From positions 1 to 48,652 of IMG/VR virus record IMGVR_UViG_3300046642_000078: a stretch of 48,652 bases of DNA; one strand, 5' to 3'. Origin of the DNA: a virus. The notes beneath the pieces are model-generated. The model did not search any database. It worked only from the letters and a program-made list of their open reading frames with translations, and was not told the DNA's origin. Position numbers and translations under genes: made by a program. Shown piece by piece: positions 1 through 48,652 of this stretch; the stretch's first letter is position 1; each line of letters opens with the position of its first letter.

Positions 1-127
1 ACTTAGGATTACGATACATGGCGCTTGACCTTAAAGCAAAGATTGCAGAAGCAAAGAAGACTGGCCCGAACATGACGGAAGCACAGGCAGGCGGTGGAGA
101 CTATACGCCTCCTGCCGTTGGCTTGGC
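1..127. repeat. Left copy of 127-bp exact terminal direct repeat
   Basis: Identical over its whole length to 48526-48652. It contains the spacer after the DNA polymerase stop codon and the first 110 bases of the SSB-like gene, so it breaks a gene instead of marking a natural end. 127 is a common maximum k-mer length of short-read assemblers, so the likeliest reading is an assembly overlap of a circular contig. The true unit is then 48,525 bp. Confidence 0.93.
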
Positions 128-857
128 CCGTGCGCGACTTGTTGGTTACTTCGAAATGGGTATGCACGAGGAGGAGTACGAGGGTAAGAAGCGGGACCGC
201 GCTAAGGTTGATTTGGTATTTGAATTGAGCGGCCCTAATCACGAACCGCGTAAGCTGGATGACGGTACGCTTGTTCCTATTCGTATCACGGTGCAGGAGA
301 CGCTTAGCCTTAGCGACAAGGCTAACTTCTTTAAGTTGTTCGCTGCAATGAACTACGCTGGCAAAGCTACGCACATGGCGGAGTTGCTTGGAGGGGCGTT
401 CATTGTTGAAGTGTTCCATAAGAAAAGTAAGGACGGTAAGAAGATTTACGCCAACCTTAAGGGAGCTAAAGACACCGTCCCGGTTGGAGACGGCTACAAC
501 ATTAAGGGCACTACGGTACAAGACCCGCTTACGGGTAAGCACGTGCTTATCGAAGTTGCACCCGCTCTCACTGAGCTTAAGGCGTTCTTGTGGGACATTG
601 CTGATAAGGAAATGTGGGACAGCATCCACATTGCAGGCGAGTACGCGGAGCGTAAGGAAGGCGACAAGGTAATCGCCCCTGCACGCAGTAAGAATGTGAT
701 TCAGCAGAAGATCATGCAGGCTAAGAACTGGGCAGCACACCCGCTGGCCGCTGTAGTGGCCTCTGGTGGCGTTGAGGCTGATTTGCCCGATGCAGAGACG
801 CCGGAGAGTGGCGGGGCCGCTGGAGAGGCTGGTAGCGATCCTCTGAGCGGGATTTAA
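18..857 (+). CDS. Putative single-stranded DNA-binding protein (279 aa)
   Basis: First gene after the DNA polymerase once the circle is closed. The start ATG follows an ACTTAGGAT leader that is also found before the ATG at 36610. The body is charged and mixed alpha/beta, and the last 30 residues are poor in basic residues and acidic (DLPDAETPES, then DPLSGI). This resembles the acidic C-terminal tail that T7 gp2.5-type SSBs use to contact polymerase and helicase. Position between DNA polymerase and the 5'-3' exonuclease supports a role in replication or recombination. No diagnostic catalytic motif is visible, so the call rests on context, size and tail. It could be another replication accessory protein. 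Confidence 0.5.
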   Translation: MALDLKAKIAEAKKTGPNMTEAQAGGGDYTPPAVGLARARLVGYFEMGMHEEEYEGKKRDRAKVDLVFELSGPNHEPRKLDDGTLVPIRITVQETLSLSDKANFFKLFAAMNYAGKATHMAELLGGAFIVEVFHKKSKDGKKIYANLKGAKDTVPVGDGYNIKGTTVQDPLTGKHVLIEVAPALTELKAFLWDIADKEMWDSIHIAGEYAERKEGDKVIAPARSKNVIQQKIMQAKNWAAHPLAAVVASGGVEADLPDAETPESGGAAGEAGSDPLSGI

Positions 858-1007
858 ATGAACACGCACCTTAAGGTAGTTGCTACGCTGGCTGGCGCTA
901 TCGCGCTATTTACTCTGGGAGTACTTGCACCTAAGGTGTTCGTAGCCTTCCTGATGGTTGCGTTTGCCGTGTGGCTGTATGGGTTTCTGTACGTAATCTT
1001 TGACTAA
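858..1007 (+). CDS. Small membrane protein (49 aa)
   Basis: ATG begins directly after the upstream TAA, and the stop overlaps the ATG of the exonuclease gene (TAATG), so the frame is held in a tight operon. The protein is two hydrophobic segments: residues about 7-24, then about 28-48 after an APK turn, ending in IFD. It looks like a two-helix inner-membrane protein. No family is recognised; a holin-like or host-takeover role is possible but unsupported. Confidence 0.6.
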   Translation: MNTHLKVVATLAGAIALFTLGVLAPKVFVAFLMVAFAVWLYGFLYVIFD

Positions 1008-1948
1008 TGCTAGAAGCACTAAGAGCAAAGATAGCCGCTGCCGCTGCAGAGTCTCCACAGTTTGGGCCGGGTACATTCCCGGCTGTCGAACCCGGCTTAG
1101 TCCTGCATATGGACGGCGATTACATGGCGTACTACTGCGCCGGTAACGATGACTGCGAGCCGGGTAAGGCCAGGCGCAACGCTATGGACAGGATAGAGCA
1201 GACGAGGCGGCTTACTGGTTCTGAGTCCGTGATTGTCCATCTATCCTCCGCAGCGTGCACGAAGGCTAATCGATACCTCATTGCGACCGTAAAGGCGTAC
1301 CAAGGGCAGCGTACAGGGCGTAAGCCTAAGAACTGGGCGTATCTGCGTAACGTGCTGGAGCATTACGAGGGGCCGAACTTTAAGCCTAAGCTGTGGATGA
1401 CCCGTGAAGCTGATGACGGTATGGCGTATTGCGCTAACCAGGCACGGGTAGCTATCTCCACACGCGATAAAGATATGCGCATGCTTCCGGGTTTGCATAT
1501 TAATTGGATGACTTACGAGCTAACGGAAGTACAACCCGGAGAGTACGATGTATTGGGAGTTGATGGCCTGCAGTATGGACGAAAATGGCTATATCTACAG
1601 CTACTACAAGGGGACACAGCGGACAATATTCCGGGTCTACCGAAACTATTTGGTAAACAGTGTGGTGACGCTACCGCTTCCAAATACCTCGCCAGTGCTA
1701 CCGGAGCGGAGCAAGCCTATGACCACGTACAAACGGCCTACGCGGACTTTTACGGTTCCCTCTGGCCTGACGCCCTAGCCGAACAAGCGGCCCTCCTGTG
1801 GCTGCGTACTGACGCACAAGCCAGTATTGCCAACGTAGCAGAAGCCTTCCCGGATTGCCCCCACATTAAACGCGCATTAGAGCGGCTGGAGCAGCGCGTA
1901 ACTAAGGAACTGAATGAACTTAACTGCATACCAGACGGAGAGGCTTAA
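1007..1948 (+). CDS. 5'-3' exonuclease, FEN/T7 gp6-like (313 aa)
   Basis: Metal-dependent flap/5' exonuclease that would remove RNA primers and degrade DNA 5' ends during replication and recombination. Visible acidic motifs of the PIN/FEN fold: LHMDGDYMAYY near residue 33, EADDGMAY near 134, STRDKDMRMLPG near 151 and QLLQGDTADNIPGLP near 199; the last is the helix-hairpin metal/DNA motif of this family. Length is typical for phage gp6-like enzymes. It lies between the SSB-like gene and the endonuclease VII-like gene in the replication operon. Confidence 0.85.
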   Translation: MLEALRAKIAAAAAESPQFGPGTFPAVEPGLVLHMDGDYMAYYCAGNDDCEPGKARRNAMDRIEQTRRLTGSESVIVHLSSAACTKANRYLIATVKAYQGQRTGRKPKNWAYLRNVLEHYEGPNFKPKLWMTREADDGMAYCANQARVAISTRDKDMRMLPGLHINWMTYELTEVQPGEYDVLGVDGLQYGRKWLYLQLLQGDTADNIPGLPKLFGKQCGDATASKYLASATGAEQAYDHVQTAYADFYGSLWPDALAEQAALLWLRTDAQASIANVAEAFPDCPHIKRALERLEQRVTKELNELNCIPDGEA

Positions 1949-1951
1949 GCG

Positions 1952-2347
1952 TTGGGTCTCGTAAAAATCAAACAGTCTGAGCTTCCCGAACTTAGAGAGA
2001 TTCAGGCTGAACAGCAGGGCGGTAAATGTCCGATTACTGGGTATCACCTAGGAGACGACAAAGTAGCCGATCACTGCCACAAGACAGGGATGCATAGAGG
2101 CACGCTACCTAGCTGGGTTAATTCGAGACTTGGTAAGATTGAGAACGCAGCGAGGGCAATGGGTAAGCATCTTAGTGTACCCGCAACGCTACGTATGTGC
2201 GCGGCGTACATAGAACTGTACGAGCGTAACCCAACTTATCTGATTCACCACACGTACAAGACTCCAGACGAGAAGAAAGAGGCCGCACGGCTTAAACGTA
2301 ACAAGGCCGCGCGTGCGAAGCGAGCCGCTACTAAGGCCGCACAATGA
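1952..2347 (+). CDS. Recombination endonuclease VII-like protein (131 aa)
   Basis: Likely a His-Me finger nuclease of the T4 endonuclease VII type, which cuts branched DNA before packaging. Evidence is the block DHCHKTGMHRGTLPSW near residues 40-55 followed by NSRLGKIENA, matching the DH-H-TG-RG-L-N-LG signature. The usual second CxxC zinc pair is not visible; only CPITG and the Cys of DHCH remain, so zinc binding may be reduced. The C-terminus is a Lys/Arg/Ala-rich helix. The start is TTG, 12 bases after GGAGAG. The stop overlaps the next ATG. Confidence 0.7.
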   Translation: MGLVKIKQSELPELREIQAEQQGGKCPITGYHLGDDKVADHCHKTGMHRGTLPSWVNSRLGKIENAARAMGKHLSVPATLRMCAAYIELYERNPTYLIHHTYKTPDEKKEAARLKRNKAARAKRAATKAAQ

Positions 2348-3135
2348 AGAAAACTTACCCGCGTATCCTGAGCATCGATATTGAGACGGCCCCGATTAGC
2401 GGCTATGTATGGTCACTGTGGCAGCAAAACGTGTCTTTGAATCAGATTAATGCCGAGTGGGCAATCCTTAGTTACTGCGCTAAATGGCTGGACTCCTCAG
2501 AGATTATCTACAAAGATAGCTCTAATCGTCGTAACAAGCTGGACGATAAGCACCTGGTTAAGGGTCTGTGGAAGCTGCTTGACGAGGCGGACATTATCAT
2601 TGCTCATAATGGTAAGCGGTTCGACTCAAAGAAGATTCAGGCGCGCATGTTCCTGCATGGATTCCCGCCCCCGTCTCCGTACAAGATTATCGATACGCTT
2701 ATTGAGACGCGTAAAAACTTTGCTATGACTTCGGCAAAGCTGGAATACCTTACGGACAAGATGTGTACGACTAAGAAGGATAAGCATACGGACTTCCCAG
2801 GCTTCGAACTGTGGAAGGAGTGTCTTGCCGGTAATCCTAAAGCATGGGCATCCATGAAGGCGTACAACATCCCCGATGTTATCGCTATGGAGGAGTACTA
2901 CCTTCTTCTCCGTCCGTGGATTACAGGACACCCTAACGTAGCGAATTACACGACTGTAGCCGCAGAGGGTCCGGTATGCCCTAACTGCGGTAGCACACAC
3001 GTTATCCGTAAGGGGTTCCGTAGTACGCAAGTCGGACAGTACCCGCGTTATCACTGCCAGGGTTGCGGTGCGTGGAGTCGCGGACGGTTGCTGACTAACT
3101 CTAAAGACCAACGTAAGAACCTTCTAGTCAACTAA
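2344..3135 (+). CDS. DnaQ/RNase H-fold 3'-5' exonuclease with C-terminal zinc ribbon (263 aa)
   Basis: N-terminal exonuclease motif I is SIDIETAP near residue 10 (DxE), motif II is IIAHNGKRFDSKKI near 85, and motif III is KAYNIPDVIAMEEYY near 173. This is the YprB/RNase_H_2 layout of DEDD nucleases. After the nuclease domain comes a zinc ribbon, CPNCGSTHVIRKGF then CQGCG (about residues 213-242), which would bind nucleic acid. The DNA polymerase of this phage carries its own proofreading domain, so this enzyme probably processes recombination or repair intermediates. The ATG overlaps the endonuclease VII stop. Confidence 0.75.
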   Translation: MKKTYPRILSIDIETAPISGYVWSLWQQNVSLNQINAEWAILSYCAKWLDSSEIIYKDSSNRRNKLDDKHLVKGLWKLLDEADIIIAHNGKRFDSKKIQARMFLHGFPPPSPYKIIDTLIETRKNFAMTSAKLEYLTDKMCTTKKDKHTDFPGFELWKECLAGNPKAWASMKAYNIPDVIAMEEYYLLLRPWITGHPNVANYTTVAAEGPVCPNCGSTHVIRKGFRSTQVGQYPRYHCQGCGAWSRGRLLTNSKDQRKNLLVN

Positions 3136-3365
3136 TGATAAAGCTCCTGATCCACGCAGCAGAGGAAGCAGCCGAATTCACACAAGCTGCAATGAAGAAA
3201 GCCCGTGGAGATTGGGGCTTAAAGAACCTGACAGACGAGGCCGCAGATGTTGCGGCTTTTCTTATTGTGCTGCAGGAAAACGGATTGATTGACGCGGAGC
3301 GGTTCGCTGCGAGACGCGCTATGAAGGTTGCGAAAATGAGGAGGAAGTATGCGGGGAAAAATTGA
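3135..3365 (+). CDS. MazG-like nucleotide pyrophosphohydrolase, single domain (76 aa)
   Basis: Short all-alpha protein with the MazG/PRA-PH metal pattern: EEAAEF near residue 10 and, after a helix-turn, TDEAADVAAFL near 33 (ExxE, then ExxD). It would hydrolyse NTPs or dNTPs to NMP plus pyrophosphate and so clean or shift the nucleotide pool. At 76 residues it is near the minimum length for the fold. It overlaps the next gene, also a putative nucleotide hydrolase, by 17 bases. Confidence 0.65.
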   Translation: MIKLLIHAAEEAAEFTQAAMKKARGDWGLKNLTDEAADVAAFLIVLQENGLIDAERFAARRAMKVAKMRRKYAGKN

Positions 3366-3843
3366 GGTAGTTATTAAGAACGATCCTAACAAGTACGTAA
3401 AGAACGGCGCATTCGAAGTAAAGAACCCGAACCCAAAAGACTCTATCGGTAGTTCAAAGATTCCCATGCACCTTTGGCCTGAGACGGCTACGGTTCTTGG
3501 TGCGCTAGGATTGCTAGACGGTGCTGGTAAGTACGGACGCGGAAACTATAGAGCCTCCCCGGTACGCGCAACTATTTACTATGACGCGCTTAAACGACAC
3601 GTTAATGGTTGGTTTTCTGGCCGTCTCTGTGATCCAGATTCGGGGCTGCCTGACCTTGCCCATGCCCTCGCATGCCTCGCAATTATTGTAGACGCGGAAG
3701 CAGCAGGAACGCTTGTAGACGACAGAGATTTTAACAGCGGGTACGCTGCGCTGATTGAGCGCATGACCCCGTTTGTAAAGCAGATACAAGATAAGCACGC
3801 GGACAAAGCCCCTAAGCATTACACCATTGCGGATAAAGCGTGA
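3349..3843 (+). CDS. dATP/dGTP diphosphohydrolase-like protein (164 aa)
   Basis: Matches from memory the family named dATP/dGTP diphosphohydrolase, N-terminal (formerly DUF5664). Characteristic blocks are NPKDSIGSSKIPMHLWP (about residues 28-44), GAGKYGRGNYR (about 59-69), YYDALKRHVNGWF and GLPDLAHALACLAIIVDA (about 103-120). The family includes the MazZ-type enzymes of phages that replace adenine with 2-aminoadenine. No PurZ-like adenylosuccinate synthetase is encoded here, so a simple dNTP-pool role is more likely. ATG with GAGGAAG just upstream. Confidence 0.65.
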   Translation: MRGKIEVVIKNDPNKYVKNGAFEVKNPNPKDSIGSSKIPMHLWPETATVLGALGLLDGAGKYGRGNYRASPVRATIYYDALKRHVNGWFSGRLCDPDSGLPDLAHALACLAIIVDAEAAGTLVDDRDFNSGYAALIERMTPFVKQIQDKHADKAPKHYTIADKA

Positions 3844-4037
3844 GCGCCGTATCTAACGTTCTCAACATCGGTGCATACCGGGCATTCTATGACCTTATCT
3901 CTATCGCGTTGATGACGGGAAACACACGCCGCGCACGGGAAAGGGTCTACGAGGCTAGGGAATATCTGCCGCAGATTGAGCTACATAAGTTGGTGCAGGA
4001 GTTGGAAGCAGACTATTTTGAATTCGCCTACGCATGA
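3840..4037 (+). CDS. Hypothetical small helical protein (65 aa)
   Basis: GTG start overlapping the preceding TGA, and its stop overlaps the ATG of the methyltransferase-like gene, so it is held in the operon by four-base overlaps at both ends. The sequence is amphipathic helix with RRARERVYEAREYLP near the middle and an acidic C-terminus. No family recognised. Confidence 0.6.
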   Translation: MSAVSNVLNIGAYRAFYDLISIALMTGNTRRARERVYEAREYLPQIELHKLVQELEADYFEFAYA

Positions 4038-4654
4038 GTCGCATATTGGTGGCTTGCGAATATTCCGGGAGAGTCCGGGAGGCGTTCGCTAAACGCGGTC
4101 ATGATGTTATGTCCTGTGACCTACGCCCTACTGAACAACCGGGAAACCACTACCAAGGGGACGTACGAGACGTACTGTACGCGGGCTGGGACATGCTGAT
4201 AGCGCACCCGTACTGTACGTTTAACACATTGGCCGGTATCCGTTGGATGTACCACCCGGAGGATACGCACCTTCCCGCAGAGCAACGCCGTAGGCATCCA
4301 CAGTACCCTAACCGCATGCGAGACTTTGAGGAGGGCGCGGAGTTCTTTAACCTTCTAATGAACGCACCTATTGAGCGCATCTGCCTAGAGAATTCGCAGC
4401 CGCACGGCTTAGCTATGTCCCGCATTGGACGCTATACGCAAGTAGTACAGCCGTGGATGTTCGGAGAGCCTTATACGAAGGGTGCATGTCTGTGGCTAAA
4501 GAACCTGCCAAAGCTGGTAGCTAAAACTAAGAAGTCTGATTTTCCGCGTATCGAAGCAGCATGTCATAACGCCTCACCTGGGCCAGATAGAGAACGGGAA
4601 CGGAGCAGAACCTACGCGGGCATTGCCCAAGCCTTTGCGGAGCAGTGGGGTTGA
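4034..4654 (+). CDS. DNA cytosine methyltransferase-like protein (206 aa)
   Basis: Rossmann-like start ILVACEYSGRVREAFAKRGH (S-adenosylmethionine-binding motif I), then CDLRPTE, DMLIAHPYCTFN in place of the PPC/PCQ catalytic motif IV, and LENSQPHG in place of ENV motif VI. The C-terminal RSRTYAGIAQAFAEQWG is typical of a compact phage family usually annotated as DNA methyltransferase. It is half the length of classical C5 enzymes and lacks a recognisable target-recognition domain. The Pro before Tyr-Cys is unusual, so activity is uncertain. The HNH gene downstream overlaps its last 10 bases. Confidence 0.6.
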   Translation: MSRILVACEYSGRVREAFAKRGHDVMSCDLRPTEQPGNHYQGDVRDVLYAGWDMLIAHPYCTFNTLAGIRWMYHPEDTHLPAEQRRRHPQYPNRMRDFEEGAEFFNLLMNAPIERICLENSQPHGLAMSRIGRYTQVVQPWMFGEPYTKGACLWLKNLPKLVAKTKKSDFPRIEAACHNASPGPDRERERSRTYAGIAQAFAEQWG

Positions 4655-5181
4655 CCTGTTTGGTAGGTAGAACGTTTGGTAAACTAAGCGTTCTAAGTTT
4701 AGCCCGCTCTGATGCTAGACACCGTAAGTACTATCTGTGTAAATGTACGTGTGGTAATGATAAGGTAGTCAATGGGGCGTCTTTGGTTAGTGGAAATACT
4801 AAAAGCTGCGGCTGTCTGTCTAGGGAGGCTAGAGCAGCTACGAGACTTCCCGGAAATGCAAGCGAAATTACAGCAGTTATTTTAGGCTATAAGAGACACG
4901 CTAAAGCACGCGGCTATGTATGGGGTTTATCCAGAGAGCAGGTAGAAGATCTTATAAAGCGTAGTTGTGTCTACTGCGGTACTGAACCGAGTAACATTAA
5001 ATCTACTAAGAACACTATCGCACCACTCCTGTATAACGGAATAGATAGAGTTGACAACCGTATAGGTTACGTGCCGGATAACGTAGCGCCGTGCTGCGCA
5101 CAATGCAATAGAGCTAAGGGAACGCTATCCGCAGCAGAGTTCGTAGGCTGGGCGAATAGAATCGCTGAGCAGTGGGGCTAA
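4645..5181 (+). CDS. HNH homing endonuclease with N-terminal zinc ribbon (178 aa)
   Basis: Zinc-ribbon module CKCTCGNDKVVNGASLVSGN followed by TKSCGCL (about residues 29-55), then an HNH core: CVYCGTEPSN, NGIDRVDNRIGYVPDNV and CAQCNRAKGT (about 113-163). Free-standing homing nucleases of this type cut alleles lacking the gene. It sits between the methyltransferase-like gene and the RNA polymerase, 14 bases before the latter. Its last five codons (AEQWG) repeat those of the upstream gene. GTG start at 4645; TTG at 4651 is an alternative. It is visibly richer in AGA/AGG and A/T than its neighbours. Confidence 0.8.
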   Translation: MGLTCLVGRTFGKLSVLSLARSDARHRKYYLCKCTCGNDKVVNGASLVSGNTKSCGCLSREARAATRLPGNASEITAVILGYKRHAKARGYVWGLSREQVEDLIKRSCVYCGTEPSNIKSTKNTIAPLLYNGIDRVDNRIGYVPDNVAPCCAQCNRAKGTLSAAEFVGWANRIAEQWG

Positions 5182-5195
5182 TTTAACAAGGGACA

Positions 5196-7577
5196 ATGCA
5201 GACAATTCAATCTTACGCAGCACAGCGGGAAGCAGCAACTAAAGTAGAGATTGATAGTATCCCTGCGGTACGTCCCTTTGCCCGTAAGCATGTGGAACGG
5301 CTGCAGGAAAACGGATACAGCACGTTAGTACTTAAGCAGCTTTGCCGTGAGGCGGAGTCTAGCCGCAGAGTGGACAGCGAGCATAGCCTATACGAGCACG
5401 CGGCTAACTTGAACATTGATGCTCTGCAGGACGGGTTAGATACATTCAGGTTAGCGCTGGAGACGGGTAAGCGTACTAAACTCAAGGTCTCCAAGATCGC
5501 GCACTACGGAGGCAGCAGTAACCCGGTTAATACTCTGTCCGTAGAGGACCAGGCTAACGCTACGTGGGATGCTATGGTGTCTGTTATTGGCCGTATGGCT
5601 GATCCAGATAGGCCGCTTAGCGTACAGACGTTAGCAGGCGTGCTAGGTGGCAGGCTGCGTAATTTGACTGGTGGTAAGCCGGAGTACAAGGAGTTAGGCT
5701 ACGAGCGAGCCGCATTATTACTGCTTGATCATTTCATGGTGTCTACGGGATGGCTGGAGGAGCGCTCCGGCGAGTCTCGCATGTGCAGCCACGTACGCAA
5801 ACCTAACACGTACTCACTGGCTGAAAAGTTCATTGAGGAAGTACTAGGCGGCAGCATGGCTGCGGACTTCTCGGAACGTAGGCCTATGCTAGTCCCTCCC
5901 GTGCCTTGGACACCTACGGCAACACACGGCGGCTACCTGCACTCTGGCATCCCCGCAGTACGCGGTAACTCCCGGTCTATCGGGTCTGCTGCAATTGTCT
6001 CCGCACTGAACGCCCTGCAGGCTACACCGTTCCGGGTAAATCAACGCGTGCTAGGTATCGCTGGGAATCTGCAGGCTAACGCGGAGGAGCTTTCTGGAAG
6101 GCTGGTGCTGGGTAGGTATCTAGAAACCCGTCATGACGAGGCGGAGGCTGTACGCAAGGCTAAGACGATTCGTAGCGCGCTGACTATTTCCGCCTTTAGC
6201 TCACTGCAGAATGTTGAGGAGTTCTACTTTCCTTGGAATCTGGATTGGCGGGGCCGTATGTATCCGGCTACCAGCCTAATCAGCCCACAAGGTGCGGACC
6301 TATGTAAAGGCTGCTTAGAGTTTGCGGACGGTACGCCGCTGGGGAAGGAGGGAGCTAAATGGCTGGCTATCCACCTGTGTAACCTGGCTGGAGCAGATAA
6401 GGAGATTGTAGACGGGGAGTACCGGACGCGCACACCGGAGGGGCGGGCAGCGTGGACAAGAAGCATGACCCCGGATATTTTAGAGATAGCCGCAGACCCA
6501 GAGGCTAACCGTGCGTGGCACTTGATAGGCGGATTCGGGCTGCAGAAGATTAAGCGAGGTAGGGTGGTTCCTGTAGCCGTGGATAAGCCTTGGCAGTTTC
6601 TAGCCGCTTGCTTTGAATGGGCAGCATGGGTTGAGGAGGGGGACGGGTTCCGTAGTCGCCTCGCTGGTGCGCTAGATGGTAGCTGCAGTGGCGTACAAAT
6701 GCTGGCGGGTATGACGCGTGACCATTCAGCCGGAACGATGGTTAATCTAGTGCCCGCTCCACGCGGGGACGACTACTACGGGCGTATGGCTGCGGCACTA
6801 TCCCGGAGGCTCTACAACCGCGTAGACGTTGCGGACGAGGGCGAGCTAGCCCACTTGTCGTATTGGTCGGAGCAAACCCTAGACCGCGATCTACTCAAAG
6901 CTCCTAGTATGACTAAGGTCTACAGTGCGGGGGCGTACACATTCGCAGAGCAGGTAAAGGCTAAGACGGGTGCGCCTGAATCTGAGTGCATGTGGTTAGC
7001 AGCACGTATTAACGAGTGCTTCGCAGAGGTAGCGCCCGGTATGTTACTGGCTATGAGTTATCTACAGGCTGTGTCCGACGTACTGACGGAGGAAGGTATT
7101 CCGCTACGCTGGGTAACTCCTGCAGGCTTGCAAGTCGAGCAGGATAGACGGGAGACTAGAACCGTAGTTATTGAAACTCGTCTGTCAGTAGACGCACAAC
7201 GCAAGCAGAGGGACTTTATTATTAATGGGGACAGACTCAGCAAAAAAGGACAGCGAGCAGGCGTAGCACCTAACTTCGTGCATGGCGTGGACGCTTCACA
7301 TATGGCTATGGTCGTTAATGATTTGCATGCTAAGGGCGTACGTTCCTTTTGGATGATTCACGATAGCTTTGGCGCACCGTTCGCACAGTGCGGGGAAGTG
7401 TTCCGCAGCACCCGCGAGCAGTTCGTAGAGCTAATGTCTGGTGATCTATTGCGGGGCTGGACGGAGGCCGTAACGTCTGGGCTGAGTGCAGGGGGTAAGG
7501 CTAAGCTACCTAGCCTGCCAGAGTACGGAGACCTAGACCTTAGCGCGGTACGGGATAGTGTGTATGCGTGGTTCTAA
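5196..7577 (+). CDS. T7-like single-subunit DNA-directed RNA polymerase (793 aa)
   Basis: Complete polymerase domain. FPWNLDWRGRMYPATS near residue 347 is the conserved WRGR block. Motif A is LDGSCSGVQ with catalytic Asp at about 494 (T7 D537). Motif B is KAPSMTKVY with Lys about 568 and Tyr about 576, the same spacing as T7 K631/Y639. Motif C is MIHDSFG with Asp about 723 (T7 D812). It ends in VYAWF, comparable to the FAFA C-terminus of T7. It is about 90 residues shorter than T7 RNAP, mostly N-terminally. Last gene of the early operon; ATG preceded by AAGGGACA. It presumably transcribes late genes, but its promoters were not found. Confidence 0.96.
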   Translation: MQTIQSYAAQREAATKVEIDSIPAVRPFARKHVERLQENGYSTLVLKQLCREAESSRRVDSEHSLYEHAANLNIDALQDGLDTFRLALETGKRTKLKVSKIAHYGGSSNPVNTLSVEDQANATWDAMVSVIGRMADPDRPLSVQTLAGVLGGRLRNLTGGKPEYKELGYERAALLLLDHFMVSTGWLEERSGESRMCSHVRKPNTYSLAEKFIEEVLGGSMAADFSERRPMLVPPVPWTPTATHGGYLHSGIPAVRGNSRSIGSAAIVSALNALQATPFRVNQRVLGIAGNLQANAEELSGRLVLGRYLETRHDEAEAVRKAKTIRSALTISAFSSLQNVEEFYFPWNLDWRGRMYPATSLISPQGADLCKGCLEFADGTPLGKEGAKWLAIHLCNLAGADKEIVDGEYRTRTPEGRAAWTRSMTPDILEIAADPEANRAWHLIGGFGLQKIKRGRVVPVAVDKPWQFLAACFEWAAWVEEGDGFRSRLAGALDGSCSGVQMLAGMTRDHSAGTMVNLVPAPRGDDYYGRMAAALSRRLYNRVDVADEGELAHLSYWSEQTLDRDLLKAPSMTKVYSAGAYTFAEQVKAKTGAPESECMWLAARINECFAEVAPGMLLAMSYLQAVSDVLTEEGIPLRWVTPAGLQVEQDRRETRTVVIETRLSVDAQRKQRDFIINGDRLSKKGQRAGVAPNFVHGVDASHMAMVVNDLHAKGVRSFWMIHDSFGAPFAQCGEVFRSTREQFVELMSGDLLRGWTEAVTSGLSAGGKAKLPSLPEYGDLDLSAVRDSVYAWF

Positions 7578-7632
7578 AATTGTCCCAAAATAATACTTGA
7601 CACAATGAAACTTGAGGACTACTATACATACA
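7578..7632 (+). promoter_or_regulatory. Sigma70-type promoter P1 with upstream GTCCC element
   Basis: TTGACA at 7597-7602, 17-bp spacer, TACTAT at 7620-7625, predicted start near 7632. Upstream, GTCCCAAAATAATAC abuts the -35; nearly the same sequence abuts the -35 of P5 at 35570. It follows the RNA polymerase stop and precedes 7663. Confidence 0.6.
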
Positions 7633-7662
7633 TCAGCAGCACGAACCCAACGGAGCCACAAA

Positions 7663-7815
7663 ATGCACACTTTCCAACTGGTCTTTACCCAATACGGCAA
7701 CTTTGGCCGTAACTACAACCACACTTTCACGGTGCAAGCCGATTCCCTGGAAGCAGCAATTTGCAGCGTAGAGGCTGCTAACCCCAGCCTCTACTTCCGT
7801 GGTGAAACATGGTAA
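7663..7815 (+). CDS. Hypothetical protein, small beta-rich (50 aa)
   Basis: Start chosen at the ATG after CGGAGCCACAA. The frame is open further upstream, but the promoter -10 (7620-7625) lies inside that extension, which rules it out. Sequence begins HTFQLVFTQYGNFGRNYNHT and ends FRGETW, suggesting a short antiparallel sheet. No family recognised. Overlaps the next gene by seven bases. Confidence 0.65.
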   Translation: MHTFQLVFTQYGNFGRNYNHTFTVQADSLEAAICSVEAANPSLYFRGETW

Positions 7816-8084
7816 GCCTCGTAGGGGCGTCTGTCGTAATTGACGGACGCCAGTTTAACGAGATATCGCCAGGAAGAAAGGATGCTTGGAGGACGGGCGT
7901 AGTAGTGCAGGATGACAACCCGCATGTGGCTGTGGTTGACCTAGCGCCGGTAGGCAGGCAGAGGAAGCCGCAGCGCGTTACCTACTCTAAGTCAGGATTA
8001 CTTAAAGATACGCCGGAGCTACAGGAGGCTATCCGCAAGTGGCACGCTAGAGGCGGCTGGTCAGCGGGAGTAGAACATGAGTAA
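7809..8084 (+). CDS. Hypothetical protein (91 aa)
   Basis: Begins inside the end of the preceding gene and overlaps the next by eight bases. N-terminal half looks like a small barrel (SLVGASVVIDG, TGVVVQDDNPHVAVVDLAPV), C-terminal half a basic helix. No family recognised; first-cassette gene downstream of P1. Confidence 0.6.
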   Translation: MVSLVGASVVIDGRQFNEISPGRKDAWRTGVVVQDDNPHVAVVDLAPVGRQRKPQRVTYSKSGLLKDTPELQEAIRKWHARGGWSAGVEHE

Positions 8085-8256
8085 CAGATTGTATGCGTAC
8101 AGGACCGAATGCCCTAAGTGCCTGGGTACAGGGGAACAGGATAGCGGCGGGGTTATGCCTTGGGGCGAACACGTAAATATCCCTTGCGATTGCAAAGAGT
8201 GGGAAGGAGATACCGTTCCTAACCCAAGCAAGCTTTCTGTTCAGCCTTGCGCCTAG
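8077..8256 (+). CDS. Small zinc-ribbon protein (59 aa)
   Basis: ATG overlaps the preceding stop. Cysteines are arranged CPKCLGTG (residues 12-19, DnaJ-like CxxCxGxG half) and CDC (residues 37-39), consistent with one zinc site. Its 3' end overlaps the convergent endolysin gene tail-to-tail by 38 bases. Function unknown. Confidence 0.6.
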   Translation: MSNRLYAYRTECPKCLGTGEQDSGGVMPWGEHVNIPCDCKEWEGDTVPNPSKLSVQPCA

Positions 8257-8713
8257 TGACCAAACCGGGAAGCGTAGCTAGCTTCCCTTTAACCGTACCC
8301 TTTACATATAGAAGCAGCGCCGCACACGCGCCCTTGCGATCACCCTTATTCAGCTTACGCAGTATTGAGCTTCGAGCGAACGCACCCGCACCCATATTAA
8401 ATATAAAGTCGGTGTACGCCAGTCTCTCTCCATCTGATAGTGGAACCTTAACCCTAGTCGCTAGGGCTTTCTGAGCTTCCGCAATATCCCCACCTAGTAG
8501 ATAGCTGCAAACATCGTCTGAGTACGCATCCCCGACCCTCAGAGGCTTCCCGTCTGGTCCCGTGTAGGCATGCCCTACGCAGACCGTCTTAACCCCGCCA
8601 GTGTCGCTATAGACCTTGCTGGAGTTCCCTTCGAAGCCTGCTGTGAATAATGCGGCGGCTAGTCCTACCGTGCCTACGAGGCGAGCAACGATAGCTTTGT
8701 TGATTGTTGGCAT
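8219..8713 (-). CDS. SAR endolysin, T4-type lysozyme/muramidase (164 aa)
   Basis: Cuts the glycan backbone of peptidoglycan at lysis. The N-terminus (residues about 8-26) is a weakly hydrophobic Ala/Gly-rich signal-anchor-release segment. It is followed by the catalytic triad in family spacing: Glu28 (FEGN), Asp37 (YSDTGG) and Thr43, that is E-8aa-D-5aa-T, then VGHAYTG. RRKAEQKAC closes the lysozyme fold. It is on the minus strand, isolated from holin and spanins by the integrase gene, and divergent from the P2 cassette. Confidence 0.88.
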   Translation of the reverse strand: MPTINKAIVARLVGTVGLAAALFTAGFEGNSSKVYSDTGGVKTVCVGHAYTGPDGKPLRVGDAYSDDVCSYLLGGDIAEAQKALATRVKVPLSDGERLAYTDFIFNMGAGAFARSSILRKLNKGDRKGACAALLLYVKGTVKGKLATLPGLVTRRKAEQKACLG

Positions 8714-8740
8714 TGCTGGCCCTATTAAATAAATGGTACG

Positions 8741-8792
8741 GGACTACAAATAGTCCTTGACACAGCGGGACGGAGAAACTAATCTGTAGTTA
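8741..8792 (+). promoter_or_regulatory. Promoter P2 with palindromic operator
   Basis: GGACTACAAATAGTCC (8741-8756) is an inverted repeat, preceded by one more G at 8740, and it abuts TTGACA (8757-8762). After a 17-bp spacer comes TAATCT (8780-8785). It lies between the minus-strand endolysin and the plus-strand cassette. Read on the minus strand, the palindrome contains TTTGTA, a weak -35 pointing to the endolysin, so one site could control both directions. Confidence 0.6.
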
Positions 8793-8822
8793 AGGAAGCG
8801 AACAACGATCAATGGAGGGTGT

Positions 8823-8936
8823 ATGGATGACTTCGGAAACCGTATCTATCACAAGATTCTGTCGTACCAGTTCCGTGCGGCAATGGTGCATCTTGAGGAA
8901 CTGGAGTGGGATGGCGAGTACAGAGTGATTCTGTAA
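8823..8936 (+). CDS. Hypothetical very small protein (37 aa)
   Basis: First gene after P2, with GGAGGG four bases before its ATG. Sequence is a mixed helix (HKILSYQFRAAMVHLEELEW). The strong ribosome site and operon position are the main support; no family recognised. Confidence 0.5.
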   Translation: MDDFGNRIYHKILSYQFRAAMVHLEELEWDGEYRVIL

Positions 8937-8964
8937 AGTCTCCCAAGCAACTAAGGAGTACGAA

Positions 8965-9099
8965 ATGTCCGCTAAATTTCACGTCACATTCTGGATTGGC
9001 TACGAAGCTCGCGTATGCAAGGCTTCCCGCGAATCCTGCCCGTATCAATCCAAGGCTATGCGCGCGGAGTGGTTGCGCGGCTGGGATGCAGCAGAATGA
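8965..9099 (+). CDS. Ribosome modulation factor (RMF)-like protein (44 aa)
   Basis: AAGGAG precedes the ATG. The sequence carries the RMF pattern: GYEA, nine residues, then CPYQ, R, WL, GW, A (GYEA at 12-15; CPYQ at 25-28; RAEWLRGWDAA at 33-43). This parallels the E. coli order GYQA, CPYQ, R, WLGGW. RMF binds 30S subunits in stationary phase and drives 100S ribosome dimers. Here the N-terminal basic helix of E. coli RMF is missing. A phage copy could quiet or retune host translation; that is inference. The stop overlaps the next ATG. Confidence 0.65.
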   Translation: MSAKFHVTFWIGYEARVCKASRESCPYQSKAMRAEWLRGWDAAE

Positions 9100-9290
9100 A
9101 CCTCGATCAATTCAGAGCACGTCCGCTGGTGGTTACGGTTAAGGAACTTTGCTGTAACTGCCAGAAGTTGACAGAGGGAGTTAGGCTGCGGTACGTGCAG
9201 GGTGCACCGTTCAAGTCGTGCGAGCCGTGTTTCGATGCTGAGACGCGTAACAAGGCTGCTACGTCAGACGAGGATTACTATGCTTGGTAG
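9096..9290 (+). CDS. Small zinc-finger-like protein (64 aa)
   Basis: ATG overlaps the stop of the RMF-like gene (ATGA), so translation is probably coupled; the longer open frame upstream is read-through of that gene. CCNCQK near residue 20 and CEPC near 44 form a CxxC/CxxC pair. Acidic, aromatic C-terminus. No family recognised. Confidence 0.6.
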   Translation: MNLDQFRARPLVVTVKELCCNCQKLTEGVRLRYVQGAPFKSCEPCFDAETRNKAATSDEDYYAW

Positions 9291-9417
9291 CCTACTGATA
9301 CTGGCCGCTATGCTTGTACTTGCCTGCGTAGTGGTTTCAGTGGTGCTGATACTAGACCGGGCTACGCCTAGCGAGCCGCACCCGGATACTGATAAGATAG
9401 ACTGGCCGATTGAATAA
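9280..9417 (+). CDS. Single-span membrane protein (45 aa)
   Basis: ATG seven bases after GAGG, overlapping the previous gene by 11 bases. Residues about 3-25 form one strong transmembrane segment (SLLILAAMLVLACVVVSVVL), followed by a short polar tail ending WPIE. Possible holin-like, exclusion or anchoring role; no direct evidence. Confidence 0.6.
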   Translation: MLGSLLILAAMLVLACVVVSVVLILDRATPSEPHPDTDKIDWPIE

Positions 9418-9430
9418 CTGAGGATTCGAA

Positions 9431-9814
9431 ATGTCTAAGCTACTCGCAACTTTGGTCCTAACTACCCTATGTGCCGGAGTGCATGCGCAATCGTTACCGG
9501 CGGATGTAGCCGCAGCCTATCAGCAGCAGGCAGACGAAAGATACGCTGTCGAAATGAAATCCTGTGCTGTAATGGGCGAGTTCCCTTGGATGCGGAATAG
9601 CTGTGAAGATGCTGCTGCGCGTAGCAAAGCTACATACTTGTTGCAAGCGTCCGCACTGTACTGGTCTGTGACTGTCCGTAATGACAGGAAGCGGGATTTC
9701 AATGATGTAGCAGCGGGCTGCAGGAAGACGCACAGTGACGATTGCTTGAGCCGCATGCAGGACGCGGCGGAGGATTACGTTAAGGCTGACGTGGATGTCC
9801 TCCGGGCACAATAA
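9431..9814 (+). CDS. Secreted periplasmic hypothetical protein (127 aa)
   Basis: Clear Sec signal peptide: SKLLATLVLTTLCAGVHAQS, with cleavage probably after VHA near residue 19. The mature protein is helical with four cysteines (KSCAV, NSCED, AAGCR, DDCLS) that could form two disulfides in the periplasm. Last gene of the P2 cassette, converging on the integrase gene with a 35-base 3' overlap. A superinfection-exclusion or lysis-modulating role is possible; no family recognised. Confidence 0.65.
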   Translation: MSKLLATLVLTTLCAGVHAQSLPADVAAAYQQQADERYAVEMKSCAVMGEFPWMRNSCEDAAARSKATYLLQASALYWSVTVRNDRKRDFNDVAAGCRKTHSDDCLSRMQDAAEDYVKADVDVLRAQ

Positions 9815-11177
9815 CCCCGTGAACCTCGTAACGCTCAATCGCTTCCACTAACGGCCTAAGCGGGAAATATCCGCCCCCGTAGTTACGGGATACGCTGCCG
9901 CTAGAGTGGCCAGATATTGCATCGCTAACTTCCTCCGCCACACCTGCCTCACGCATGTAATCCTTGAATGCGTGACGAAGACTATGAAAAGTCTTACGAT
10001 CGTCCGTTATACCTAGTCCCCTCTTAAACGCGGAGAATCTAGAACTAAAGCTAGCCGTCTTACGCCCGTTCTTACCTGGCTTTAACTCCGGGAATAACTG
10101 CGTACCTTTCTGGCTGCGTGCGTAATCTATAAACCCCATCTCTATCAGAGTCCTGTGTACCGGAACACGCCTACGGCTAGATGCTGTCTTTAGGCTCTTT
10201 CCCTCACCTTCCTCCGTGGCATAGATAACGTGTACCTTGTGCTCCTTACCAGCAACATCCCGGTAACTCTCCTGCACTACATCTCCGGGCGCTAACTGCC
10301 CAATCTCCTCTAACCTTAATCCGGTATATAGCCCGATTACAGGCAGCCAGTATTTAGCCCCACTCTTGGGCAAACTCCCGAATATCTTATTTATCTCGTC
10401 AACCGTAAAAGGTAAGCGAGCAGTCTTAGCGCTTTTCTGTCCCGAAGTCTTAACGCCAGTAACCGGGTTAGACTTAATCCAGCCCTCATTTACCGTTACG
10501 CCTAGCACAGCACTCATTATGGCTAGGTAATTCTTAATCGTACCCGGCTGCTTTCCGTCTGCTTTAAGTGCGGTCTGAAACTGTACGATATGCTCCCGCT
10601 GTATCTTACGCAGAGGCAACTTTCCGCACACTTCCCAGAATCTATGAACCACGTTATGCGCGGTTGCAATGATGGAGCCGCCAGGACTTCTGTCCGTTTC
10701 CCACTTACGCAAGGCCTCCGCTAGCCCTACAGCGTCTCGGACGCTTACGGCTGGTGCATGGGTAGCCACTTCAGTAACGAGAGGCACCACGGGGCTATAC
10801 GCGATTCCCGCTAGCACGTCCCGGATAGTGCTGTCAATACCCGACATGAAATGAGCTAGGGCGGCTTCTGTTCTGGTTGCCTCTATGTCGTCCCGTAGCT
10901 CGTTATCGTCAGGGTCTCCGTGTTCATCCTCATGCATCCCTTCTAGACCCTGCTTACCTCCGCTAGCCACTTGTACGCGTTCCCGTGTGCGAGTGACGGC
11001 AAATAATTCATCTATCTGCACAGCCACCTTGCGGGCCAGCACAGCAGCCTCTTTAGGGTCGCTGGTATTTAGTGCCCTCTGGATTTCCTTCTTACCTTCA
11101 AGGAACGGTACTAAGTCAGTAGGAACCCTACGCCTGTAGTAATACCGCGCACCGCGTCTAACGAGATGTTCGCTCAT
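9780..11177 (-). CDS. int: Tyrosine recombinase, phage integrase (465 aa)
   Basis: Integrates and excises the phage by strand exchange. The N-terminus (LVRRGARYYYRRRVPTDL) matches the arm-binding domain common to proteobacterial integrases, followed by a SAM-like core-binding region. The catalytic domain has LYTGLRLEEIG (first Arg), TFHSLRHAF (His-x-x-Arg-His) and GHSSGSVSRNYG (His and the Tyr nucleophile), so all key residues are present. A possible minus-strand promoter is TGTACA near 11274-11269 with TATCAT near 11252-11247. This is the only intact recombinase in the genome. Confidence 0.93.
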   Translation of the reverse strand: MSEHLVRRGARYYYRRRVPTDLVPFLEGKKEIQRALNTSDPKEAAVLARKVAVQIDELFAVTRTRERVQVASGGKQGLEGMHEDEHGDPDDNELRDDIEATRTEAALAHFMSGIDSTIRDVLAGIAYSPVVPLVTEVATHAPAVSVRDAVGLAEALRKWETDRSPGGSIIATAHNVVHRFWEVCGKLPLRKIQREHIVQFQTALKADGKQPGTIKNYLAIMSAVLGVTVNEGWIKSNPVTGVKTSGQKSAKTARLPFTVDEINKIFGSLPKSGAKYWLPVIGLYTGLRLEEIGQLAPGDVVQESYRDVAGKEHKVHVIYATEEGEGKSLKTASSRRRVPVHRTLIEMGFIDYARSQKGTQLFPELKPGKNGRKTASFSSRFSAFKRGLGITDDRKTFHSLRHAFKDYMREAGVAEEVSDAISGHSSGSVSRNYGGGYFPLRPLVEAIERYEVHGVIVPGGHPRQP

Positions 11178-11192
11178 AGAGCACCTGTACCC

Positions 11193-11366
11193 TGTGTGAC
11201 AGACGCAGGATGTATTTCCTGTCTGTAGGCCTTATCTGGCTTGGGTTCTATGATACAGGCGCTTTCCGCTGTGTACAATCTCTATTCGTAGTAGTGTTAA
11301 TACCGTGTAAAATCAATCACTTACGGATACAGAAGTACGCCTTGTGGGAAGCCTTTGTGTGACAGT
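11193..11366. promoter_or_regulatory. Integrase upstream region, candidate attP/arm sites
   Basis: No gene. A hairpin at 11199-11226 pairs ACAGAC with GTCTGT and AGGA with TCCT around a six-base loop. The ten bases TGTGTGACAG occur twice, at 11193-11202 and 11356-11365, bracketing the region like integrase arm sites. The att core cannot be identified without a host sequence. Confidence 0.35.
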
Positions 11367-11684
11367 CTAGCGGAGGTTAAGACGCTTCCGTCCGACTGCT
11401 ACAAGGTGATCTACCAGATAGGCCAGAGGTTCCGCCTCGTTAGACTGAGGATCAATCCCGCATGTCTTCAGGATGTACGAACCCGCGTGCACAGCCTCAT
11501 GCACCAAGGATAAGATACTCCCGTCAAACACACCGATAACGCCATCTACCCGCTTGCCTGCGTCAAACCCGCCTGCAGTGTTCCTGAAGTCTACCTTTGA
11601 GTGCCGCAGCGCATGAAACTCCTTTACGGTGTTGGTGAAGACTACCCGCATACCGTAAGGTTGGACTACGTAGGTCGAGCGCAT
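11367..11684 (-). CDS. Putative zinc metallopeptidase-like protein (105 aa)
   Basis: Contains HEAVH (residues about 62-66), matching HExxH, followed by NEAEPLAYLVDHL about 20 residues on, where a third ligand (Glu) would sit. Small HEAVH proteins occur near phage lysis genes, but their substrate is unknown. It overlaps the end of the Rz1-like gene by one base, placing it in the lysis operon. The call is limited to the motif. Confidence 0.55.
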   Translation of the reverse strand: MRSTYVVQPYGMRVVFTNTVKEFHALRHSKVDFRNTAGGFDAGKRVDGVIGVFDGSILSLVHEAVHAGSYILKTCGIDPQSNEAEPLAYLVDHLVAVGRKRLNLR

Positions 11685-11950
11685 TACTTAGGCGTTACCG
11701 TAGCTTTCCACGCACGCAGAGCAGCTTTATCCGACCAATCACACGCCTCCGTTACACCACGTTCATTGATAACAGCTTGAGCAAGGTCCGCCATTGTGTT
11801 CCCGGTAGGGCGCGGGGCGTGTACGCAGTCTTGTAGCAAGCCGTCTGGAGGCGTTAGCACCTGTACAACCGGGACCGGCTTAAGGCTAGCGCATCCCGAC
11901 ATACATGCGGTAGCTACCAGCAACGCCAGGATAACTAGACTATTTCGCAT
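11684..11950 (-). CDS. Rz1-like outer-membrane spanin lipoprotein (88 aa)
   Basis: Start chosen at 11950 because the signal peptide begins there (RNSLVILALLVATA) and ends in a lipobox-like MSGC, with the lipidated Cys near residue 20. A Pro-containing segment (KPVPVVQVLTPP) follows, as in o-spanins. It starts inside the end of the Rz-like gene in another frame, the classic Rz/Rz1 overlap. It would bridge to Rz and fuse the membranes in the last step of lysis. An upstream in-frame ATG at 11995 would bury the signal. Confidence 0.75.
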   Translation of the reverse strand: MRNSLVILALLVATACMSGCASLKPVPVVQVLTPPDGLLQDCVHAPRPTGNTMADLAQAVINERGVTEACDWSDKAALRAWKATVTPK

Positions 11951-12302
11951 TAGCGTTGCTCCCGTAGATAGCCGTCCATACATCCTCCGGCACAACCGTA
12001 CTAGCTACCACTTTGTTAGCCGTAACTGCAGAGGCTAGCTGTGCTGTGCTGGCTGCATATGCCTTAGTTGCCGTAGCGGCTACCGTGGCCTTGGTATCGA
12101 GTGCAGCAGCTACCGCACTAGCCGCAACCAACGCAGCAGCAGTGTTAGCTTTCTCTTGGGCGTTCTCCGCCTGTAGCTGGGTAATCTGTGCCTTCTGAGC
12201 TTGCATGTGCTCATAGCCCGCGTACAACGCCGTAGCCGCTCCCGCCAACATAGCGAAGCCCAGAGCAGCAACTAGAATCTTTTCCGTTAAGGTAGCGAAC
12301 AT
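11940..12302 (-). CDS. Rz-like inner-membrane spanin (120 aa)
   Basis: N-terminal transmembrane helix (residues about 10-30), then a long Ala/Gln/Glu-rich periplasmic region from QAQKAQITQLQAENAQEKA onward, expected to form coiled coil. Size, topology and overlap with the lipoprotein gene fit an i-spanin. The TAG stop lies inside the Rz1 start region. Immediately downstream of the putative holin. Confidence 0.75.
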   Translation of the reverse strand: MFATLTEKILVAALGFAMLAGAATALYAGYEHMQAQKAQITQLQAENAQEKANTAAALVAASAVAAALDTKATVAATATKAYAASTAQLASAVTANKVVASTVVPEDVWTAIYGSNANAK

Positions 12303-12574
12303 TAATCGTCCTTAGTGGGTGTGGGCTGGTCGCCTAGCTTTTGCCACAGGGACCAATCCTTATTAACGAGACCGCGCTTAAGAGCTACGGCTGTACGGTA
12401 GACGCGGGGAAGTGCGCCCCAGATATAGAACAAGGTGAGGAGCAATGTCGCGATAGATACAACGGTTCCCAGAGGCAAACCTGCTAGCCCGTAGGCCGCA
12501 CCCGCAACGCTGGTTACAACCTTAGCGCCGCTTGCTGCTTCAGCCGCGTCCGCAGCTTGTGTGAAAAGGCCCAT
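12302..12574 (-). CDS. Putative holin (90 aa)
   Basis: One or two hydrophobic segments (about 20-35 and 37-56, the latter GTVVSIATLLLTLFYIWGAL) and a charged C-terminus (LGDQPTPTKDD). Size, topology and position directly before Rz/Rz1 indicate a holin. Ribosome site TAGGAG lies five bases before the ATG, and the TAGGAGTCCT string recurs before the terminase small subunit. The endolysin it would release is 3.6 kb away. Confidence 0.65.
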   Translation of the reverse strand: MGLFTQAADAAEAASGAKVVTSVAGAAYGLAGLPLGTVVSIATLLLTLFYIWGALPRVYRTAVALKRGLVNKDWSLWQKLGDQPTPTKDD

Positions 12575-12589
12575 AGGACTCCTAAAGAT

Positions 12590-12606
12590 GCCCTATGAGT
12601 TAGGGC
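12590..12606. promoter_or_regulatory. Perfect 17-bp palindrome upstream of holin
   Basis: GCCCTA-TGAGT-TAGGGC, six-base arms with a five-base centre. It lies in the leader of the holin operon on the minus strand, 16 bases before the ATG. It could be an operator or an RNA hairpin restricting translation or elongation; no U-run follows on either strand. Confidence 0.4.
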
Positions 12607-12632
12607 TTACTGATACAGATAATTTATGTGCG

Positions 12633-12684
12633 GGACTGTAAATAGTCCTGGACAGAATGAGGAAAGATAGCTACTATGGGTACA
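12633..12684 (+). promoter_or_regulatory. Promoter P3 with palindromic operator
   Basis: GGACTGTAAATAGTCC (12633-12648), preceded by G at 12632, abuts TGGACA (12649-12654). A 17-bp spacer and TACTAT (12672-12677) follow. It drives the secreted protein at 12771 and faces away from the holin operon. On the minus strand the palindrome contains TTTACA. The leader shares GGAAGCGAAC with the P2 leader. Confidence 0.6.
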
Positions 12685-12770
12685 TCAGGAAGCGAACCAG
12701 GAGCTAAAGGTTTATCCTGACTCCGCCGTTAAATGTATTATTGATACGAAACCACTACTGAGGATTGACC

Positions 12771-13040
12771 ATGAAAACCAAACTGATGTTTACCCTGATT
12801 CTCTCCCTTGCAGCAGCTTCCGCATTCGCAGACGGGCGCGGTACAGCAGGACAAGCCCACGGCGGCGCAGAAGGTGCTAACGGTGCTGGGGCAGCGTCAG
12901 ACCTGGGATTCTTTCCCGGCTGGCAGACGGCTAGCCCTGCAAAGGTCGCAGAGGAAGCCGCCAAGTACCCGCAAGCACGCAGCGTACGGAGTGCTCCGGC
13001 TGAGTGGCCTAGCTGGGTCCGGGTGGCTAGCTCAAAATAA
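12771..13040 (+). CDS. Small secreted protein, moron-like (89 aa)
   Basis: Start at the ATG after GAGGATTGACC. Signal peptide KTKLMFTLILSLAAASAFA, with cleavage near residue 20, then a Gly/Ala-rich stretch and a C-terminus with PAEWPSWVRVASSK. It is a single plus-strand gene inside minus-strand late genes, with its own promoter (P3) and a strong terminator, the layout of a moron expressed from a prophage. No family recognised. Confidence 0.65.
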   Translation: MKTKLMFTLILSLAAASAFADGRGTAGQAHGGAEGANGAGAASDLGFFPGWQTASPAKVAEEAAKYPQARSVRSAPAEWPSWVRVASSK

Positions 13041-13066
13041 TCAGGTAAGCAAGAGCAACTTTTAGG

Positions 13067-13105
13067 GCCTATACCGACCTGTCACGGTATAGGCTTCTTT
13101 TTATT
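13067..13105 (+). terminator. Rho-independent terminator
   Basis: Perfect 10-bp stem GCCTATACCG / CGGTATAGGC with an eight-base loop, followed by TTCTTTTTATT. It ends the secreted-protein transcript before it runs into the tail genes. There is no U-run on the minus strand, so it acts in one direction. Confidence 0.88.
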
Positions 13106-13295
13106 GCTGCGTCTCAGGAGCCGTGTCCTGCACGATTCCCGTTTCTACGTTGTAATACTGTCCCGGACGACCACCCACCCCATACACGATATCCTGTGTA
13201 TCTAGTGTGGGCTGGTCCCCAATGGCTAACGTTGACCCTGTGATAGCGGTCATGATTAGCCCGTCTGCTTTGTTATAAATAAAAAGTGTAATCAC
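13101..13295 (-). CDS. Hypothetical tail-operon protein (64 aa)
   Basis: ATG overlaps the J stop codon. Beta-rich sequence (VYGVGGRPGQYYNVETG). Last gene of the tail operon before the terminator on the other strand. Possibly a small tail-tip accessory; no family recognised. Confidence 0.6.
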   Translation of the reverse strand: MITLFIYNKADGLIMTAITGSTLAIGDQPTLDTQDIVYGVGGRPGQYYNVETGIVQDTAPETQQ

Positions 13296-16200
13296 CGTAC
13301 CGCCTCCAGAATAGACACACTACCCGCTTGGGTATTAGAAACGGATACGTTACCGTTTGGCATTGCGATAGTAGCAAACGCCGTGGCGCTATTAGTAGAT
13401 GACAGGGTTACACCATTAACAGTGAACTGTACCAGCCCTACCTGACCTGGCGCACCAGCCGCCAACACGATAGCCGTACCTCCACGACCCACGTAATTCT
13501 GTGAGCCCGGTGTACTACCAAAGGAGTAACTAGCAGACGTGGTTACGGCGTTAGCTCCAATCTTCAGAGTATCAACCTGTGCGTTGCCAATATGCGCGTT
13601 AAGAATGTTTGCATTAGCAATCTTTGCACTAGTAATGTTAGCGTCAGCGATATTAGCCGTCTGGACAGCCGCCGTACCAATCTTAGCGTTGGTGATATTA
13701 GCATCTACGATTTTTGCAGTAGTAATTTGCGCATCCGCAATTTGCGCAGTGCCAACCTGTGCAGCCCCAATCTTTGCTGTAGTAATCGCAGCGTCAGCAA
13801 TCTTGGCCGTTGTGATATACGCCGTGCCAATAAACGCGGAGTTAATGAACGCCTGTCCGCCCTGAATAACGAACGGTGCAAACGTACCACTACCCGTAGT
13901 CTCCAATACTGCAAAACGATCCGCAGTCACCAGAACCTGAGACTCAACCGTGCCACTATTATTATCTACACCAACGCCAATACCAGCAATGAAGGTGCGT
14001 CCGCCCGTAGTTACCTGCGTCTTAATCTGATACGAGGCCGACACCCGTCCGTTAATGTCCGCAAACGATGCTGCGTTAGTTGCTACCGCAGCAGTGTTAG
14101 AATCTACAGAAGCCTGCACAGTAGTAAGCTGCGATGCCGTTGCAGCATCCGCACTAATGCGCGCCGTGGTTTCCACTTGGACAGCAGCGAAATACGCGTT
14201 GCTATATGTATTGACTTGCGCGCTTACGTTATTAACCTGAGAAGCCAAAGCCAAATCGGCTTCAGCACGTGCTGATTGCTCCGTGTAGATACCCGCAAAT
14301 ACCGTAGTAGCACCCGCGAACGCCGTAGAGTCTCCGGCTTCCGGCGGGATGACTACCTGAGCACTAACGATATCAATACGATCTGATAGGGCTGTGTCCC
14401 CGTCTATGCGCTGTGTAGTCTCTGTAGAGATTGCCGTAGCGTTGGCGGTAATCGCCGTTTGCATGCTGGGTATAGCAGCAATAGGCGTAGCTAGCTCAAT
14501 GGATAACTGAGTAGCTGTGATCTGCCCGGTAAGGTAAGCCAGAATCGCGGTAGCGTCTGAGGAGGACATACCGTGTACACCCGCTCCAGTAATAGCAGGA
14601 AAGAATGCCCCGATGTTGCCAGAGGTATCCACCAAGCGCGCCCAGAAGTACATATCAAAGCCAGCCACCAACCCAATAAGGTTAGTCGTGCTGGTAGGGT
14701 AGCTGTAGCGTCCTAGCTGTGTTGCTGTGGTGAAGTCGCTAGTATGGCTGTAGTAAATCTCCGTGTACGCAGTATCGCCAGCCGTAGGCGGGAACGTCCA
14801 ATCAACCCGGATACCAAAAACTTGATCTGTACTCGCTGTGAGTGTTGCCACTGTAGGCGGCGCACCTGTCTTACCCGCTAGGGTAGTCTCAGACGAGGTA
14901 GCGTACACAGAGCTAACGTCAAGGCTATTGATTGCCCGTACACGTGCTATGTACTTGCCCGAGTAGATATTGTGTACGTCCAGAGATGTTCCACCAGTAC
15001 GCCCACCGTCTACCCAATCCCCGCTATCCTTTCGCCACTGCACAACGTAAGCCACAGCAGCCGGAGCGGCTACCCATGAGACCGTCATGTTAGTTTTAGC
15101 GATGCCCTGGTCCGTAACCACGTACTGCGACACGGCCACGCTAGTAGGCGGAGCTTGCGTATTGAGCGGAAGGCCAGTAATAGGCCGTACATCCACAGCC
15201 GCACCACTATCGATAGCAGCGTACTTACCCGGCTCATACTGCAGAGCGTTAATCTCAAAAGTAATACCGTCTTTCTCTGCCACGCTATTTACACGGAATA
15301 ACTGAGACTCGACCGTAGTACTCTCGATCATGTAGACCGAATTCACTACGGGCTGTGCGGCTAGCGGAGGATTTACATTAACCGTGTTACCGGAGATGCC
15401 GGAGATAGTAGACGACTCAGTAACTCCCGAAGGAGACACCACAGTAAAGGTATCGCCAATGGCCGCTTGCGCCATGAGCTTATCCACCGTAACCTGATTC
15501 GTACCGGAGACAGCATGGATACGCCCGCCAAGCCTACGGCCCGCTCTTGCTGGGTCCGCTACTGCAATAATCTGTCCGGGCTGTGCTAGTGTTCCGTCAA
15601 GCCCTACGCTAAACGTTACGCCGTTAGTTTCAAGGCGAGACGTGAGGATAGACCAAGTACCTACGCGCTGCGCTTGTGTGCGACTGGTACAACCAAACGC
15701 CGTAATCTCCGCCTTGTTAATACCGTAGCGTGCAACGCCGTCCGCGTCTTCCACATACTCTACTGCGGACTTGTAAGCGTTAGCAGGATCATTCCACGTA
15801 ACCAGAGCGACTGTGTAGCGCGTCTTGAGCGAGCTACCTACGTACTTGAACTGGCCTTGTATAACGTTAGCCGCCGTGTACACATATACAGGATCGGTAG
15901 GCATATCGGAGGTGGCCACAACCGCACCTGCAGCCCAATAAGCCATACCACGGAACACACTAGCCAAATCCTGCAGCACCTTGTACGCATCCGTGCGGGA
16001 CTGGATATAGCAGTTACACGTAAAGCGAGGCTCTAAGCCGCCCTGTCCGTCCGATACCATTACATCGCAGTACTGAGCAATCTGGTACAAGGAAAAGCGG
16101 TCAATCATTGTTGCATCGACCTTAGCGCCTAGTCCGTACCGGTTGTTAAGTACGAGGTCATAGAAAATCCACGCGGGGTTATCCGTCCACCCCGTTACGA

Positions 16201-17035
16201 AAGTACCATCCCACGTACCCGCGTACACACGCGTATCCGGGTTGTAATTAGAAGGGAACTTGATTAACAGTCCCTTCATGTCATACGAGCGGGTAGGGAC
16301 GCTAGAGAACTGCGCAGCGTCCAAAGATACTGCAACCACCGCACTAAGAGGATACCTAAGTTTCCCGTCCGTGAGTTCCGTGTAGCTAACCACTGACGTA
16401 GTATCCTGAATGAACGAGTCAGTAGTATCAGCGGTAGTTCTAACGACGCGAATAGTGTAAGTTGACGTAGCACCGTTAAGCTCAATACGATGCGAGCGGT
16501 TGTAGGCGGAGGACGCCTTACCGTTAAACGAGGTATCTACTACGACAGTAAATGCGCCGCCATCTACTGATAGCTGAATCTGATACGCTACAAGGTAACC
16601 AGTCACGTCACCAGTGCTAGGGTTAGTCTGCTGCAAACTCTGCACACCCAGCGTAACACGAACCGCGTTAATGGTTAGATCGTCAAACGTCTGCACCCAA
16701 GGCGTTACTTGCTTAAGCTCTACACCCACGGACGTTGTATTAGCCGTGCTATCAAAGCCCGCTATATACGTCTGGTCTATGTACCCAAGACGGATATCTA
16801 GGGAACTGATATTGAAGTTGTTAGAACCGTCCGCATTCTGGATCGGCGTATTGTCAAAGTAGGTAGACCGTGCAGTACTAAAGCTATCGTCAGCAGGACC
16901 GAAAATTGGACCCTCTGAAATCAAATCCATAATCTGCGCGTATGCCGTACTGCTTAGCGTGTCGTCTGCCTGTGTAGGCGTATGGGTTGATCCACTTTCC
17001 GAACCGGTGCCCGCACCTTGTACAATTTTTCTCAT
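13292..17035 (-). CDS. J: Tail tip/host specificity protein J-like (1247 aa)
   Basis: Lambda gpJ-type central fibre: forms the tail tip and contacts the receptor. The N-terminal part (STAYAQIMDLISEGPIFGP) is the conserved J/phage-tail_3 start; a fibronectin-III-like region lies near residues 620-800 (NMTVSWVAAPAAVAYVVQW). The later region has DUF1983-like heptads. Residues about 1065-1160 are short repeats of the type AQIADAQITTAKI and ANITSAKIA, probably a beta-helical stalk, before a small C-terminal domain likely to bind the receptor. It follows genes I and K as in lambda. Confidence 0.93.
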   Translation of the reverse strand: MRKIVQGAGTGSESGSTHTPTQADDTLSSTAYAQIMDLISEGPIFGPADDSFSTARSTYFDNTPIQNADGSNNFNISSLDIRLGYIDQTYIAGFDSTANTTSVGVELKQVTPWVQTFDDLTINAVRVTLGVQSLQQTNPSTGDVTGYLVAYQIQLSVDGGAFTVVVDTSFNGKASSAYNRSHRIELNGATSTYTIRVVRTTADTTDSFIQDTTSVVSYTELTDGKLRYPLSAVVAVSLDAAQFSSVPTRSYDMKGLLIKFPSNYNPDTRVYAGTWDGTFVTGWTDNPAWIFYDLVLNNRYGLGAKVDATMIDRFSLYQIAQYCDVMVSDGQGGLEPRFTCNCYIQSRTDAYKVLQDLASVFRGMAYWAAGAVVATSDMPTDPVYVYTAANVIQGQFKYVGSSLKTRYTVALVTWNDPANAYKSAVEYVEDADGVARYGINKAEITAFGCTSRTQAQRVGTWSILTSRLETNGVTFSVGLDGTLAQPGQIIAVADPARAGRRLGGRIHAVSGTNQVTVDKLMAQAAIGDTFTVVSPSGVTESSTISGISGNTVNVNPPLAAQPVVNSVYMIESTTVESQLFRVNSVAEKDGITFEINALQYEPGKYAAIDSGAAVDVRPITGLPLNTQAPPTSVAVSQYVVTDQGIAKTNMTVSWVAAPAAVAYVVQWRKDSGDWVDGGRTGGTSLDVHNIYSGKYIARVRAINSLDVSSVYATSSETTLAGKTGAPPTVATLTASTDQVFGIRVDWTFPPTAGDTAYTEIYYSHTSDFTTATQLGRYSYPTSTTNLIGLVAGFDMYFWARLVDTSGNIGAFFPAITGAGVHGMSSSDATAILAYLTGQITATQLSIELATPIAAIPSMQTAITANATAISTETTQRIDGDTALSDRIDIVSAQVVIPPEAGDSTAFAGATTVFAGIYTEQSARAEADLALASQVNNVSAQVNTYSNAYFAAVQVETTARISADAATASQLTTVQASVDSNTAAVATNAASFADINGRVSASYQIKTQVTTGGRTFIAGIGVGVDNNSGTVESQVLVTADRFAVLETTGSGTFAPFVIQGGQAFINSAFIGTAYITTAKIADAAITTAKIGAAQVGTAQIADAQITTAKIVDANITNAKIGTAAVQTANIADANITSAKIANANILNAHIGNAQVDTLKIGANAVTTSASYSFGSTPGSQNYVGRGGTAIVLAAGAPGQVGLVQFTVNGVTLSSTNSATAFATIAMPNGNVSVSNTQAGSVSILEAVR

Positions 17036-17054
17036 GCTCCCTCGCTTTAATGGA

Positions 17055-17639
17055 TTAAGTATCCGTTGCGAGGATACCTTCTGAAATTACAGTACTACCT
17101 ACACGCATACGACCGTACAGCAGTGGTACTGGCCCACCTTGGTACGCCGTGTTCTCTGCACCACTGAAGTAATAGGATGTCTTTGTTGCAGCGCTATTAC
17201 TGTTACCGTTGGATGCCGCAGCGTGCGCAGAGAGCATCTGTGCAACACCACCGAAGACCATAGAAACACCAAGGCTGATAAGGGGAGTTCCCGCGCCACC
17301 GAAGTACGAAGTAACCACGCCAGCGATAATAAGCACAACCCCTGCGATAACGCTAAGGATGCCGCCGTTCTTCGCCCCTACCGGAATAGGAGCAACACGA
17401 ATATCATCGTTACCGCTGGGATACTCTAGTTCGCGCTCCGTAATGTTCCGCTTGCCAACAAAGACGGCGTACTTAATTCCGCGATCCTTGCTAGTCATTA
17501 ACTCACGCTCAAATCCGGGAATCATAACGGCTAGTGCGCGCATAGCCTCACGCGGAGACCTAACCACAAACCTATGCACGCGACCAAACTTAGCGCCCAA
17601 TTTTCCGTAAAGTCTGATAGTTCGGACTTTCTCGATCAT
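17055..17639 (-). CDS. I: Tail assembly protein I-like (194 aa)
   Basis: N-terminal ubiquitin-like domain (TIRLYGKLGAKFGRVHRF, SPREAMRAL), a Gly-rich double hydrophobic segment (about residues 93-140) and PLLYGRMRVGSTVIS near the end, all standard for lambda gpI. Acts in tail-tip assembly. Start overlaps the K stop by four bases; J follows after 19 bases. Confidence 0.9.
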   Translation of the reverse strand: MIEKVRTIRLYGKLGAKFGRVHRFVVRSPREAMRALAVMIPGFERELMTSKDRGIKYAVFVGKRNITERELEYPSGNDDIRVAPIPVGAKNGGILSVIAGVVLIIAGVVTSYFGGAGTPLISLGVSMVFGGVAQMLSAHAAASNGNSNSAATKTSYYFSGAENTAYQGGPVPLLYGRMRVGSTVISEGILATDT

Positions 17640-18370
17640 TGTTTGTCCTTATACCGTAGGATGTGAGTAACGTAATCGCGGTAGCGTGGCAGGCTATCCT
17701 TTCTAGATAGCTGGCCCCAAACGTGGTGGATGATTGAATCATTGCCAACGTAGACAGCGGCGTGATTAGGAGTATTGTTCCGGCTGCGAATCTTCATAAG
17801 CAGAACGTCCCCTTCCTGCAGTTCCGTACCGAGTGGCAGGGATACCCCACCGCACGCGGCGTAGTTATCCGTGTACAGGCTGGAGTGCCCATCGTTCCAC
17901 CACTCGCCGGACCTATGAAAGTCAGGGAGCACTACGCCGTATGTTTGCCAGTAGTACCGGCGCACCAGGCCAAAGCAATCGTTAGTTCCATGTGAAAACT
18001 CACAACCGATTAGCGGCGCTTCGAAGCCGCTAGGGCCAAACTCGCACCAATCCTCAATACCAATAGAGCCGTCAAGTTGTGCCCCAAGGGATACAATTAT
18101 CCACATAGGTACGCCTAACTCCTCGCATACTGTTAGGTCCGCTTGGCTGGGCTTTGCTAATCCTCCTGGGTGGGAGTGCACTACGGCTTCAATCATCCCC
18201 GTGTCCTCTGCATCCGCGTAGTCTTCTGGGTCAATCGAGAAGTGCGTAAGCGGGCTTTCCGATACGTTCCGGCATGGCAGGTACACCCCACCAACCGCAA
18301 CCCCACAGCACTCGTTTGGATAGCACTGCAAAGCATGTGAAGCGATAGCAGCCTTTAGCGTGCTGTCCAT
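17636..18370 (-). CDS. K: Tail tip protein K-like, MPN plus NlpC/P60 peptidase (244 aa)
   Basis: Two domains. The N-terminal JAMM/MPN metallopeptidase has AVVHSHPGGLAKPSQAD (HxH then S and D, residues about 63-79). The C-terminal NlpC/P60 cysteine peptidase has GTNDCFGLVRRYYW (Cys near 132) and TPNHAAVYVG (His near 206). It probably cuts peptidoglycan cross-links during DNA entry or assembly. Gene order L-K-I-J matches lambda. Confidence 0.92.
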   Translation of the reverse strand: MDSTLKAAIASHALQCYPNECCGVAVGGVYLPCRNVSESPLTHFSIDPEDYADAEDTGMIEAVVHSHPGGLAKPSQADLTVCEELGVPMWIIVSLGAQLDGSIGIEDWCEFGPSGFEAPLIGCEFSHGTNDCFGLVRRYYWQTYGVVLPDFHRSGEWWNDGHSSLYTDNYAACGGVSLPLGTELQEGDVLLMKIRSRNNTPNHAAVYVGNDSIIHHVWGQLSRKDSLPRYRDYVTHILRYKDKQ

Positions 18371-18379
18371 AGATTTCCT

Positions 18380-19054
18380 TTAGAGTGTGCCAGCGGTTCC
18401 CGCACTGGGGAAGCCGCCGAAGGGGAGGGGATTAGTCGCGCCAAAGCGGACCTTGCAGCTAGAGAGGCGCTTACCGCATGCGTCTAGTGCAGGATCGCCG
18501 GTAGGATTGTTATTCTTGTCAAAGAACGTGATACCAGACCAGCCGCATTCCAATCCCTTGTATGCCCACTGGCAGAGTCCCGCTACTACTTGCCGTGAGG
18601 GTAGCTGAGTTCCTGAGAAGTCCAGAGCGGACGACAGGGTAAACTCAACGTTAAGGTTAGTCTCGCTAGTCTTCTGCTCAACGTACCATAGCTCTACGGG
18701 CATCTCCTCTGCAGGGTCCGCACCGGGCTGCTCGTCTAGATACTTAGCTAGCGTTCTATGTCGCTTAACCTTAGCTCCGCACAAGTCGCCTAGTGCGATA
18801 CACAACGCGGAGATACTTCCATCTACGTTAGCCACGGTGACGGTTGGGGCGGGCTGGCTAGCATCCCCTGTGCGCTCGAAGCCTGCAGCCTGAATAGGCC
18901 ATGGGGAATACTCCACACCCTGCCAGAGAATATCCCCAGACTGCAAATGCGCGTGGAACCTGAGAACGTCTCCGCCCATTGCCGTACAGTCTAGTTCGTA
19001 TAACTCAATAAGTGCGCCGGGTTCTAGCGTCTGGATATCTGCTGTGATAGTCAT
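18380..19054 (-). CDS. L: Minor tail protein L-like (224 aa)
   Basis: Lambda gpL family, an iron-sulfur tail-tip protein. Visible marks are the start TADIQTLEPGALIELYELD and four cysteines in the C-terminal part: LCQWAYKGLECGW, DACGKRLSSCKVRFG. These match the cluster-binding Cys set of gpL. Its start overlaps the S74 fibre gene; in lambda it would directly follow M. Confidence 0.9.
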   Translation of the reverse strand: MTITADIQTLEPGALIELYELDCTAMGGDVLRFHAHLQSGDILWQGVEYSPWPIQAAGFERTGDASQPAPTVTVANVDGSISALCIALGDLCGAKVKRHRTLAKYLDEQPGADPAEEMPVELWYVEQKTSETNLNVEFTLSSALDFSGTQLPSRQVVAGLCQWAYKGLECGWSGITFFDKNNNPTGDPALDACGKRLSSCKVRFGATNPLPFGGFPSAGTAGTL

Positions 19055-20241
19055 GCGGACGTAGACTCAAGTACCGATACCCTATCTTTAAGTGCGAGTA
19101 GTGCCGTGTAGGATTCCTGCAGGGCTGCAGTTAATTCAGCGATAAGCGGGAGCGGGTTTAATGACTGAAACTGAGGATTTCCCTCTGCGTCTACTGCATC
19201 CTTAACACCTTCTACAGCGCTAGGGATAACAGCCTGTACCTCATGCGCGATAAATCCAGAATTTTCTCTGTCGCTTTCTTGAAAGATTCCTACCGATTTA
19301 AATTTGTACGTAGTGGGCTGTAACTGCATAACCCTGTCAAGACTTCCCGAAATCCTGGAGACTACCTGCTTAACCCGATAGTCAGACGTAAAGGCGAGAG
19401 TACCAACCGTAGTCCCGTCCACGGCGTAGCTTAAGGCAGTGCCCGTCCAAGTAACCCGGTGTTGATTACCCCCGCCCACTACGAGGGAACCAATAAACGT
19501 GCCGTCCACATTTAGCGAGACTGTACTAAAGGCGGACCATGAAAGGGCCATGGTATGTCCTACCTGTACCGCAACGGGATTAAGGTTTACAGTGTCATAA
19601 GGAGTCGCGCCAGCCCACGTGGGGCGGGAAGAAAACGTCTTAGCTCCGGTAAACGTCTGCGTCCCAGCTAAGGTTGCAGGGCCTACGAGGTTCCCGCTAT
19701 CCCACGGGGTATTACCGGCAAAGGTAGGGCGTACGCCTAACGTAGTCGCTCCCGCAACGCCAAGTGTTCCCGCTACCGTCTCATTGCCATTAACTGCACA
19801 GTTTCCGTTTACCGTCTCGTTATCCGAGTTAGTGCGCCCGCGCATAAGACACGTCCACGCATGTACGCCGTCCGTGTCCATTAAAGCCGTCTCACCCGGA
19901 TTAATCTTTGAGACTGAGACAGTATCACCGGAGCCTGTAGTAATAGCCAAGGTAACTACAGTAGTTCCCAGATTACGCAGCAGGGTTACTTGGTCGGCAG
20001 CACACGTAGACGCTGCGGGTAGGTTAATAGTACCAGGAGACCCAAGATTGATATTTACCCGCTTACCGATATGTGCTGTAGTCAACGCCTGTGCGGAGGT
20101 AATCAGCGTAGCACTGGTTAGGAAGGTCTGAGAATTCAACACGTCTACGTTAGCGTTATCTTTAATGAACGCTGTACGAACTGCGTCCCCGTCAACGCCA
20201 GCAGGAGCAGTACCTAGATTTACTTTTTGTAGTGCTGTCAT
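19051..20241 (-). CDS. Tail fibre-like protein with C-terminal S74 self-cleaving chaperone (396 aa)
   Basis: The C-terminal about 111 residues are a peptidase S74 intramolecular chaperone: FTSDYRVKQ with the Ser286/Asp287 dyad, LMQLQPTTYKFK-like core, SGFIAHEVQAVIP, and a terminal coiled coil (LTAALQESYTALLALKDRV). Such domains trimerise the fibre and then cut themselves off before the Ser. The upstream part has Thr/Val/Gly-rich repeats (RPTFAGNTPWDSGNL, RPTWAGATPYDTVNL), typical of fibre shafts. It is inserted between M and L, an unusual place, and joined by four-base overlaps at both ends. Confidence 0.88.
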   Translation of the reverse strand: MTALQKVNLGTAPAGVDGDAVRTAFIKDNANVDVLNSQTFLTSATLITSAQALTTAHIGKRVNINLGSPGTINLPAASTCAADQVTLLRNLGTTVVTLAITTGSGDTVSVSKINPGETALMDTDGVHAWTCLMRGRTNSDNETVNGNCAVNGNETVAGTLGVAGATTLGVRPTFAGNTPWDSGNLVGPATLAGTQTFTGAKTFSSRPTWAGATPYDTVNLNPVAVQVGHTMALSWSAFSTVSLNVDGTFIGSLVVGGGNQHRVTWTGTALSYAVDGTTVGTLAFTSDYRVKQVVSRISGSLDRVMQLQPTTYKFKSVGIFQESDRENSGFIAHEVQAVIPSAVEGVKDAVDAEGNPQFQSLNPLPLIAELTAALQESYTALLALKDRVSVLESTSA

Positions 20242-20576
20242 GCGGAGAAAACCTCTGTAAAGTTAACGGTAAGCGTGTAGGAATCCGCCCCGTGCGGCTG
20301 GATAGTCGGAGTGTCACAACGGAACAAACCCTGTGCTCTAAGGGGCGCTGTCCAAAAGAAAGACTGGAAACCTTTAGTAGAATCTAGGAACGCTTTGATA
20401 GCGCTAATCTTTGCGCCGGAACCGGAGAAGGTAAGCGGGAAGGTGTCCATCTGGTTATTGATACCGTCTGCGACACTCTGTGAAAACCCATCTCCAAACT
20501 GTGCCGTGCGTACTACATACTTCGTAGTGCCAACAATCTCCAAAGAGGGTTGCCACGTAAATACGGGAGTTGCCAT
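20238..20576 (-). CDS. M: Minor tail protein M-like (112 aa)
   Basis: Lambda gpM family: TAQFGDGFSQSVADGIN, then FLDSTKGFQSFFWTAPL and YTLTVNFTEVFSA, in the conserved order and near the family length. Located just downstream of the tape measure gene, as in lambda. Part of the tail tip. Confidence 0.88.
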   Translation of the reverse strand: MATPVFTWQPSLEIVGTTKYVVRTAQFGDGFSQSVADGINNQMDTFPLTFSGSGAKISAIKAFLDSTKGFQSFFWTAPLRAQGLFRCDTPTIQPHGADSYTLTVNFTEVFSA

Positions 20577-20591
20577 GGTCCCTCCTTAAAA

Positions 20592-23417
20592 TTAGATTTG
20601 GTTATGCCGAAGCTGATAGCCATAGCCGCCCTGGCCGCGCATCTTCTGGGCTAGCCGTTTATCTACGAATGCCTGTACCATAGCGTGCAAATCAGCAGCG
20701 TCTTTATCATCCAAGCCGCCACCGTTACCGTTGTTATTCACGGTTACGCTAACAGGAGTATTCCCGCTAGTTGCAGACGTGCTAGAGCTAGCCACTGAAC
20801 CGACAGCGCCACCGCTTGCGAAGTGCGCCATCTTGCCGCTATTGATAGCGTGGAGTAGACCGCTGTACTTCTTAGTTGCGGCTGCGGTTACAACGTACTC
20901 GCCATTCGAGAGCATGGCCGGGATGCTGTCACTTGTGCCCGTACCAGCACCGCTGATAAATCCACCAGTAGCAAAACTGCGCGCACCACCGACACCAGAC
21001 ACAGGCCCACCCGTACTAAACGAGCTAGCTACCATGTTAAAGATTTGCGTCTCCGCTGCCTTAAGGGCAATCTTTGCGAGGTCGGACAGGATGCTAGACG
21101 CGAGCGAACTAAAGCTAAACTTACCCGTAGTAACGAAGGTTTCGAGAGCGTTAGACATATCGCTAAACGTTGCGTCCATACCGGAACGCATAAGCTCCGC
21201 GTTAGTCAAGGTCTGCCCTGTCTGATCCAGTAGGGCTAACTTAAACTGTGCGTCGTAGCTCTCCCTAACCGATTGTTGAAATGCGAGGTTAGTCTCTAGC
21301 TGTGCCTGAGCGCTCACGTAGTAATCGTTAGCCTTGGCGAGCTTTTGCGCGTACTCCGCTTTGTCCGCTGTAGGTGATTCGTATTGCTGCTTAAGTGCGT
21401 CCTGCTGCTTCTCAAAGGCCGCAAACAGGCTATTACGTGCCGCGTAGTTAGTCTTCTCCTGCTGCGTCATAAACTGCTGTGCGTTGGTGGCGTCGTAGCC
21501 GCTTTGTTGCTTGGCTAGTAACGCGTTCTCTTGGTCGGAGAACTTCTGCACGTTAGCTGCACGCTGTGCGCCGTACTTCGTAACCGAATCCGTAAAGTTT
21601 GTCTCTACGGCCACGCGCTGCGCTACCAGACTTTGATAGTCCTTAAGCGCGGTTTCCTCCGCAGACTTCTGCTTCTTGGCGGCTGCTACATCCACACGCT
21701 TAGATGCGTTAGCTATCTCTTGATCTAGTGCGTTAGCCTGCAGGTCATGTAGCTTCTGGAAATACGTAGTGGTATCGATAAGGCCAGCGTCCCGCTGACT
21801 CTTAAGCACAGTCTCAGACCGCTTTTCCTCTTGTTCTATTAGCTGATTCTGCCCAGCAATGCGGGTAATCTCCGCATTAATCCCACCCTCGTTAGAGTGT
21901 GCTGCGTGTACTTTAGTCTTCGCAGCGTACTGCTTATTGATCGTGTCAATAGTCTCGTAGTGGTCTTTAAGGGCTTGCTGGTACTCCTTACTGCCCTTGT
22001 CTACCACGTCCGCTAACTTTGCCCACTTTGCATTTTCAGCCGCTAACTCTGCATCTCTTTGCTTACCCGGACCCGCGTGTGAAGTGTCCGTTAGGTAGTT
22101 AGACAACGCTACCTGTGCATTACCCTCTTTAGCCCGCCTAGCATTCTCGTCTGCTATTTTTTGCTGTGCCTCTTGTACTTTCCGTAGTGCCGCTACCTGT
22201 GCGTTAGCCGCGTCCATCTCAGCCTGTGCAGAGCCTACGTTACCGAATGGCATAGCCTTAGCCTGCGCTAGATTGCGCTGCGCGTCCGCTTGCCGCTGCG
22301 TTGCCTCTGCTAGCTTCTGGGTGTTTGATGCGGCCACGCCGATACGATCAAAATTATCTCCGGCTTGCTTTGCTGCGTCAGAGAAGCTTTTCCAGATGCG
22401 TGCGAGGATACCTACCTCTTGCGTACCTTGTTCAGCCATACGGTGCTGTGAGTCCGCTACCGCGTCAATAAACGCCTTGGTAGCTTGCGCTGTATCGCCA
22501 GTCTTAATATAGCCTTCGATAACTTCGATTTGTGCAGCGCTAAACGTATGGTACTTAGCTTGCAGCTCATCGATACCCTTCTTAGGGTCTTCGAGCATCT
22601 TAACGAATGCTTCAGCGGCCTTGTCTGCAGTAAGGCCAGTATCTTTACCAAACTGCGTAACCACGCCGGTAAGAGTGGACAGTGTTTCTGCGGATGCTTG
22701 CCCCGAACCTACCAGAGCGGCTAGAGTGCCGCTCACTTCCACTAGGCCGCCGTTAGTCGGGGCAAGCTGTGTTGCGAGTGCGGTTAGTTGGTCTTTCGTG
22801 AGACCAAGATAGCCGTTAGTGGCTACGGACGACTTTTGTAAAGCGTCAATGGCGTTAGCAGTCTTGTAAAGCTCGACACCAGCGAATGTGATTGCTGCGG
22901 CAAACAAGCCTACACCTAGGCCCGCTGCGGACAGGATAGCGCTAAGCGCGTCCGTACGTTCCGCCAACACACCAAGCGAGCCGCCGAACTTTGTCCAGTT
23001 ACCTTGCGATGCCTCGTGCGCCAGCACCAGCAATTCACGGCGAGCGGACATGGTGTTTAGATTAAAGCCGTGTGTGTGTTCTGATGCTTGCGCGATCTGC
23101 TCACCCATACTAGCGAACGTACTAGTAACGCCGTTAGCTGCAGCACGCTGTGCAAGTATTTGCGCTTGCGTCTTACCCGCTGTGTCGCTAAGCCGGATGT
23201 ACTCTGAGGCGAGTCTATTAGCCGCGCGTGCGTTTAGGTCAAACCCGTTAGCAGCAGCTTCCTTCATAGCAGCGTCTACTAACGCAGCCTTTTTGGCCAT
23301 TGCGTCTTGCGCAGCGTTGACAGTGGCAGCGCCCGCCTTAATCTTATTTACGCCCGCCTCAAACCCGGTAGCGTCTACGGAGTAAACGATAGTTGAGTTG
23401 TTATTACTTGTTCCCAT
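20592..23417 (-). CDS. H: Tail tape measure protein (941 aa)
   Basis: Longest helical protein of the genome. It has a start typical of lambda-type tape measures, long Ala/Gln/Lys-rich coiled coils (about residues 370-700), hydrophobic segments near 160-185, and a conserved C-terminal block (FSFSSLASSILSDLAKIAL; then a Gly/Ser-rich stretch). It sets tail length and is ejected with DNA. It follows the G/T genes and overlaps the HK97 gp10-like gene. Confidence 0.93.
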   Translation of the reverse strand: MGTSNNNSTIVYSVDATGFEAGVNKIKAGAATVNAAQDAMAKKAALVDAAMKEAAANGFDLNARAANRLASEYIRLSDTAGKTQAQILAQRAAANGVTSTFASMGEQIAQASEHTHGFNLNTMSARRELLVLAHEASQGNWTKFGGSLGVLAERTDALSAILSAAGLGVGLFAAAITFAGVELYKTANAIDALQKSSVATNGYLGLTKDQLTALATQLAPTNGGLVEVSGTLAALVGSGQASAETLSTLTGVVTQFGKDTGLTADKAAEAFVKMLEDPKKGIDELQAKYHTFSAAQIEVIEGYIKTGDTAQATKAFIDAVADSQHRMAEQGTQEVGILARIWKSFSDAAKQAGDNFDRIGVAASNTQKLAEATQRQADAQRNLAQAKAMPFGNVGSAQAEMDAANAQVAALRKVQEAQQKIADENARRAKEGNAQVALSNYLTDTSHAGPGKQRDAELAAENAKWAKLADVVDKGSKEYQQALKDHYETIDTINKQYAAKTKVHAAHSNEGGINAEITRIAGQNQLIEQEEKRSETVLKSQRDAGLIDTTTYFQKLHDLQANALDQEIANASKRVDVAAAKKQKSAEETALKDYQSLVAQRVAVETNFTDSVTKYGAQRAANVQKFSDQENALLAKQQSGYDATNAQQFMTQQEKTNYAARNSLFAAFEKQQDALKQQYESPTADKAEYAQKLAKANDYYVSAQAQLETNLAFQQSVRESYDAQFKLALLDQTGQTLTNAELMRSGMDATFSDMSNALETFVTTGKFSFSSLASSILSDLAKIALKAAETQIFNMVASSFSTGGPVSGVGGARSFATGGFISGAGTGTSDSIPAMLSNGEYVVTAAATKKYSGLLHAINSGKMAHFASGGAVGSVASSSTSATSGNTPVSVTVNNNGNGGGLDDKDAADLHAMVQAFVDKRLAQKMRGQGGYGYQLRHNQI

Positions 23418-23874
23418 TGCCGTTCCCCTTAAGCGCTTCCGCTATGACTGCGTTACTAGCCTCTGCGGCTTTATCTTTCATTGCCTCAAAAGAGGGACGT
23501 ACAAACGGATGTGCCGGGCGCTTTGATGCGCCGTTCTCTAGCCATCCCGCCAGGGCTTGCCGCGTAACGTTGCGATAACTCCCCTTACCCTTCTTAGGCT
23601 TGTAGTAGGAGTTATTAGTAGTGGTGTCGCCAACAAAGAGAACCTTGTAAGTGGCAATCTTGCCCTTAACGCTATCCTCCGGGATGTAGGCCACAGACAG
23701 ACCTTTTGCTAGGTCCCCCGTATCCCTTGGTACGCGCAAAGCTACCTCATCCTTAAACACAGTGACGCCAGCCGCAGCAGCTTTGCGTAAGGTAGACTCA
23801 GACCCAGCGTTATCTAGCCCAGCAATCGCATTCTTAAATACATCAGGGTTAGTAACGCTAAAGGTCTTAGCCAT
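23404..23874 (-). CDS. HK97 gp10-like tail completion/neck protein (156 aa)
   Basis: Family marks: VPRDTGDLAKGLSV near residue 51 and AHPFVRPSFEAMKDKA near the end, both diagnostic of the HK97-gp10 tail-component family. Unusual position: it lies between the T frame and the tape measure instead of among the connector genes upstream of the tail tube. Overlaps the tape measure start by 14 bases. Confidence 0.8.
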   Translation of the reverse strand: MAKTFSVTNPDVFKNAIAGLDNAGSESTLRKAAAAGVTVFKDEVALRVPRDTGDLAKGLSVAYIPEDSVKGKIATYKVLFVGDTTTNNSYYKPKKGKGSYRNVTRQALAGWLENGASKRPAHPFVRPSFEAMKDKAAEASNAVIAEALKGNGNGNK

Positions 23875-23881
23875 ATGATTC

Positions 23882-24259
23882 CTAGTTGGGTCGTTTAATA
23901 GTTACGGTCTTAGCGCCACTCTTTTTTATTTCAGCAAGGTTTATACCGAACACGGATACCGCGATCGCCTCTGCGGACGGTGCTTTGTCCTCTATCGCTA
24001 TTTCATGCTCTTGTGCCCACGGGATGAAATCGTTAGGCTTATATGGCGGCGTATCTTTACCTCGATTAACGTTAGCTACTACACTAGCGACAGTACCCAT
24101 ACGGATATCATCGATACGATCCCCGAATGGCTCTAGGGAGTAGTATGCTTTCCACTCCCCGAACTCAGCGCTGGACATGCGCAATTGCAAATCAGCTACC
24201 GTGCTGTGTAACTCTTTAGCGAGCCGGAACCAGAATAAGCGCTCTGGACTCGCTGTTAG
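23882..24259 (-). CDS. T: Tail assembly chaperone T part, made by -1 frameshift from G (125 aa after the slip)
   Basis: Open frame with no convincing start of its own. Continuing in -1 from the slippery site the frame reads through LFWFRLAKELHSTVADLQLR, then MSSAEFGEWKAYYSLEPFG, the classic lambda gpT block. The G-T fusion would be about 236 residues. G and GT bind the tape measure while the tail tube assembles and are absent from the virion. A TTG at 24190 exists but would remove the conserved N-terminal part. Confidence 0.85.
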   Translation of the reverse strand, partial: LTASPERLFWFRLAKELHSTVADLQLRMSSAEFGEWKAYYSLEPFGDRIDDIRMGTVASVVANVNRGKDTPPYKPNDFIPWAQEHEIAIEDKAPSAEAIAVSVFGINLAEIKKSGAKTVTIKRPN

Positions 24260-24591
24260 TTTTTTGCAGCAGCTTCCTCTGCATCAGCACCAATCTTATT
24301 TACCTCAAGTGCCTTAGCGGCAATTTCCGATACAGCAGCAGCGGACTTAGTACGCAGCGTAGCAACGTCATCCGAAGTAAAGGTAGGCGTACCGTCAGCA
24401 TCAACCACGGTAGCGGCTACGATTGCAGCCTCAAAGTGACTAGCGGACTTATCGCCAGCACTAATAAGCGCCTGGAATTCGTCACGTGCTTTACCCGTAA
24501 GAACCTTAAAGTACAAGACCGCATTAACGGCCTTGACTTCCACAGCCTTAACTTCGGCTTCGAGTGCTGCGAAAAGTTGTTCTTTATTCAT
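24256..24591 (-). CDS. G: Tail assembly chaperone G-like (111 aa)
   Basis: Ala/Glu-rich helical protein directly after the major tail protein, ending EEAAAKN followed by stop. Size and place match lambda gpG. The last codons contain the slippery heptamer that allows a fraction of ribosomes to make GT. Confidence 0.8.
   Translation of the reverse strand: MNKEQLFAALEAEVKAVEVKAVNAVLYFKVLTGKARDEFQALISAGDKSASHFEAAIVAATVVDADGTPTFTSDDVATLRTKSAAAVSEIAAKALEVNKIGADAEEAAAKN
24259..24265 (-). promoter_or_regulatory. Programmed -1 ribosomal frameshift site A-AAA-AAC
   Basis: In the G frame the codons are GCA AAA AAC TAA, a canonical X-XXY-YYZ heptamer directly before the stop. A one-base backward slip opens the T frame, which has conserved gpT sequence upstream of any start codon. 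This is direct positional evidence for programmed frameshifting. Confidence 0.9.
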
Positions 24592-24594
24592 AGA

Positions 24595-25020
24595 TTAGCC
24601 AGCCGGAGTAATCAAAATGTCGCCCGTGATCGTAAGACCAATAGCGCCGGTATAAACAGCGTCAACCTTAGCCGCGATAGGGAACGATGCAACGAACGCG
24701 CTAAACGCAATCAACGTGCCGTCCGACAACGTGACCTTAAACGACTTCTCAACGCCTGCTTTCTTAGCTGCGAGCAACGCCGAATGGCTAGGTTCCGAGA
24801 GGTTAATATTGGCGGTAAGCGTAAGTTGGCCCCAATCTTGGAGACCAAGACGGCGTTCTTTAGCGGTAGAGCTAAGGTCCGTAACGTCAATCTCTGCTGC
24901 CTTGCCATCGAATCCGCTAATGTCGGAAATGTTAACGATAGTGGTGAATACAGGCGTACCCGAAGTACCAGTATCGATAGCTACGATTGTACCTTGTGCG
25001 GTTTGTGCGGTAGAACTCAT
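24595..25020 (-). CDS. Major tail tube protein (141 aa)
   Basis: Beta-rich protein beginning STAQTAQGTIVAIDTG, with FTTIVNISDISGFDGKAAEIDVT-type tail tube features, split over residues 25-48, and ending ITGDILITPAG. Position between the DUF3168-like gene and G/GT is that of the tail tube subunit in HK97 and lambda-like phages. It would polymerise into hexameric rings along the tape measure. Confidence 0.87.
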   Translation of the reverse strand: MSSTAQTAQGTIVAIDTGTSGTPVFTTIVNISDISGFDGKAAEIDVTDLSSTAKERRLGLQDWGQLTLTANINLSEPSHSALLAAKKAGVEKSFKVTLSDGTLIAFSAFVASFPIAAKVDAVYTGAIGLTITGDILITPAG

Positions 25021-25376
25021 TATGTATTCCTAAATGTGATGCTGAAGTCTAAAGAGGATCCGTACAGCAGTGTGTCCGGTTCAAAGGTACTAACAGGCGC
25101 ACCAATAGGTACTGCCTTTACTACGGGGTTTACTAAAGCTTGGAATGCTTGCTCCATGATGCTAGCAGCCTGTGAGCGAGTCTTAGCCCACACGGTTACT
25201 TGCACGCGGGAGTTACGCGTTACAGGAGTTACGCTGTCAATGGTGGAGAAAGATTGACCGCCTACCGATTGATACGTACACCAAGGCGCTACTGTTGCAG
25301 CGGGGGCTATATCTGGAAAGACATTCCCACCAGCTAGTGTGGACAGCGCGCCGTAGACAATAGACTCAGCCGTCAT
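25020..25376 (-). CDS. DUF3168-like tail completion/terminator protein (118 aa)
   Basis: Start set at ATG 25376 (TAESIVYGALSTLAGG), which overlaps the preceding stop; the longer frame upstream reads through the adaptor gene. GNVFPDIAPAATVAPWCTYQ and RVQVTVWAKTRSQAASI fit the DUF3168 / HK97 gp9 type of tail terminator, which joins tail tube to the head connector. Its stop overlaps the tail tube ATG. Confidence 0.78.
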   Translation of the reverse strand: MTAESIVYGALSTLAGGNVFPDIAPAATVAPWCTYQSVGGQSFSTIDSVTPVTRNSRVQVTVWAKTRSQAASIMEQAFQALVNPVVKAVPIGAPVSTFEPDTLLYGSSLDFSITFRNT

Positions 25377-25731
25377 TAGCGTTCTCAGTGCAAGCCATAT
25401 CCACAAACTCGCGTGAATCGACATTAGGTAGGACTGACGCAATGTTGTAGATAACGTTCTGAGCGATAGCCCTGTCACCGTTATTAACGTCCGTGCGCCA
25501 ACGAATGCGGATACTTGCGTTACCCTTGTCGATCTGCATTCCGCCCGCTACTTTCTCAATGCCCTTAAGCGTGAGGACTTTGCCCCACACGGCGGCGTAC
25601 TCCGTCCAGACTTCTAAGGGCTGGCCTAATTCGTCTTTGCCGGAGGATTTGCGCTGCAGGGAAATCTTAAGGTTAAGGTCTCCCGCAAGGATGCCGGAGC
25701 CTTGTCGTTTCTTCTGGCCGGGAGTAGTCAT
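25366..25731 (-). CDS. Head-tail adaptor/head closure protein (121 aa)
   Basis: SPP1 gp16 type: LNLKISLQRKSSGKDELGQP, VWTEYAAVWGKVLTLKG and IRIRWRTDVN, in family order. Forms the stopper ring under the portal-connector. Overlaps both neighbours by a few bases. Confidence 0.82.
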   Translation of the reverse strand: MTTPGQKKRQGSGILAGDLNLKISLQRKSSGKDELGQPLEVWTEYAAVWGKVLTLKGIEKVAGGMQIDKGNASIRIRWRTDVNNGDRAIAQNVIYNIASVLPNVDSREFVDMACTENANDG

Positions 25732-26033
25732 GCGAACACAACCGGGCGGAGCCTAGCGAGCAGGCAGACAGCACCCACACTTAGCGGGTCGTCGAATCCC
25801 TCACGGCTAGCGTAGATCGTAGCCAGTACTAAGAGGGTTGCGAGCTTAGCGCGAGGCGGTACTGTGGTTTCGTCCCAATCAGCGGGTGTACTTCCGTCCG
25901 CTGCGGTAGTGCCAACGTAATCCGTAACGATATCGCTGGCTTGCGTGATTTTCTCCGCGAGGTCTACATCAGAGAACGTGTCGTCAATACGAAGGTGAAA
26001 CTTAGCTTCCGCTAGGGTTACTAAATCAGCCAT
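25728..26033 (-). CDS. HK97 gp6-like head-tail connector (101 aa)
   Basis: Helical protein starting ADLVTLAEAKFHLRIDD, the recognisable gp6-family N-terminus, followed by EKITQASDIVTDYVG and LATLLVLATIYASREGF. Rings of this protein attach to the portal. Directly follows the portal gene with an eight-base overlap. Confidence 0.85.
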   Translation of the reverse strand: MADLVTLAEAKFHLRIDDTFSDVDLAEKITQASDIVTDYVGTTAADGSTPADWDETTVPPRAKLATLLVLATIYASREGFDDPLSVGAVCLLARLRPVVFA

Positions 26034-27399
26034 TAGAATCGCCCTCCGTAGCGTTAGCCGTAGGTTTCTTTGCGGGCTTATCTGCAGGCTTCATAGTCTC
26101 TCCTGCTGGCGTAGTAGTGCCGCCGGAAGCATCCGTAATAGCTTGCCGTTCCTTAAGCATAGACAGCGGAATCCACTGGGCCTGGAGGTAAGGAGTCTCG
26201 CCACCCTCAACAGGAGGAAGACCAACCGTAGCGCGTGCTTCGTTAGGCGACATAACGCCGGAGCTAACAGCCTGTGCATTGGCTGCGTGCTGTGCGGCTG
26301 CGTCCATACGCATAAGCCCGTTCGTATCAATCTCCGTTCCTTGTCCATCGGGAACGCCTAGACCATCGTCTAGAAGTAGCTCCAAGCCCTCAATGTGAGC
26401 TTGCAAGCAATCGCTGTAATACATGCCTTCGTAGATTGCCGCGCTAGCTGCAGGGCGCGATGCCGTCTCAGCGCCTAGCTTATGCAAGGGTACGTGATAG
26501 CAACGTGCGATGTCTTCCACAGACCATTTAAGCTGCTCAATAAGCTGTGCATCCGTGCTAGTCATAGTCAAGGGCGAATAGGCAAGCCCACCAGCCAATA
26601 CGGCTACGCTTCCCGTACCTGTGCCTGAGTGTGCAGTAGCCCAAGCGGTCTTAGCTGCTGCGGCTTGTTCCGCTGAGATTTGGGCGGGTGCCGTGAGTAC
26701 GCCAGAAGGCCGCGCGGCGTTGCCAAAGAACGCAGCAGAATTAACCGCAATGTTGCTCCCCATCGTAGCGGAGACCGCGCAAGCTACCAGCGGAGACACA
26801 CCCACAAGAGGATGCCACGGGCAGATGCCGCGATCATGAATAATGTCACTGGCCGGAATTACGACAGCCTCTAGCGGGGATACTTGCAAGGGCGACATTG
26901 TGACTTGATAGAAAATCGAGTCGTCCGGAGCAACCATAGGTATAACGTAACGCGGGTTAAGAATCTCCATAGCGATAACGGCACCAATGGAATTTCTAGT
27001 CTTAAGAACGTACGTGTTACCCCAGAGCAATTTACTCGACAGCCACAGCTTAATGAATTGCTGACGTGTCTGGTAATGGTTAGGCTTGTTCAGTACTTTC
27101 GTGTAACGGGGTGCGGGCGACTCCTGCCAGACTGCATCGATCTGCTTAACGTACTTTATACGCAGCTTGGAAATGTCGGAGGAGATAAGGTCTACGCATG
27201 CGAAGACGGGGCCGGAGGCAAGCATCCCGTTCTGGCCGATAAGACTCTTGTTCTCCTGAAAAGCTCCTGTATACGGCTCCCTTACGAATAGGCCGTCGCC
27301 GCCTGGGAACATGGTGGCCGACAGACCAACACCCAGCGGGGTTTTACCGGGCTTCCTTCGGAAGTACCCCTTATTAATACTCAGCCCAAATAGTTTCAT
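26026..27399 (-). CDS. Portal protein, HK97 family (457 aa)
   Basis: Dodecameric vertex through which DNA is packaged and ejected. Family blocks: GPVFACVDLISSDISKL, LLWGNTYVLKTRN, HDRGICPWHPLVGVSPL and EDIARCYHVPLHKLG. The start is placed at ATG 27399, which overlaps the HNH stop (ATGA) and follows AGGGAGACGGC. The longer frame, 19 residues upstream, would run into the HNH gene. C-terminus is Lys/Pro/Thr-rich. Confidence 0.92.
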   Translation of the reverse strand: MKLFGLSINKGYFRRKPGKTPLGVGLSATMFPGGDGLFVREPYTGAFQENKSLIGQNGMLASGPVFACVDLISSDISKLRIKYVKQIDAVWQESPAPRYTKVLNKPNHYQTRQQFIKLWLSSKLLWGNTYVLKTRNSIGAVIAMEILNPRYVIPMVAPDDSIFYQVTMSPLQVSPLEAVVIPASDIIHDRGICPWHPLVGVSPLVACAVSATMGSNIAVNSAAFFGNAARPSGVLTAPAQISAEQAAAAKTAWATAHSGTGTGSVAVLAGGLAYSPLTMTSTDAQLIEQLKWSVEDIARCYHVPLHKLGAETASRPAASAAIYEGMYYSDCLQAHIEGLELLLDDGLGVPDGQGTEIDTNGLMRMDAAAQHAANAQAVSSGVMSPNEARATVGLPPVEGGETPYLQAQWIPLSMLKERQAITDASGGTTTPAGETMKPADKPAKKPTANATEGDSNG

Positions 27400-28082
27400 G
27401 CCGTCTCCCTGTCCGGCATATCCGGCCATGTACGATTGCCCTTCGCGATATTCCACGAACCGAGCATTACGTTAAGGTTAAATTCATTATGTAGGCCACA
27501 GACAAGATTTGACTGCAGCGGTACTTTATGGTCTACATGGAAGGGGATACCTAGCTCCCGCGAGAGATAACCGGCTAGCATGTAGTATTGCCTGCACGCT
27601 GTCTCGGATGCCCACGCGGGCAGTGCGTTCTTTTTAGCTGCAACCCGTTTTCTGGAATATGACGCGTACAAGGACGGGTTCTCCTCCCGGTGCCTAGCGA
27701 TAGCTGCGCGGCGCTTCTCTGGATTGGCCTTTCTGTATGCAGCCTCCCTAGATAGAATGGCGTCCCTGTCAGTTACTCTAAGTGTAGCTTGATAGGCTAG
27801 TCGGTGCTCTCTATTAAGGACGTAACGCTCTTTAGCCTTACTGCTAATGACCGCAGAATTAGCGGCGTGGTATTCACGCTTATCTTTAGCAATAACAGCA
27901 GCATTGCGTTCCCGGTACTCTTTACGGCTAAGATAAACCTTCTCTTTGTTTCGCTCTGCGTAAAGCTTAGACTCGATACTTCTGCAGGGTTTGCAAACAG
28001 GGCGAAGACCGCCCTTTGCCTTTGGGTGCGGAGAAAAGTTATTTTCGTCTTTCTCTAGGCTGCACTTCGTACAGACCTTCAC
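27396..28082 (-). CDS. HNH homing endonuclease (228 aa)
   Basis: N-terminal zinc pair (VCTKCSLEKDENNF, VCKPCRS; residues 3-34), a long Arg/Ala/Glu-rich helix with repeated EYR/REH elements (about 50-150) for DNA contact, and a C-terminal HNH core FHVDHKVPLQSNLVCGLHNE followed by NLNVMLGSWNIAKGNR. It lies between the capsid-side small genes and the portal. GTG start overlaps the upstream TGA, and its TGA overlaps the portal ATG. Its last codons (ACG GCA TGA) mimic those of the upstream gene (ACG GCG TGA). Confidence 0.85.
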   Translation of the reverse strand: MKVCTKCSLEKDENNFSPHPKAKGGLRPVCKPCRSIESKLYAERNKEKVYLSRKEYRERNAAVIAKDKREYHAANSAVISSKAKERYVLNREHRLAYQATLRVTDRDAILSREAAYRKANPEKRRAAIARHREENPSLYASYSRKRVAAKKNALPAWASETACRQYYMLAGYLSRELGIPFHVDHKVPLQSNLVCGLHNEFNLNVMLGSWNIAKGNRTWPDMPDRETA

Positions 28083-28267
28083 GCCGTCTTCTTCGGACGA
28101 CCTGGGCCGCGCTTAGGCTCATCTTCCGTAAGTGATACTTCTTTTACCCATCCTAGCGCGACAAGTGCGCGTGCATCCGTGGGGCTGTATTCTCTTGTTT
28201 CGCCCTTAAGCAGCGGCGGATAGAACTGAACATCGCGGAGGGCTTGCACCCTAATTGTGTTGGACAT
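28079..28267 (-). CDS. Small structural-operon protein with AT-hook-like tail (62 aa)
   Basis: Starts SNTIRVQALRDVQFYPPLLKG and ends KRGPGRPKKTA, a basic GRP core like an AT-hook that binds the minor groove. Lies between capsid and portal. Similar short proteins with basic tails occur in head operons, but no firm family name can be given. Confidence 0.6.
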   Translation of the reverse strand: MSNTIRVQALRDVQFYPPLLKGETREYSPTDARALVALGWVKEVSLTEDEPKRGPGRPKKTA

Positions 28268-28287
28268 AAGCCCTCCAAGCTAATCAG

Positions 28288-28473
28288 TTAAACACTAGCA
28301 AGCGTCCAAGCGCCTGCAGCTTTTACGTACCGCTTACCGTCCATCGAATCGAGTGCAATGCTTCCGTTGACGCCTACAGCTACGTCAGGAGCGCTGCCCT
28401 TAAACTGAAGTACGATAAGTCCTACTTTTTGCGCGTTGTAGATCGGCAAAATATCGCGGGGTTTGAATGCCAT
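28288..28473 (-). CDS. Hypothetical head-operon protein (61 aa)
   Basis: Beta-rich small protein with IVLQFKGSAPDVAVGVNGSI and YVKAAGAWTLASV. It lies downstream of the capsid gene behind a hairpin terminator, with AGGAAT before the ATG. A capsid decoration or stabilising role is possible; unproven. Confidence 0.6.
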   Translation of the reverse strand: MAFKPRDILPIYNAQKVGLIVLQFKGSAPDVAVGVNGSIALDSMDGKRYVKAAGAWTLASV

Positions 28474-28491
28474 AGGATTCCTAAAGAATTA

Positions 28492-28515
28492 GCCCGCAAT
28501 TACGCGGGCATTTGA
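28492..28515 (-). terminator. Hairpin terminator after the capsid gene
   Basis: On the minus strand GCCCGC-GTAATT-GCGGGC (28509-28492) follows the capsid stop, then TAATTCTTT. Stem is strong but the U-run is imperfect, so termination is probably partial, which would raise capsid message over downstream genes. Confidence 0.55.
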
Positions 28516-29838
28516 TTACGAACCGTACGCAACACCAGAGAGTTGACCAACAGCCAACGTGCGGCGCTTCTGCCAATTGATAAATTGACCAATGCGGATT
28601 GCAACCATGTTGTTCTGGAACATGGAAGTCGGTTGTGCAGTCAAACCGCCACCAGTACCCGGAGCGCTATCCATAATGATGCTTGCTTCCGTGCTAATGT
28701 CGATCTGCGGGCCTGCATCTTCCGAGAGGAACAGTTCGTCTTGAATGAACAAGTCGATAACGTTAGCTGCAACGTTGTTCGACGTGATAACCTTAACGCC
28801 CATCAAGTAGCCACCGTCCATCGTCAGGGTCGGGAAGGCGAGCACACCCAGCGGGGTAAGCATCGAACCGATAGCCAGAGCGCGGGCTGGCGACATAACG
28901 AAGACAGCCGATTGCAGGTTGTAGTTAGCCGCAATGAACGGGGCCAACACAGCTTGCACGTCCTTACGAAGCGACTCGTAATCCGAACCCGTAGCAGCAA
29001 CCGGCGTAACACCGTTGAGCATACCAGCCGGGGAGATGTTAGCCACTGCAGCAGCCGAACCGAGGAACGTGGTATCGATACCTTGTGCGGTAGCCTTCAG
29101 CAAGTCAGCTTGTACGAGCGATTCTACAGCGGGGTTGCTAAACCGAATGATTTCTTGCGAAAGGACCGAGATAGCGTAGACCTTGCTCCACGTCAGGAAC
29201 ACGGCGTTAAACGCTGCGGACGTAACCGGAGCCGGAGCAGCTTCACCAACCCAACCCACCGAGCTACCACCCGTCTGACCAGCGATACGGACGTTAAACG
29301 GAACCTTCTTCAGCGACAGACGGCCAACCACGGTTTGCGGGTACAGAAGTTCGATGAAATCGCCGCCGTACTGTTCCGGGTACACCAAGTTACCGGCCCA
29401 TGCCGCGACTTGCGTCGAACCAGCAGCGACCGCAGACTTAACGATGCCATTAACGATATGGTCGTCTTTGTAGTGCTCATCAGCGAGGCTCTTAGCAACT
29501 GCCAGGTTGCCCTGTGCCTTAGCCAGAATCATCGCGGTGCGAGTGAAGGCCGAACCCTTGGGGGCGTTGCTCTTGACCGTGATAACGGGGTCAACGCTGG
29601 TCGTGCTAACAGTAGCAACCGCGACAGCTTGAGCAGCCATCGACTTTTCCACCGTCTTAAGGCGTGCAAGTTCAGCAGCGCCGTCCGTCAGTTCCTTTTC
29701 GAAACCGTTAAACGCGGTAACTTCTTCGTCCGTAAGCGCAACATCACCATTAACCGACTTGATAACGAGGTCGTTACGTGCGGTTTCAGCTTGTGCCAAA
29801 CGTGCCGTAAGGGCTTTAATTTTTTCAGCGATAGACAA
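28516..29838 (-). CDS. Major capsid protein, HK97 fold with N-terminal scaffold domain (440 aa)
   Basis: Start taken as TTG 29838 because AAGGA lies seven bases upstream and the protease stop lies just before it; an ATG at 29874 lies inside the protease gene and lacks a site. Residues 1-90 are a charged coiled coil (delta/scaffold domain) expected to be cut off by the protease. The rest has the HK97 capsid pattern: AGNLVYPEQYGGDFIELL, VGWVGEAAPAPVTSAAFN, QEIIRFSNPAVESLV, YLMGVKVITSNNV and MVAIRIGQFINWQKRR. Confidence 0.93.
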   Translation of the reverse strand: MSIAEKIKALTARLAQAETARNDLVIKSVNGDVALTDEEVTAFNGFEKELTDGAAELARLKTVEKSMAAQAVAVATVSTTSVDPVITVKSNAPKGSAFTRTAMILAKAQGNLAVAKSLADEHYKDDHIVNGIVKSAVAAGSTQVAAWAGNLVYPEQYGGDFIELLYPQTVVGRLSLKKVPFNVRIAGQTGGSSVGWVGEAAPAPVTSAAFNAVFLTWSKVYAISVLSQEIIRFSNPAVESLVQADLLKATAQGIDTTFLGSAAAVANISPAGMLNGVTPVAATGSDYESLRKDVQAVLAPFIAANYNLQSAVFVMSPARALAIGSMLTPLGVLAFPTLTMDGGYLMGVKVITSNNVAANVIDLFIQDELFLSEDAGPQIDISTEASIIMDSAPGTGGGLTAQPTSMFQNNMVAIRIGQFINWQKRRTLAVGQLSGVAYGS

Positions 29839-29848
29839 TTTGTAGTCC

Positions 29849-30457
29849 TTAATATTTACGATACGAAAGGTCAAGCTTGACCAGACGCGGGGTTTTTACA
29901 ACGGTGGTTTCGACAGTGGTAGCCACCGCTGCCGCTTCTACTACGGGTTTTTCGCCCGTTACTTCGACCGCTTCCGCAGTCTCAGCTAATGCAAGACTCT
30001 TGAACGCGGTAATTACTGCTTCCGGGTTAGCCGGGATTGCGACTAGCGACAGTTCGTGGACGTTAGCCTTTGTGAAGCGCACGCCCTTACCCTCTCCGAG
30101 TAGTTCATACTCATCTGGTACAAACCCGATCGAAACGGCTTTGATAAGACCGCTCTTGACGCTATGCCATGCTTCATCGCAGCGGTCTTTTACAACCCCC
30201 GCTTCGTCTACCTTGGCAATCTTGGCGCGAAAAGGTAAACCCTTCTCCGTAGGCGCTCCGAATTGAACCGTGCCTACCGGGGAATGGTGGTCGTGGTTCA
30301 GAAGAAGGGGCGCGTCCTTTGCGAAGGTGAGTCCAAGGGGTTCTACGATATCTTTAACCCTGTCTAATGCAGGGGTAGACGCCATCCCTTCAATCTCTCT
30401 GGAATCCTCATTAAGTGACTTGATGGTGATAGCGGAAAATGCTGTAGTGCTAGCCAT
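29849..30457 (-). CDS. Prohead protease, HK97 family (202 aa)
   Basis: Serine protease that cuts the scaffold from capsid subunits before expansion. LLLNHDHHSPVGTVQFG (catalytic His near residue 55), LIKAVSIGFVPDEYE (Ser near 103) and HELSLVAIPANPEAVI near 129 are the diagnostic blocks. The start is ATG 30457, inside the last codons of the HNH gene, which reads the same bases as Asn-His-Gly. C-terminus is a Val/Ala/Thr-rich linker. Confidence 0.92.
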   Translation of the reverse strand: MASTTAFSAITIKSLNEDSREIEGMASTPALDRVKDIVEPLGLTFAKDAPLLLNHDHHSPVGTVQFGAPTEKGLPFRAKIAKVDEAGVVKDRCDEAWHSVKSGLIKAVSIGFVPDEYELLGEGKGVRFTKANVHELSLVAIPANPEAVITAFKSLALAETAEAVEVTGEKPVVEAAAVATTVETTVVKTPRLVKLDLSYRKY

Positions 30458-30953
30458 GATTAGCAAATGCTCCGTGGAGGCTTTCACGGTATGCTTGCAA
30501 CGCGGCTACCGCTAACGCGGAGTCCGAGAAGTAGCCTAGGTGCTTAGCCTTGTTATTGATAGAAATAGTGGCCCGCCACTTTCCTTTTGTTCTGCTCCAG
30601 CCAACACCCTTAATACCGGATGTGTTGTGGCGGGAAATAGGCAGGTTGTACATGTTCTGCGCCTTAGTGGCGGGTCTCATGTTGTCCCAGCGGTTGTCTG
30701 CACGGTCCAAGTTCTTATGGTCAATGCAGGACGTGGGCCATTCTCCAGTCATGTACAGCCATATGAGGCGGTGCGCCTGATATTTGCCTCCCGCCAGACC
30801 TACACGGATGTACCCGCAAGTAGTATCTACAACGCCTGCGGGCTGTCCCACTACCGTTTTGCTGCCTACCTTTATCCGCCACGTCAATACACCTGTATCG
30901 GGGCAATAGTTGAATACTTCCCGGAGGTACGCCTGCGTAATTTCTGTTTTCAT
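30450..30953 (-). CDS. HNH homing endonuclease with AP2 DNA-binding domain (167 aa)
   Basis: HNH half: AHRLIWLYMTGEWPTSCIDH, NLDRADNRWDNMRPATKAQN (about residues 60-103). AP2-type half: NTSGIKGVGWSRTKGKWRA then ISINNKAKHLGYF (about 110-145). It ends LHGAFANHG and the bases for NHG contain the protease start codon. Inserted between terminase large subunit and protease. Paralogous to the genes at 33434 and 39281. Confidence 0.88.
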   Translation of the reverse strand: MKTEITQAYLREVFNYCPDTGVLTWRIKVGSKTVVGQPAGVVDTTCGYIRVGLAGGKYQAHRLIWLYMTGEWPTSCIDHKNLDRADNRWDNMRPATKAQNMYNLPISRHNTSGIKGVGWSRTKGKWRATISINNKAKHLGYFSDSALAVAALQAYRESLHGAFANHG

Positions 30954-30965
30954 CCGTCCTCTAGG

Positions 30966-32564
30966 TCAATAAACCATTGGCACGCCAACATCTTCATTTC
31001 CTGCCGCGAGTACAACCGCACCGGCAGCCATAACTAAGGCAACAATTCCGTCAATACGGCCTGTGGCTTTCTGTTTATCCAACTTACGATTACCCGCTGG
31101 GTCTTTGACTACTACGCCGTTAGCAGCACACATTGTTAAAACGGGGTGCATACCATGAGCAACTTGGGAGTTAAGTAGCCACTCTTCCAACACATCCATA
31201 GCGGGGGAAATTGACATGAAACCTTGTCCGAACTCCACGAGAGGCAGCAAGCCGCCTTCTGCAGCCGGTAACTCGGTATCGATGCCTATATCAGCGAACT
31301 CTTTCTTTAGAAGATCGATTCGCCAACGGTCAAACGCTATAGAGTGGATGCTTAGGCCGTAGCAAATTTCGGCAATGTCGCGGGCCACGTACTCATAATC
31401 CACCGTCTTACCCGGAGTCGTCCGAATGTAGCCTTGCTTAGCCCATACGTCATAGGGTGAGCGGTCTTTGTGTGAGCGGTCTTTAAGCCCGTCTTCAGGC
31501 GTCCATACGTACGTGTGTACTTGCCAGATGCCCGCTACCTTGCCCACCAGCACCAACGCGGTTAAGTCGGTACGTGCCGATAAGTCAAGGCCGCCGTAGA
31601 CGGGCGTATGTCGGTCAAACGGTAAGGGTATAGCTGCGTTAGCCTTCCAAACATCACGGGAGATAAATGGGGAATTGACGGATACGCGCTGGTTTAGCAG
31701 CAAGTTCCGTACAGTGTTCTCCATAGACGGCATACGGGCCGCCTGCTTCATCTGCTCCTCTAGGTCCGGTAGCGAACGGAATAGACCAAGAGCCGGGTTA
31801 GCATCAGCCCACGCCTGCTTATCGTCTAACTCCGCGTTTTCGTCCGCACAGTACAGGTGAGACACAATGCGCGGGTCTCCGCTCGCTTCAGCGTCGTCTA
31901 GCCAGATAGAGAGCAAGTCCGCATCTGACGCAGCTTGCGTGCTAAGGGCGATTAGGAGCGGGTTAGCGTGTGCGCCCTGTGACGTGGTGATAGCATCAAT
32001 AAAATCTGACTGCGGCCCTACTATCTGCCCAATCTCGTCTAGGATTGCCAGTACAGGGCTAAGGCCGTGGGCCGTCTTGGCTTCAGCAGATAGCGCGCGG
32101 TACTCTACATTCAATTCCCGACCTACCAAGCGCTTACCGGAGGGCAAGATACTGACTCGCTTTTGTAGAGATGGGGATAACTGAACCATCTTTGAGGCCA
32201 GACTAAACACTAGCGCAGCCTGATCCCTTGACATAGCGCCGGAAACAATCTGGCTGTTTAGCTTAGCTTCAGGCCCGACCAAATGGACTAGCAGGATAAA
32301 TGCAATCGTTGCTGATTTTGCATTTTTGCGTGCGATGGAGAATAGCGCGCGGCGTGTAATCGCAACGTTGTCATAGACCGAGTATAGGAATGCTTCCTGG
32401 AAGTCGGCTAGCTTTACCTTCTGTCCTACTAAGGCCCCTTCAGGGATAACGCAATTGCGTTCCACGAAGTACATAGCCTGTTCGGCGCGGGTCAAATCAT
32501 CGTAAGGCAGGCCACGCCATTCCCGTAATTTCGGGATTGGGCCACATCGATACGGGTTCTTCAA
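30966..32564 (-). CDS. terL: Terminase large subunit, HK97-type (532 aa)
   Basis: Packaging ATPase and nuclease. ATPase: SIARKNAKSATIAFILLVHL is the deviant Walker A (residues about 76-95), LAILDEIGQ the Walker B (about 171), ALSTQAASDADLLS the coupling motif. The nuclease part has GGLDLSARTDLTALVLVG with the metal Asp near residue 330 and KATGRIDGIVALVMA near the C-terminus. Overlaps the small subunit stop. Confidence 0.93.
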   Translation of the reverse strand: MKNPYRCGPIPKLREWRGLPYDDLTRAEQAMYFVERNCVIPEGALVGQKVKLADFQEAFLYSVYDNVAITRRALFSIARKNAKSATIAFILLVHLVGPEAKLNSQIVSGAMSRDQAALVFSLASKMVQLSPSLQKRVSILPSGKRLVGRELNVEYRALSAEAKTAHGLSPVLAILDEIGQIVGPQSDFIDAITTSQGAHANPLLIALSTQAASDADLLSIWLDDAEASGDPRIVSHLYCADENAELDDKQAWADANPALGLFRSLPDLEEQMKQAARMPSMENTVRNLLLNQRVSVNSPFISRDVWKANAAIPLPFDRHTPVYGGLDLSARTDLTALVLVGKVAGIWQVHTYVWTPEDGLKDRSHKDRSPYDVWAKQGYIRTTPGKTVDYEYVARDIAEICYGLSIHSIAFDRWRIDLLKKEFADIGIDTELPAAEGGLLPLVEFGQGFMSISPAMDVLEEWLLNSQVAHGMHPVLTMCAANGVVVKDPAGNRKLDKQKATGRIDGIVALVMAAGAVVLAAGNEDVGVPMVY

Positions 32565-33022
32565 ACCGCACGCAACCTAGGAATAGACGGGTCGTCCTCA
32601 ACTTCACGCGCCTCTACTTCTACAGTTAGCTTCTTACCGGCATCCCGGCTGCGCCCTTGCGTAGCCTCCGCATGCACATGGACAGCCTTGGACAACGCGA
32701 TAACTCTACGGGTCATTACTTCAAGCAGGTTATGCTTAGGGTTAAGCGTAACAGTGCCCTTGGCATTAACCAGGGTATCGCCTTCCTTCGCAATCTCATT
32801 GAGCAACCTATTAATCCCGCTTTGCGTGCGAGCCAAGGTAGCCGCTAGAGCTAAGTCGGCAGGATTCCACGTGGTGCTAGCCCTAGCCTCTACAATCGCG
32901 TTCCAGAAGGGGATAGCCTCGTCTGGTAGGTCAATGTGAGAAGGTGGGCGTATCGGTCCTAGGGCTGCTGCCTGTGCTGCTGCGACTGCGGTAGTTACCG
33001 AGTCCGAACGGACTCTAGTCAT
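32561..33022 (-). CDS. terS: Terminase small subunit (153 aa)
   Basis: Helical DNA-recognition subunit typical of the HK97/P27 type: FWNAIVEARASTTWNPADLA and LNEIAKEGDTLVNAKG followed by NPKHNLLEVMTRRVIALSKA. Strong site TAGGAG seven bases before the ATG. First gene of the late structural block, so a late promoter and the cos site are expected in the 400 bases upstream. Confidence 0.85.
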   Translation of the reverse strand: MTRVRSDSVTTAVAAAQAAALGPIRPPSHIDLPDEAIPFWNAIVEARASTTWNPADLALAATLARTQSGINRLLNEIAKEGDTLVNAKGTVTLNPKHNLLEVMTRRVIALSKAVHVHAEATQGRSRDAGKKLTVEVEAREVEDDPSIPRLRAV

Positions 33023-33433
33023 AAGGACTCCTATATAATGGGCTACGCGCGTGCGCGCACAATAGACCTACGGATAACGCCTTGGTAGGCCGGTATGCGT
33101 AGGACTGCTTTACAGCCCCTTGGTGGCTTTCTGGCCGGAATTGGTATGCAGGTAGCCAAACGGGTGTTCTAGCCCGTTACAGGCGATCCTAGAGCGAATA
33201 CGGAGCATTCCTAACGAAAGGAGGGAATTCGGTTTGCTTTTTGAGGACTTAGCGCTGAATCAGTTCGATCTGTCGATGTCCAAGGCTAAATGCGATCTAT
33301 TCGCATCCACCCCCCGTATTGCTACACATTCTCATCTGCGTATGAATGAGATTGGTTCTCATCTGTCTAGCTAATGAGATTCATTCGTATCTATATTTGA
33401 TTGATGCATAACCACAGGAGAACCAACCACAGA
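33023..33433. promoter_or_regulatory. Terminase upstream region: candidate cos/operator region
   Basis: No long gene. Contains alternating purine-pyrimidine sequence with GTGCGCGCAC (33051-33060, perfect palindrome), and the 17-bp palindromes ATGCGA-TCTAT-TCGCAT (33290-33306) and ATGAGA-TTGGT-TCTCAT (33346-33362). A further TCTCAT lies at 33330 and ATGAGA at 33374. A small plus-strand frame (33234-33374) overlaps part of it. Terminase or a regulator may bind here. Confidence 0.45.
33234..33374 (+). CDS. Possible small protein (46 aa)
   Basis: TTG start nine bases after AAAGGAGGG, the strongest ribosome-site match in this region, opens 46 codons to TAA. It is opposite in strand to all neighbours, and its 3' half coincides with the palindromes listed for the region. 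Sequence starts LFEDLALNQFDLSMSKAK; no family. It may be a real regulator or leader, or chance. Confidence 0.33.
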   Translation: MLFEDLALNQFDLSMSKAKCDLFASTPRIATHSHLRMNEIGSHLSS

Positions 33434-33925
33434 CTAGCCGTGGTTAGCATACTCACCATGTAGCTTGGTTCTACCTGCACGTACAGCGGTAGCTGCAGCA
33501 TCTAACGTACTATGACAACCGAATGAGTACGTCTTGCCATTAGCAGTAACACGAGCCACATACTTACCTTTAATAACATATACACCTTTAACACCTGTAG
33601 TGTTGGTGCTAGGTGTCTTAGCGTTGCAGGCGTTCTGTGTCTTGGTAGCTAACCGGAGATTATCAATACGGTTGTCTGTTGGTATTGTGTTCTTATGATC
33701 TACCAACACGATTGGTATGTAACCATAGACGTACAACCATGCTAGTTGGTGGCATGAGTAGTTGATACCATCTATCATGATAGACAGATAACCACCTCTA
33801 ACCACAGGTGAACCAGCAATACTACCTATTTTAGTTCTACGTGCTTTAGGTTTAATCCATATGAATATACCTGTATTAGGATCATAGGATAGATGTTCTT
33901 TAAGTTTATCTTGTGTGAGTTGCAT
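33434..33925 (-). CDS. HNH homing endonuclease with AP2 domain (163 aa)
   Basis: Same family as 30450 and 39281: SYDPNTGIFIWIKPKA, HQLAWLYVYGYIPIVLVDH, DNRIDNLRLATKTQN, NTTGVKGVYVIKGKYVA, and C-terminal LHGEYANHG. Unlike its paralogs it does not abut the next gene; terS starts 411 bases on. The coding sequence is much richer in A/T than flanking phage genes, indicating separate origin. Confidence 0.86.
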   Translation of the reverse strand: MQLTQDKLKEHLSYDPNTGIFIWIKPKARRTKIGSIAGSPVVRGGYLSIMIDGINYSCHQLAWLYVYGYIPIVLVDHKNTIPTDNRIDNLRLATKTQNACNAKTPSTNTTGVKGVYVIKGKYVARVTANGKTYSFGCHSTLDAAATAVRAGRTKLHGEYANHG

Positions 33926-33941
33926 TATATTAATAGATAAT

Positions 33942-34072
33942 CCTTACTGTAAAAGCCTCATCTACATAGTAGAAGCTGCCAAGACTAGTCCACACTAGTA
34001 GGCTCTTACAATAAGGAATGTGGAAGGTACTCTCTTGGCAAAGAGTATTAATTTGGAATACTAAATATTCCA
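33942..34072 (-). ncRNA. Structured non-coding element between two HNH genes
   Basis: Inverted repeats predict a compact fold. Arms 33942-33958 and 34000-34016 pair over 17 positions with two mismatches, enclosing ACTAGT-CCAC-ACTAGT. TGCCAAGA (33977-33984), inside that loop, is complementary to TCTTGGCA (34033-34040) outside it, which would give a pseudoknot. TACTCT/AGAGTA (34028-34047) competes. TGGAATA-CTAAA-TATTCCA (34054-34072) closes the end and overlaps the stop of the HNH gene upstream. No known RNA class recognised. Confidence 0.4.
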
Positions 34073-34366
34073 GAAGTGATTAGGATTAGTAGGTAATCCA
34101 TCTACTGTACTACCAGTCTTTATAGTGTACTGTCTATCTGTAGCAGTCTTTAGCTTATGACACTCTATACATAGGTACTGTAGATTATCATCATCATTAG
34201 TACCATTATCGTCTAATGCTATAATGTGGTCTACTTCACCAGTAGGAGTTATTCTCTTACACTTACAGCAAGTATAGTTATCTCTAAGTCTTATTCTTAG
34301 GCGTTGAGATACACCAGCATTACCTGTTAATCTGGTATGTTTAGGATTATATTTATTCTTGGTCAT
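34061..34366 (-). CDS. Packaging-type HNH endonuclease (101 aa)
   Basis: Compact HNH: CCKCKRITPTGEVDHIIALD, then NLQYLCIECHKLKTATD; CxxC pairs bracket the DH motif. It has no DNA-binding appendage, unlike the homing types nearby. In HK97-like phages an HNH protein of this size encoded beside terS works with terminase in cos cleavage (established knowledge), and this gene is in that position apart from the inserted AP2-HNH gene. AT-rich codon use. Confidence 0.75.
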   Translation of the reverse strand: MTKNKYNPKHTRLTGNAGVSQRLRIRLRDNYTCCKCKRITPTGEVDHIIALDDNGTNDDDNLQYLCIECHKLKTATDRQYTIKTGSTVDGLPTNPNHFWNI

Positions 34367-34420
34367 AGATTAATCCTAACGGAAGGTGAGTCCAGCGCAG
34401 CGGCACTTAAATGCAATAGA

Positions 34421-34597
34421 CTACAGGTTACTCATCTTGATGTAGGTTTGAATTAATGGGCTAGCCTCGCACTTGCCTGGGAGTTCGACGGGCAACTCTA
34501 CCGCACGGGAAGGGGTGTTCCTCTCCCATGCGCAGTAGCTTTTTCGTGTTTTCGTCTGTATCGCATGCTGGGCGTGTGATCCGTGGGGACAGAACAC
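34421..34597 (-). CDS. Possible small Cys/His protein after the degenerate recombinase (58 aa)
   Basis: GTG start two bases after the recombinase stop; 58 codons. Begins FCPHGSHAQHA, then YCAWERN and GKCEASPL. The spacing suggests coupling, but there is no good ribosome site and no family match. Complementary segments on the same stretch (GGGAAGG/CCTCTCCC) could mean a structured element instead. Confidence 0.33.
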   Translation of the reverse strand: MFCPHGSHAQHAIQTKTRKSYCAWERNTPSRAVELPVELPGKCEASPLIQTYIKMSNL

Positions 34598-34599
34598 GC

Positions 34600-35517
34600 T
34601 TACTCAGAAGTGCCCAGAATCCTCGCTAGCGGGTGCAAAGTCTTGCTTCCAATGATGCTCCAAAGTTGCTGCATAGATAATCCCTGAGCAAGCATCCGAC
34701 ATAATGCTTCGTATCTAAGATCGTTGAAATGTAAATCAGCAATCTTGGCGCGTTCCACAGTACGGATAAATGCTCGCTGCAACGCCATAGACGATACGCC
34801 GTCAAATACGAGACCGTTAGCCTTAATACCTCTGTTCTTAAGGACTTCTAATAGTCGGTCTGAAATCGGGATTACACGAACGCCAGCCTTACCATTAACT
34901 CTGATTACCTTGTTATCTAGGTCCACATCAGACCAGTCTAGTTTGATAATCTCATGCTGCATTAATGCTGTATCTAACGCAACGATTATGGCGTCTCTGA
35001 GATAACCACCACGTGTATTAGCTGCTTCGGCTAGGATAGCTTGTTCCTCATAATCGGGAATTCTACGTTCTCTAGTTTGGGTCTGTTTGGCGTAAGCTGC
35101 GATTACCGGATTACGGGTTAGGCGAATATCGAACTCCCTACGTGCGTACTCGATAGCAGCCTGTAGCGTTGCGGTGACTTCGTTAGGTTCTGCTGAGAAC
35201 GCGGTAACGTCCTCCGGCTGTACATCCGTGATTATCATATTCCACAGGCTAGACTTAGCCATATCGGCTACAGGAAGTTGCACCTTATCCGGCATGCTCA
35301 TTTTGTACATAGAGAGCAAGTCACCTACTGACAGTAGCTCCGCAGCGTCCGTTAGCTGGTCTTGGCCTGCATTTAGGGATGCTTCCTTATCTTCGGCCCA
35401 AATCTCCGCGTCTTCCTTAGTGTCGAATGTGCGCGAGTACGTCGGGTGTCCCAATCGTCTAACCTTTGCCTGCCACTTTGAGCCGTGCTGGCTCTTGCGT
35501 TCGCTGATAGTCGCCAT
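34600..35517 (-). CDS. Degenerate tyrosine recombinase-like protein (305 aa)
   Basis: Clear relative of short proteobacterial integrases: the N-terminal arm domain SERKSQHGSKWQAKVRRLGH, central VAAYAKQTQTRERRIP-like linker, and a full catalytic-domain fold. The active site is eroded: the first Arg (usually in TGMRRGEI) is replaced in TALMQHEIIKLDW; HxLRH has become HFNDLRYEALCRM (second His to Tyr); and the GH...RY block is IIGSKTLHPLARILGTSE, with the nucleophilic Tyr missing. It probably cannot recombine DNA but may still bind att-like sites. It has its own promoter (P5). Confidence 0.8.
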   Translation of the reverse strand: MATISERKSQHGSKWQAKVRRLGHPTYSRTFDTKEDAEIWAEDKEASLNAGQDQLTDAAELLSVGDLLSMYKMSMPDKVQLPVADMAKSSLWNMIITDVQPEDVTAFSAEPNEVTATLQAAIEYARREFDIRLTRNPVIAAYAKQTQTRERRIPDYEEQAILAEAANTRGGYLRDAIIVALDTALMQHEIIKLDWSDVDLDNKVIRVNGKAGVRVIPISDRLLEVLKNRGIKANGLVFDGVSSMALQRAFIRTVERAKIADLHFNDLRYEALCRMLAQGLSMQQLWSIIGSKTLHPLARILGTSE

Positions 35518-35534
35518 AGTATTGTTCTCCCTGT

Positions 35535-35587
35535 TTGCAGCAGTCTAAACGGGTGCTTTATATGTGTCAACAATAATTTGGGGACAG
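35535..35587 (-). promoter_or_regulatory. Promoter P5 for the degenerate recombinase
   Basis: Minus strand: TTGACA (35570-35565), 17-bp spacer, TAGACT (35547-35542), start near 35535, 18 bases before the ATG. GTCCCCAAATTATTG abuts the -35, like the element at P1. Confidence 0.6.
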
Positions 35588-35779
35588 TGACAGAATTAGG
35601 CGGGTTTACGGCTTCTGATCGGGGGTTAGCTATCCGTAATGAGGCATACAGTAAGGACTTCCCTACAGTGCTGTCAGGTAATCCCTACGCGTCTTACGTA
35701 GGGTTGTGTCCTGGACTCTACACTGTCCAGGACTCTAACAGTCTGATGGTTCTAGGCGGGTTGCGCCACGGAGTAGTCA
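35588..35779. promoter_or_regulatory. Divergent control region with GTCC repeats
   Basis: No supported gene. TCCTGGAC-TCTACACT-GTCCAGGA (35711-35734) is a perfect inverted repeat; read on the minus strand it includes AGTCCTGGACA, identical to the junction at P3. A plus frame is open here but overlaps both promoters and lacks a ribosome site. Confidence 0.45.
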
Positions 35780-35832
35780 GGGACAGCACAAAGTCCTTGA
35801 CACAACACAGCAAGACGCGTACATTTCGATCC
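35780..35832 (+). promoter_or_regulatory. Promoter P4, likely start of the early operon
   Basis: GGGAC-AGCACAA-AGTCC (35780-35796) abuts TTGACA (35797-35802); after 17 bases TACATT (35820-35825). Next gene on the plus strand is at 36265, so the transcript would carry a leader of more than 400 bases. Confidence 0.6.
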
Positions 35833-36264
35833 ATGCCAACGAATCACGAGAACGCCGAGTAAGCCAAGGCTGAAAGCGCGGTAAGGGTTCCAAAGGTAAG
35901 ACGTACCAGTGGTAGAGATTTTGAAATTGCTGTGCATGTGATAGGCGAGTTACCGGGCATGTAGCCTTGAGGCACCGGGTACTTTTCGGCAGGCGACCGA
36001 TTAGCGCAACCAGTTAAGCCAGATACAGGTGTACCGCAGTAGAAGTAGCGACACGGTGACGGCATACCAGCCAGGCGCGTAAGTCCTAGTGATAGGCGAT
36101 AACTGGATAAATGATCGGAGACGCGGAGAGCAGTCCAAGGGGTAAGTTGCCTGCGGAAATCGATGCGTTGCTAGGGATAAAGAAAAACACACCCTAGCAC
36201 GGACACTGTTCGTTAAGGAGACTGGGGCCAGCCTTCTTACTCAACGGGACCGAGACTAAACAAA
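35833..36264 (+). ncRNA. Long untranslated leader of the early operon
   Basis: About 430 bases without a supported gene. GTGATAGGCGA occurs at 35938-35948 and 36089-36099. GCTAGGG (36170-36176) pairs with CCCTAGC (36192-36198). A 28-codon frame at 36111-36197 has only a weak ribosome site. The length suggests a regulatory RNA or an antitermination element, but no class was recognised. Confidence 0.35.
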
Positions 36265-36519
36265 ATGAGTAATGGAATTAAATTCAGGCTTGCACATACG
36301 GACGGAACTGAAGTCCAACCACTGTGGTTTGTGCTGGGCGTAATTCGGAAGCATGGCTTTAGGACGATTTGCCCTGTAGTTAGGAGCGGCCTAGCGGGTT
36401 CGTTCCTGCTGGCCACGCTGGTGTATGTCGGGGGCGCTGCTGTGCGTCCGCTGTCCTTTATTAACCTCTGTGATGAGCTTGGAGAGGAGTGTACGAACAC
36501 TGAACTTGTTCCCGCATGA
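36265..36519 (+). CDS. Hypothetical early protein (84 aa)
   Basis: First gene after the long leader. N-terminal beta segment (SNGIKFRLAHTDGTEVQPLW), a hydrophobic stretch near residues 46-61 (SFLLATLVYVGGAAV) and an acidic C-terminus. First early genes of phages often encode host-takeover proteins; nothing specific visible. Confidence 0.55.
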   Translation: MSNGIKFRLAHTDGTEVQPLWFVLGVIRKHGFRTICPVVRSGLAGSFLLATLVYVGGAAVRPLSFINLCDELGEECTNTELVPA

Positions 36520-36548
36520 CTCGTTAGCACACCTGATCCATCCCCATT

Positions 36549-36585
36549 TACTAAGCCTGCTCACTACCTGACGCGGGCTTTAATC
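36549..36585 (+). terminator. Possible weak terminator/attenuator
   Basis: AAGCC-T-GC pairs with GC-G-GGCTT across a 12-base loop, followed by TAATCTT. Short, mismatched stem and poor U-run. It lies between the first and second early genes and could attenuate transcription. Confidence 0.3.
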
Positions 36586-36609
36586 TTCCCTAGATACTTA
36601 GGATAACAA

Positions 36610-36984
36610 ATGATTATTTACCGTGTTGAGACTGAGAGCGGCAAGGGTCCGTACGCTGGTGTTGAGATAGGCTATAGGTGTGGTTCGGTTCACGACGCGC
36701 CTAGCCCTTACGAAGACTGCGAGCTTAGGCCGGAATGGTCGCACCTTGAGCGCAGCATGGAGCAAGAGAAGTTCTACTTTGGCTTCGCTACGGCACAGCT
36801 ACTCCTAGACTGGTTCCACTCCAGTGAATTCCACAACGAAGCGCATGAGGCTGGATACCGCGTTAGCGTTGTAGAGGTTCTAGGCCGCGTCTTCCACGGT
36901 ACGTATCAATCAATCTTCGAGCGCAGTAAATCGGTAGTAACGAAGCGCCTCACATTCAACGAAATTAAACAACTCGCCGTTTAG
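36610..36984 (+). CDS. Hypothetical early protein (124 aa)
   Basis: TACTTAGGAT precedes the ATG, the same leader as before the SSB-like gene. Alpha/beta sequence with YRVETESGKGPYAG and FATAQLLLDWFHSSEFHNEA, then VSVVEVLGRVFHGTYQS. No family recognised. Confidence 0.65.
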   Translation: MIIYRVETESGKGPYAGVEIGYRCGSVHDAPSPYEDCELRPEWSHLERSMEQEKFYFGFATAQLLLDWFHSSEFHNEAHEAGYRVSVVEVLGRVFHGTYQSIFERSKSVVTKRLTFNEIKQLAV

Positions 36985-36992
36985 GACTACAC

Positions 36993-37172
36993 ATGACCAC
37001 GAACAACACCACAACCGCAACTACTCCCAATGCTCCGCGTTCCTTCGATGTAGACCGCAAGCACGGCGTAGGCCAGTTCCTCCGCGCACACCCTGAAGCA
37101 GCCCGCGTAATGGCGCGTATGCGCAGCGACTCCAAGAGCTTCTTTAGCATTGCGGCACGGTTCCACGCATGA
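36993..37172 (+). CDS. Hypothetical small protein (59 aa)
   Basis: Thr/Asn-rich N-terminus then a helical region (VGQFLRAHPEAARVMARMRS) ending ARFHA. Stop overlaps the next ATG (ATGA). No family recognised. Confidence 0.5.
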   Translation: MTTNNTTTATTPNAPRSFDVDRKHGVGQFLRAHPEAARVMARMRSDSKSFFSIAARFHA

Positions 37173-37375
37173 CTGATACGTTTAACTCCCCAGCCTTTGT
37201 AAATGCGGTTGCTCTTGCTAGGCAGCTTGGAAAAGAGTGTTCGTATCACGAGGCGTCTAGCACTTGGCAGATTGAAGGCTCCCGCTGGGACCGCTGGTTA
37301 GTGCTGCGAAACTACCCGGACTCTAACTGTGTGCCTAACAGCAGCAATACCTACATTCGCGGGATGTACGCATGA
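37169..37375 (+). CDS. Hypothetical small protein (68 aa)
   Basis: Coupled by four-base overlaps at both ends. Contains FVNAVALARQLGKECSYHEA and WQIEGSRWDRWLVL. No family recognised. Confidence 0.55.
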   Translation: MTDTFNSPAFVNAVALARQLGKECSYHEASSTWQIEGSRWDRWLVLRNYPDSNCVPNSSNTYIRGMYA

Positions 37376-37509
37376 CCGGAGCTAACGGAATCTACATCGG
37401 TGTACGCCATTGGACGCACGAGGCAGCATTGATTCGTGAGTTTCAGCGGTACTGGAATAGACAGCAGATTGAACGGCTAAATAAGCGGAGAGAACATGAG
37501 CAAGTTTAA
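37372..37509 (+). CDS. Hypothetical small basic protein (45 aa)
   Basis: Four-base overlap with the preceding gene and 14-base overlap with the next. Single amphipathic helix with REFQRYWNRQQIERLNKRRE. Support is mainly operon structure. Confidence 0.5.
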   Translation: MTGANGIYIGVRHWTHEAALIREFQRYWNRQQIERLNKRREHEQV

Positions 37510-37840
37510 GAAGGGCGATAAGGTACGCGCGCTTAAGAGTTCCCTAGATATTGTAGAGGGGTGCGATTATAGGGTAACCAGCGTTGACGGGCCGTATGTA
37601 GGTGTTATTGACGACAGCGGAGAGCCAAACTTTCTGCTACATAACATCTACTACGAGGACGCTAACCCTGTTATCGCCTTCATAATCAACGGCGCTAACT
37701 ACGAATACCCCACGCTGGAAGCCGCTGAAGCTGGCGTTAAGGCTATCGGGAACAACGGCGTTACATACGAGATTGCGCAGATTGTTAAGCGCGTTACCGT
37801 GAAGCGCGAGACTGTAGTTACGCTGGAGGATACGGTATGA
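37496..37840 (+). CDS. SKFKKGD-family small protein, copy 1 (114 aa)
   Basis: Begins SKFKKGDKVRALKSS, an SH3-like/KOW-type barrel start, followed by CDYRVTSVDGPYVGVI. A second half (IAFIINGANYEYPTLEAAEAG) ends in Val/Thr/Lys-rich strands. Shares its N-terminal block with the next two genes; copies 1 and 2 also share the layout of the second half. Function unknown. Confidence 0.65.
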   Translation: MSKFKKGDKVRALKSSLDIVEGCDYRVTSVDGPYVGVIDDSGEPNFLLHNIYYEDANPVIAFIINGANYEYPTLEAAEAGVKAIGNNGVTYEIAQIVKRVTVKRETVVTLEDTV

Positions 37841-38211
37841 GCAAGTTTAAAGTTGGTGACGAGGTGCGGTGTGTTGATAACGACGGGCAACCCCGTCTAC
37901 TGACGGTAGGTGCGACATATACAGTTAGTGAGTACCCGTCCTGCGGTGATCCACGGTATGTAGGCATAGGGTCTCTGGGCGGCTATAAAGTGGAACGCTT
38001 CGAAATCGTTACGCCCGCCAACTCCTACACCGTCCACGACAAGCAGAACTGTAACGGTGCGGAAATCGTCTCCTGCTTCACCATCAACGAAGCCACGGAA
38101 TACATTCTGCAACACGGCATCGCGGGCCACACGTACACCGTTCAGGAGCACATTGAACGCCGCTGTTTCGAAGTAGTCGAGAAGGTACAACGGGAATTGA
38201 AGGCTATCTAA
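37837..38211 (+). CDS. SKFKKGD-family small protein, copy 2 (124 aa)
   Basis: Starts SKFKVGDEVRCVDNDG with TYTVSEY and YVGIGSLGGYKVERFEIV. The second half, SCFTINEATEYILQHGIAGH, parallels the second half of copy 1. Four-base overlap with copy 1 and one-base overlap with copy 3. Confidence 0.65.
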   Translation: MSKFKVGDEVRCVDNDGQPRLLTVGATYTVSEYPSCGDPRYVGIGSLGGYKVERFEIVTPANSYTVHDKQNCNGAEIVSCFTINEATEYILQHGIAGHTYTVQEHIERRCFEVVEKVQRELKAI

Positions 38212-38408
38212 TGACCAAATTTAAAGTAGGCGATTCCATTCGCTGCATGAAGCCCGCAACGTTCCTCGCTATCAAAGCAGGGCAGCGTTACACGGTGTCC
38301 AAGCTGGGTGCTATCAGCAATGACGAAGACATGGAATACGTTCAGCTTGCGGAGCTTCCCGGCCGCGCGTTCAAGGCCGAAAGATTCATGCTGTGTACGA
38401 ACAAATAG
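38211..38408 (+). CDS. SKFKKGD-family small protein, copy 3, barrel only (65 aa)
   Basis: Starts TKFKVGDSIRCMKPA, with RYTVSKLG, YVQLAELPG and FKAERFMLC: the barrel half of copies 1 and 2 without the second half. Probably a shortened duplicate. Confidence 0.62.
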   Translation: MTKFKVGDSIRCMKPATFLAIKAGQRYTVSKLGAISNDEDMEYVQLAELPGRAFKAERFMLCTNK

Positions 38409-38638
38409 CCGTAAGCGTACTGGGTGTTCTCTGCGTATATCTAAGTCAACACAGCAAGGACAGCGTCAGACGATACGCCTGTGTGCTAGGTGTCCTGAGT
38501 CAACCCCTGTGGCTGCATATCTCCTGGCAGTCTGGACAGTACGGCGTATTCACGCTGTTCGTTGTGTACATGGCTGTATGGCTGCAGGCGTTCTATAAAC
38601 ATTGGATTAAACCTCTCAATCTATTTAGGAATACATAA
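38393..38638 (+). CDS. Small membrane protein (81 aa)
   Basis: GTG start within the end of copy 3. Three hydrophobic stretches (IAVSVLGVLCVYL, YACVLGVLSQPLWLHI, VFTLFVVYMAVWLQAF) suggest a two- or three-span membrane protein. No family recognised. Confidence 0.5.
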   Translation: MYEQIAVSVLGVLCVYLSQHSKDSVRRYACVLGVLSQPLWLHISWQSGQYGVFTLFVVYMAVWLQAFYKHWIKPLNLFRNT

Positions 38639-38639
38639 C

Positions 38640-38981
38640 ATGGCAAAGCTCACAATCGAATCGTTGAAGGCCCGCATCGCAGCAGATACGCTTAAGCTCG
38701 CAGAGTTGGAAGCAGCAGCCGCAGCAGGTAACGCTATGGCTAACCTCGCAAGTGGTGACGTTATCGAATTCATGTTTGGCCGTGGCGAGACGCGTAAGCA
38801 GCGTGCGGGCGTTGTGCTTGGTGTCGCGGAGACGGAGAAGGGTAAGAAAATTAAGGTGCAGACCGGGGAAGGGTTCGACGCTGAGATTCTGGTTATCTCG
38901 CCTGATGCAATCGTTACGGTTGCGGAAGATGCTACCCAAGCTGGTGCGGCGTCTGCTGACCCGTTGGCCGCGCTGTCGTAA
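38640..38981 (+). CDS. Hypothetical early protein, helix plus small barrel (113 aa)
   Basis: ATG after TTTAGGAATACATAAC; the open frame upstream belongs to the membrane protein region. N-terminal helix (LTIESLKARIAADTLKLAEL) is followed by a barrel-like domain (GDVIEFMFGRGETRKQ, IKVQTGEGFDAEILVISPD). No family recognised. Confidence 0.65.
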   Translation: MAKLTIESLKARIAADTLKLAELEAAAAAGNAMANLASGDVIEFMFGRGETRKQRAGVVLGVAETEKGKKIKVQTGEGFDAEILVISPDAIVTVAEDATQAGAASADPLAALS

Positions 38982-39017
38982 TCGCGTAACCACTCCCGTA
39001 ACTATTAAGGAATAACC

Positions 39018-39278
39018 ATGCACCAAATTACCCGCGTATCACTTACCGTCCTTACCGCTGTCGCTGCTGCAGGCGCAAAGCTTAAGGCCGCGCTTATCAG
39101 TCTCCACATGGCTAACCTTGCCGCGCTTGTCGATAAGGCCGATGCTCGCGTTGTGGCTTACGAGAACGCTATTACTCGTCTGGAGGCTGCGCAGTCCCAA
39201 GCCGCGATTGATGCCGCTAAGGTTGCAGCGGACGCGGCAGCAGAAGCCGCAACGCACGGCCAAACACTTCCGCAGTAA
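39018..39278 (+). CDS. Ala-rich coiled-coil protein (86 aa)
   Basis: AAGGAATAACC precedes the ATG. Almost entirely helix: LTVLTAVAAAGAKLKAAL, then KADARVVAYENAITRLEAAQ and a poly-Ala tail. No family recognised. It ends two bases before the HNH gene. Confidence 0.55.
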   Translation: MHQITRVSLTVLTAVAAAGAKLKAALISLHMANLAALVDKADARVVAYENAITRLEAAQSQAAIDAAKVAADAAAEAATHGQTLPQ

Positions 39279-39280
39279 CT

Positions 39281-39787
39281 ATGCTAACTCAGGGCAGACT
39301 TAAGGAAGTCTTGGAGTACTGCCCTGAAACGGGCGTATTCACTTGGCGGATGCGAGTTGCTAACTGCGTTCGCGTTGGCGACGTGGCGGGAAGCCTGCAT
39401 AAGGAAGACGGTTACATAAACATACGTGTAGACGGGCGGGCGTATCCTGCACAGCGACTAGCGTGGTTGTTTATGACTGGGGAGTGGCCTACCGCCTTTG
39501 TAGATCATGAGGACACGGTACGCAGTAATAACGCGTGGACAAATCTAAGGCAAGCAACAAACACACAGAATCAACACAACGCGGCTCTTAGTTCTAGTAA
39601 TACATCTGGAGTGAAGGGCGTTCATTGGTTAGTTGAATATGGGTGTTGGCGGGCTAGGGTAACGGCTTATGGAAAGAGAATTGAAGTAGGTCGGTTTGCT
39701 ACGTTGGAAGATGCAGACGTGGCTATCAGGGCCGCACGAGAACAGTTACACGGAGAATTTGCTAACCATGGAGACTCGCCAGGATGA
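39281..39787 (+). CDS. HNH homing endonuclease with AP2 domain (168 aa)
   Basis: Same family as 30450 and 33434: YCPETGVFTWRMRV, AQRLAWLFMTGEWPTAFVDH, NNAWTNLRQATNTQNQ, NTSGVKGVHWL and LHGEFANHG. The coding bases for NHG supply the ATG of the primase gene, which it overlaps by 20 bases; the protein continues four residues (DSPG). The sequence around its own start (TAACTATG, then ACTC) resembles that around the primase start (TAACCATG, then ACTC). Confidence 0.87.
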   Translation: MLTQGRLKEVLEYCPETGVFTWRMRVANCVRVGDVAGSLHKEDGYINIRVDGRAYPAQRLAWLFMTGEWPTAFVDHEDTVRSNNAWTNLRQATNTQNQHNAALSSSNTSGVKGVHWLVEYGCWRARVTAYGKRIEVGRFATLEDADVAIRAAREQLHGEFANHGDSPG

Positions 39788-40589
39788 TTGGGTTACGTTC
39801 GCGCAAAGTCTCCCTGAAGGTACGCACCGCAAGTATCAGCACGGCTGCGGAAGCGGTGAGCCTCGTATCGTTAATCACAAACGCGAGGGTTATAGTTGGA
39901 ACTGCTTCCGCTGTGGTGAGAAGGGATGGAAAGCAAAGCCTGCGGAAAGCCTCACAGGGCGTCTAGAACGGCTCCGTAGGGTTGCCAGTGTAGAGCGGGA
40001 AGCAACACGCACACAAACCCCGCCAGCGGGCGATAAAGACCCTAGGAACTGGCCGCTTGCTGCACGCGTCTGGTTGTACACGGCGGGGATATCAAACGTA
40101 GAGATTGAGGCTCTAGGCATCGTATGGTCTGAGCGGCTACAGCGTGTGGTGTTGCCCGTGGTGGACAGCGGCGGCGCGTGCATTTACTGGCAAGCACGAA
40201 GCCTAGACAAAACGAACCCACGCAAATACTTAAATCCTCCCGTAGACAAGTCGTGCTTAGTAGCTAAGTTCGGTTCCGGTCCAGTAGTAGTGCTAACGGA
40301 GGATTTACTTTCAGCTTATCGGGTGTCACGTGCTGGCGTAGAGGCTTGGTGTTTGCTTGGTACAAAACTTAGTACCCACGTAGCATCACAGATAATCACT
40401 GACGGTAGACCCGTAGCGTGCTGGTTAGACCCAGATTCAGCGGGCAAGACCGCAGCCGCGAAAGTATGCAAGACCTTACGCGCTTACGGCGTGAAGGTTA
40501 CGAATGTTATCTCTGACAGAGACCCTAAGCTATTACCCCGTGAGGAAATCATATGGACGCTACAGAAGCAATGCGGATTGCCCGCTTAG
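39768..40589 (+). CDS. DNA primase, T7 gp4 N-terminal-like, zinc plus TOPRIM (273 aa)
   Basis: Start is the ATG inside the HNH tail. Zinc-binding part: HGCGSGEPRIVN then WNCFRCGEKGW (about residues 24-53). TOPRIM part: VVVLTEDLLSAYRVS with metal Glu near 176, CWLDPDSAGK near 220 and DRDPKLLPREEI near 252. It would make RNA primers for the lagging strand. In T7 primase and helicase are one protein; here the helicase is separate, 0.9 kb downstream. Confidence 0.85.
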   Translation: METRQDDWVTFAQSLPEGTHRKYQHGCGSGEPRIVNHKREGYSWNCFRCGEKGWKAKPAESLTGRLERLRRVASVEREATRTQTPPAGDKDPRNWPLAARVWLYTAGISNVEIEALGIVWSERLQRVVLPVVDSGGACIYWQARSLDKTNPRKYLNPPVDKSCLVAKFGSGPVVVLTEDLLSAYRVSRAGVEAWCLLGTKLSTHVASQIITDGRPVACWLDPDSAGKTAAAKVCKTLRAYGVKVTNVISDRDPKLLPREEIIWTLQKQCGLPA

Positions 40590-40795
40590 CCTTAGCCATG
40601 CACTTTGACATTGAGCCGGATGTAGTGGCCGGTAGGTACGTAGGTGCATACGTTGCGATTGGTGCGAAGAAATGCGATATCGATGCAGCGGAGGCTTATA
40701 ACAAGCTGGCTGAGATGCAGGCAGCCCTAGACAGTACTCCTGCGTCTACGGGAGTTAGAGTCAAGCGGAACGACTGTTACCCGGAGTTTATATGA
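40553..40795 (+). CDS. Hypothetical protein (80 aa)
   Basis: Starts inside the last 37 bases of the primase gene. Helical N-terminus (TEAMRIARLALAMHFDIEPD) then GRYVGAYVAIGAKKCDIDAA. Overlaps the next ATG by four bases. No family recognised. Confidence 0.6.
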   Translation: MDATEAMRIARLALAMHFDIEPDVVAGRYVGAYVAIGAKKCDIDAAEAYNKLAEMQAALDSTPASTGVRVKRNDCYPEFI

Positions 40796-41031
40796 GCAAG
40801 ACATTCGTGTATGACCGATTCGACTGTACTAACGGCGGCTCGCAGCATTGTTACGGATGCTACGGGATGGACCCGTGCTCAGATGGAGACTACGTAAAGG
40901 CACAAGACGCCATTAACCGCGAGGCCGTATTACAAGCGCAGATTAGGACGCTGGAGACGCAGCTTAAGGACGCACGCACCGCGCTAGCTCTAAAAGGTGT
41001 AAGTATCCAAAGGGAGGATGATTGCGGATAA
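40792..41031 (+). CDS. Hypothetical Cys-rich/coiled-coil protein (79 aa)
   Basis: N-terminal half has CTNGGSQHCYGCYGMDPC, four Cys and one His that may bind metal; the C-terminal half is a coiled coil (LQAQIRTLETQLKDARTAL). Its 3' end overlaps the HNH start. No family recognised. Confidence 0.6.
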   Translation: MSKTFVYDRFDCTNGGSQHCYGCYGMDPCSDGDYVKAQDAINREAVLQAQIRTLETQLKDARTALALKGVSIQREDDCG

Positions 41032-41468
41032 TTAAAGCTAGCAAGGGAGAGGAGATTGCCGTAGATGCTACGGACTACGAATGGTTATCCGGTTACGCTT
41101 GGTGGATTAGCGGCTACGGTTACGCGGCAACTACCTTTAAGCGTGCCGGAGTAAAGCGCACTCTCTACATGCACAAAATGTTGTGCCCTGACGCAACTAA
41201 GGTAGACCACAGGGACACCAACAAACTAAACAACCGTAGAGGAAACCTACGCCCCGCGACCCACTCGCAGAACATGGCGAACAAGGGTGTTAGCACGCGG
41301 AGTGCGCTAGGTATAAAAGGCGTCTCCATGGATGGGAAGCGCTATAGGGCACAGATACGGCGCGACGGTACAACCGCAAATCTAGGGCGTTACGATACAG
41401 CGGAGGAAGCTAAGGCTGCTTACGACAGAGCGGCATTAGAGATATTTGGAGAGTTCGCCCATGCTTGA
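41022..41468 (+). CDS. HNH homing endonuclease with AP2-like domain (148 aa)
   Basis: YEWLSGYAWWISGYGYAATT, LYMHKMLCPDATKVDHRD, LNNRRGNLRPATHSQNMAN (HNH), then LGIKGVSMDGKRYRAQIRRD and AKAAYDRAALEIFGEFAHA. Start TTG after AGGGAGG. Its last three codons read CAT GCT TGA and contain the helicase ATG. A more distant relative of the three ANHG proteins. Confidence 0.85.
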   Translation: MRIIKASKGEEIAVDATDYEWLSGYAWWISGYGYAATTFKRAGVKRTLYMHKMLCPDATKVDHRDTNKLNNRRGNLRPATHSQNMANKGVSTRSALGIKGVSMDGKRYRAQIRRDGTTANLGRYDTAEEAKAAYDRAALEIFGEFAHA

Positions 41469-42744
41469 AGTCACATTACTCCGTCTGCTTAGAAGTCGAG
41501 AGCGGATGGAGCGGTTGGGTAAGCTAGTCCCTAAAGCAGCCATTGATGTTAAGTCAGCGGTTATCCTTGGGGATATGGCGGCGTACATGGAGGAAACGGG
41601 AGCGGACGAAGTTACTGCAGACCCGTTCCTAGTATGGTTCCTAATGCGGCATCCAACGCTTAACGAGGAGCAGCGCAGCTTGTATAGAGCGCTTCTTGGG
41701 AACGTATTCACGGGAGACGCTAACCCTGACCTAGAGCGCGGGATTATGGGTAGGCTCGTATCTGCGGAGGCTGCTAGCCGGGTAGCTGACTTGCTCACTA
41801 AATATAACGAGGGCGCAGAGATTGACCTTTACTCTGCACTACGAGGTGAAGTAGAGCGGTTCGAGCAGAACAATAGCCGGAAGGTGGCGTTACCCTGGGT
41901 TGACGAGGATATCGATTCTATCCTCACAGACGACAAGGACGATAGAGGGTTGCATTGGCGGCTACCCTGCCTTAATACCGTTCTGCGTCCTTTGCGTGGT
42001 GGTGACTTTATCGTGTTAGCCGCAAGGCCGGATAAAGGCAAGACGACTATGATTGCCTCAGAGATTACGCACATGGCAGCACAGTTCAATGCGTACTACG
42101 GGGAGAATCACGGCCGCTCTATCATCTGGGCAAATAACGAGGGACCGGGTAAGCGTATCGTGCAGAGGGTGTATCAAAGCGCTCTTAACGCGACTATCAC
42201 GGACCTAATAAAGAAGTCTACAGCAGGGACGCTTAAGCAGGAATACGAGGCTGTAGTAGGCAGTACGCCAATTCGTATCATGGATATTCACGGCTTCTGG
42301 AATTACGAGGTAGAGGAAATACTTAAGCGGGTTAAGCCGGGTCTAGTCGTCTTTGATATGGTTGACAATATTCGCTTTGGTGGAGATGCCCTTAACGGGG
42401 GACAGCGTACGGACCAGCTACTAGAGGCTATGTACGGATGGGCGCGGATTCTTGGCGTTAAGTACGATTGCCCTGCCATTGCAACGTCACAGATTAGCGG
42501 GGACGGGGACGGCCTACAGTATCCGACTCAGCCTATGCTTAAGGATAGCAAGACGGGCAAGCAGGGAGCAGCAGACGTAATCATTACGCTGGGTGCTGTC
42601 AATGATCCTTTCTACGCAAACTCCCGCTTCGTTGGCGTAACCAAATCTAAACTACGGCGGCAAGGTGCGCCGCAATCCCCACAGTGCGAAGTGCTCTTTG
42701 ACGGGGAGCGCGGACGGCTTCTTATGCCACAAGAGGAAAAGTAA
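41461..42744 (+). CDS. Replicative DNA helicase, DnaB/T7 gp4-like (427 aa)
   Basis: Start is the ATG inside the HNH tail. The N-terminal DnaB-like helical domain precedes the RecA-fold motor: Walker A AARPDKGKTT with Lys near 194, Walker B LVVFDMVDNIR near 300, motif H3/H4 CPAIATSQISGDG near 340 and the basic SKLRR near the end. Hexameric 5'-3' unwinding at the fork is expected. No primase domain is attached. Confidence 0.9.
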   Translation: MLEVTLLRLLRSRERMERLGKLVPKAAIDVKSAVILGDMAAYMEETGADEVTADPFLVWFLMRHPTLNEEQRSLYRALLGNVFTGDANPDLERGIMGRLVSAEAASRVADLLTKYNEGAEIDLYSALRGEVERFEQNNSRKVALPWVDEDIDSILTDDKDDRGLHWRLPCLNTVLRPLRGGDFIVLAARPDKGKTTMIASEITHMAAQFNAYYGENHGRSIIWANNEGPGKRIVQRVYQSALNATITDLIKKSTAGTLKQEYEAVVGSTPIRIMDIHGFWNYEVEEILKRVKPGLVVFDMVDNIRFGGDALNGGQRTDQLLEAMYGWARILGVKYDCPAIATSQISGDGDGLQYPTQPMLKDSKTGKQGAADVIITLGAVNDPFYANSRFVGVTKSKLRRQGAPQSPQCEVLFDGERGRLLMPQEEK

Positions 42745-43013
42745 TGAGTGTCTACGTTGACGACATGGCAGCCGCGTACGGTCGTATGGTCATGTGCCAT
42801 ATGGTTGCTGACACTGAGGACGAGTTGCACGCGATGGCAAGCAAGATAGGCGTTGCGCGGAAGTGGCACCAGAAGCCCAACACACCACACAGCCATTACG
42901 ACGTATGCAGGGCAATGCGCGTACGGGCGGTCAAACTCGGAGCCATTGAAATCAACCGCGCGAAATTGGGCGAGATAATCAAAACCAAACGCCTACAGAC
43001 TAAGGAGGCTTAA
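42744..43013 (+). CDS. DUF4031-like protein (89 aa)
   Basis: SVYVDDMAAAYGRMVMCHMV then DELHAMASKIGVARKWHQ and HSHYDVCRAMRVRAVKLGAI match the DUF4031 family of phage and bacterial proteins of unknown function. Overlaps neighbours by one base on each side. Confidence 0.8.
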   Translation: MSVYVDDMAAAYGRMVMCHMVADTEDELHAMASKIGVARKWHQKPNTPHSHYDVCRAMRVRAVKLGAIEINRAKLGEIIKTKRLQTKEA

Positions 43014-43306
43014 TGCGTTATGCGATTGTGAAAACCCAGTGTGACGACTTAACAGACCCGGAGCAACCGCTCCACGCACTCAGCAAAGGTACATTAGTTC
43101 GTATCCTTGGTGTATCCGCGCTACCCGTTGGTCTCATTGTCGAGACTATGTACCCGGTATTCGGTACGTGGGACATGCGGTATATGCACCGCACACAGGT
43201 GCTAGACCCTTCAGACCTTTACGAGTTCCCCGCGTACTCCGGTAAGTTTATCGAACGCTTGGCTAAGGTGCTGCAGAGTTCCCGTGAGTTCCTAGGTATT
43301 GCGTAA
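43013..43306 (+). CDS. Hypothetical protein (97 aa)
   Basis: Beta-rich N-terminus (YAIVKTQCDDLTDPEQPL, LSKGTLVRILGVSALPVGL) and helical C-terminus. One-base overlap with each neighbour. No family recognised. Confidence 0.65.
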   Translation: MRYAIVKTQCDDLTDPEQPLHALSKGTLVRILGVSALPVGLIVETMYPVFGTWDMRYMHRTQVLDPSDLYEFPAYSGKFIERLAKVLQSSREFLGIA

Positions 43307-43428
43307 TGGGTAGCCTTATGGAGGCTGTCTACACCGTATGCCTGCTAATTCAATTGCCGTGGATGGTTAGTGGTACTGCATATCTTGCATACGAGGTATG
43401 GGCGGCTCTTTATAAGGATGAAGAATGA
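43306..43428 (+). CDS. Small membrane protein (40 aa)
   Basis: ATG overlaps the preceding TAA by one base; stop overlaps the next ATG. One hydrophobic segment (VYTVCLLIQLPWMVSGTAYL). No family recognised. Confidence 0.5.
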   Translation: MGSLMEAVYTVCLLIQLPWMVSGTAYLAYEVWAALYKDEE

Positions 43429-43580
43429 TGGACCGAATTAAAGTAGCTTTCACTATTGACGTGGACGACAGCACCGAGTCTTGGACCGAGGGCGACACAG
43501 AGGTACTGCACGAGTGTGTGCGCCAGTCCCTAGACGTGTGGGGAGACATTAGAGGGTTCTCCGTGGAGGTCCAACAGTGA
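43425..43580 (+). CDS. Hypothetical small acidic protein (51 aa)
   Basis: Coupled at both ends by four-base overlaps. Acidic sequence (FTIDVDDSTESWTEGDTEVL) with beta-alpha-beta appearance (then VRQSLDVWGDIRGFSVEV). No family recognised. Confidence 0.5.
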   Translation: MMDRIKVAFTIDVDDSTESWTEGDTEVLHECVRQSLDVWGDIRGFSVEVQQ

Positions 43581-43699
43581 TTATTTTCTGTGCAATCGTG
43601 CGCGGCGTTGTGTGGTGTACCGCAGTAGCAGGAGCGGCGCTAGTGTTATACGGGTGCTATGACCTTGCGTGTATGGCGTTTGATGGGCGGAAGGAATGA
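43577..43699 (+). CDS. Small membrane protein (40 aa)
   Basis: GTG start overlapping the preceding TGA and stop overlapping the ligase ATG. One transmembrane segment with several Cys (GVVWCTAVAGAALVLYGCY). No family recognised. Confidence 0.48.
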   Translation: MIIFCAIVRGVVWCTAVAGAALVLYGCYDLACMAFDGRKE

Positions 43700-44601
43700 G
43701 TATTCCTAATGGTTTCCGCCCCAATCTTGCAGCAACACTCACCAAGCCGGAGCTTATCAAGTTCCCCGTGTGGGTCTCGCCAAAGATTGACGGTATCCGC
43801 AGCGTGGTGTTTGGCGGGGTTGCGTATAGCCGTAGCCTTAAGCCTATTCCAAACAAAAAGGTACAGGCGTTCTTTGACAGACACGCGGACGTACTAGACG
43901 GCTTGGACGGTGAGTTAGTCGTAGGAGACAAGACGGACGCTAACTGTATGCAAAACAGTATGGCGGTCATGCGTAAAGACGGGGAGCCTAGCTTTTGCTT
44001 CTACGTGTTTGACGTGTACGACCCGCGCGCCGAATACGAGGAACGCCTCACGATTATTGAGACGGCTATGCAGCATTTCATGACGGACGACCCTAGGATT
44101 AACCTAGTTTCGCAGCACCTGGCAAACAACGCGGACGACTTGGCAACACTAGAGGCGCAATTCCTTGAGCGTGGTTACGAGGGCCTAATGATTCGTGACC
44201 CGCAAGGCCACTATAAGTGCGGACGCAGCACGGAACGCGAGGGCGGCTTAGTCAAGGTGAAGCGCTTCACGGATGCGGAGGCGGAGGTTATCGGGTTTGA
44301 GGAGGAAATGAAAAATGAAAATACAAGTAAGACTAACGCCCTTGGAAATACCGAGCGTAGCAGCGTTGCTAGTGGACTTGTCGGCAAAGGTACGCTGGGC
44401 GCATTGCGTTGTAGATCTGCTGAGGGCATCGAATTCAACATCGGTACAGGATTCACGGCAGACCTACGCCGCACTCTATGGAACGACCGTGAGTCTCTTA
44501 CGGGACAGTTCGCAAAGTTTAAGAGCTTCGACCACGGCGTAAAGGATGCGCCCCGCCATCCTGTGTTTCTCGGATTTAGACACAAGGATGATATGTCATG
44601 A
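43696..44601 (+). CDS. ATP-dependent DNA ligase, T7-like (301 aa)
   Basis: Nucleotidyltransferase motif I WVSPKIDGIRS with adenylated Lys30, motif III LDGELVVG, motif IIIa FCFYVFDVYD, motif IV GYEGLMIRDP and motif V GGLVKVKRF, followed by an OB-like domain (NIGTGFTADLRRTLW). Seals Okazaki fragments. Minimal size, as for T7 ligase. Middle of the replication operon. Confidence 0.92.
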   Translation: MSIPNGFRPNLAATLTKPELIKFPVWVSPKIDGIRSVVFGGVAYSRSLKPIPNKKVQAFFDRHADVLDGLDGELVVGDKTDANCMQNSMAVMRKDGEPSFCFYVFDVYDPRAEYEERLTIIETAMQHFMTDDPRINLVSQHLANNADDLATLEAQFLERGYEGLMIRDPQGHYKCGRSTEREGGLVKVKRFTDAEAEVIGFEEEMKNENTSKTNALGNTERSSVASGLVGKGTLGALRCRSAEGIEFNIGTGFTADLRRTLWNDRESLTGQFAKFKSFDHGVKDAPRHPVFLGFRHKDDMS

Positions 44602-45107
44602 TTTATAAAGAACTAAATGATGTACTAGAGTCGCTTCCGTTTGAGGCTATCCTGGCTGGTGGCTGCGTGCGGGATACGGTGCTTGGGAAGGATATCAAGG
44701 ACTACGACGCGTACGCCTGGAACACTTCTGACACTCGTATTAAGTTGTACGAAGCGTATCCGGACCATGTTCTAGCCGATAACGAACTCGGTTATGCTGC
44801 GTGTGCCTTTGTAGTCTACAACACAGGCGCATTTGCCGCTGACGGTAAGCCTATTCAAGTAATGCTTTTGGATAAAGTGGAGATTGGGGACTGTGCCACT
44901 CCGCAGGAGTACGTAGATAAGCATTTCGACTTTGGTATCTGTAAGGCAACGTACCACAAGCTGGGCGGCTTGCATCTAACCGAGGCGTTCAATCAAGACG
45001 TAGCTAACAAGACAATCACTTTTTACCAGTCAGACCTTAACTGGCAAAACCCGGAAAGAGTAGAGCGTATGTTAGCTAAGTTCCCTGACTATACGTTGGT
45101 GAAATGA
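44598..45107 (+). CDS. Nucleotidyltransferase-like protein (169 aa)
   Basis: AILAGGCVRDTVLGKDIKDYD (residues about 18-38) is the GG...RD...D-x-D signature of the CCA-adding/poly(A) polymerase head fold. The remainder gives the palm strands (IQVMLLDKVEIG) and a short helical end. It lacks the long C-terminal tRNA-binding region of cellular CCA enzymes. Substrate unknown; phage copies may repair tRNA or modify nucleic acid or protein. Confidence 0.75.
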   Translation: MIYKELNDVLESLPFEAILAGGCVRDTVLGKDIKDYDAYAWNTSDTRIKLYEAYPDHVLADNELGYAACAFVVYNTGAFAADGKPIQVMLLDKVEIGDCATPQEYVDKHFDFGICKATYHKLGGLHLTEAFNQDVANKTITFYQSDLNWQNPERVERMLAKFPDYTLVK

Positions 45108-45670
45108 CGCAACCACAGCTAAAGGTAACGCCCAATATCCTAACGTACCAAGGGCGATACTTCGATTTCCTTGACCCGCAAGTTAAGGACGTGTCTATCG
45201 TAGACATTGCTACCGCGCTATCCCGTATCTGCCGCTTCACTGGCCATACCTCCTGCTTCTACAGTGTCGCGCAGCATAGCGTTACGGTGTCCCGGATTGT
45301 CCCTCCTGAGTTCGCGCTACAAGGGTTGCTGCACGATGCAGCGGAGGCTTACCTAGGCGACGTATCAACGCCGCTTAAGCAGCTTATCCCAGAGTACAAA
45401 GTGATAGAGCACAGGGTAGAGCGGGTTATCTGCCAGGCGTTCGCGCTTCCGTTCCCGCTCGATCCTAGTATCAAGCAAGCGGATTTGCGGATGCTGGTTA
45501 CGGAGAAGCGGGATTTGATGCCGCGTGCTAACAAGAGTTCTAGCGGAACGGACGAGGTAGCGTGGTTCCCGTTCGCTGGTGTTGAGCCGCTGGAGGAAAG
45601 CATAGAGCCTATGTCAGCGTCTAGGGCTAAGCGGGCATTTCTGGATCGGTACGCGGAGTTAGTGGGTTGA
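45104..45670 (+). CDS. HD-domain phosphohydrolase, YfbR/5'-deoxynucleotidase-like (188 aa)
   Basis: Metal ligands of the HD fold are visible: RFTGHTSCFYSVAQHSVTVS with His, GLLHDAAEAYLGDVSTPLK with the His-Asp pair near residues 75-76, and Asp near QADLRMLVTEKRDL. Such enzymes dephosphorylate dNMPs or hydrolyse dNTPs. Together with the MazG-like and dATP/dGTP-hydrolase-like proteins it makes three nucleotide-pool enzymes. Four-base overlaps with both neighbours. Confidence 0.8.
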   Translation: MTQPQLKVTPNILTYQGRYFDFLDPQVKDVSIVDIATALSRICRFTGHTSCFYSVAQHSVTVSRIVPPEFALQGLLHDAAEAYLGDVSTPLKQLIPEYKVIEHRVERVICQAFALPFPLDPSIKQADLRMLVTEKRDLMPRANKSSSGTDEVAWFPFAGVEPLEESIEPMSASRAKRAFLDRYAELVG

Positions 45671-46107
45671 ATACGCCGTGCATTCTGCACACCGGAGGAT
45701 GGTTCACAGACAAAGGTTACGGGATGCTCCGGGTAGGCACGGAGAGAAAGAAAGTTCGTGCTCATAGGTGGGCGTACTGCGTACACAACAAGTGCACATT
45801 GGCAAGTATTGAAGGGCTTTCTGTTCGCCATAGTTGTGATAACCCACCCTGTGTAAATCCTGAGCACCTTCTGTTAGGTTCTCACCTAGACAACATGCGC
45901 GATAAGAAGGAAAGAGGTAGGGCACCCGGAGCGAAGGGAGAGGCTAACGCAACCGCAAAACTAACGGCTGCACAGGTGCGGGAAATCAGAACTACATGCG
46001 TAAAGCGTTCAAAAGAGTTTAGCGCCGCCGCCCTTGCCCGTAAGTTCGGAGTAACTAAATCATTGGTTTGTATGATTCTGGCCGGTAAAGGGTGGAGTCA
46101 CATCTAG
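45667..46107 (+). CDS. HNH homing endonuclease with helix-turn-helix tail (146 aa)
   Basis: HNH core: RAHRWAYCVHNKCTLASIEG, LSVRHSCDNPPCVNPEHLLL, GSHLDNMRDKKERGR (residues about 32-85), typical of phage HNH_3 nucleases. The C-terminal NATAKLTAAQVREIRTTC and AALARKFGVTKSLVCMIL forms an HTH for site recognition. TTG start overlaps the HD gene stop; it ends eight bases before the DNA polymerase start and contains part of its upstream sequence. Confidence 0.87.
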   Translation: MNTPCILHTGGWFTDKGYGMLRVGTERKKVRAHRWAYCVHNKCTLASIEGLSVRHSCDNPPCVNPEHLLLGSHLDNMRDKKERGRAPGAKGEANATAKLTAAQVREIRTTCVKRSKEFSAAALARKFGVTKSLVCMILAGKGWSHI

Positions 46108-46115
46108 GAGAGTCT

Positions 46116-48524
46116 GTGTCCTACGTCATTTTCGACGTTGAAACGAGCATCGCTAAATACATGAAGCGAAAAGCTAGCCCGTTCCACCCTGATAACTTTG
46201 TAGTTGTGTCCGGGTGGAAGCGACAGGGCGGAGAGATTTACGGGGAGTACTTCGGGCGCGGACCTAGACCGTTTGATTGGTTTACGAAGCTGCTAAAGGA
46301 TACAACCCTGCTAGTTGGATTCAACATTAAGTTTGATATTCTGTACGCAATCAAAGAACCGCAGAACTACGATAGTTGGATGGAGTTCGTAGCGCGTGGC
46401 GGTAATGTGTGGGATTGTCAGTTAGCGGAATACCTGCTACAAGGAATGCAGCCTAGTTCTCAAATGCTGTCTCTTGACGAGATAGTAGTAGCGTATGGAG
46501 GTAACGTAAAGATTGATGAAGTCCGCGCACTTTGGGAAGCCGGGATAGACACACCGGACATTGATAAAGACCTATTGATGCGTTACCTAGTGGGTGACGA
46601 ATCAGGGCTAGGTGATATCGGCAATACGGAAAAAATCTTTCTAGGGCAGCTTGCTAAGGCTAGAAAGAGCGGACAGGTTAAGTCCATTTTGATGAACAAC
46701 GGGTCTTTACTCGCTACTATCGAAATGGAAAAAAATGGCATGTACGTTAATAAGGAGTTAGGGCTTAAGCTAGCTGGAGAGCTTAAGACTGAACTTGAAC
46801 GTATCACCACAGAGCTACGCCAGTATCTTCCCTCTGATTTACCCTTTGATTTCAATTGGTCTAACCGCTATCACCTTAGTCCGCTGATCTTTGGCGGTAA
46901 GGTGAAGTATGCTAAGCGTACGCCTATCCTCAACGAAGACGGAACGCAGGCATACACGCAGAAGGAGGAGAAGCACGTAGTACTTAAGGAAGTTGCTAGC
47001 GTTAACGTAGTAGACGGCAAGCGAGAAGTTACCTACAAGACTATGGCGGTAGAGGACTATAACCGCTTGGCCCACCAACCGGAAGCACACCGTTTCCTAT
47101 CCGGTAAGAACGCGGGTGAGTACAAGACTAAGACCATCAAGTGTGACGACTTGACTAAGCCTAAGTCCGCTATGCGTGACTACTTCTACGAGTTCAAGGG
47201 ACACACGGAACCTAAAGAGGAGTGGGCCAGTAGTACGGAAGGCCTGTACTCCGTGGCGGAGGAAGTTATCACGCTGCTAGGTGTGCGTAACATCCCGTTC
47301 CTTAAGACTCTGGCTAGCGTTGCTAAGTTGTCCAAAGATTTGACCACCTATTATATTTCACTGGACGAAAAGACTGGTGAGTATAAAGGGATGCTTACGC
47401 TAGTCGGTATCGATAGCATTATTCACCACAGCATTAACCACACGTCTACAGTAACCGCGCGTTTCTCCTCGTCTAATCCTAACCTCCAGAACGTACCTAA
47501 AGGGCAGATGGACGAAGTAACCGGAGAGCTTCTGTCCGGTAGCCAGGTTAAGACGGTGTTTATCTCCCGCTTTGGTGTGGACGGCCAAATTGTGCAGTCT
47601 GACTTTACCGCGCTAGAAGTGTACGTGCAGGCTATCTTGACTGGCTGTACGCAGCTTATAGAGGACTTGAAAGCCGGTTTAGATATGCACTGCGTGCGCG
47701 TCTCGCAGAAGGAAGGGATTACCTACGAGGAAGCTTACCGCCTGTGCGTGGTTGAGAAGGTGCAGCCGTGGCCTAAGAAGCGTACGGAGGCTAAGGTGTT
47801 CTCCTTCCAACGTGCCTACGGTGCTGGTGCGCAGAAGATCGCGGATAGCACGGGTATGGACATTGAAGATGTTAAGGCGTTGATTCGTGCGGAGGAGATT
47901 CGCTACCCGGAACTGGCTGCGTATAACAAGGCTAAAGAGGAGCGCATTAAGAAGTCCCGTAGACCTACGCAGAACATCCAACCGCACCCGGAAGTAAAGG
48001 GGCTTATGTGCCAGCTTGGCAAGGGCTACAGCTTTACACCTGATAACAAGGTGTACAGCTACCGTGAGTCTCCCGCTCCTGGCTGGCTGATTCGTCAAGG
48101 CGGTATGCCGCAGTCATTCAGCCCTACGGAAATTGCTAACTACGAGGTACAGGGCGCTGGTGGCGAGTGGGCCAAGGCTGCTATGTGGCTGGCTATTCGC
48201 GCATTCTATGCACGTAAGAACTTTGGCGGTAAGGCGTTGCTGGTTAATCAGGTTCACGACGCTTTGTATATGGATGCTAGTAAGGACGTTCTTAACGAGG
48301 CTTCCGCGCTACTCCATGCTTGCATGCTTGCGGCTAGCGACTTCACAGAATGGTACTTCGGATGGAAGGTAACAGTACCCGTGCCTAGCGTAACGGTACA
48401 CGGTAACTCAATGATGGAGGAGAACGGCTTTACTGGCGAGTTCGACACACTAGCGGACAAGTTGCGCGTTGATTTACGCAAGCAGTATATGAGCGGCTAC
48501 ACGCCCTCTTTTCTTACCCACTAA
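46116..48524 (+). CDS. Family A DNA polymerase with 3'-5' exonuclease domain (802 aa)
   Basis: Start taken as GTG 46116, seven bases after TAGGAG; an upstream in-frame GTG lies inside the HNH gene. Exonuclease: FDVETS (Asp7, Glu9) and LVGFNIKFDILYA. Polymerase: motif A QSDFTALEVYVQ with Asp about 496, motif B region KRTEAKVFSFQRAYGAG, motif C NQVHDALYMD with Asp about 715. Motif C has Ala where most family A enzymes have Glu (HDE). The middle has a phage-specific insertion (about residues 255-360). Replicative polymerase of the phage. Confidence 0.95.
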   Translation: MSYVIFDVETSIAKYMKRKASPFHPDNFVVVSGWKRQGGEIYGEYFGRGPRPFDWFTKLLKDTTLLVGFNIKFDILYAIKEPQNYDSWMEFVARGGNVWDCQLAEYLLQGMQPSSQMLSLDEIVVAYGGNVKIDEVRALWEAGIDTPDIDKDLLMRYLVGDESGLGDIGNTEKIFLGQLAKARKSGQVKSILMNNGSLLATIEMEKNGMYVNKELGLKLAGELKTELERITTELRQYLPSDLPFDFNWSNRYHLSPLIFGGKVKYAKRTPILNEDGTQAYTQKEEKHVVLKEVASVNVVDGKREVTYKTMAVEDYNRLAHQPEAHRFLSGKNAGEYKTKTIKCDDLTKPKSAMRDYFYEFKGHTEPKEEWASSTEGLYSVAEEVITLLGVRNIPFLKTLASVAKLSKDLTTYYISLDEKTGEYKGMLTLVGIDSIIHHSINHTSTVTARFSSSNPNLQNVPKGQMDEVTGELLSGSQVKTVFISRFGVDGQIVQSDFTALEVYVQAILTGCTQLIEDLKAGLDMHCVRVSQKEGITYEEAYRLCVVEKVQPWPKKRTEAKVFSFQRAYGAGAQKIADSTGMDIEDVKALIRAEEIRYPELAAYNKAKEERIKKSRRPTQNIQPHPEVKGLMCQLGKGYSFTPDNKVYSYRESPAPGWLIRQGGMPQSFSPTEIANYEVQGAGGEWAKAAMWLAIRAFYARKNFGGKALLVNQVHDALYMDASKDVLNEASALLHACMLAASDFTEWYFGWKVTVPVPSVTVHGNSMMEENGFTGEFDTLADKLRVDLRKQYMSGYTPSFLTH

Positions 48525-48525
48525 T

Positions 48526-48652
48526 ACTTAGGATTACGATACATGGCGCTTGACCTTAAAGCAAAGATTGCAGAAGCAAAGAAGACTGGCCCGAACATGA
48601 CGGAAGCACAGGCAGGCGGTGGAGACTATACGCCTCCTGCCGTTGGCTTGGC
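48526..48652. repeat. Right copy of the 127-bp terminal repeat with partial SSB-like gene
   Basis: Exact copy of 1-127, including the ATG at 48543 and the first 110 bases of the SSB-like gene, cut off by the window end. It is the same sequence counted twice and not a second gene. Confidence 0.93.

Follow-up and report, generated by a model that had tools for sequence, protein, structure and literature searches.

The window, by which we mean the whole stretch of 48,652 nt analysed here (IMG/VR virus record IMGVR_UViG_3300046642_000078), belongs to a phage whose RNA polymerase is T7-type and whose portal is HK97-type. It carries seven HNH nuclease genes, which behave as parasites the size of a gene. 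A sequence-only reading had described six of these genes as lying directly upstream of six core genes, and open reading frames together with Pfam and PHROG scans recovered all twelve where it had placed them; they are listed here with a putative terL and a seventh HNH gene:

4645..5181, plus strand: HNH gene, endonuclease VII-like, between g4034 and RNA polymerase (PHROG 1035/374)
5196..7577, plus strand: T7-type RNA polymerase (tblastn to phage RNA polymerases)
26026..27399, minus strand: portal protein, the ATG of which overlaps the HNH stop as ATGA (PF04860)
27396..28082, minus strand: HNH gene upstream of portal (PHROG 26577/1035)
29849..30457, minus strand: prohead protease (PF04586)
30450..30953, minus strand: AP2-type HNH gene between terL and protease (HNH_3, phrog_99)
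30966..32564, minus strand: putative terL (terminase large subunit), upstream neighbour of the protease HNH gene (sequence, position, synteny)
33434..33925, minus strand: fourth AP2-type HNH paralogue (HNH_3, phrog_99)
39281..39787, plus strand: AP2-type HNH gene upstream of primase (HNH_3, phrog_99)
39768..40589, plus strand: DNA primase (phrog_47)
41022..41468, plus strand: HNH-AP2 gene upstream of helicase (PF00847, PF13392)
41461..42744, plus strand: DnaB-type helicase (PF03796, PF13481)
45667..46107, plus strand: HNH gene upstream of DNA polymerase (phrog_59/6254)
46116..48524, plus strand: family A DNA polymerase with a GTG start (family and relative comparisons)

The geometry of the six junctions also agrees with that reading at every site. 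Two are gaps, of +14 bp between the end of the HNH gene and the RNA polymerase start and of +8 bp before the DNA polymerase GTG at 46116, and four are overlaps, of 4 bp (ATGA) at the portal (start 27399), 8 bp at the protease (start 30457), 20 bp at the primase (start 39768) and 8 bp at the helicase (start 41461). In these four the core ATG falls within the last HNH codons, as had been proposed; only at the RNA polymerase and DNA polymerase does the core start lie outside the HNH gene, and at the latter the stop TAG of the 45667 HNH gene forms part of a TAGGAG Shine-Dalgarno.

All six genes hold an intact HNH domain in their own frame, with PHROG HNH/endonuclease VII matches for 6/6 and Pfam HNH_3/AP2 matches for 4/6, one of these below the cut-off. 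The 30450, 39281 and 41022 genes match Pfam HNH_3, the last of them AP2 as well, and the match of the 45667 gene falls just short of the cut-off; Pfam gives nothing for the 4645 and 27396 genes, which match PHROG endonuclease VII/HNH families instead. The search for HNH homologues was limited to the domain, as an earlier iterative HMM had pulled in a DNA polymerase exonuclease subunit. By family scans, the AP2-type HNH class (HNH_3/phrog_99) comprises the 30450, 39281, 33434 and 41022 genes, and the motif alignment, in which a DH...N...N HNH_3 motif is followed by an NTSGxKGV AP2-like region, contains the 30450, 39281 and 33434 genes. Three AP2-HNH paralogues had been counted previously, with CATGG in the Asn-His-Gly codons of two; the CATGG was found at the protease and primase, but the count overlooked the paralogue at 33434-33925, which is not at a core-gene start: the next called ORF is 411 bp away, and the gene offers no usable ATG. 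An intron- or intein-encoded homing endonuclease was considered and rejected, the core genes being uninterrupted ORFs and the HNH genes lying between genes.

Megablast against named phages gave a single 125-bp match only, and DNA-level relatives were drawn from IMG/VR. The same two neighbours are joined without an HNH gene at the RNA polymerase, portal, protease and DNA polymerase junctions in relative 47472_051, with gaps of 15, 12, 9 and 9 bp, respectively, and its neighbouring proteins are 84-95% identical to those of the window; the empty portal (12 bp) and protease (9 bp) junctions are those of L008, and the empty DNA polymerase junction (9 bp) is that of L104. The HNH genes are insertions, and these empty junctions in close relatives exclude the possibility that they are ancestral and universally fixed. 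Some relatives are also HNH-free at the primase and helicase junctions, but the upstream gene differs there, so these two empty junctions are less clean. At the RNA polymerase site the C-terminus of the HNH protein, EQWG*, matches the way the upstream gene ends in empty relatives, and an 11-bp direct repeat is present:

4640..4650, plus strand: left copy of GAGCAGTGGGG, spanning the end of the upstream gene and the first HNH codons
5167..5177, plus strand: right copy of GAGCAGTGGGG, near the 3' end of the HNH gene

Other relatives carry the same insertions. The protease HNH protein has an orthologue of 84% amino acid identity at the same site in L002, L010 and L011, the 45667 HNH protein one of 78% at the same site in L190, and the HNH-primase arrangement is common to L085 and L120. 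HNH packaging cofactors occur in other phages (PMC5304195), and the HK97 HNH protein acts with terminase. The HNH proteins of the window, which adjoin portal, protease, primase, helicase and polymerase genes, might by analogy be working parts of packaging or replication, co-transcribed and co-translated with their partners. We consider this highly improbable, given that the HNH genes are missing from close relatives whose core genes are the same and that members of the AP2-HNH family adjoin genes as unrelated as those of the terminase, polymerase, primase, glycosyltransferase and RusA-type resolvase families. The narrower candidate of a fixed packaging-module gene of the HK97 gp74 type was rejected, as close relatives that share the portal, protease and terminase-side genes lack the HNH genes.

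The DNA around the insertions was compared with the same relatives. Within 100 bp of the HNH genes, identity to the empty relative is 78%, against 88% at 50 control junctions (P=0.001, n=5), and across tests on five or six sites the deficit beside HNH genes has P values from 0.001 to 0.008. At three of the six sites the near flanks best match HNH-bearing relatives, namely on the upstream side of the protease HNH gene (L002/L010/L011), at the primase (L120/L085) and at the DNA polymerase (L189/L190). Farther out, the DNA best matches the empty relative at the DNA polymerase (93%) and on the terminase side of the protease HNH gene (85%); the distal primase flank has its longest match in L107 and is 95% identical to the empty relative over 169 bp. 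The RNA polymerase site has no divergent tract on its core side, and the best near-flank match at the helicase, L082, is HNH-free. This pattern fits co-conversion during homing; mosaic recombination of the ordinary kind could also produce it.

We think it likely that free-standing HNH homing-endonuclease genes of several families invaded these junctions, and that core translation starts now lie inside HNH frames. The probable route would be double-strand-break repair from HNH-bearing relatives, in which a few hundred bp of flanking DNA would be co-converted with the HNH gene; the predicted nucleases would then have cleavage and homing activity. It is unlikely that the genes moved passively instead, as the edges of gene blocks shuffled by homologous recombination with no cutting, although mosaicism is widespread in the genome comparison and the core flank of the helicase best matches an HNH-free relative. 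Such shuffling accounts poorly for the lower identity beside HNH genes than at control junctions, for the three near flanks that switch to HNH-bearing relatives and for the occupation of one junction by unrelated HNH families: the helicase junction holds an AP2 HNH gene in the window and in L084 and L125 and a DNA polymerase-type HNH gene in L091, L111, L161 and L167, and unrelated families also share the DNA polymerase and primase junctions among relatives. The protease HNH gene, moreover, is under strong purifying selection (dN 0.10, dS 1.34 against L002).

The proposal that homing nucleases occupy start regions of hallmark genes holds as regards recent homing-like insertions, seen in the empty junctions, junction reuse and divergent flanks, and is not supported, as a general rule, as regards a preference for hallmark genes. 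Among relatives, with the window excluded, HNH genes occupy 15/575 hallmark and 13/684 other junctions (P=0.45), and they also stand at the starts of unassigned genes; taking only the six genes of the sequence-only reading gives 14/372 against 14/887 occupied junctions (P=0.02), for genes chosen post hoc. Overlap by itself was also set aside as evidence, since ordinary neighbours overlap equally often: 32/56 (57%) of the non-HNH neighbour pairs in the window do so, and among relatives an overlap of 5-45 nt with the next gene is found for 15/59 AP2-HNH genes and 286/1040 control genes (P=0.88).

At the portal, protease, primase and helicase both the ribosome-binding site and the start codon of the core gene are inside the HNH gene:

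27405..27410, minus strand: AGGGAG, portal Shine-Dalgarno within HNH codons Arg-Glu (sequence)
30470..30473, minus strand: GGAG, protease Shine-Dalgarno within HNH codons, 12 nt before the ATG (sequence)
30455..30457, minus strand: protease start ATG within HNH His-Gly codons, CATGGCTAG (sequence and relatives)
39752..39755, plus strand: GGAG, primase Shine-Dalgarno within HNH Gly-Glu codons (sequence, codon test)
39768..39770, plus strand: primase start ATG within HNH His-Gly codons, CATGG (sequence, relatives, codon test)
41448..41451, plus strand: GGAG, helicase Shine-Dalgarno within HNH Gly-Glu codons, 9 nt before the ATG (sequence)
41461..41463, plus strand: helicase start ATG within HNH His-Ala codons, CATGC (sequence and relatives)

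The downstream start had been thought to be kept intact by the insertion. On the contrary, the own starts of the protease, primase and helicase are gone and HNH C-terminal codons supply new ones; that the core start is often replaced rather than kept is a new point. The primase start region, for example, reads ATGGATGATTGG in L082 and CATGGAG...GATGATTGG in the window and L085, with L120 similar. For the portal, a native AAGGAGACCT-ATG is present in L224, and the first codons in the window differ from those of the nearest empty relative.

In the AP2-HNH proteins, the C-terminus HGEFxN(H/N)G doubles as the start region of the next gene, the Gly-Glu codons (GGRGAR) forming the Shine-Dalgarno and the last codons, C-ATG-G or A-ATG-G, the start codon. 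The Gly codon is GGA or GGG in 24/25 cases where the ATG opens a gene and in 14/52 otherwise (P=3e-9; P=2e-7 after removal of similar sequences), the classes being set by ORF length with predicted starts, and counting all ambiguous cases as open leaves 26/32 against 14/52 (P=1e-6). From the codon use of the same genes, 9.9 of 22 would be expected to have GGR and 21 do. The Glu codon is GAG in 24/25 against 17/52, and the His codon, in the same classes, has no such effect (P=0.46). These figures come from a refined version of the test; the first (ORF of at least 80 aa; 24/30 against 12/39, P=8e-5) gave wrong calls for short real genes and for those having a second in-frame ATG. The synonymous bias at Gly-Glu implies selection for dual coding. 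The embedded starts might instead be accidents of compact packing, with the Gly-Glu codons unselected, and the equal overlap frequencies of AP2-HNH and control genes, like the 57% of ordinary neighbours that overlap, are in keeping with this; we regard it as improbable, since the wobble bases are skewed towards GGAG only where a gene opens at that ATG, beyond the genes' own codon use. Translation would begin at the embedded starts. Translational coupling of HNH and core genes is plausible, and the synonymous-codon test lends it indirect support.

Under the homing reading, the signals that initiate translation of the portal, protease, primase and helicase would have ended up inside an HNH reading frame, each homing event bringing both a nuclease and a working start for the gene it landed on. 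With ribosome site and start inside the HNH gene, the phage probably cannot cleanly delete the latter without silencing its own essential gene; precise nuclease loss would remove the core start, which should favour retention.

Other phages provide independent examples of the same layout. Salmonella phage Skate (MH321493) has an AP2-HNH gene (55-567) before its terminase gene, which starts inside it at 560, and the terminase ribosome-binding site annotated by the depositors (546-549) falls in the HNH Gly-Glu codons; the annotation consulted makes no comment on the HNH-terminase arrangement. Skate and related Salmonella, Klebsiella and Escherichia phages share with the window the 8-nt overlap and the CATGG start in His-Gly codons, although Skate belongs to another phage group and the target gene, terminase, is another. 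Hafnia phage SPARTY has the layout with NNG before DNA polymerase, and Erwinia phage Prophecy is a further DNA polymerase case. We give even odds to a further reading, in which the HGEFxN(H/N)G tail would act as a portable cassette for translation starts, maintained as protein and as start signal alike. The element could then not be cleanly lost where it is the sole start of an essential gene, and the arrangement would have arisen in unrelated phages in front of genes for primase, helicase, protease, terminase and DNA polymerase.

The RNA polymerase of Xp10 is T7-type, like that of the window. Xanthomonas phages Xp10, OP1 and Xop411 carry several HNN-AP2 endonuclease genes per genome, dispersed like the AP2-type HNH genes of the window and variable among relatives, for which random, sequence-independent spread was proposed (PMC2248197); sharing of start codons or ribosome sites was not found in the text of that paper. 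The free-standing T4 seg and mob homing genes are promoter-poor and intergenic, overlap neighbours, co-convert their flanks and embed promoters of downstream essential genes, which was proposed to favour their retention (PMC2988022). They resemble the window HNH genes in lying between phage genes, in embedding downstream regulatory signals and, putatively, in having co-converted flanks; in the T4 cases described in that review, however, the signals are promoters and the overlap is with the upstream gene, whereas the window has an embedded downstream Shine-Dalgarno and start codon, placed in a protein motif that is conserved in the AP2/HNH_3 family and bears a synonymous-codon signature. T5orf172 and IPA-HNH genes, as far as the portions consulted of Barth et al. 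2023 (PMC10448857) describe them, also lie at genetic-exchange boundaries close to essential genes (polymerase, terminase, capsid), that work dealing with other families on a 3.25 kb neighbourhood scale and, in those portions, not with junction anatomy or translation signals. In the literature on ribosome sites embedded in homing genes, judged mostly by listing, nothing obviously describes the HGEFxN(H/N)G motif.

Once fixed, a homing gene is expected to disappear, and how such genes persist has long been asked. If the sole ribosome site and start codon of an essential gene sit in an HNH gene, the DNA of the latter must stay even when the nuclease is useless, and the codon signature makes this idea testable by sequence in thousands of phages. 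It also carries a warning for annotation, as a nuclease gene may contain the start of the terminase, primase, helicase or polymerase gene that follows it.

The 48,652-base IMG/VR virus record encodes a T7-type RNA polymerase (RNAP), a family A DNA polymerase, a primase and a helicase together with a portal, protease and capsid module of HK97 type. Named phages are far off (the top DNA polymerase match, 63%, is to Burkholderia phage JG068) and the close relatives group within IMG/VR, the nearest being 47472_051 (contig IMGVR_UViG_3300047472_000051), with 84-95% identity in RNAP, portal, protease and DNA polymerase and only 57-63% in helicase and primase. A tyrosine recombinase (Phage_integrase, PF00589; 34600-35517, minus strand) is encoded alongside the phage's own T7-type RNA polymerase, and the lifestyle is possibly temperate.

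The sequence-only reading had placed six HNH genes directly upstream of core genes, at 4645 (RNAP), 27396 (portal), 30450 (protease), 39281 (primase), 41022 (helicase) and 45667 (DNA polymerase), and all six genes and junctions are present with exactly the offsets it gave. The window also holds one further member of the AP2-HNH (HNH_3/phrog_99) nuclease family found at 30450, 39281 and 41022:

33434-33925, seventh HNH gene, fourth AP2-type paralogue, the next called ORF being 411 bp away

Overlap of an HNH gene with the next gene is nothing unusual: in the window, 32 of the 56 ordinary pairs of same-strand neighbours overlap, and in a sample of 95 AP2-HNH genes from many phages and 2,115 control genes, overlaps of 5-45 nt among those with a close next gene showed no excess (15/59 vs 286/1040, P=0.88).

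At four junctions of 47472_051 no HNH gene separates the same two neighbours, which lie 15 (RNAP), 12 (portal), 9 (protease) and 9 bp (DNA polymerase) apart; for primase and helicase there are relatives without the HNH gene, yet the upstream gene is not the same as in the window. The protease site carries an HNH gene 84% identical to the window copy in three related loci (L002, L010, L011) and other AP2-HNHs in L238, L240 and L245, the DNA polymerase site of L190 carries one 78% identical to the window copy, and more than one HNH family occurs across relatives at each of the helicase, DNA polymerase and primase starts. Judged from these sequence comparisons, the HNH genes of the window are insertions. 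The suggestion that they prefer hallmark genes was not borne out: with the window excluded, and counting only the window's own four HNH families by profile, 15/575 hallmark starts and 13/684 other starts were occupied (P=0.45), and junctions of non-hallmark genes (window genes at 18, 1007, 1952, 3135, 8247, 20238 and 28288) are occupied too. The RNAP-side HNH is bounded by an 11-bp direct repeat, GAGCAGTGGGG, at 4640-4650 and 5167-5177; its first codons rebuild the upstream gene's C-terminus, and its own C-terminus, EQWG-stop, is the one native to that gene, which looks as if the end of the target had been duplicated.

The sequence-only reading suggested that insertion leaves the downstream start intact, which the junctions do not support. 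HNH-free primase genes start as in L082, AAGGAGCGCGA-ATGGATGATTGG, whereas the sequence is ...CATGGAG(N)GATGATTGG in the window and in L085 and a GATGG equivalent in L120, so that in all three HNH-bearing loci the native ATG is lost and the start lies within the HNH NHG or NDG codons. The helicase starts with ATGAGC, GTGAGC or TTG in empty relatives and with ATGCTTGAA, made by the HNH codons His-Ala, in the window. The window protease start, ATGGCTAGC, is made by His-Gly-stop; L011, with an orthologous protease HNH, retains a separate leader, TAAGGAAAACGAATG. At the portal, AGGGAG (HNH Arg-Glu codons) precedes an ATGA overlap, and the TAGGAG ribosome site of the DNA polymerase takes in the HNH stop TAG. 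Thus for four core genes both the ribosome site and the start fall within an HNH gene, and for a fifth the ribosome site shares bases with an HNH stop.

The flanking DNA bears possible signs of homing. Within 100 bp of the HNH genes, identity to 47472_051 is 78%, against a mean of 88% at 50 control junctions (P=0.001, five sites), and in 500-bp flanks 81% against 87.5% (P=0.003). The divergent tract at the protease HNH reaches roughly 400 bp into the core side and 200 bp the opposite way, with mostly >90% identity beyond; at the DNA polymerase HNH the core-side tract measures some 650 bp, and the RNAP site has none on its core side against 47472_051. Beside three of the HNH genes, the best matches switch to HNH-bearing loci: L002/L010/L011 (protease, upstream side), L120 and L085 (primase), L189 and L190 (DNA polymerase). 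Farther out, the empty relative is the best match in two places, at 93% in the DNA polymerase core and at 85% on the side of the protease HNH that faces the terminase; at the primase, L107 gives the longest match (88% over 316 bp) and the empty relative 95% over 169 bp. Purifying selection acts on the protease HNH (dN 0.10, dS 1.34); the DNA polymerase HNH has a dN of 0.16, its synonymous sites being saturated. Homing is the likely reading of the window HNH genes.

AP2-HNH proteins often end in HGEFxNHG, probably a dual-coding motif, with or without a close next gene; Gly-Glu is encoded as GGNGAR and His-Gly as CATGG or CACGG. Salmonella phage Skate has the same layout before its large terminase, the depositor's ribosome site (546-549) and the start (560) lying inside HNH gene 55-567, as does KFS-SE2; the HNH-free relatives Vi II-E1, SB28, Bas77 and seszw have other sequence upstream, and their terminase genes are also unlike over the first ~30 bases. 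Before the DNA polymerase of Hafnia phage SPARTY and Erwinia phage Prophecy this layout recurs with NNG, while in phiEa104 and vEam_PM_21, which have a different AP2-HNH, the leader is separate and the first codons are not the same. We examined 84 genes, from degenerate motif pattern scans (all Gly codons allowed) and loci in hand, scoring the embedded ATG as open if it starts a frame of at least 60 codons and no other ATG lies nearby. Among open cases, GGA/GGG was the Gly codon in 24/25, against 14/52 where the ATG opened no frame or was absent (P=3e-9), and the Glu codon GAG in 24/25 against 17/52 (P=7e-8). With similar sequences removed, the Gly contrast was 21/22 to 14/47 (P=2e-7). The remaining Gly codons in these genes are 45% GGA/GGG, which predicts 9.9/22; taking every ambiguous case as open still gave P=1e-6. 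The His codon showed no effect in this test, Phe and Asn weak effects only. Genes downstream of embedded starts include large terminase, primase/helicase-like protein, RecE-like exonuclease, RusA-type resolvase families and glycosyltransferase.

Where the AP2-HNH CATGG is no gene start (L347, L349, L350, L366, L375, L396, L409 and similar loci), CATGGAGNNNNATAATG is frequent, so the His-Gly codons seem to supply GGAG as the ribosome site of an ATG that overlaps the HNH stop, seemingly a second form of embedded signal. L120:14993-16244 is a single 416-codon open frame joining AP2-HNH sequence to an apparent homologue of the exonuclease subunit of DNA polymerase encoded at 2344-3135 in the window, which suggests an in-frame fusion. 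About a dozen relatives (L192, L193, L194, L196, L197, L198, L201, L208, L114, L185, L082) lack ATG/GTG/TTG at the aligned DNA polymerase start and have ATA there, properly spaced after a Shine-Dalgarno, AAGGAGGGCTGAC-ATA; some apparent helicase starts in L126, L116, L167, L156, L161 and L148 seem to be ATA, ATT, ATC or CTG. Near-cognate starts in replication genes of these relatives are possible.

A matching argument exists for promoters embedded in homing genes of T4 (PMC2988022); the open-licence papers searched did not yield a form of it that acts at the level of translation and has a codon signature. The sequences show the insertions, the anatomy of the junctions, the replaced starts, the divergent flanks and the codon bias; the mechanism behind them is inferred. 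The nucleases would cut HNH-free junctions or DNA near them, and repair would copy the HNH gene with its flanking DNA, bringing the target gene a ready-made start. Ribosomes would then initiate the core protein within the HNH gene, perhaps in coupling with translation of the nuclease, and clean loss of the HNH gene would become harmful.
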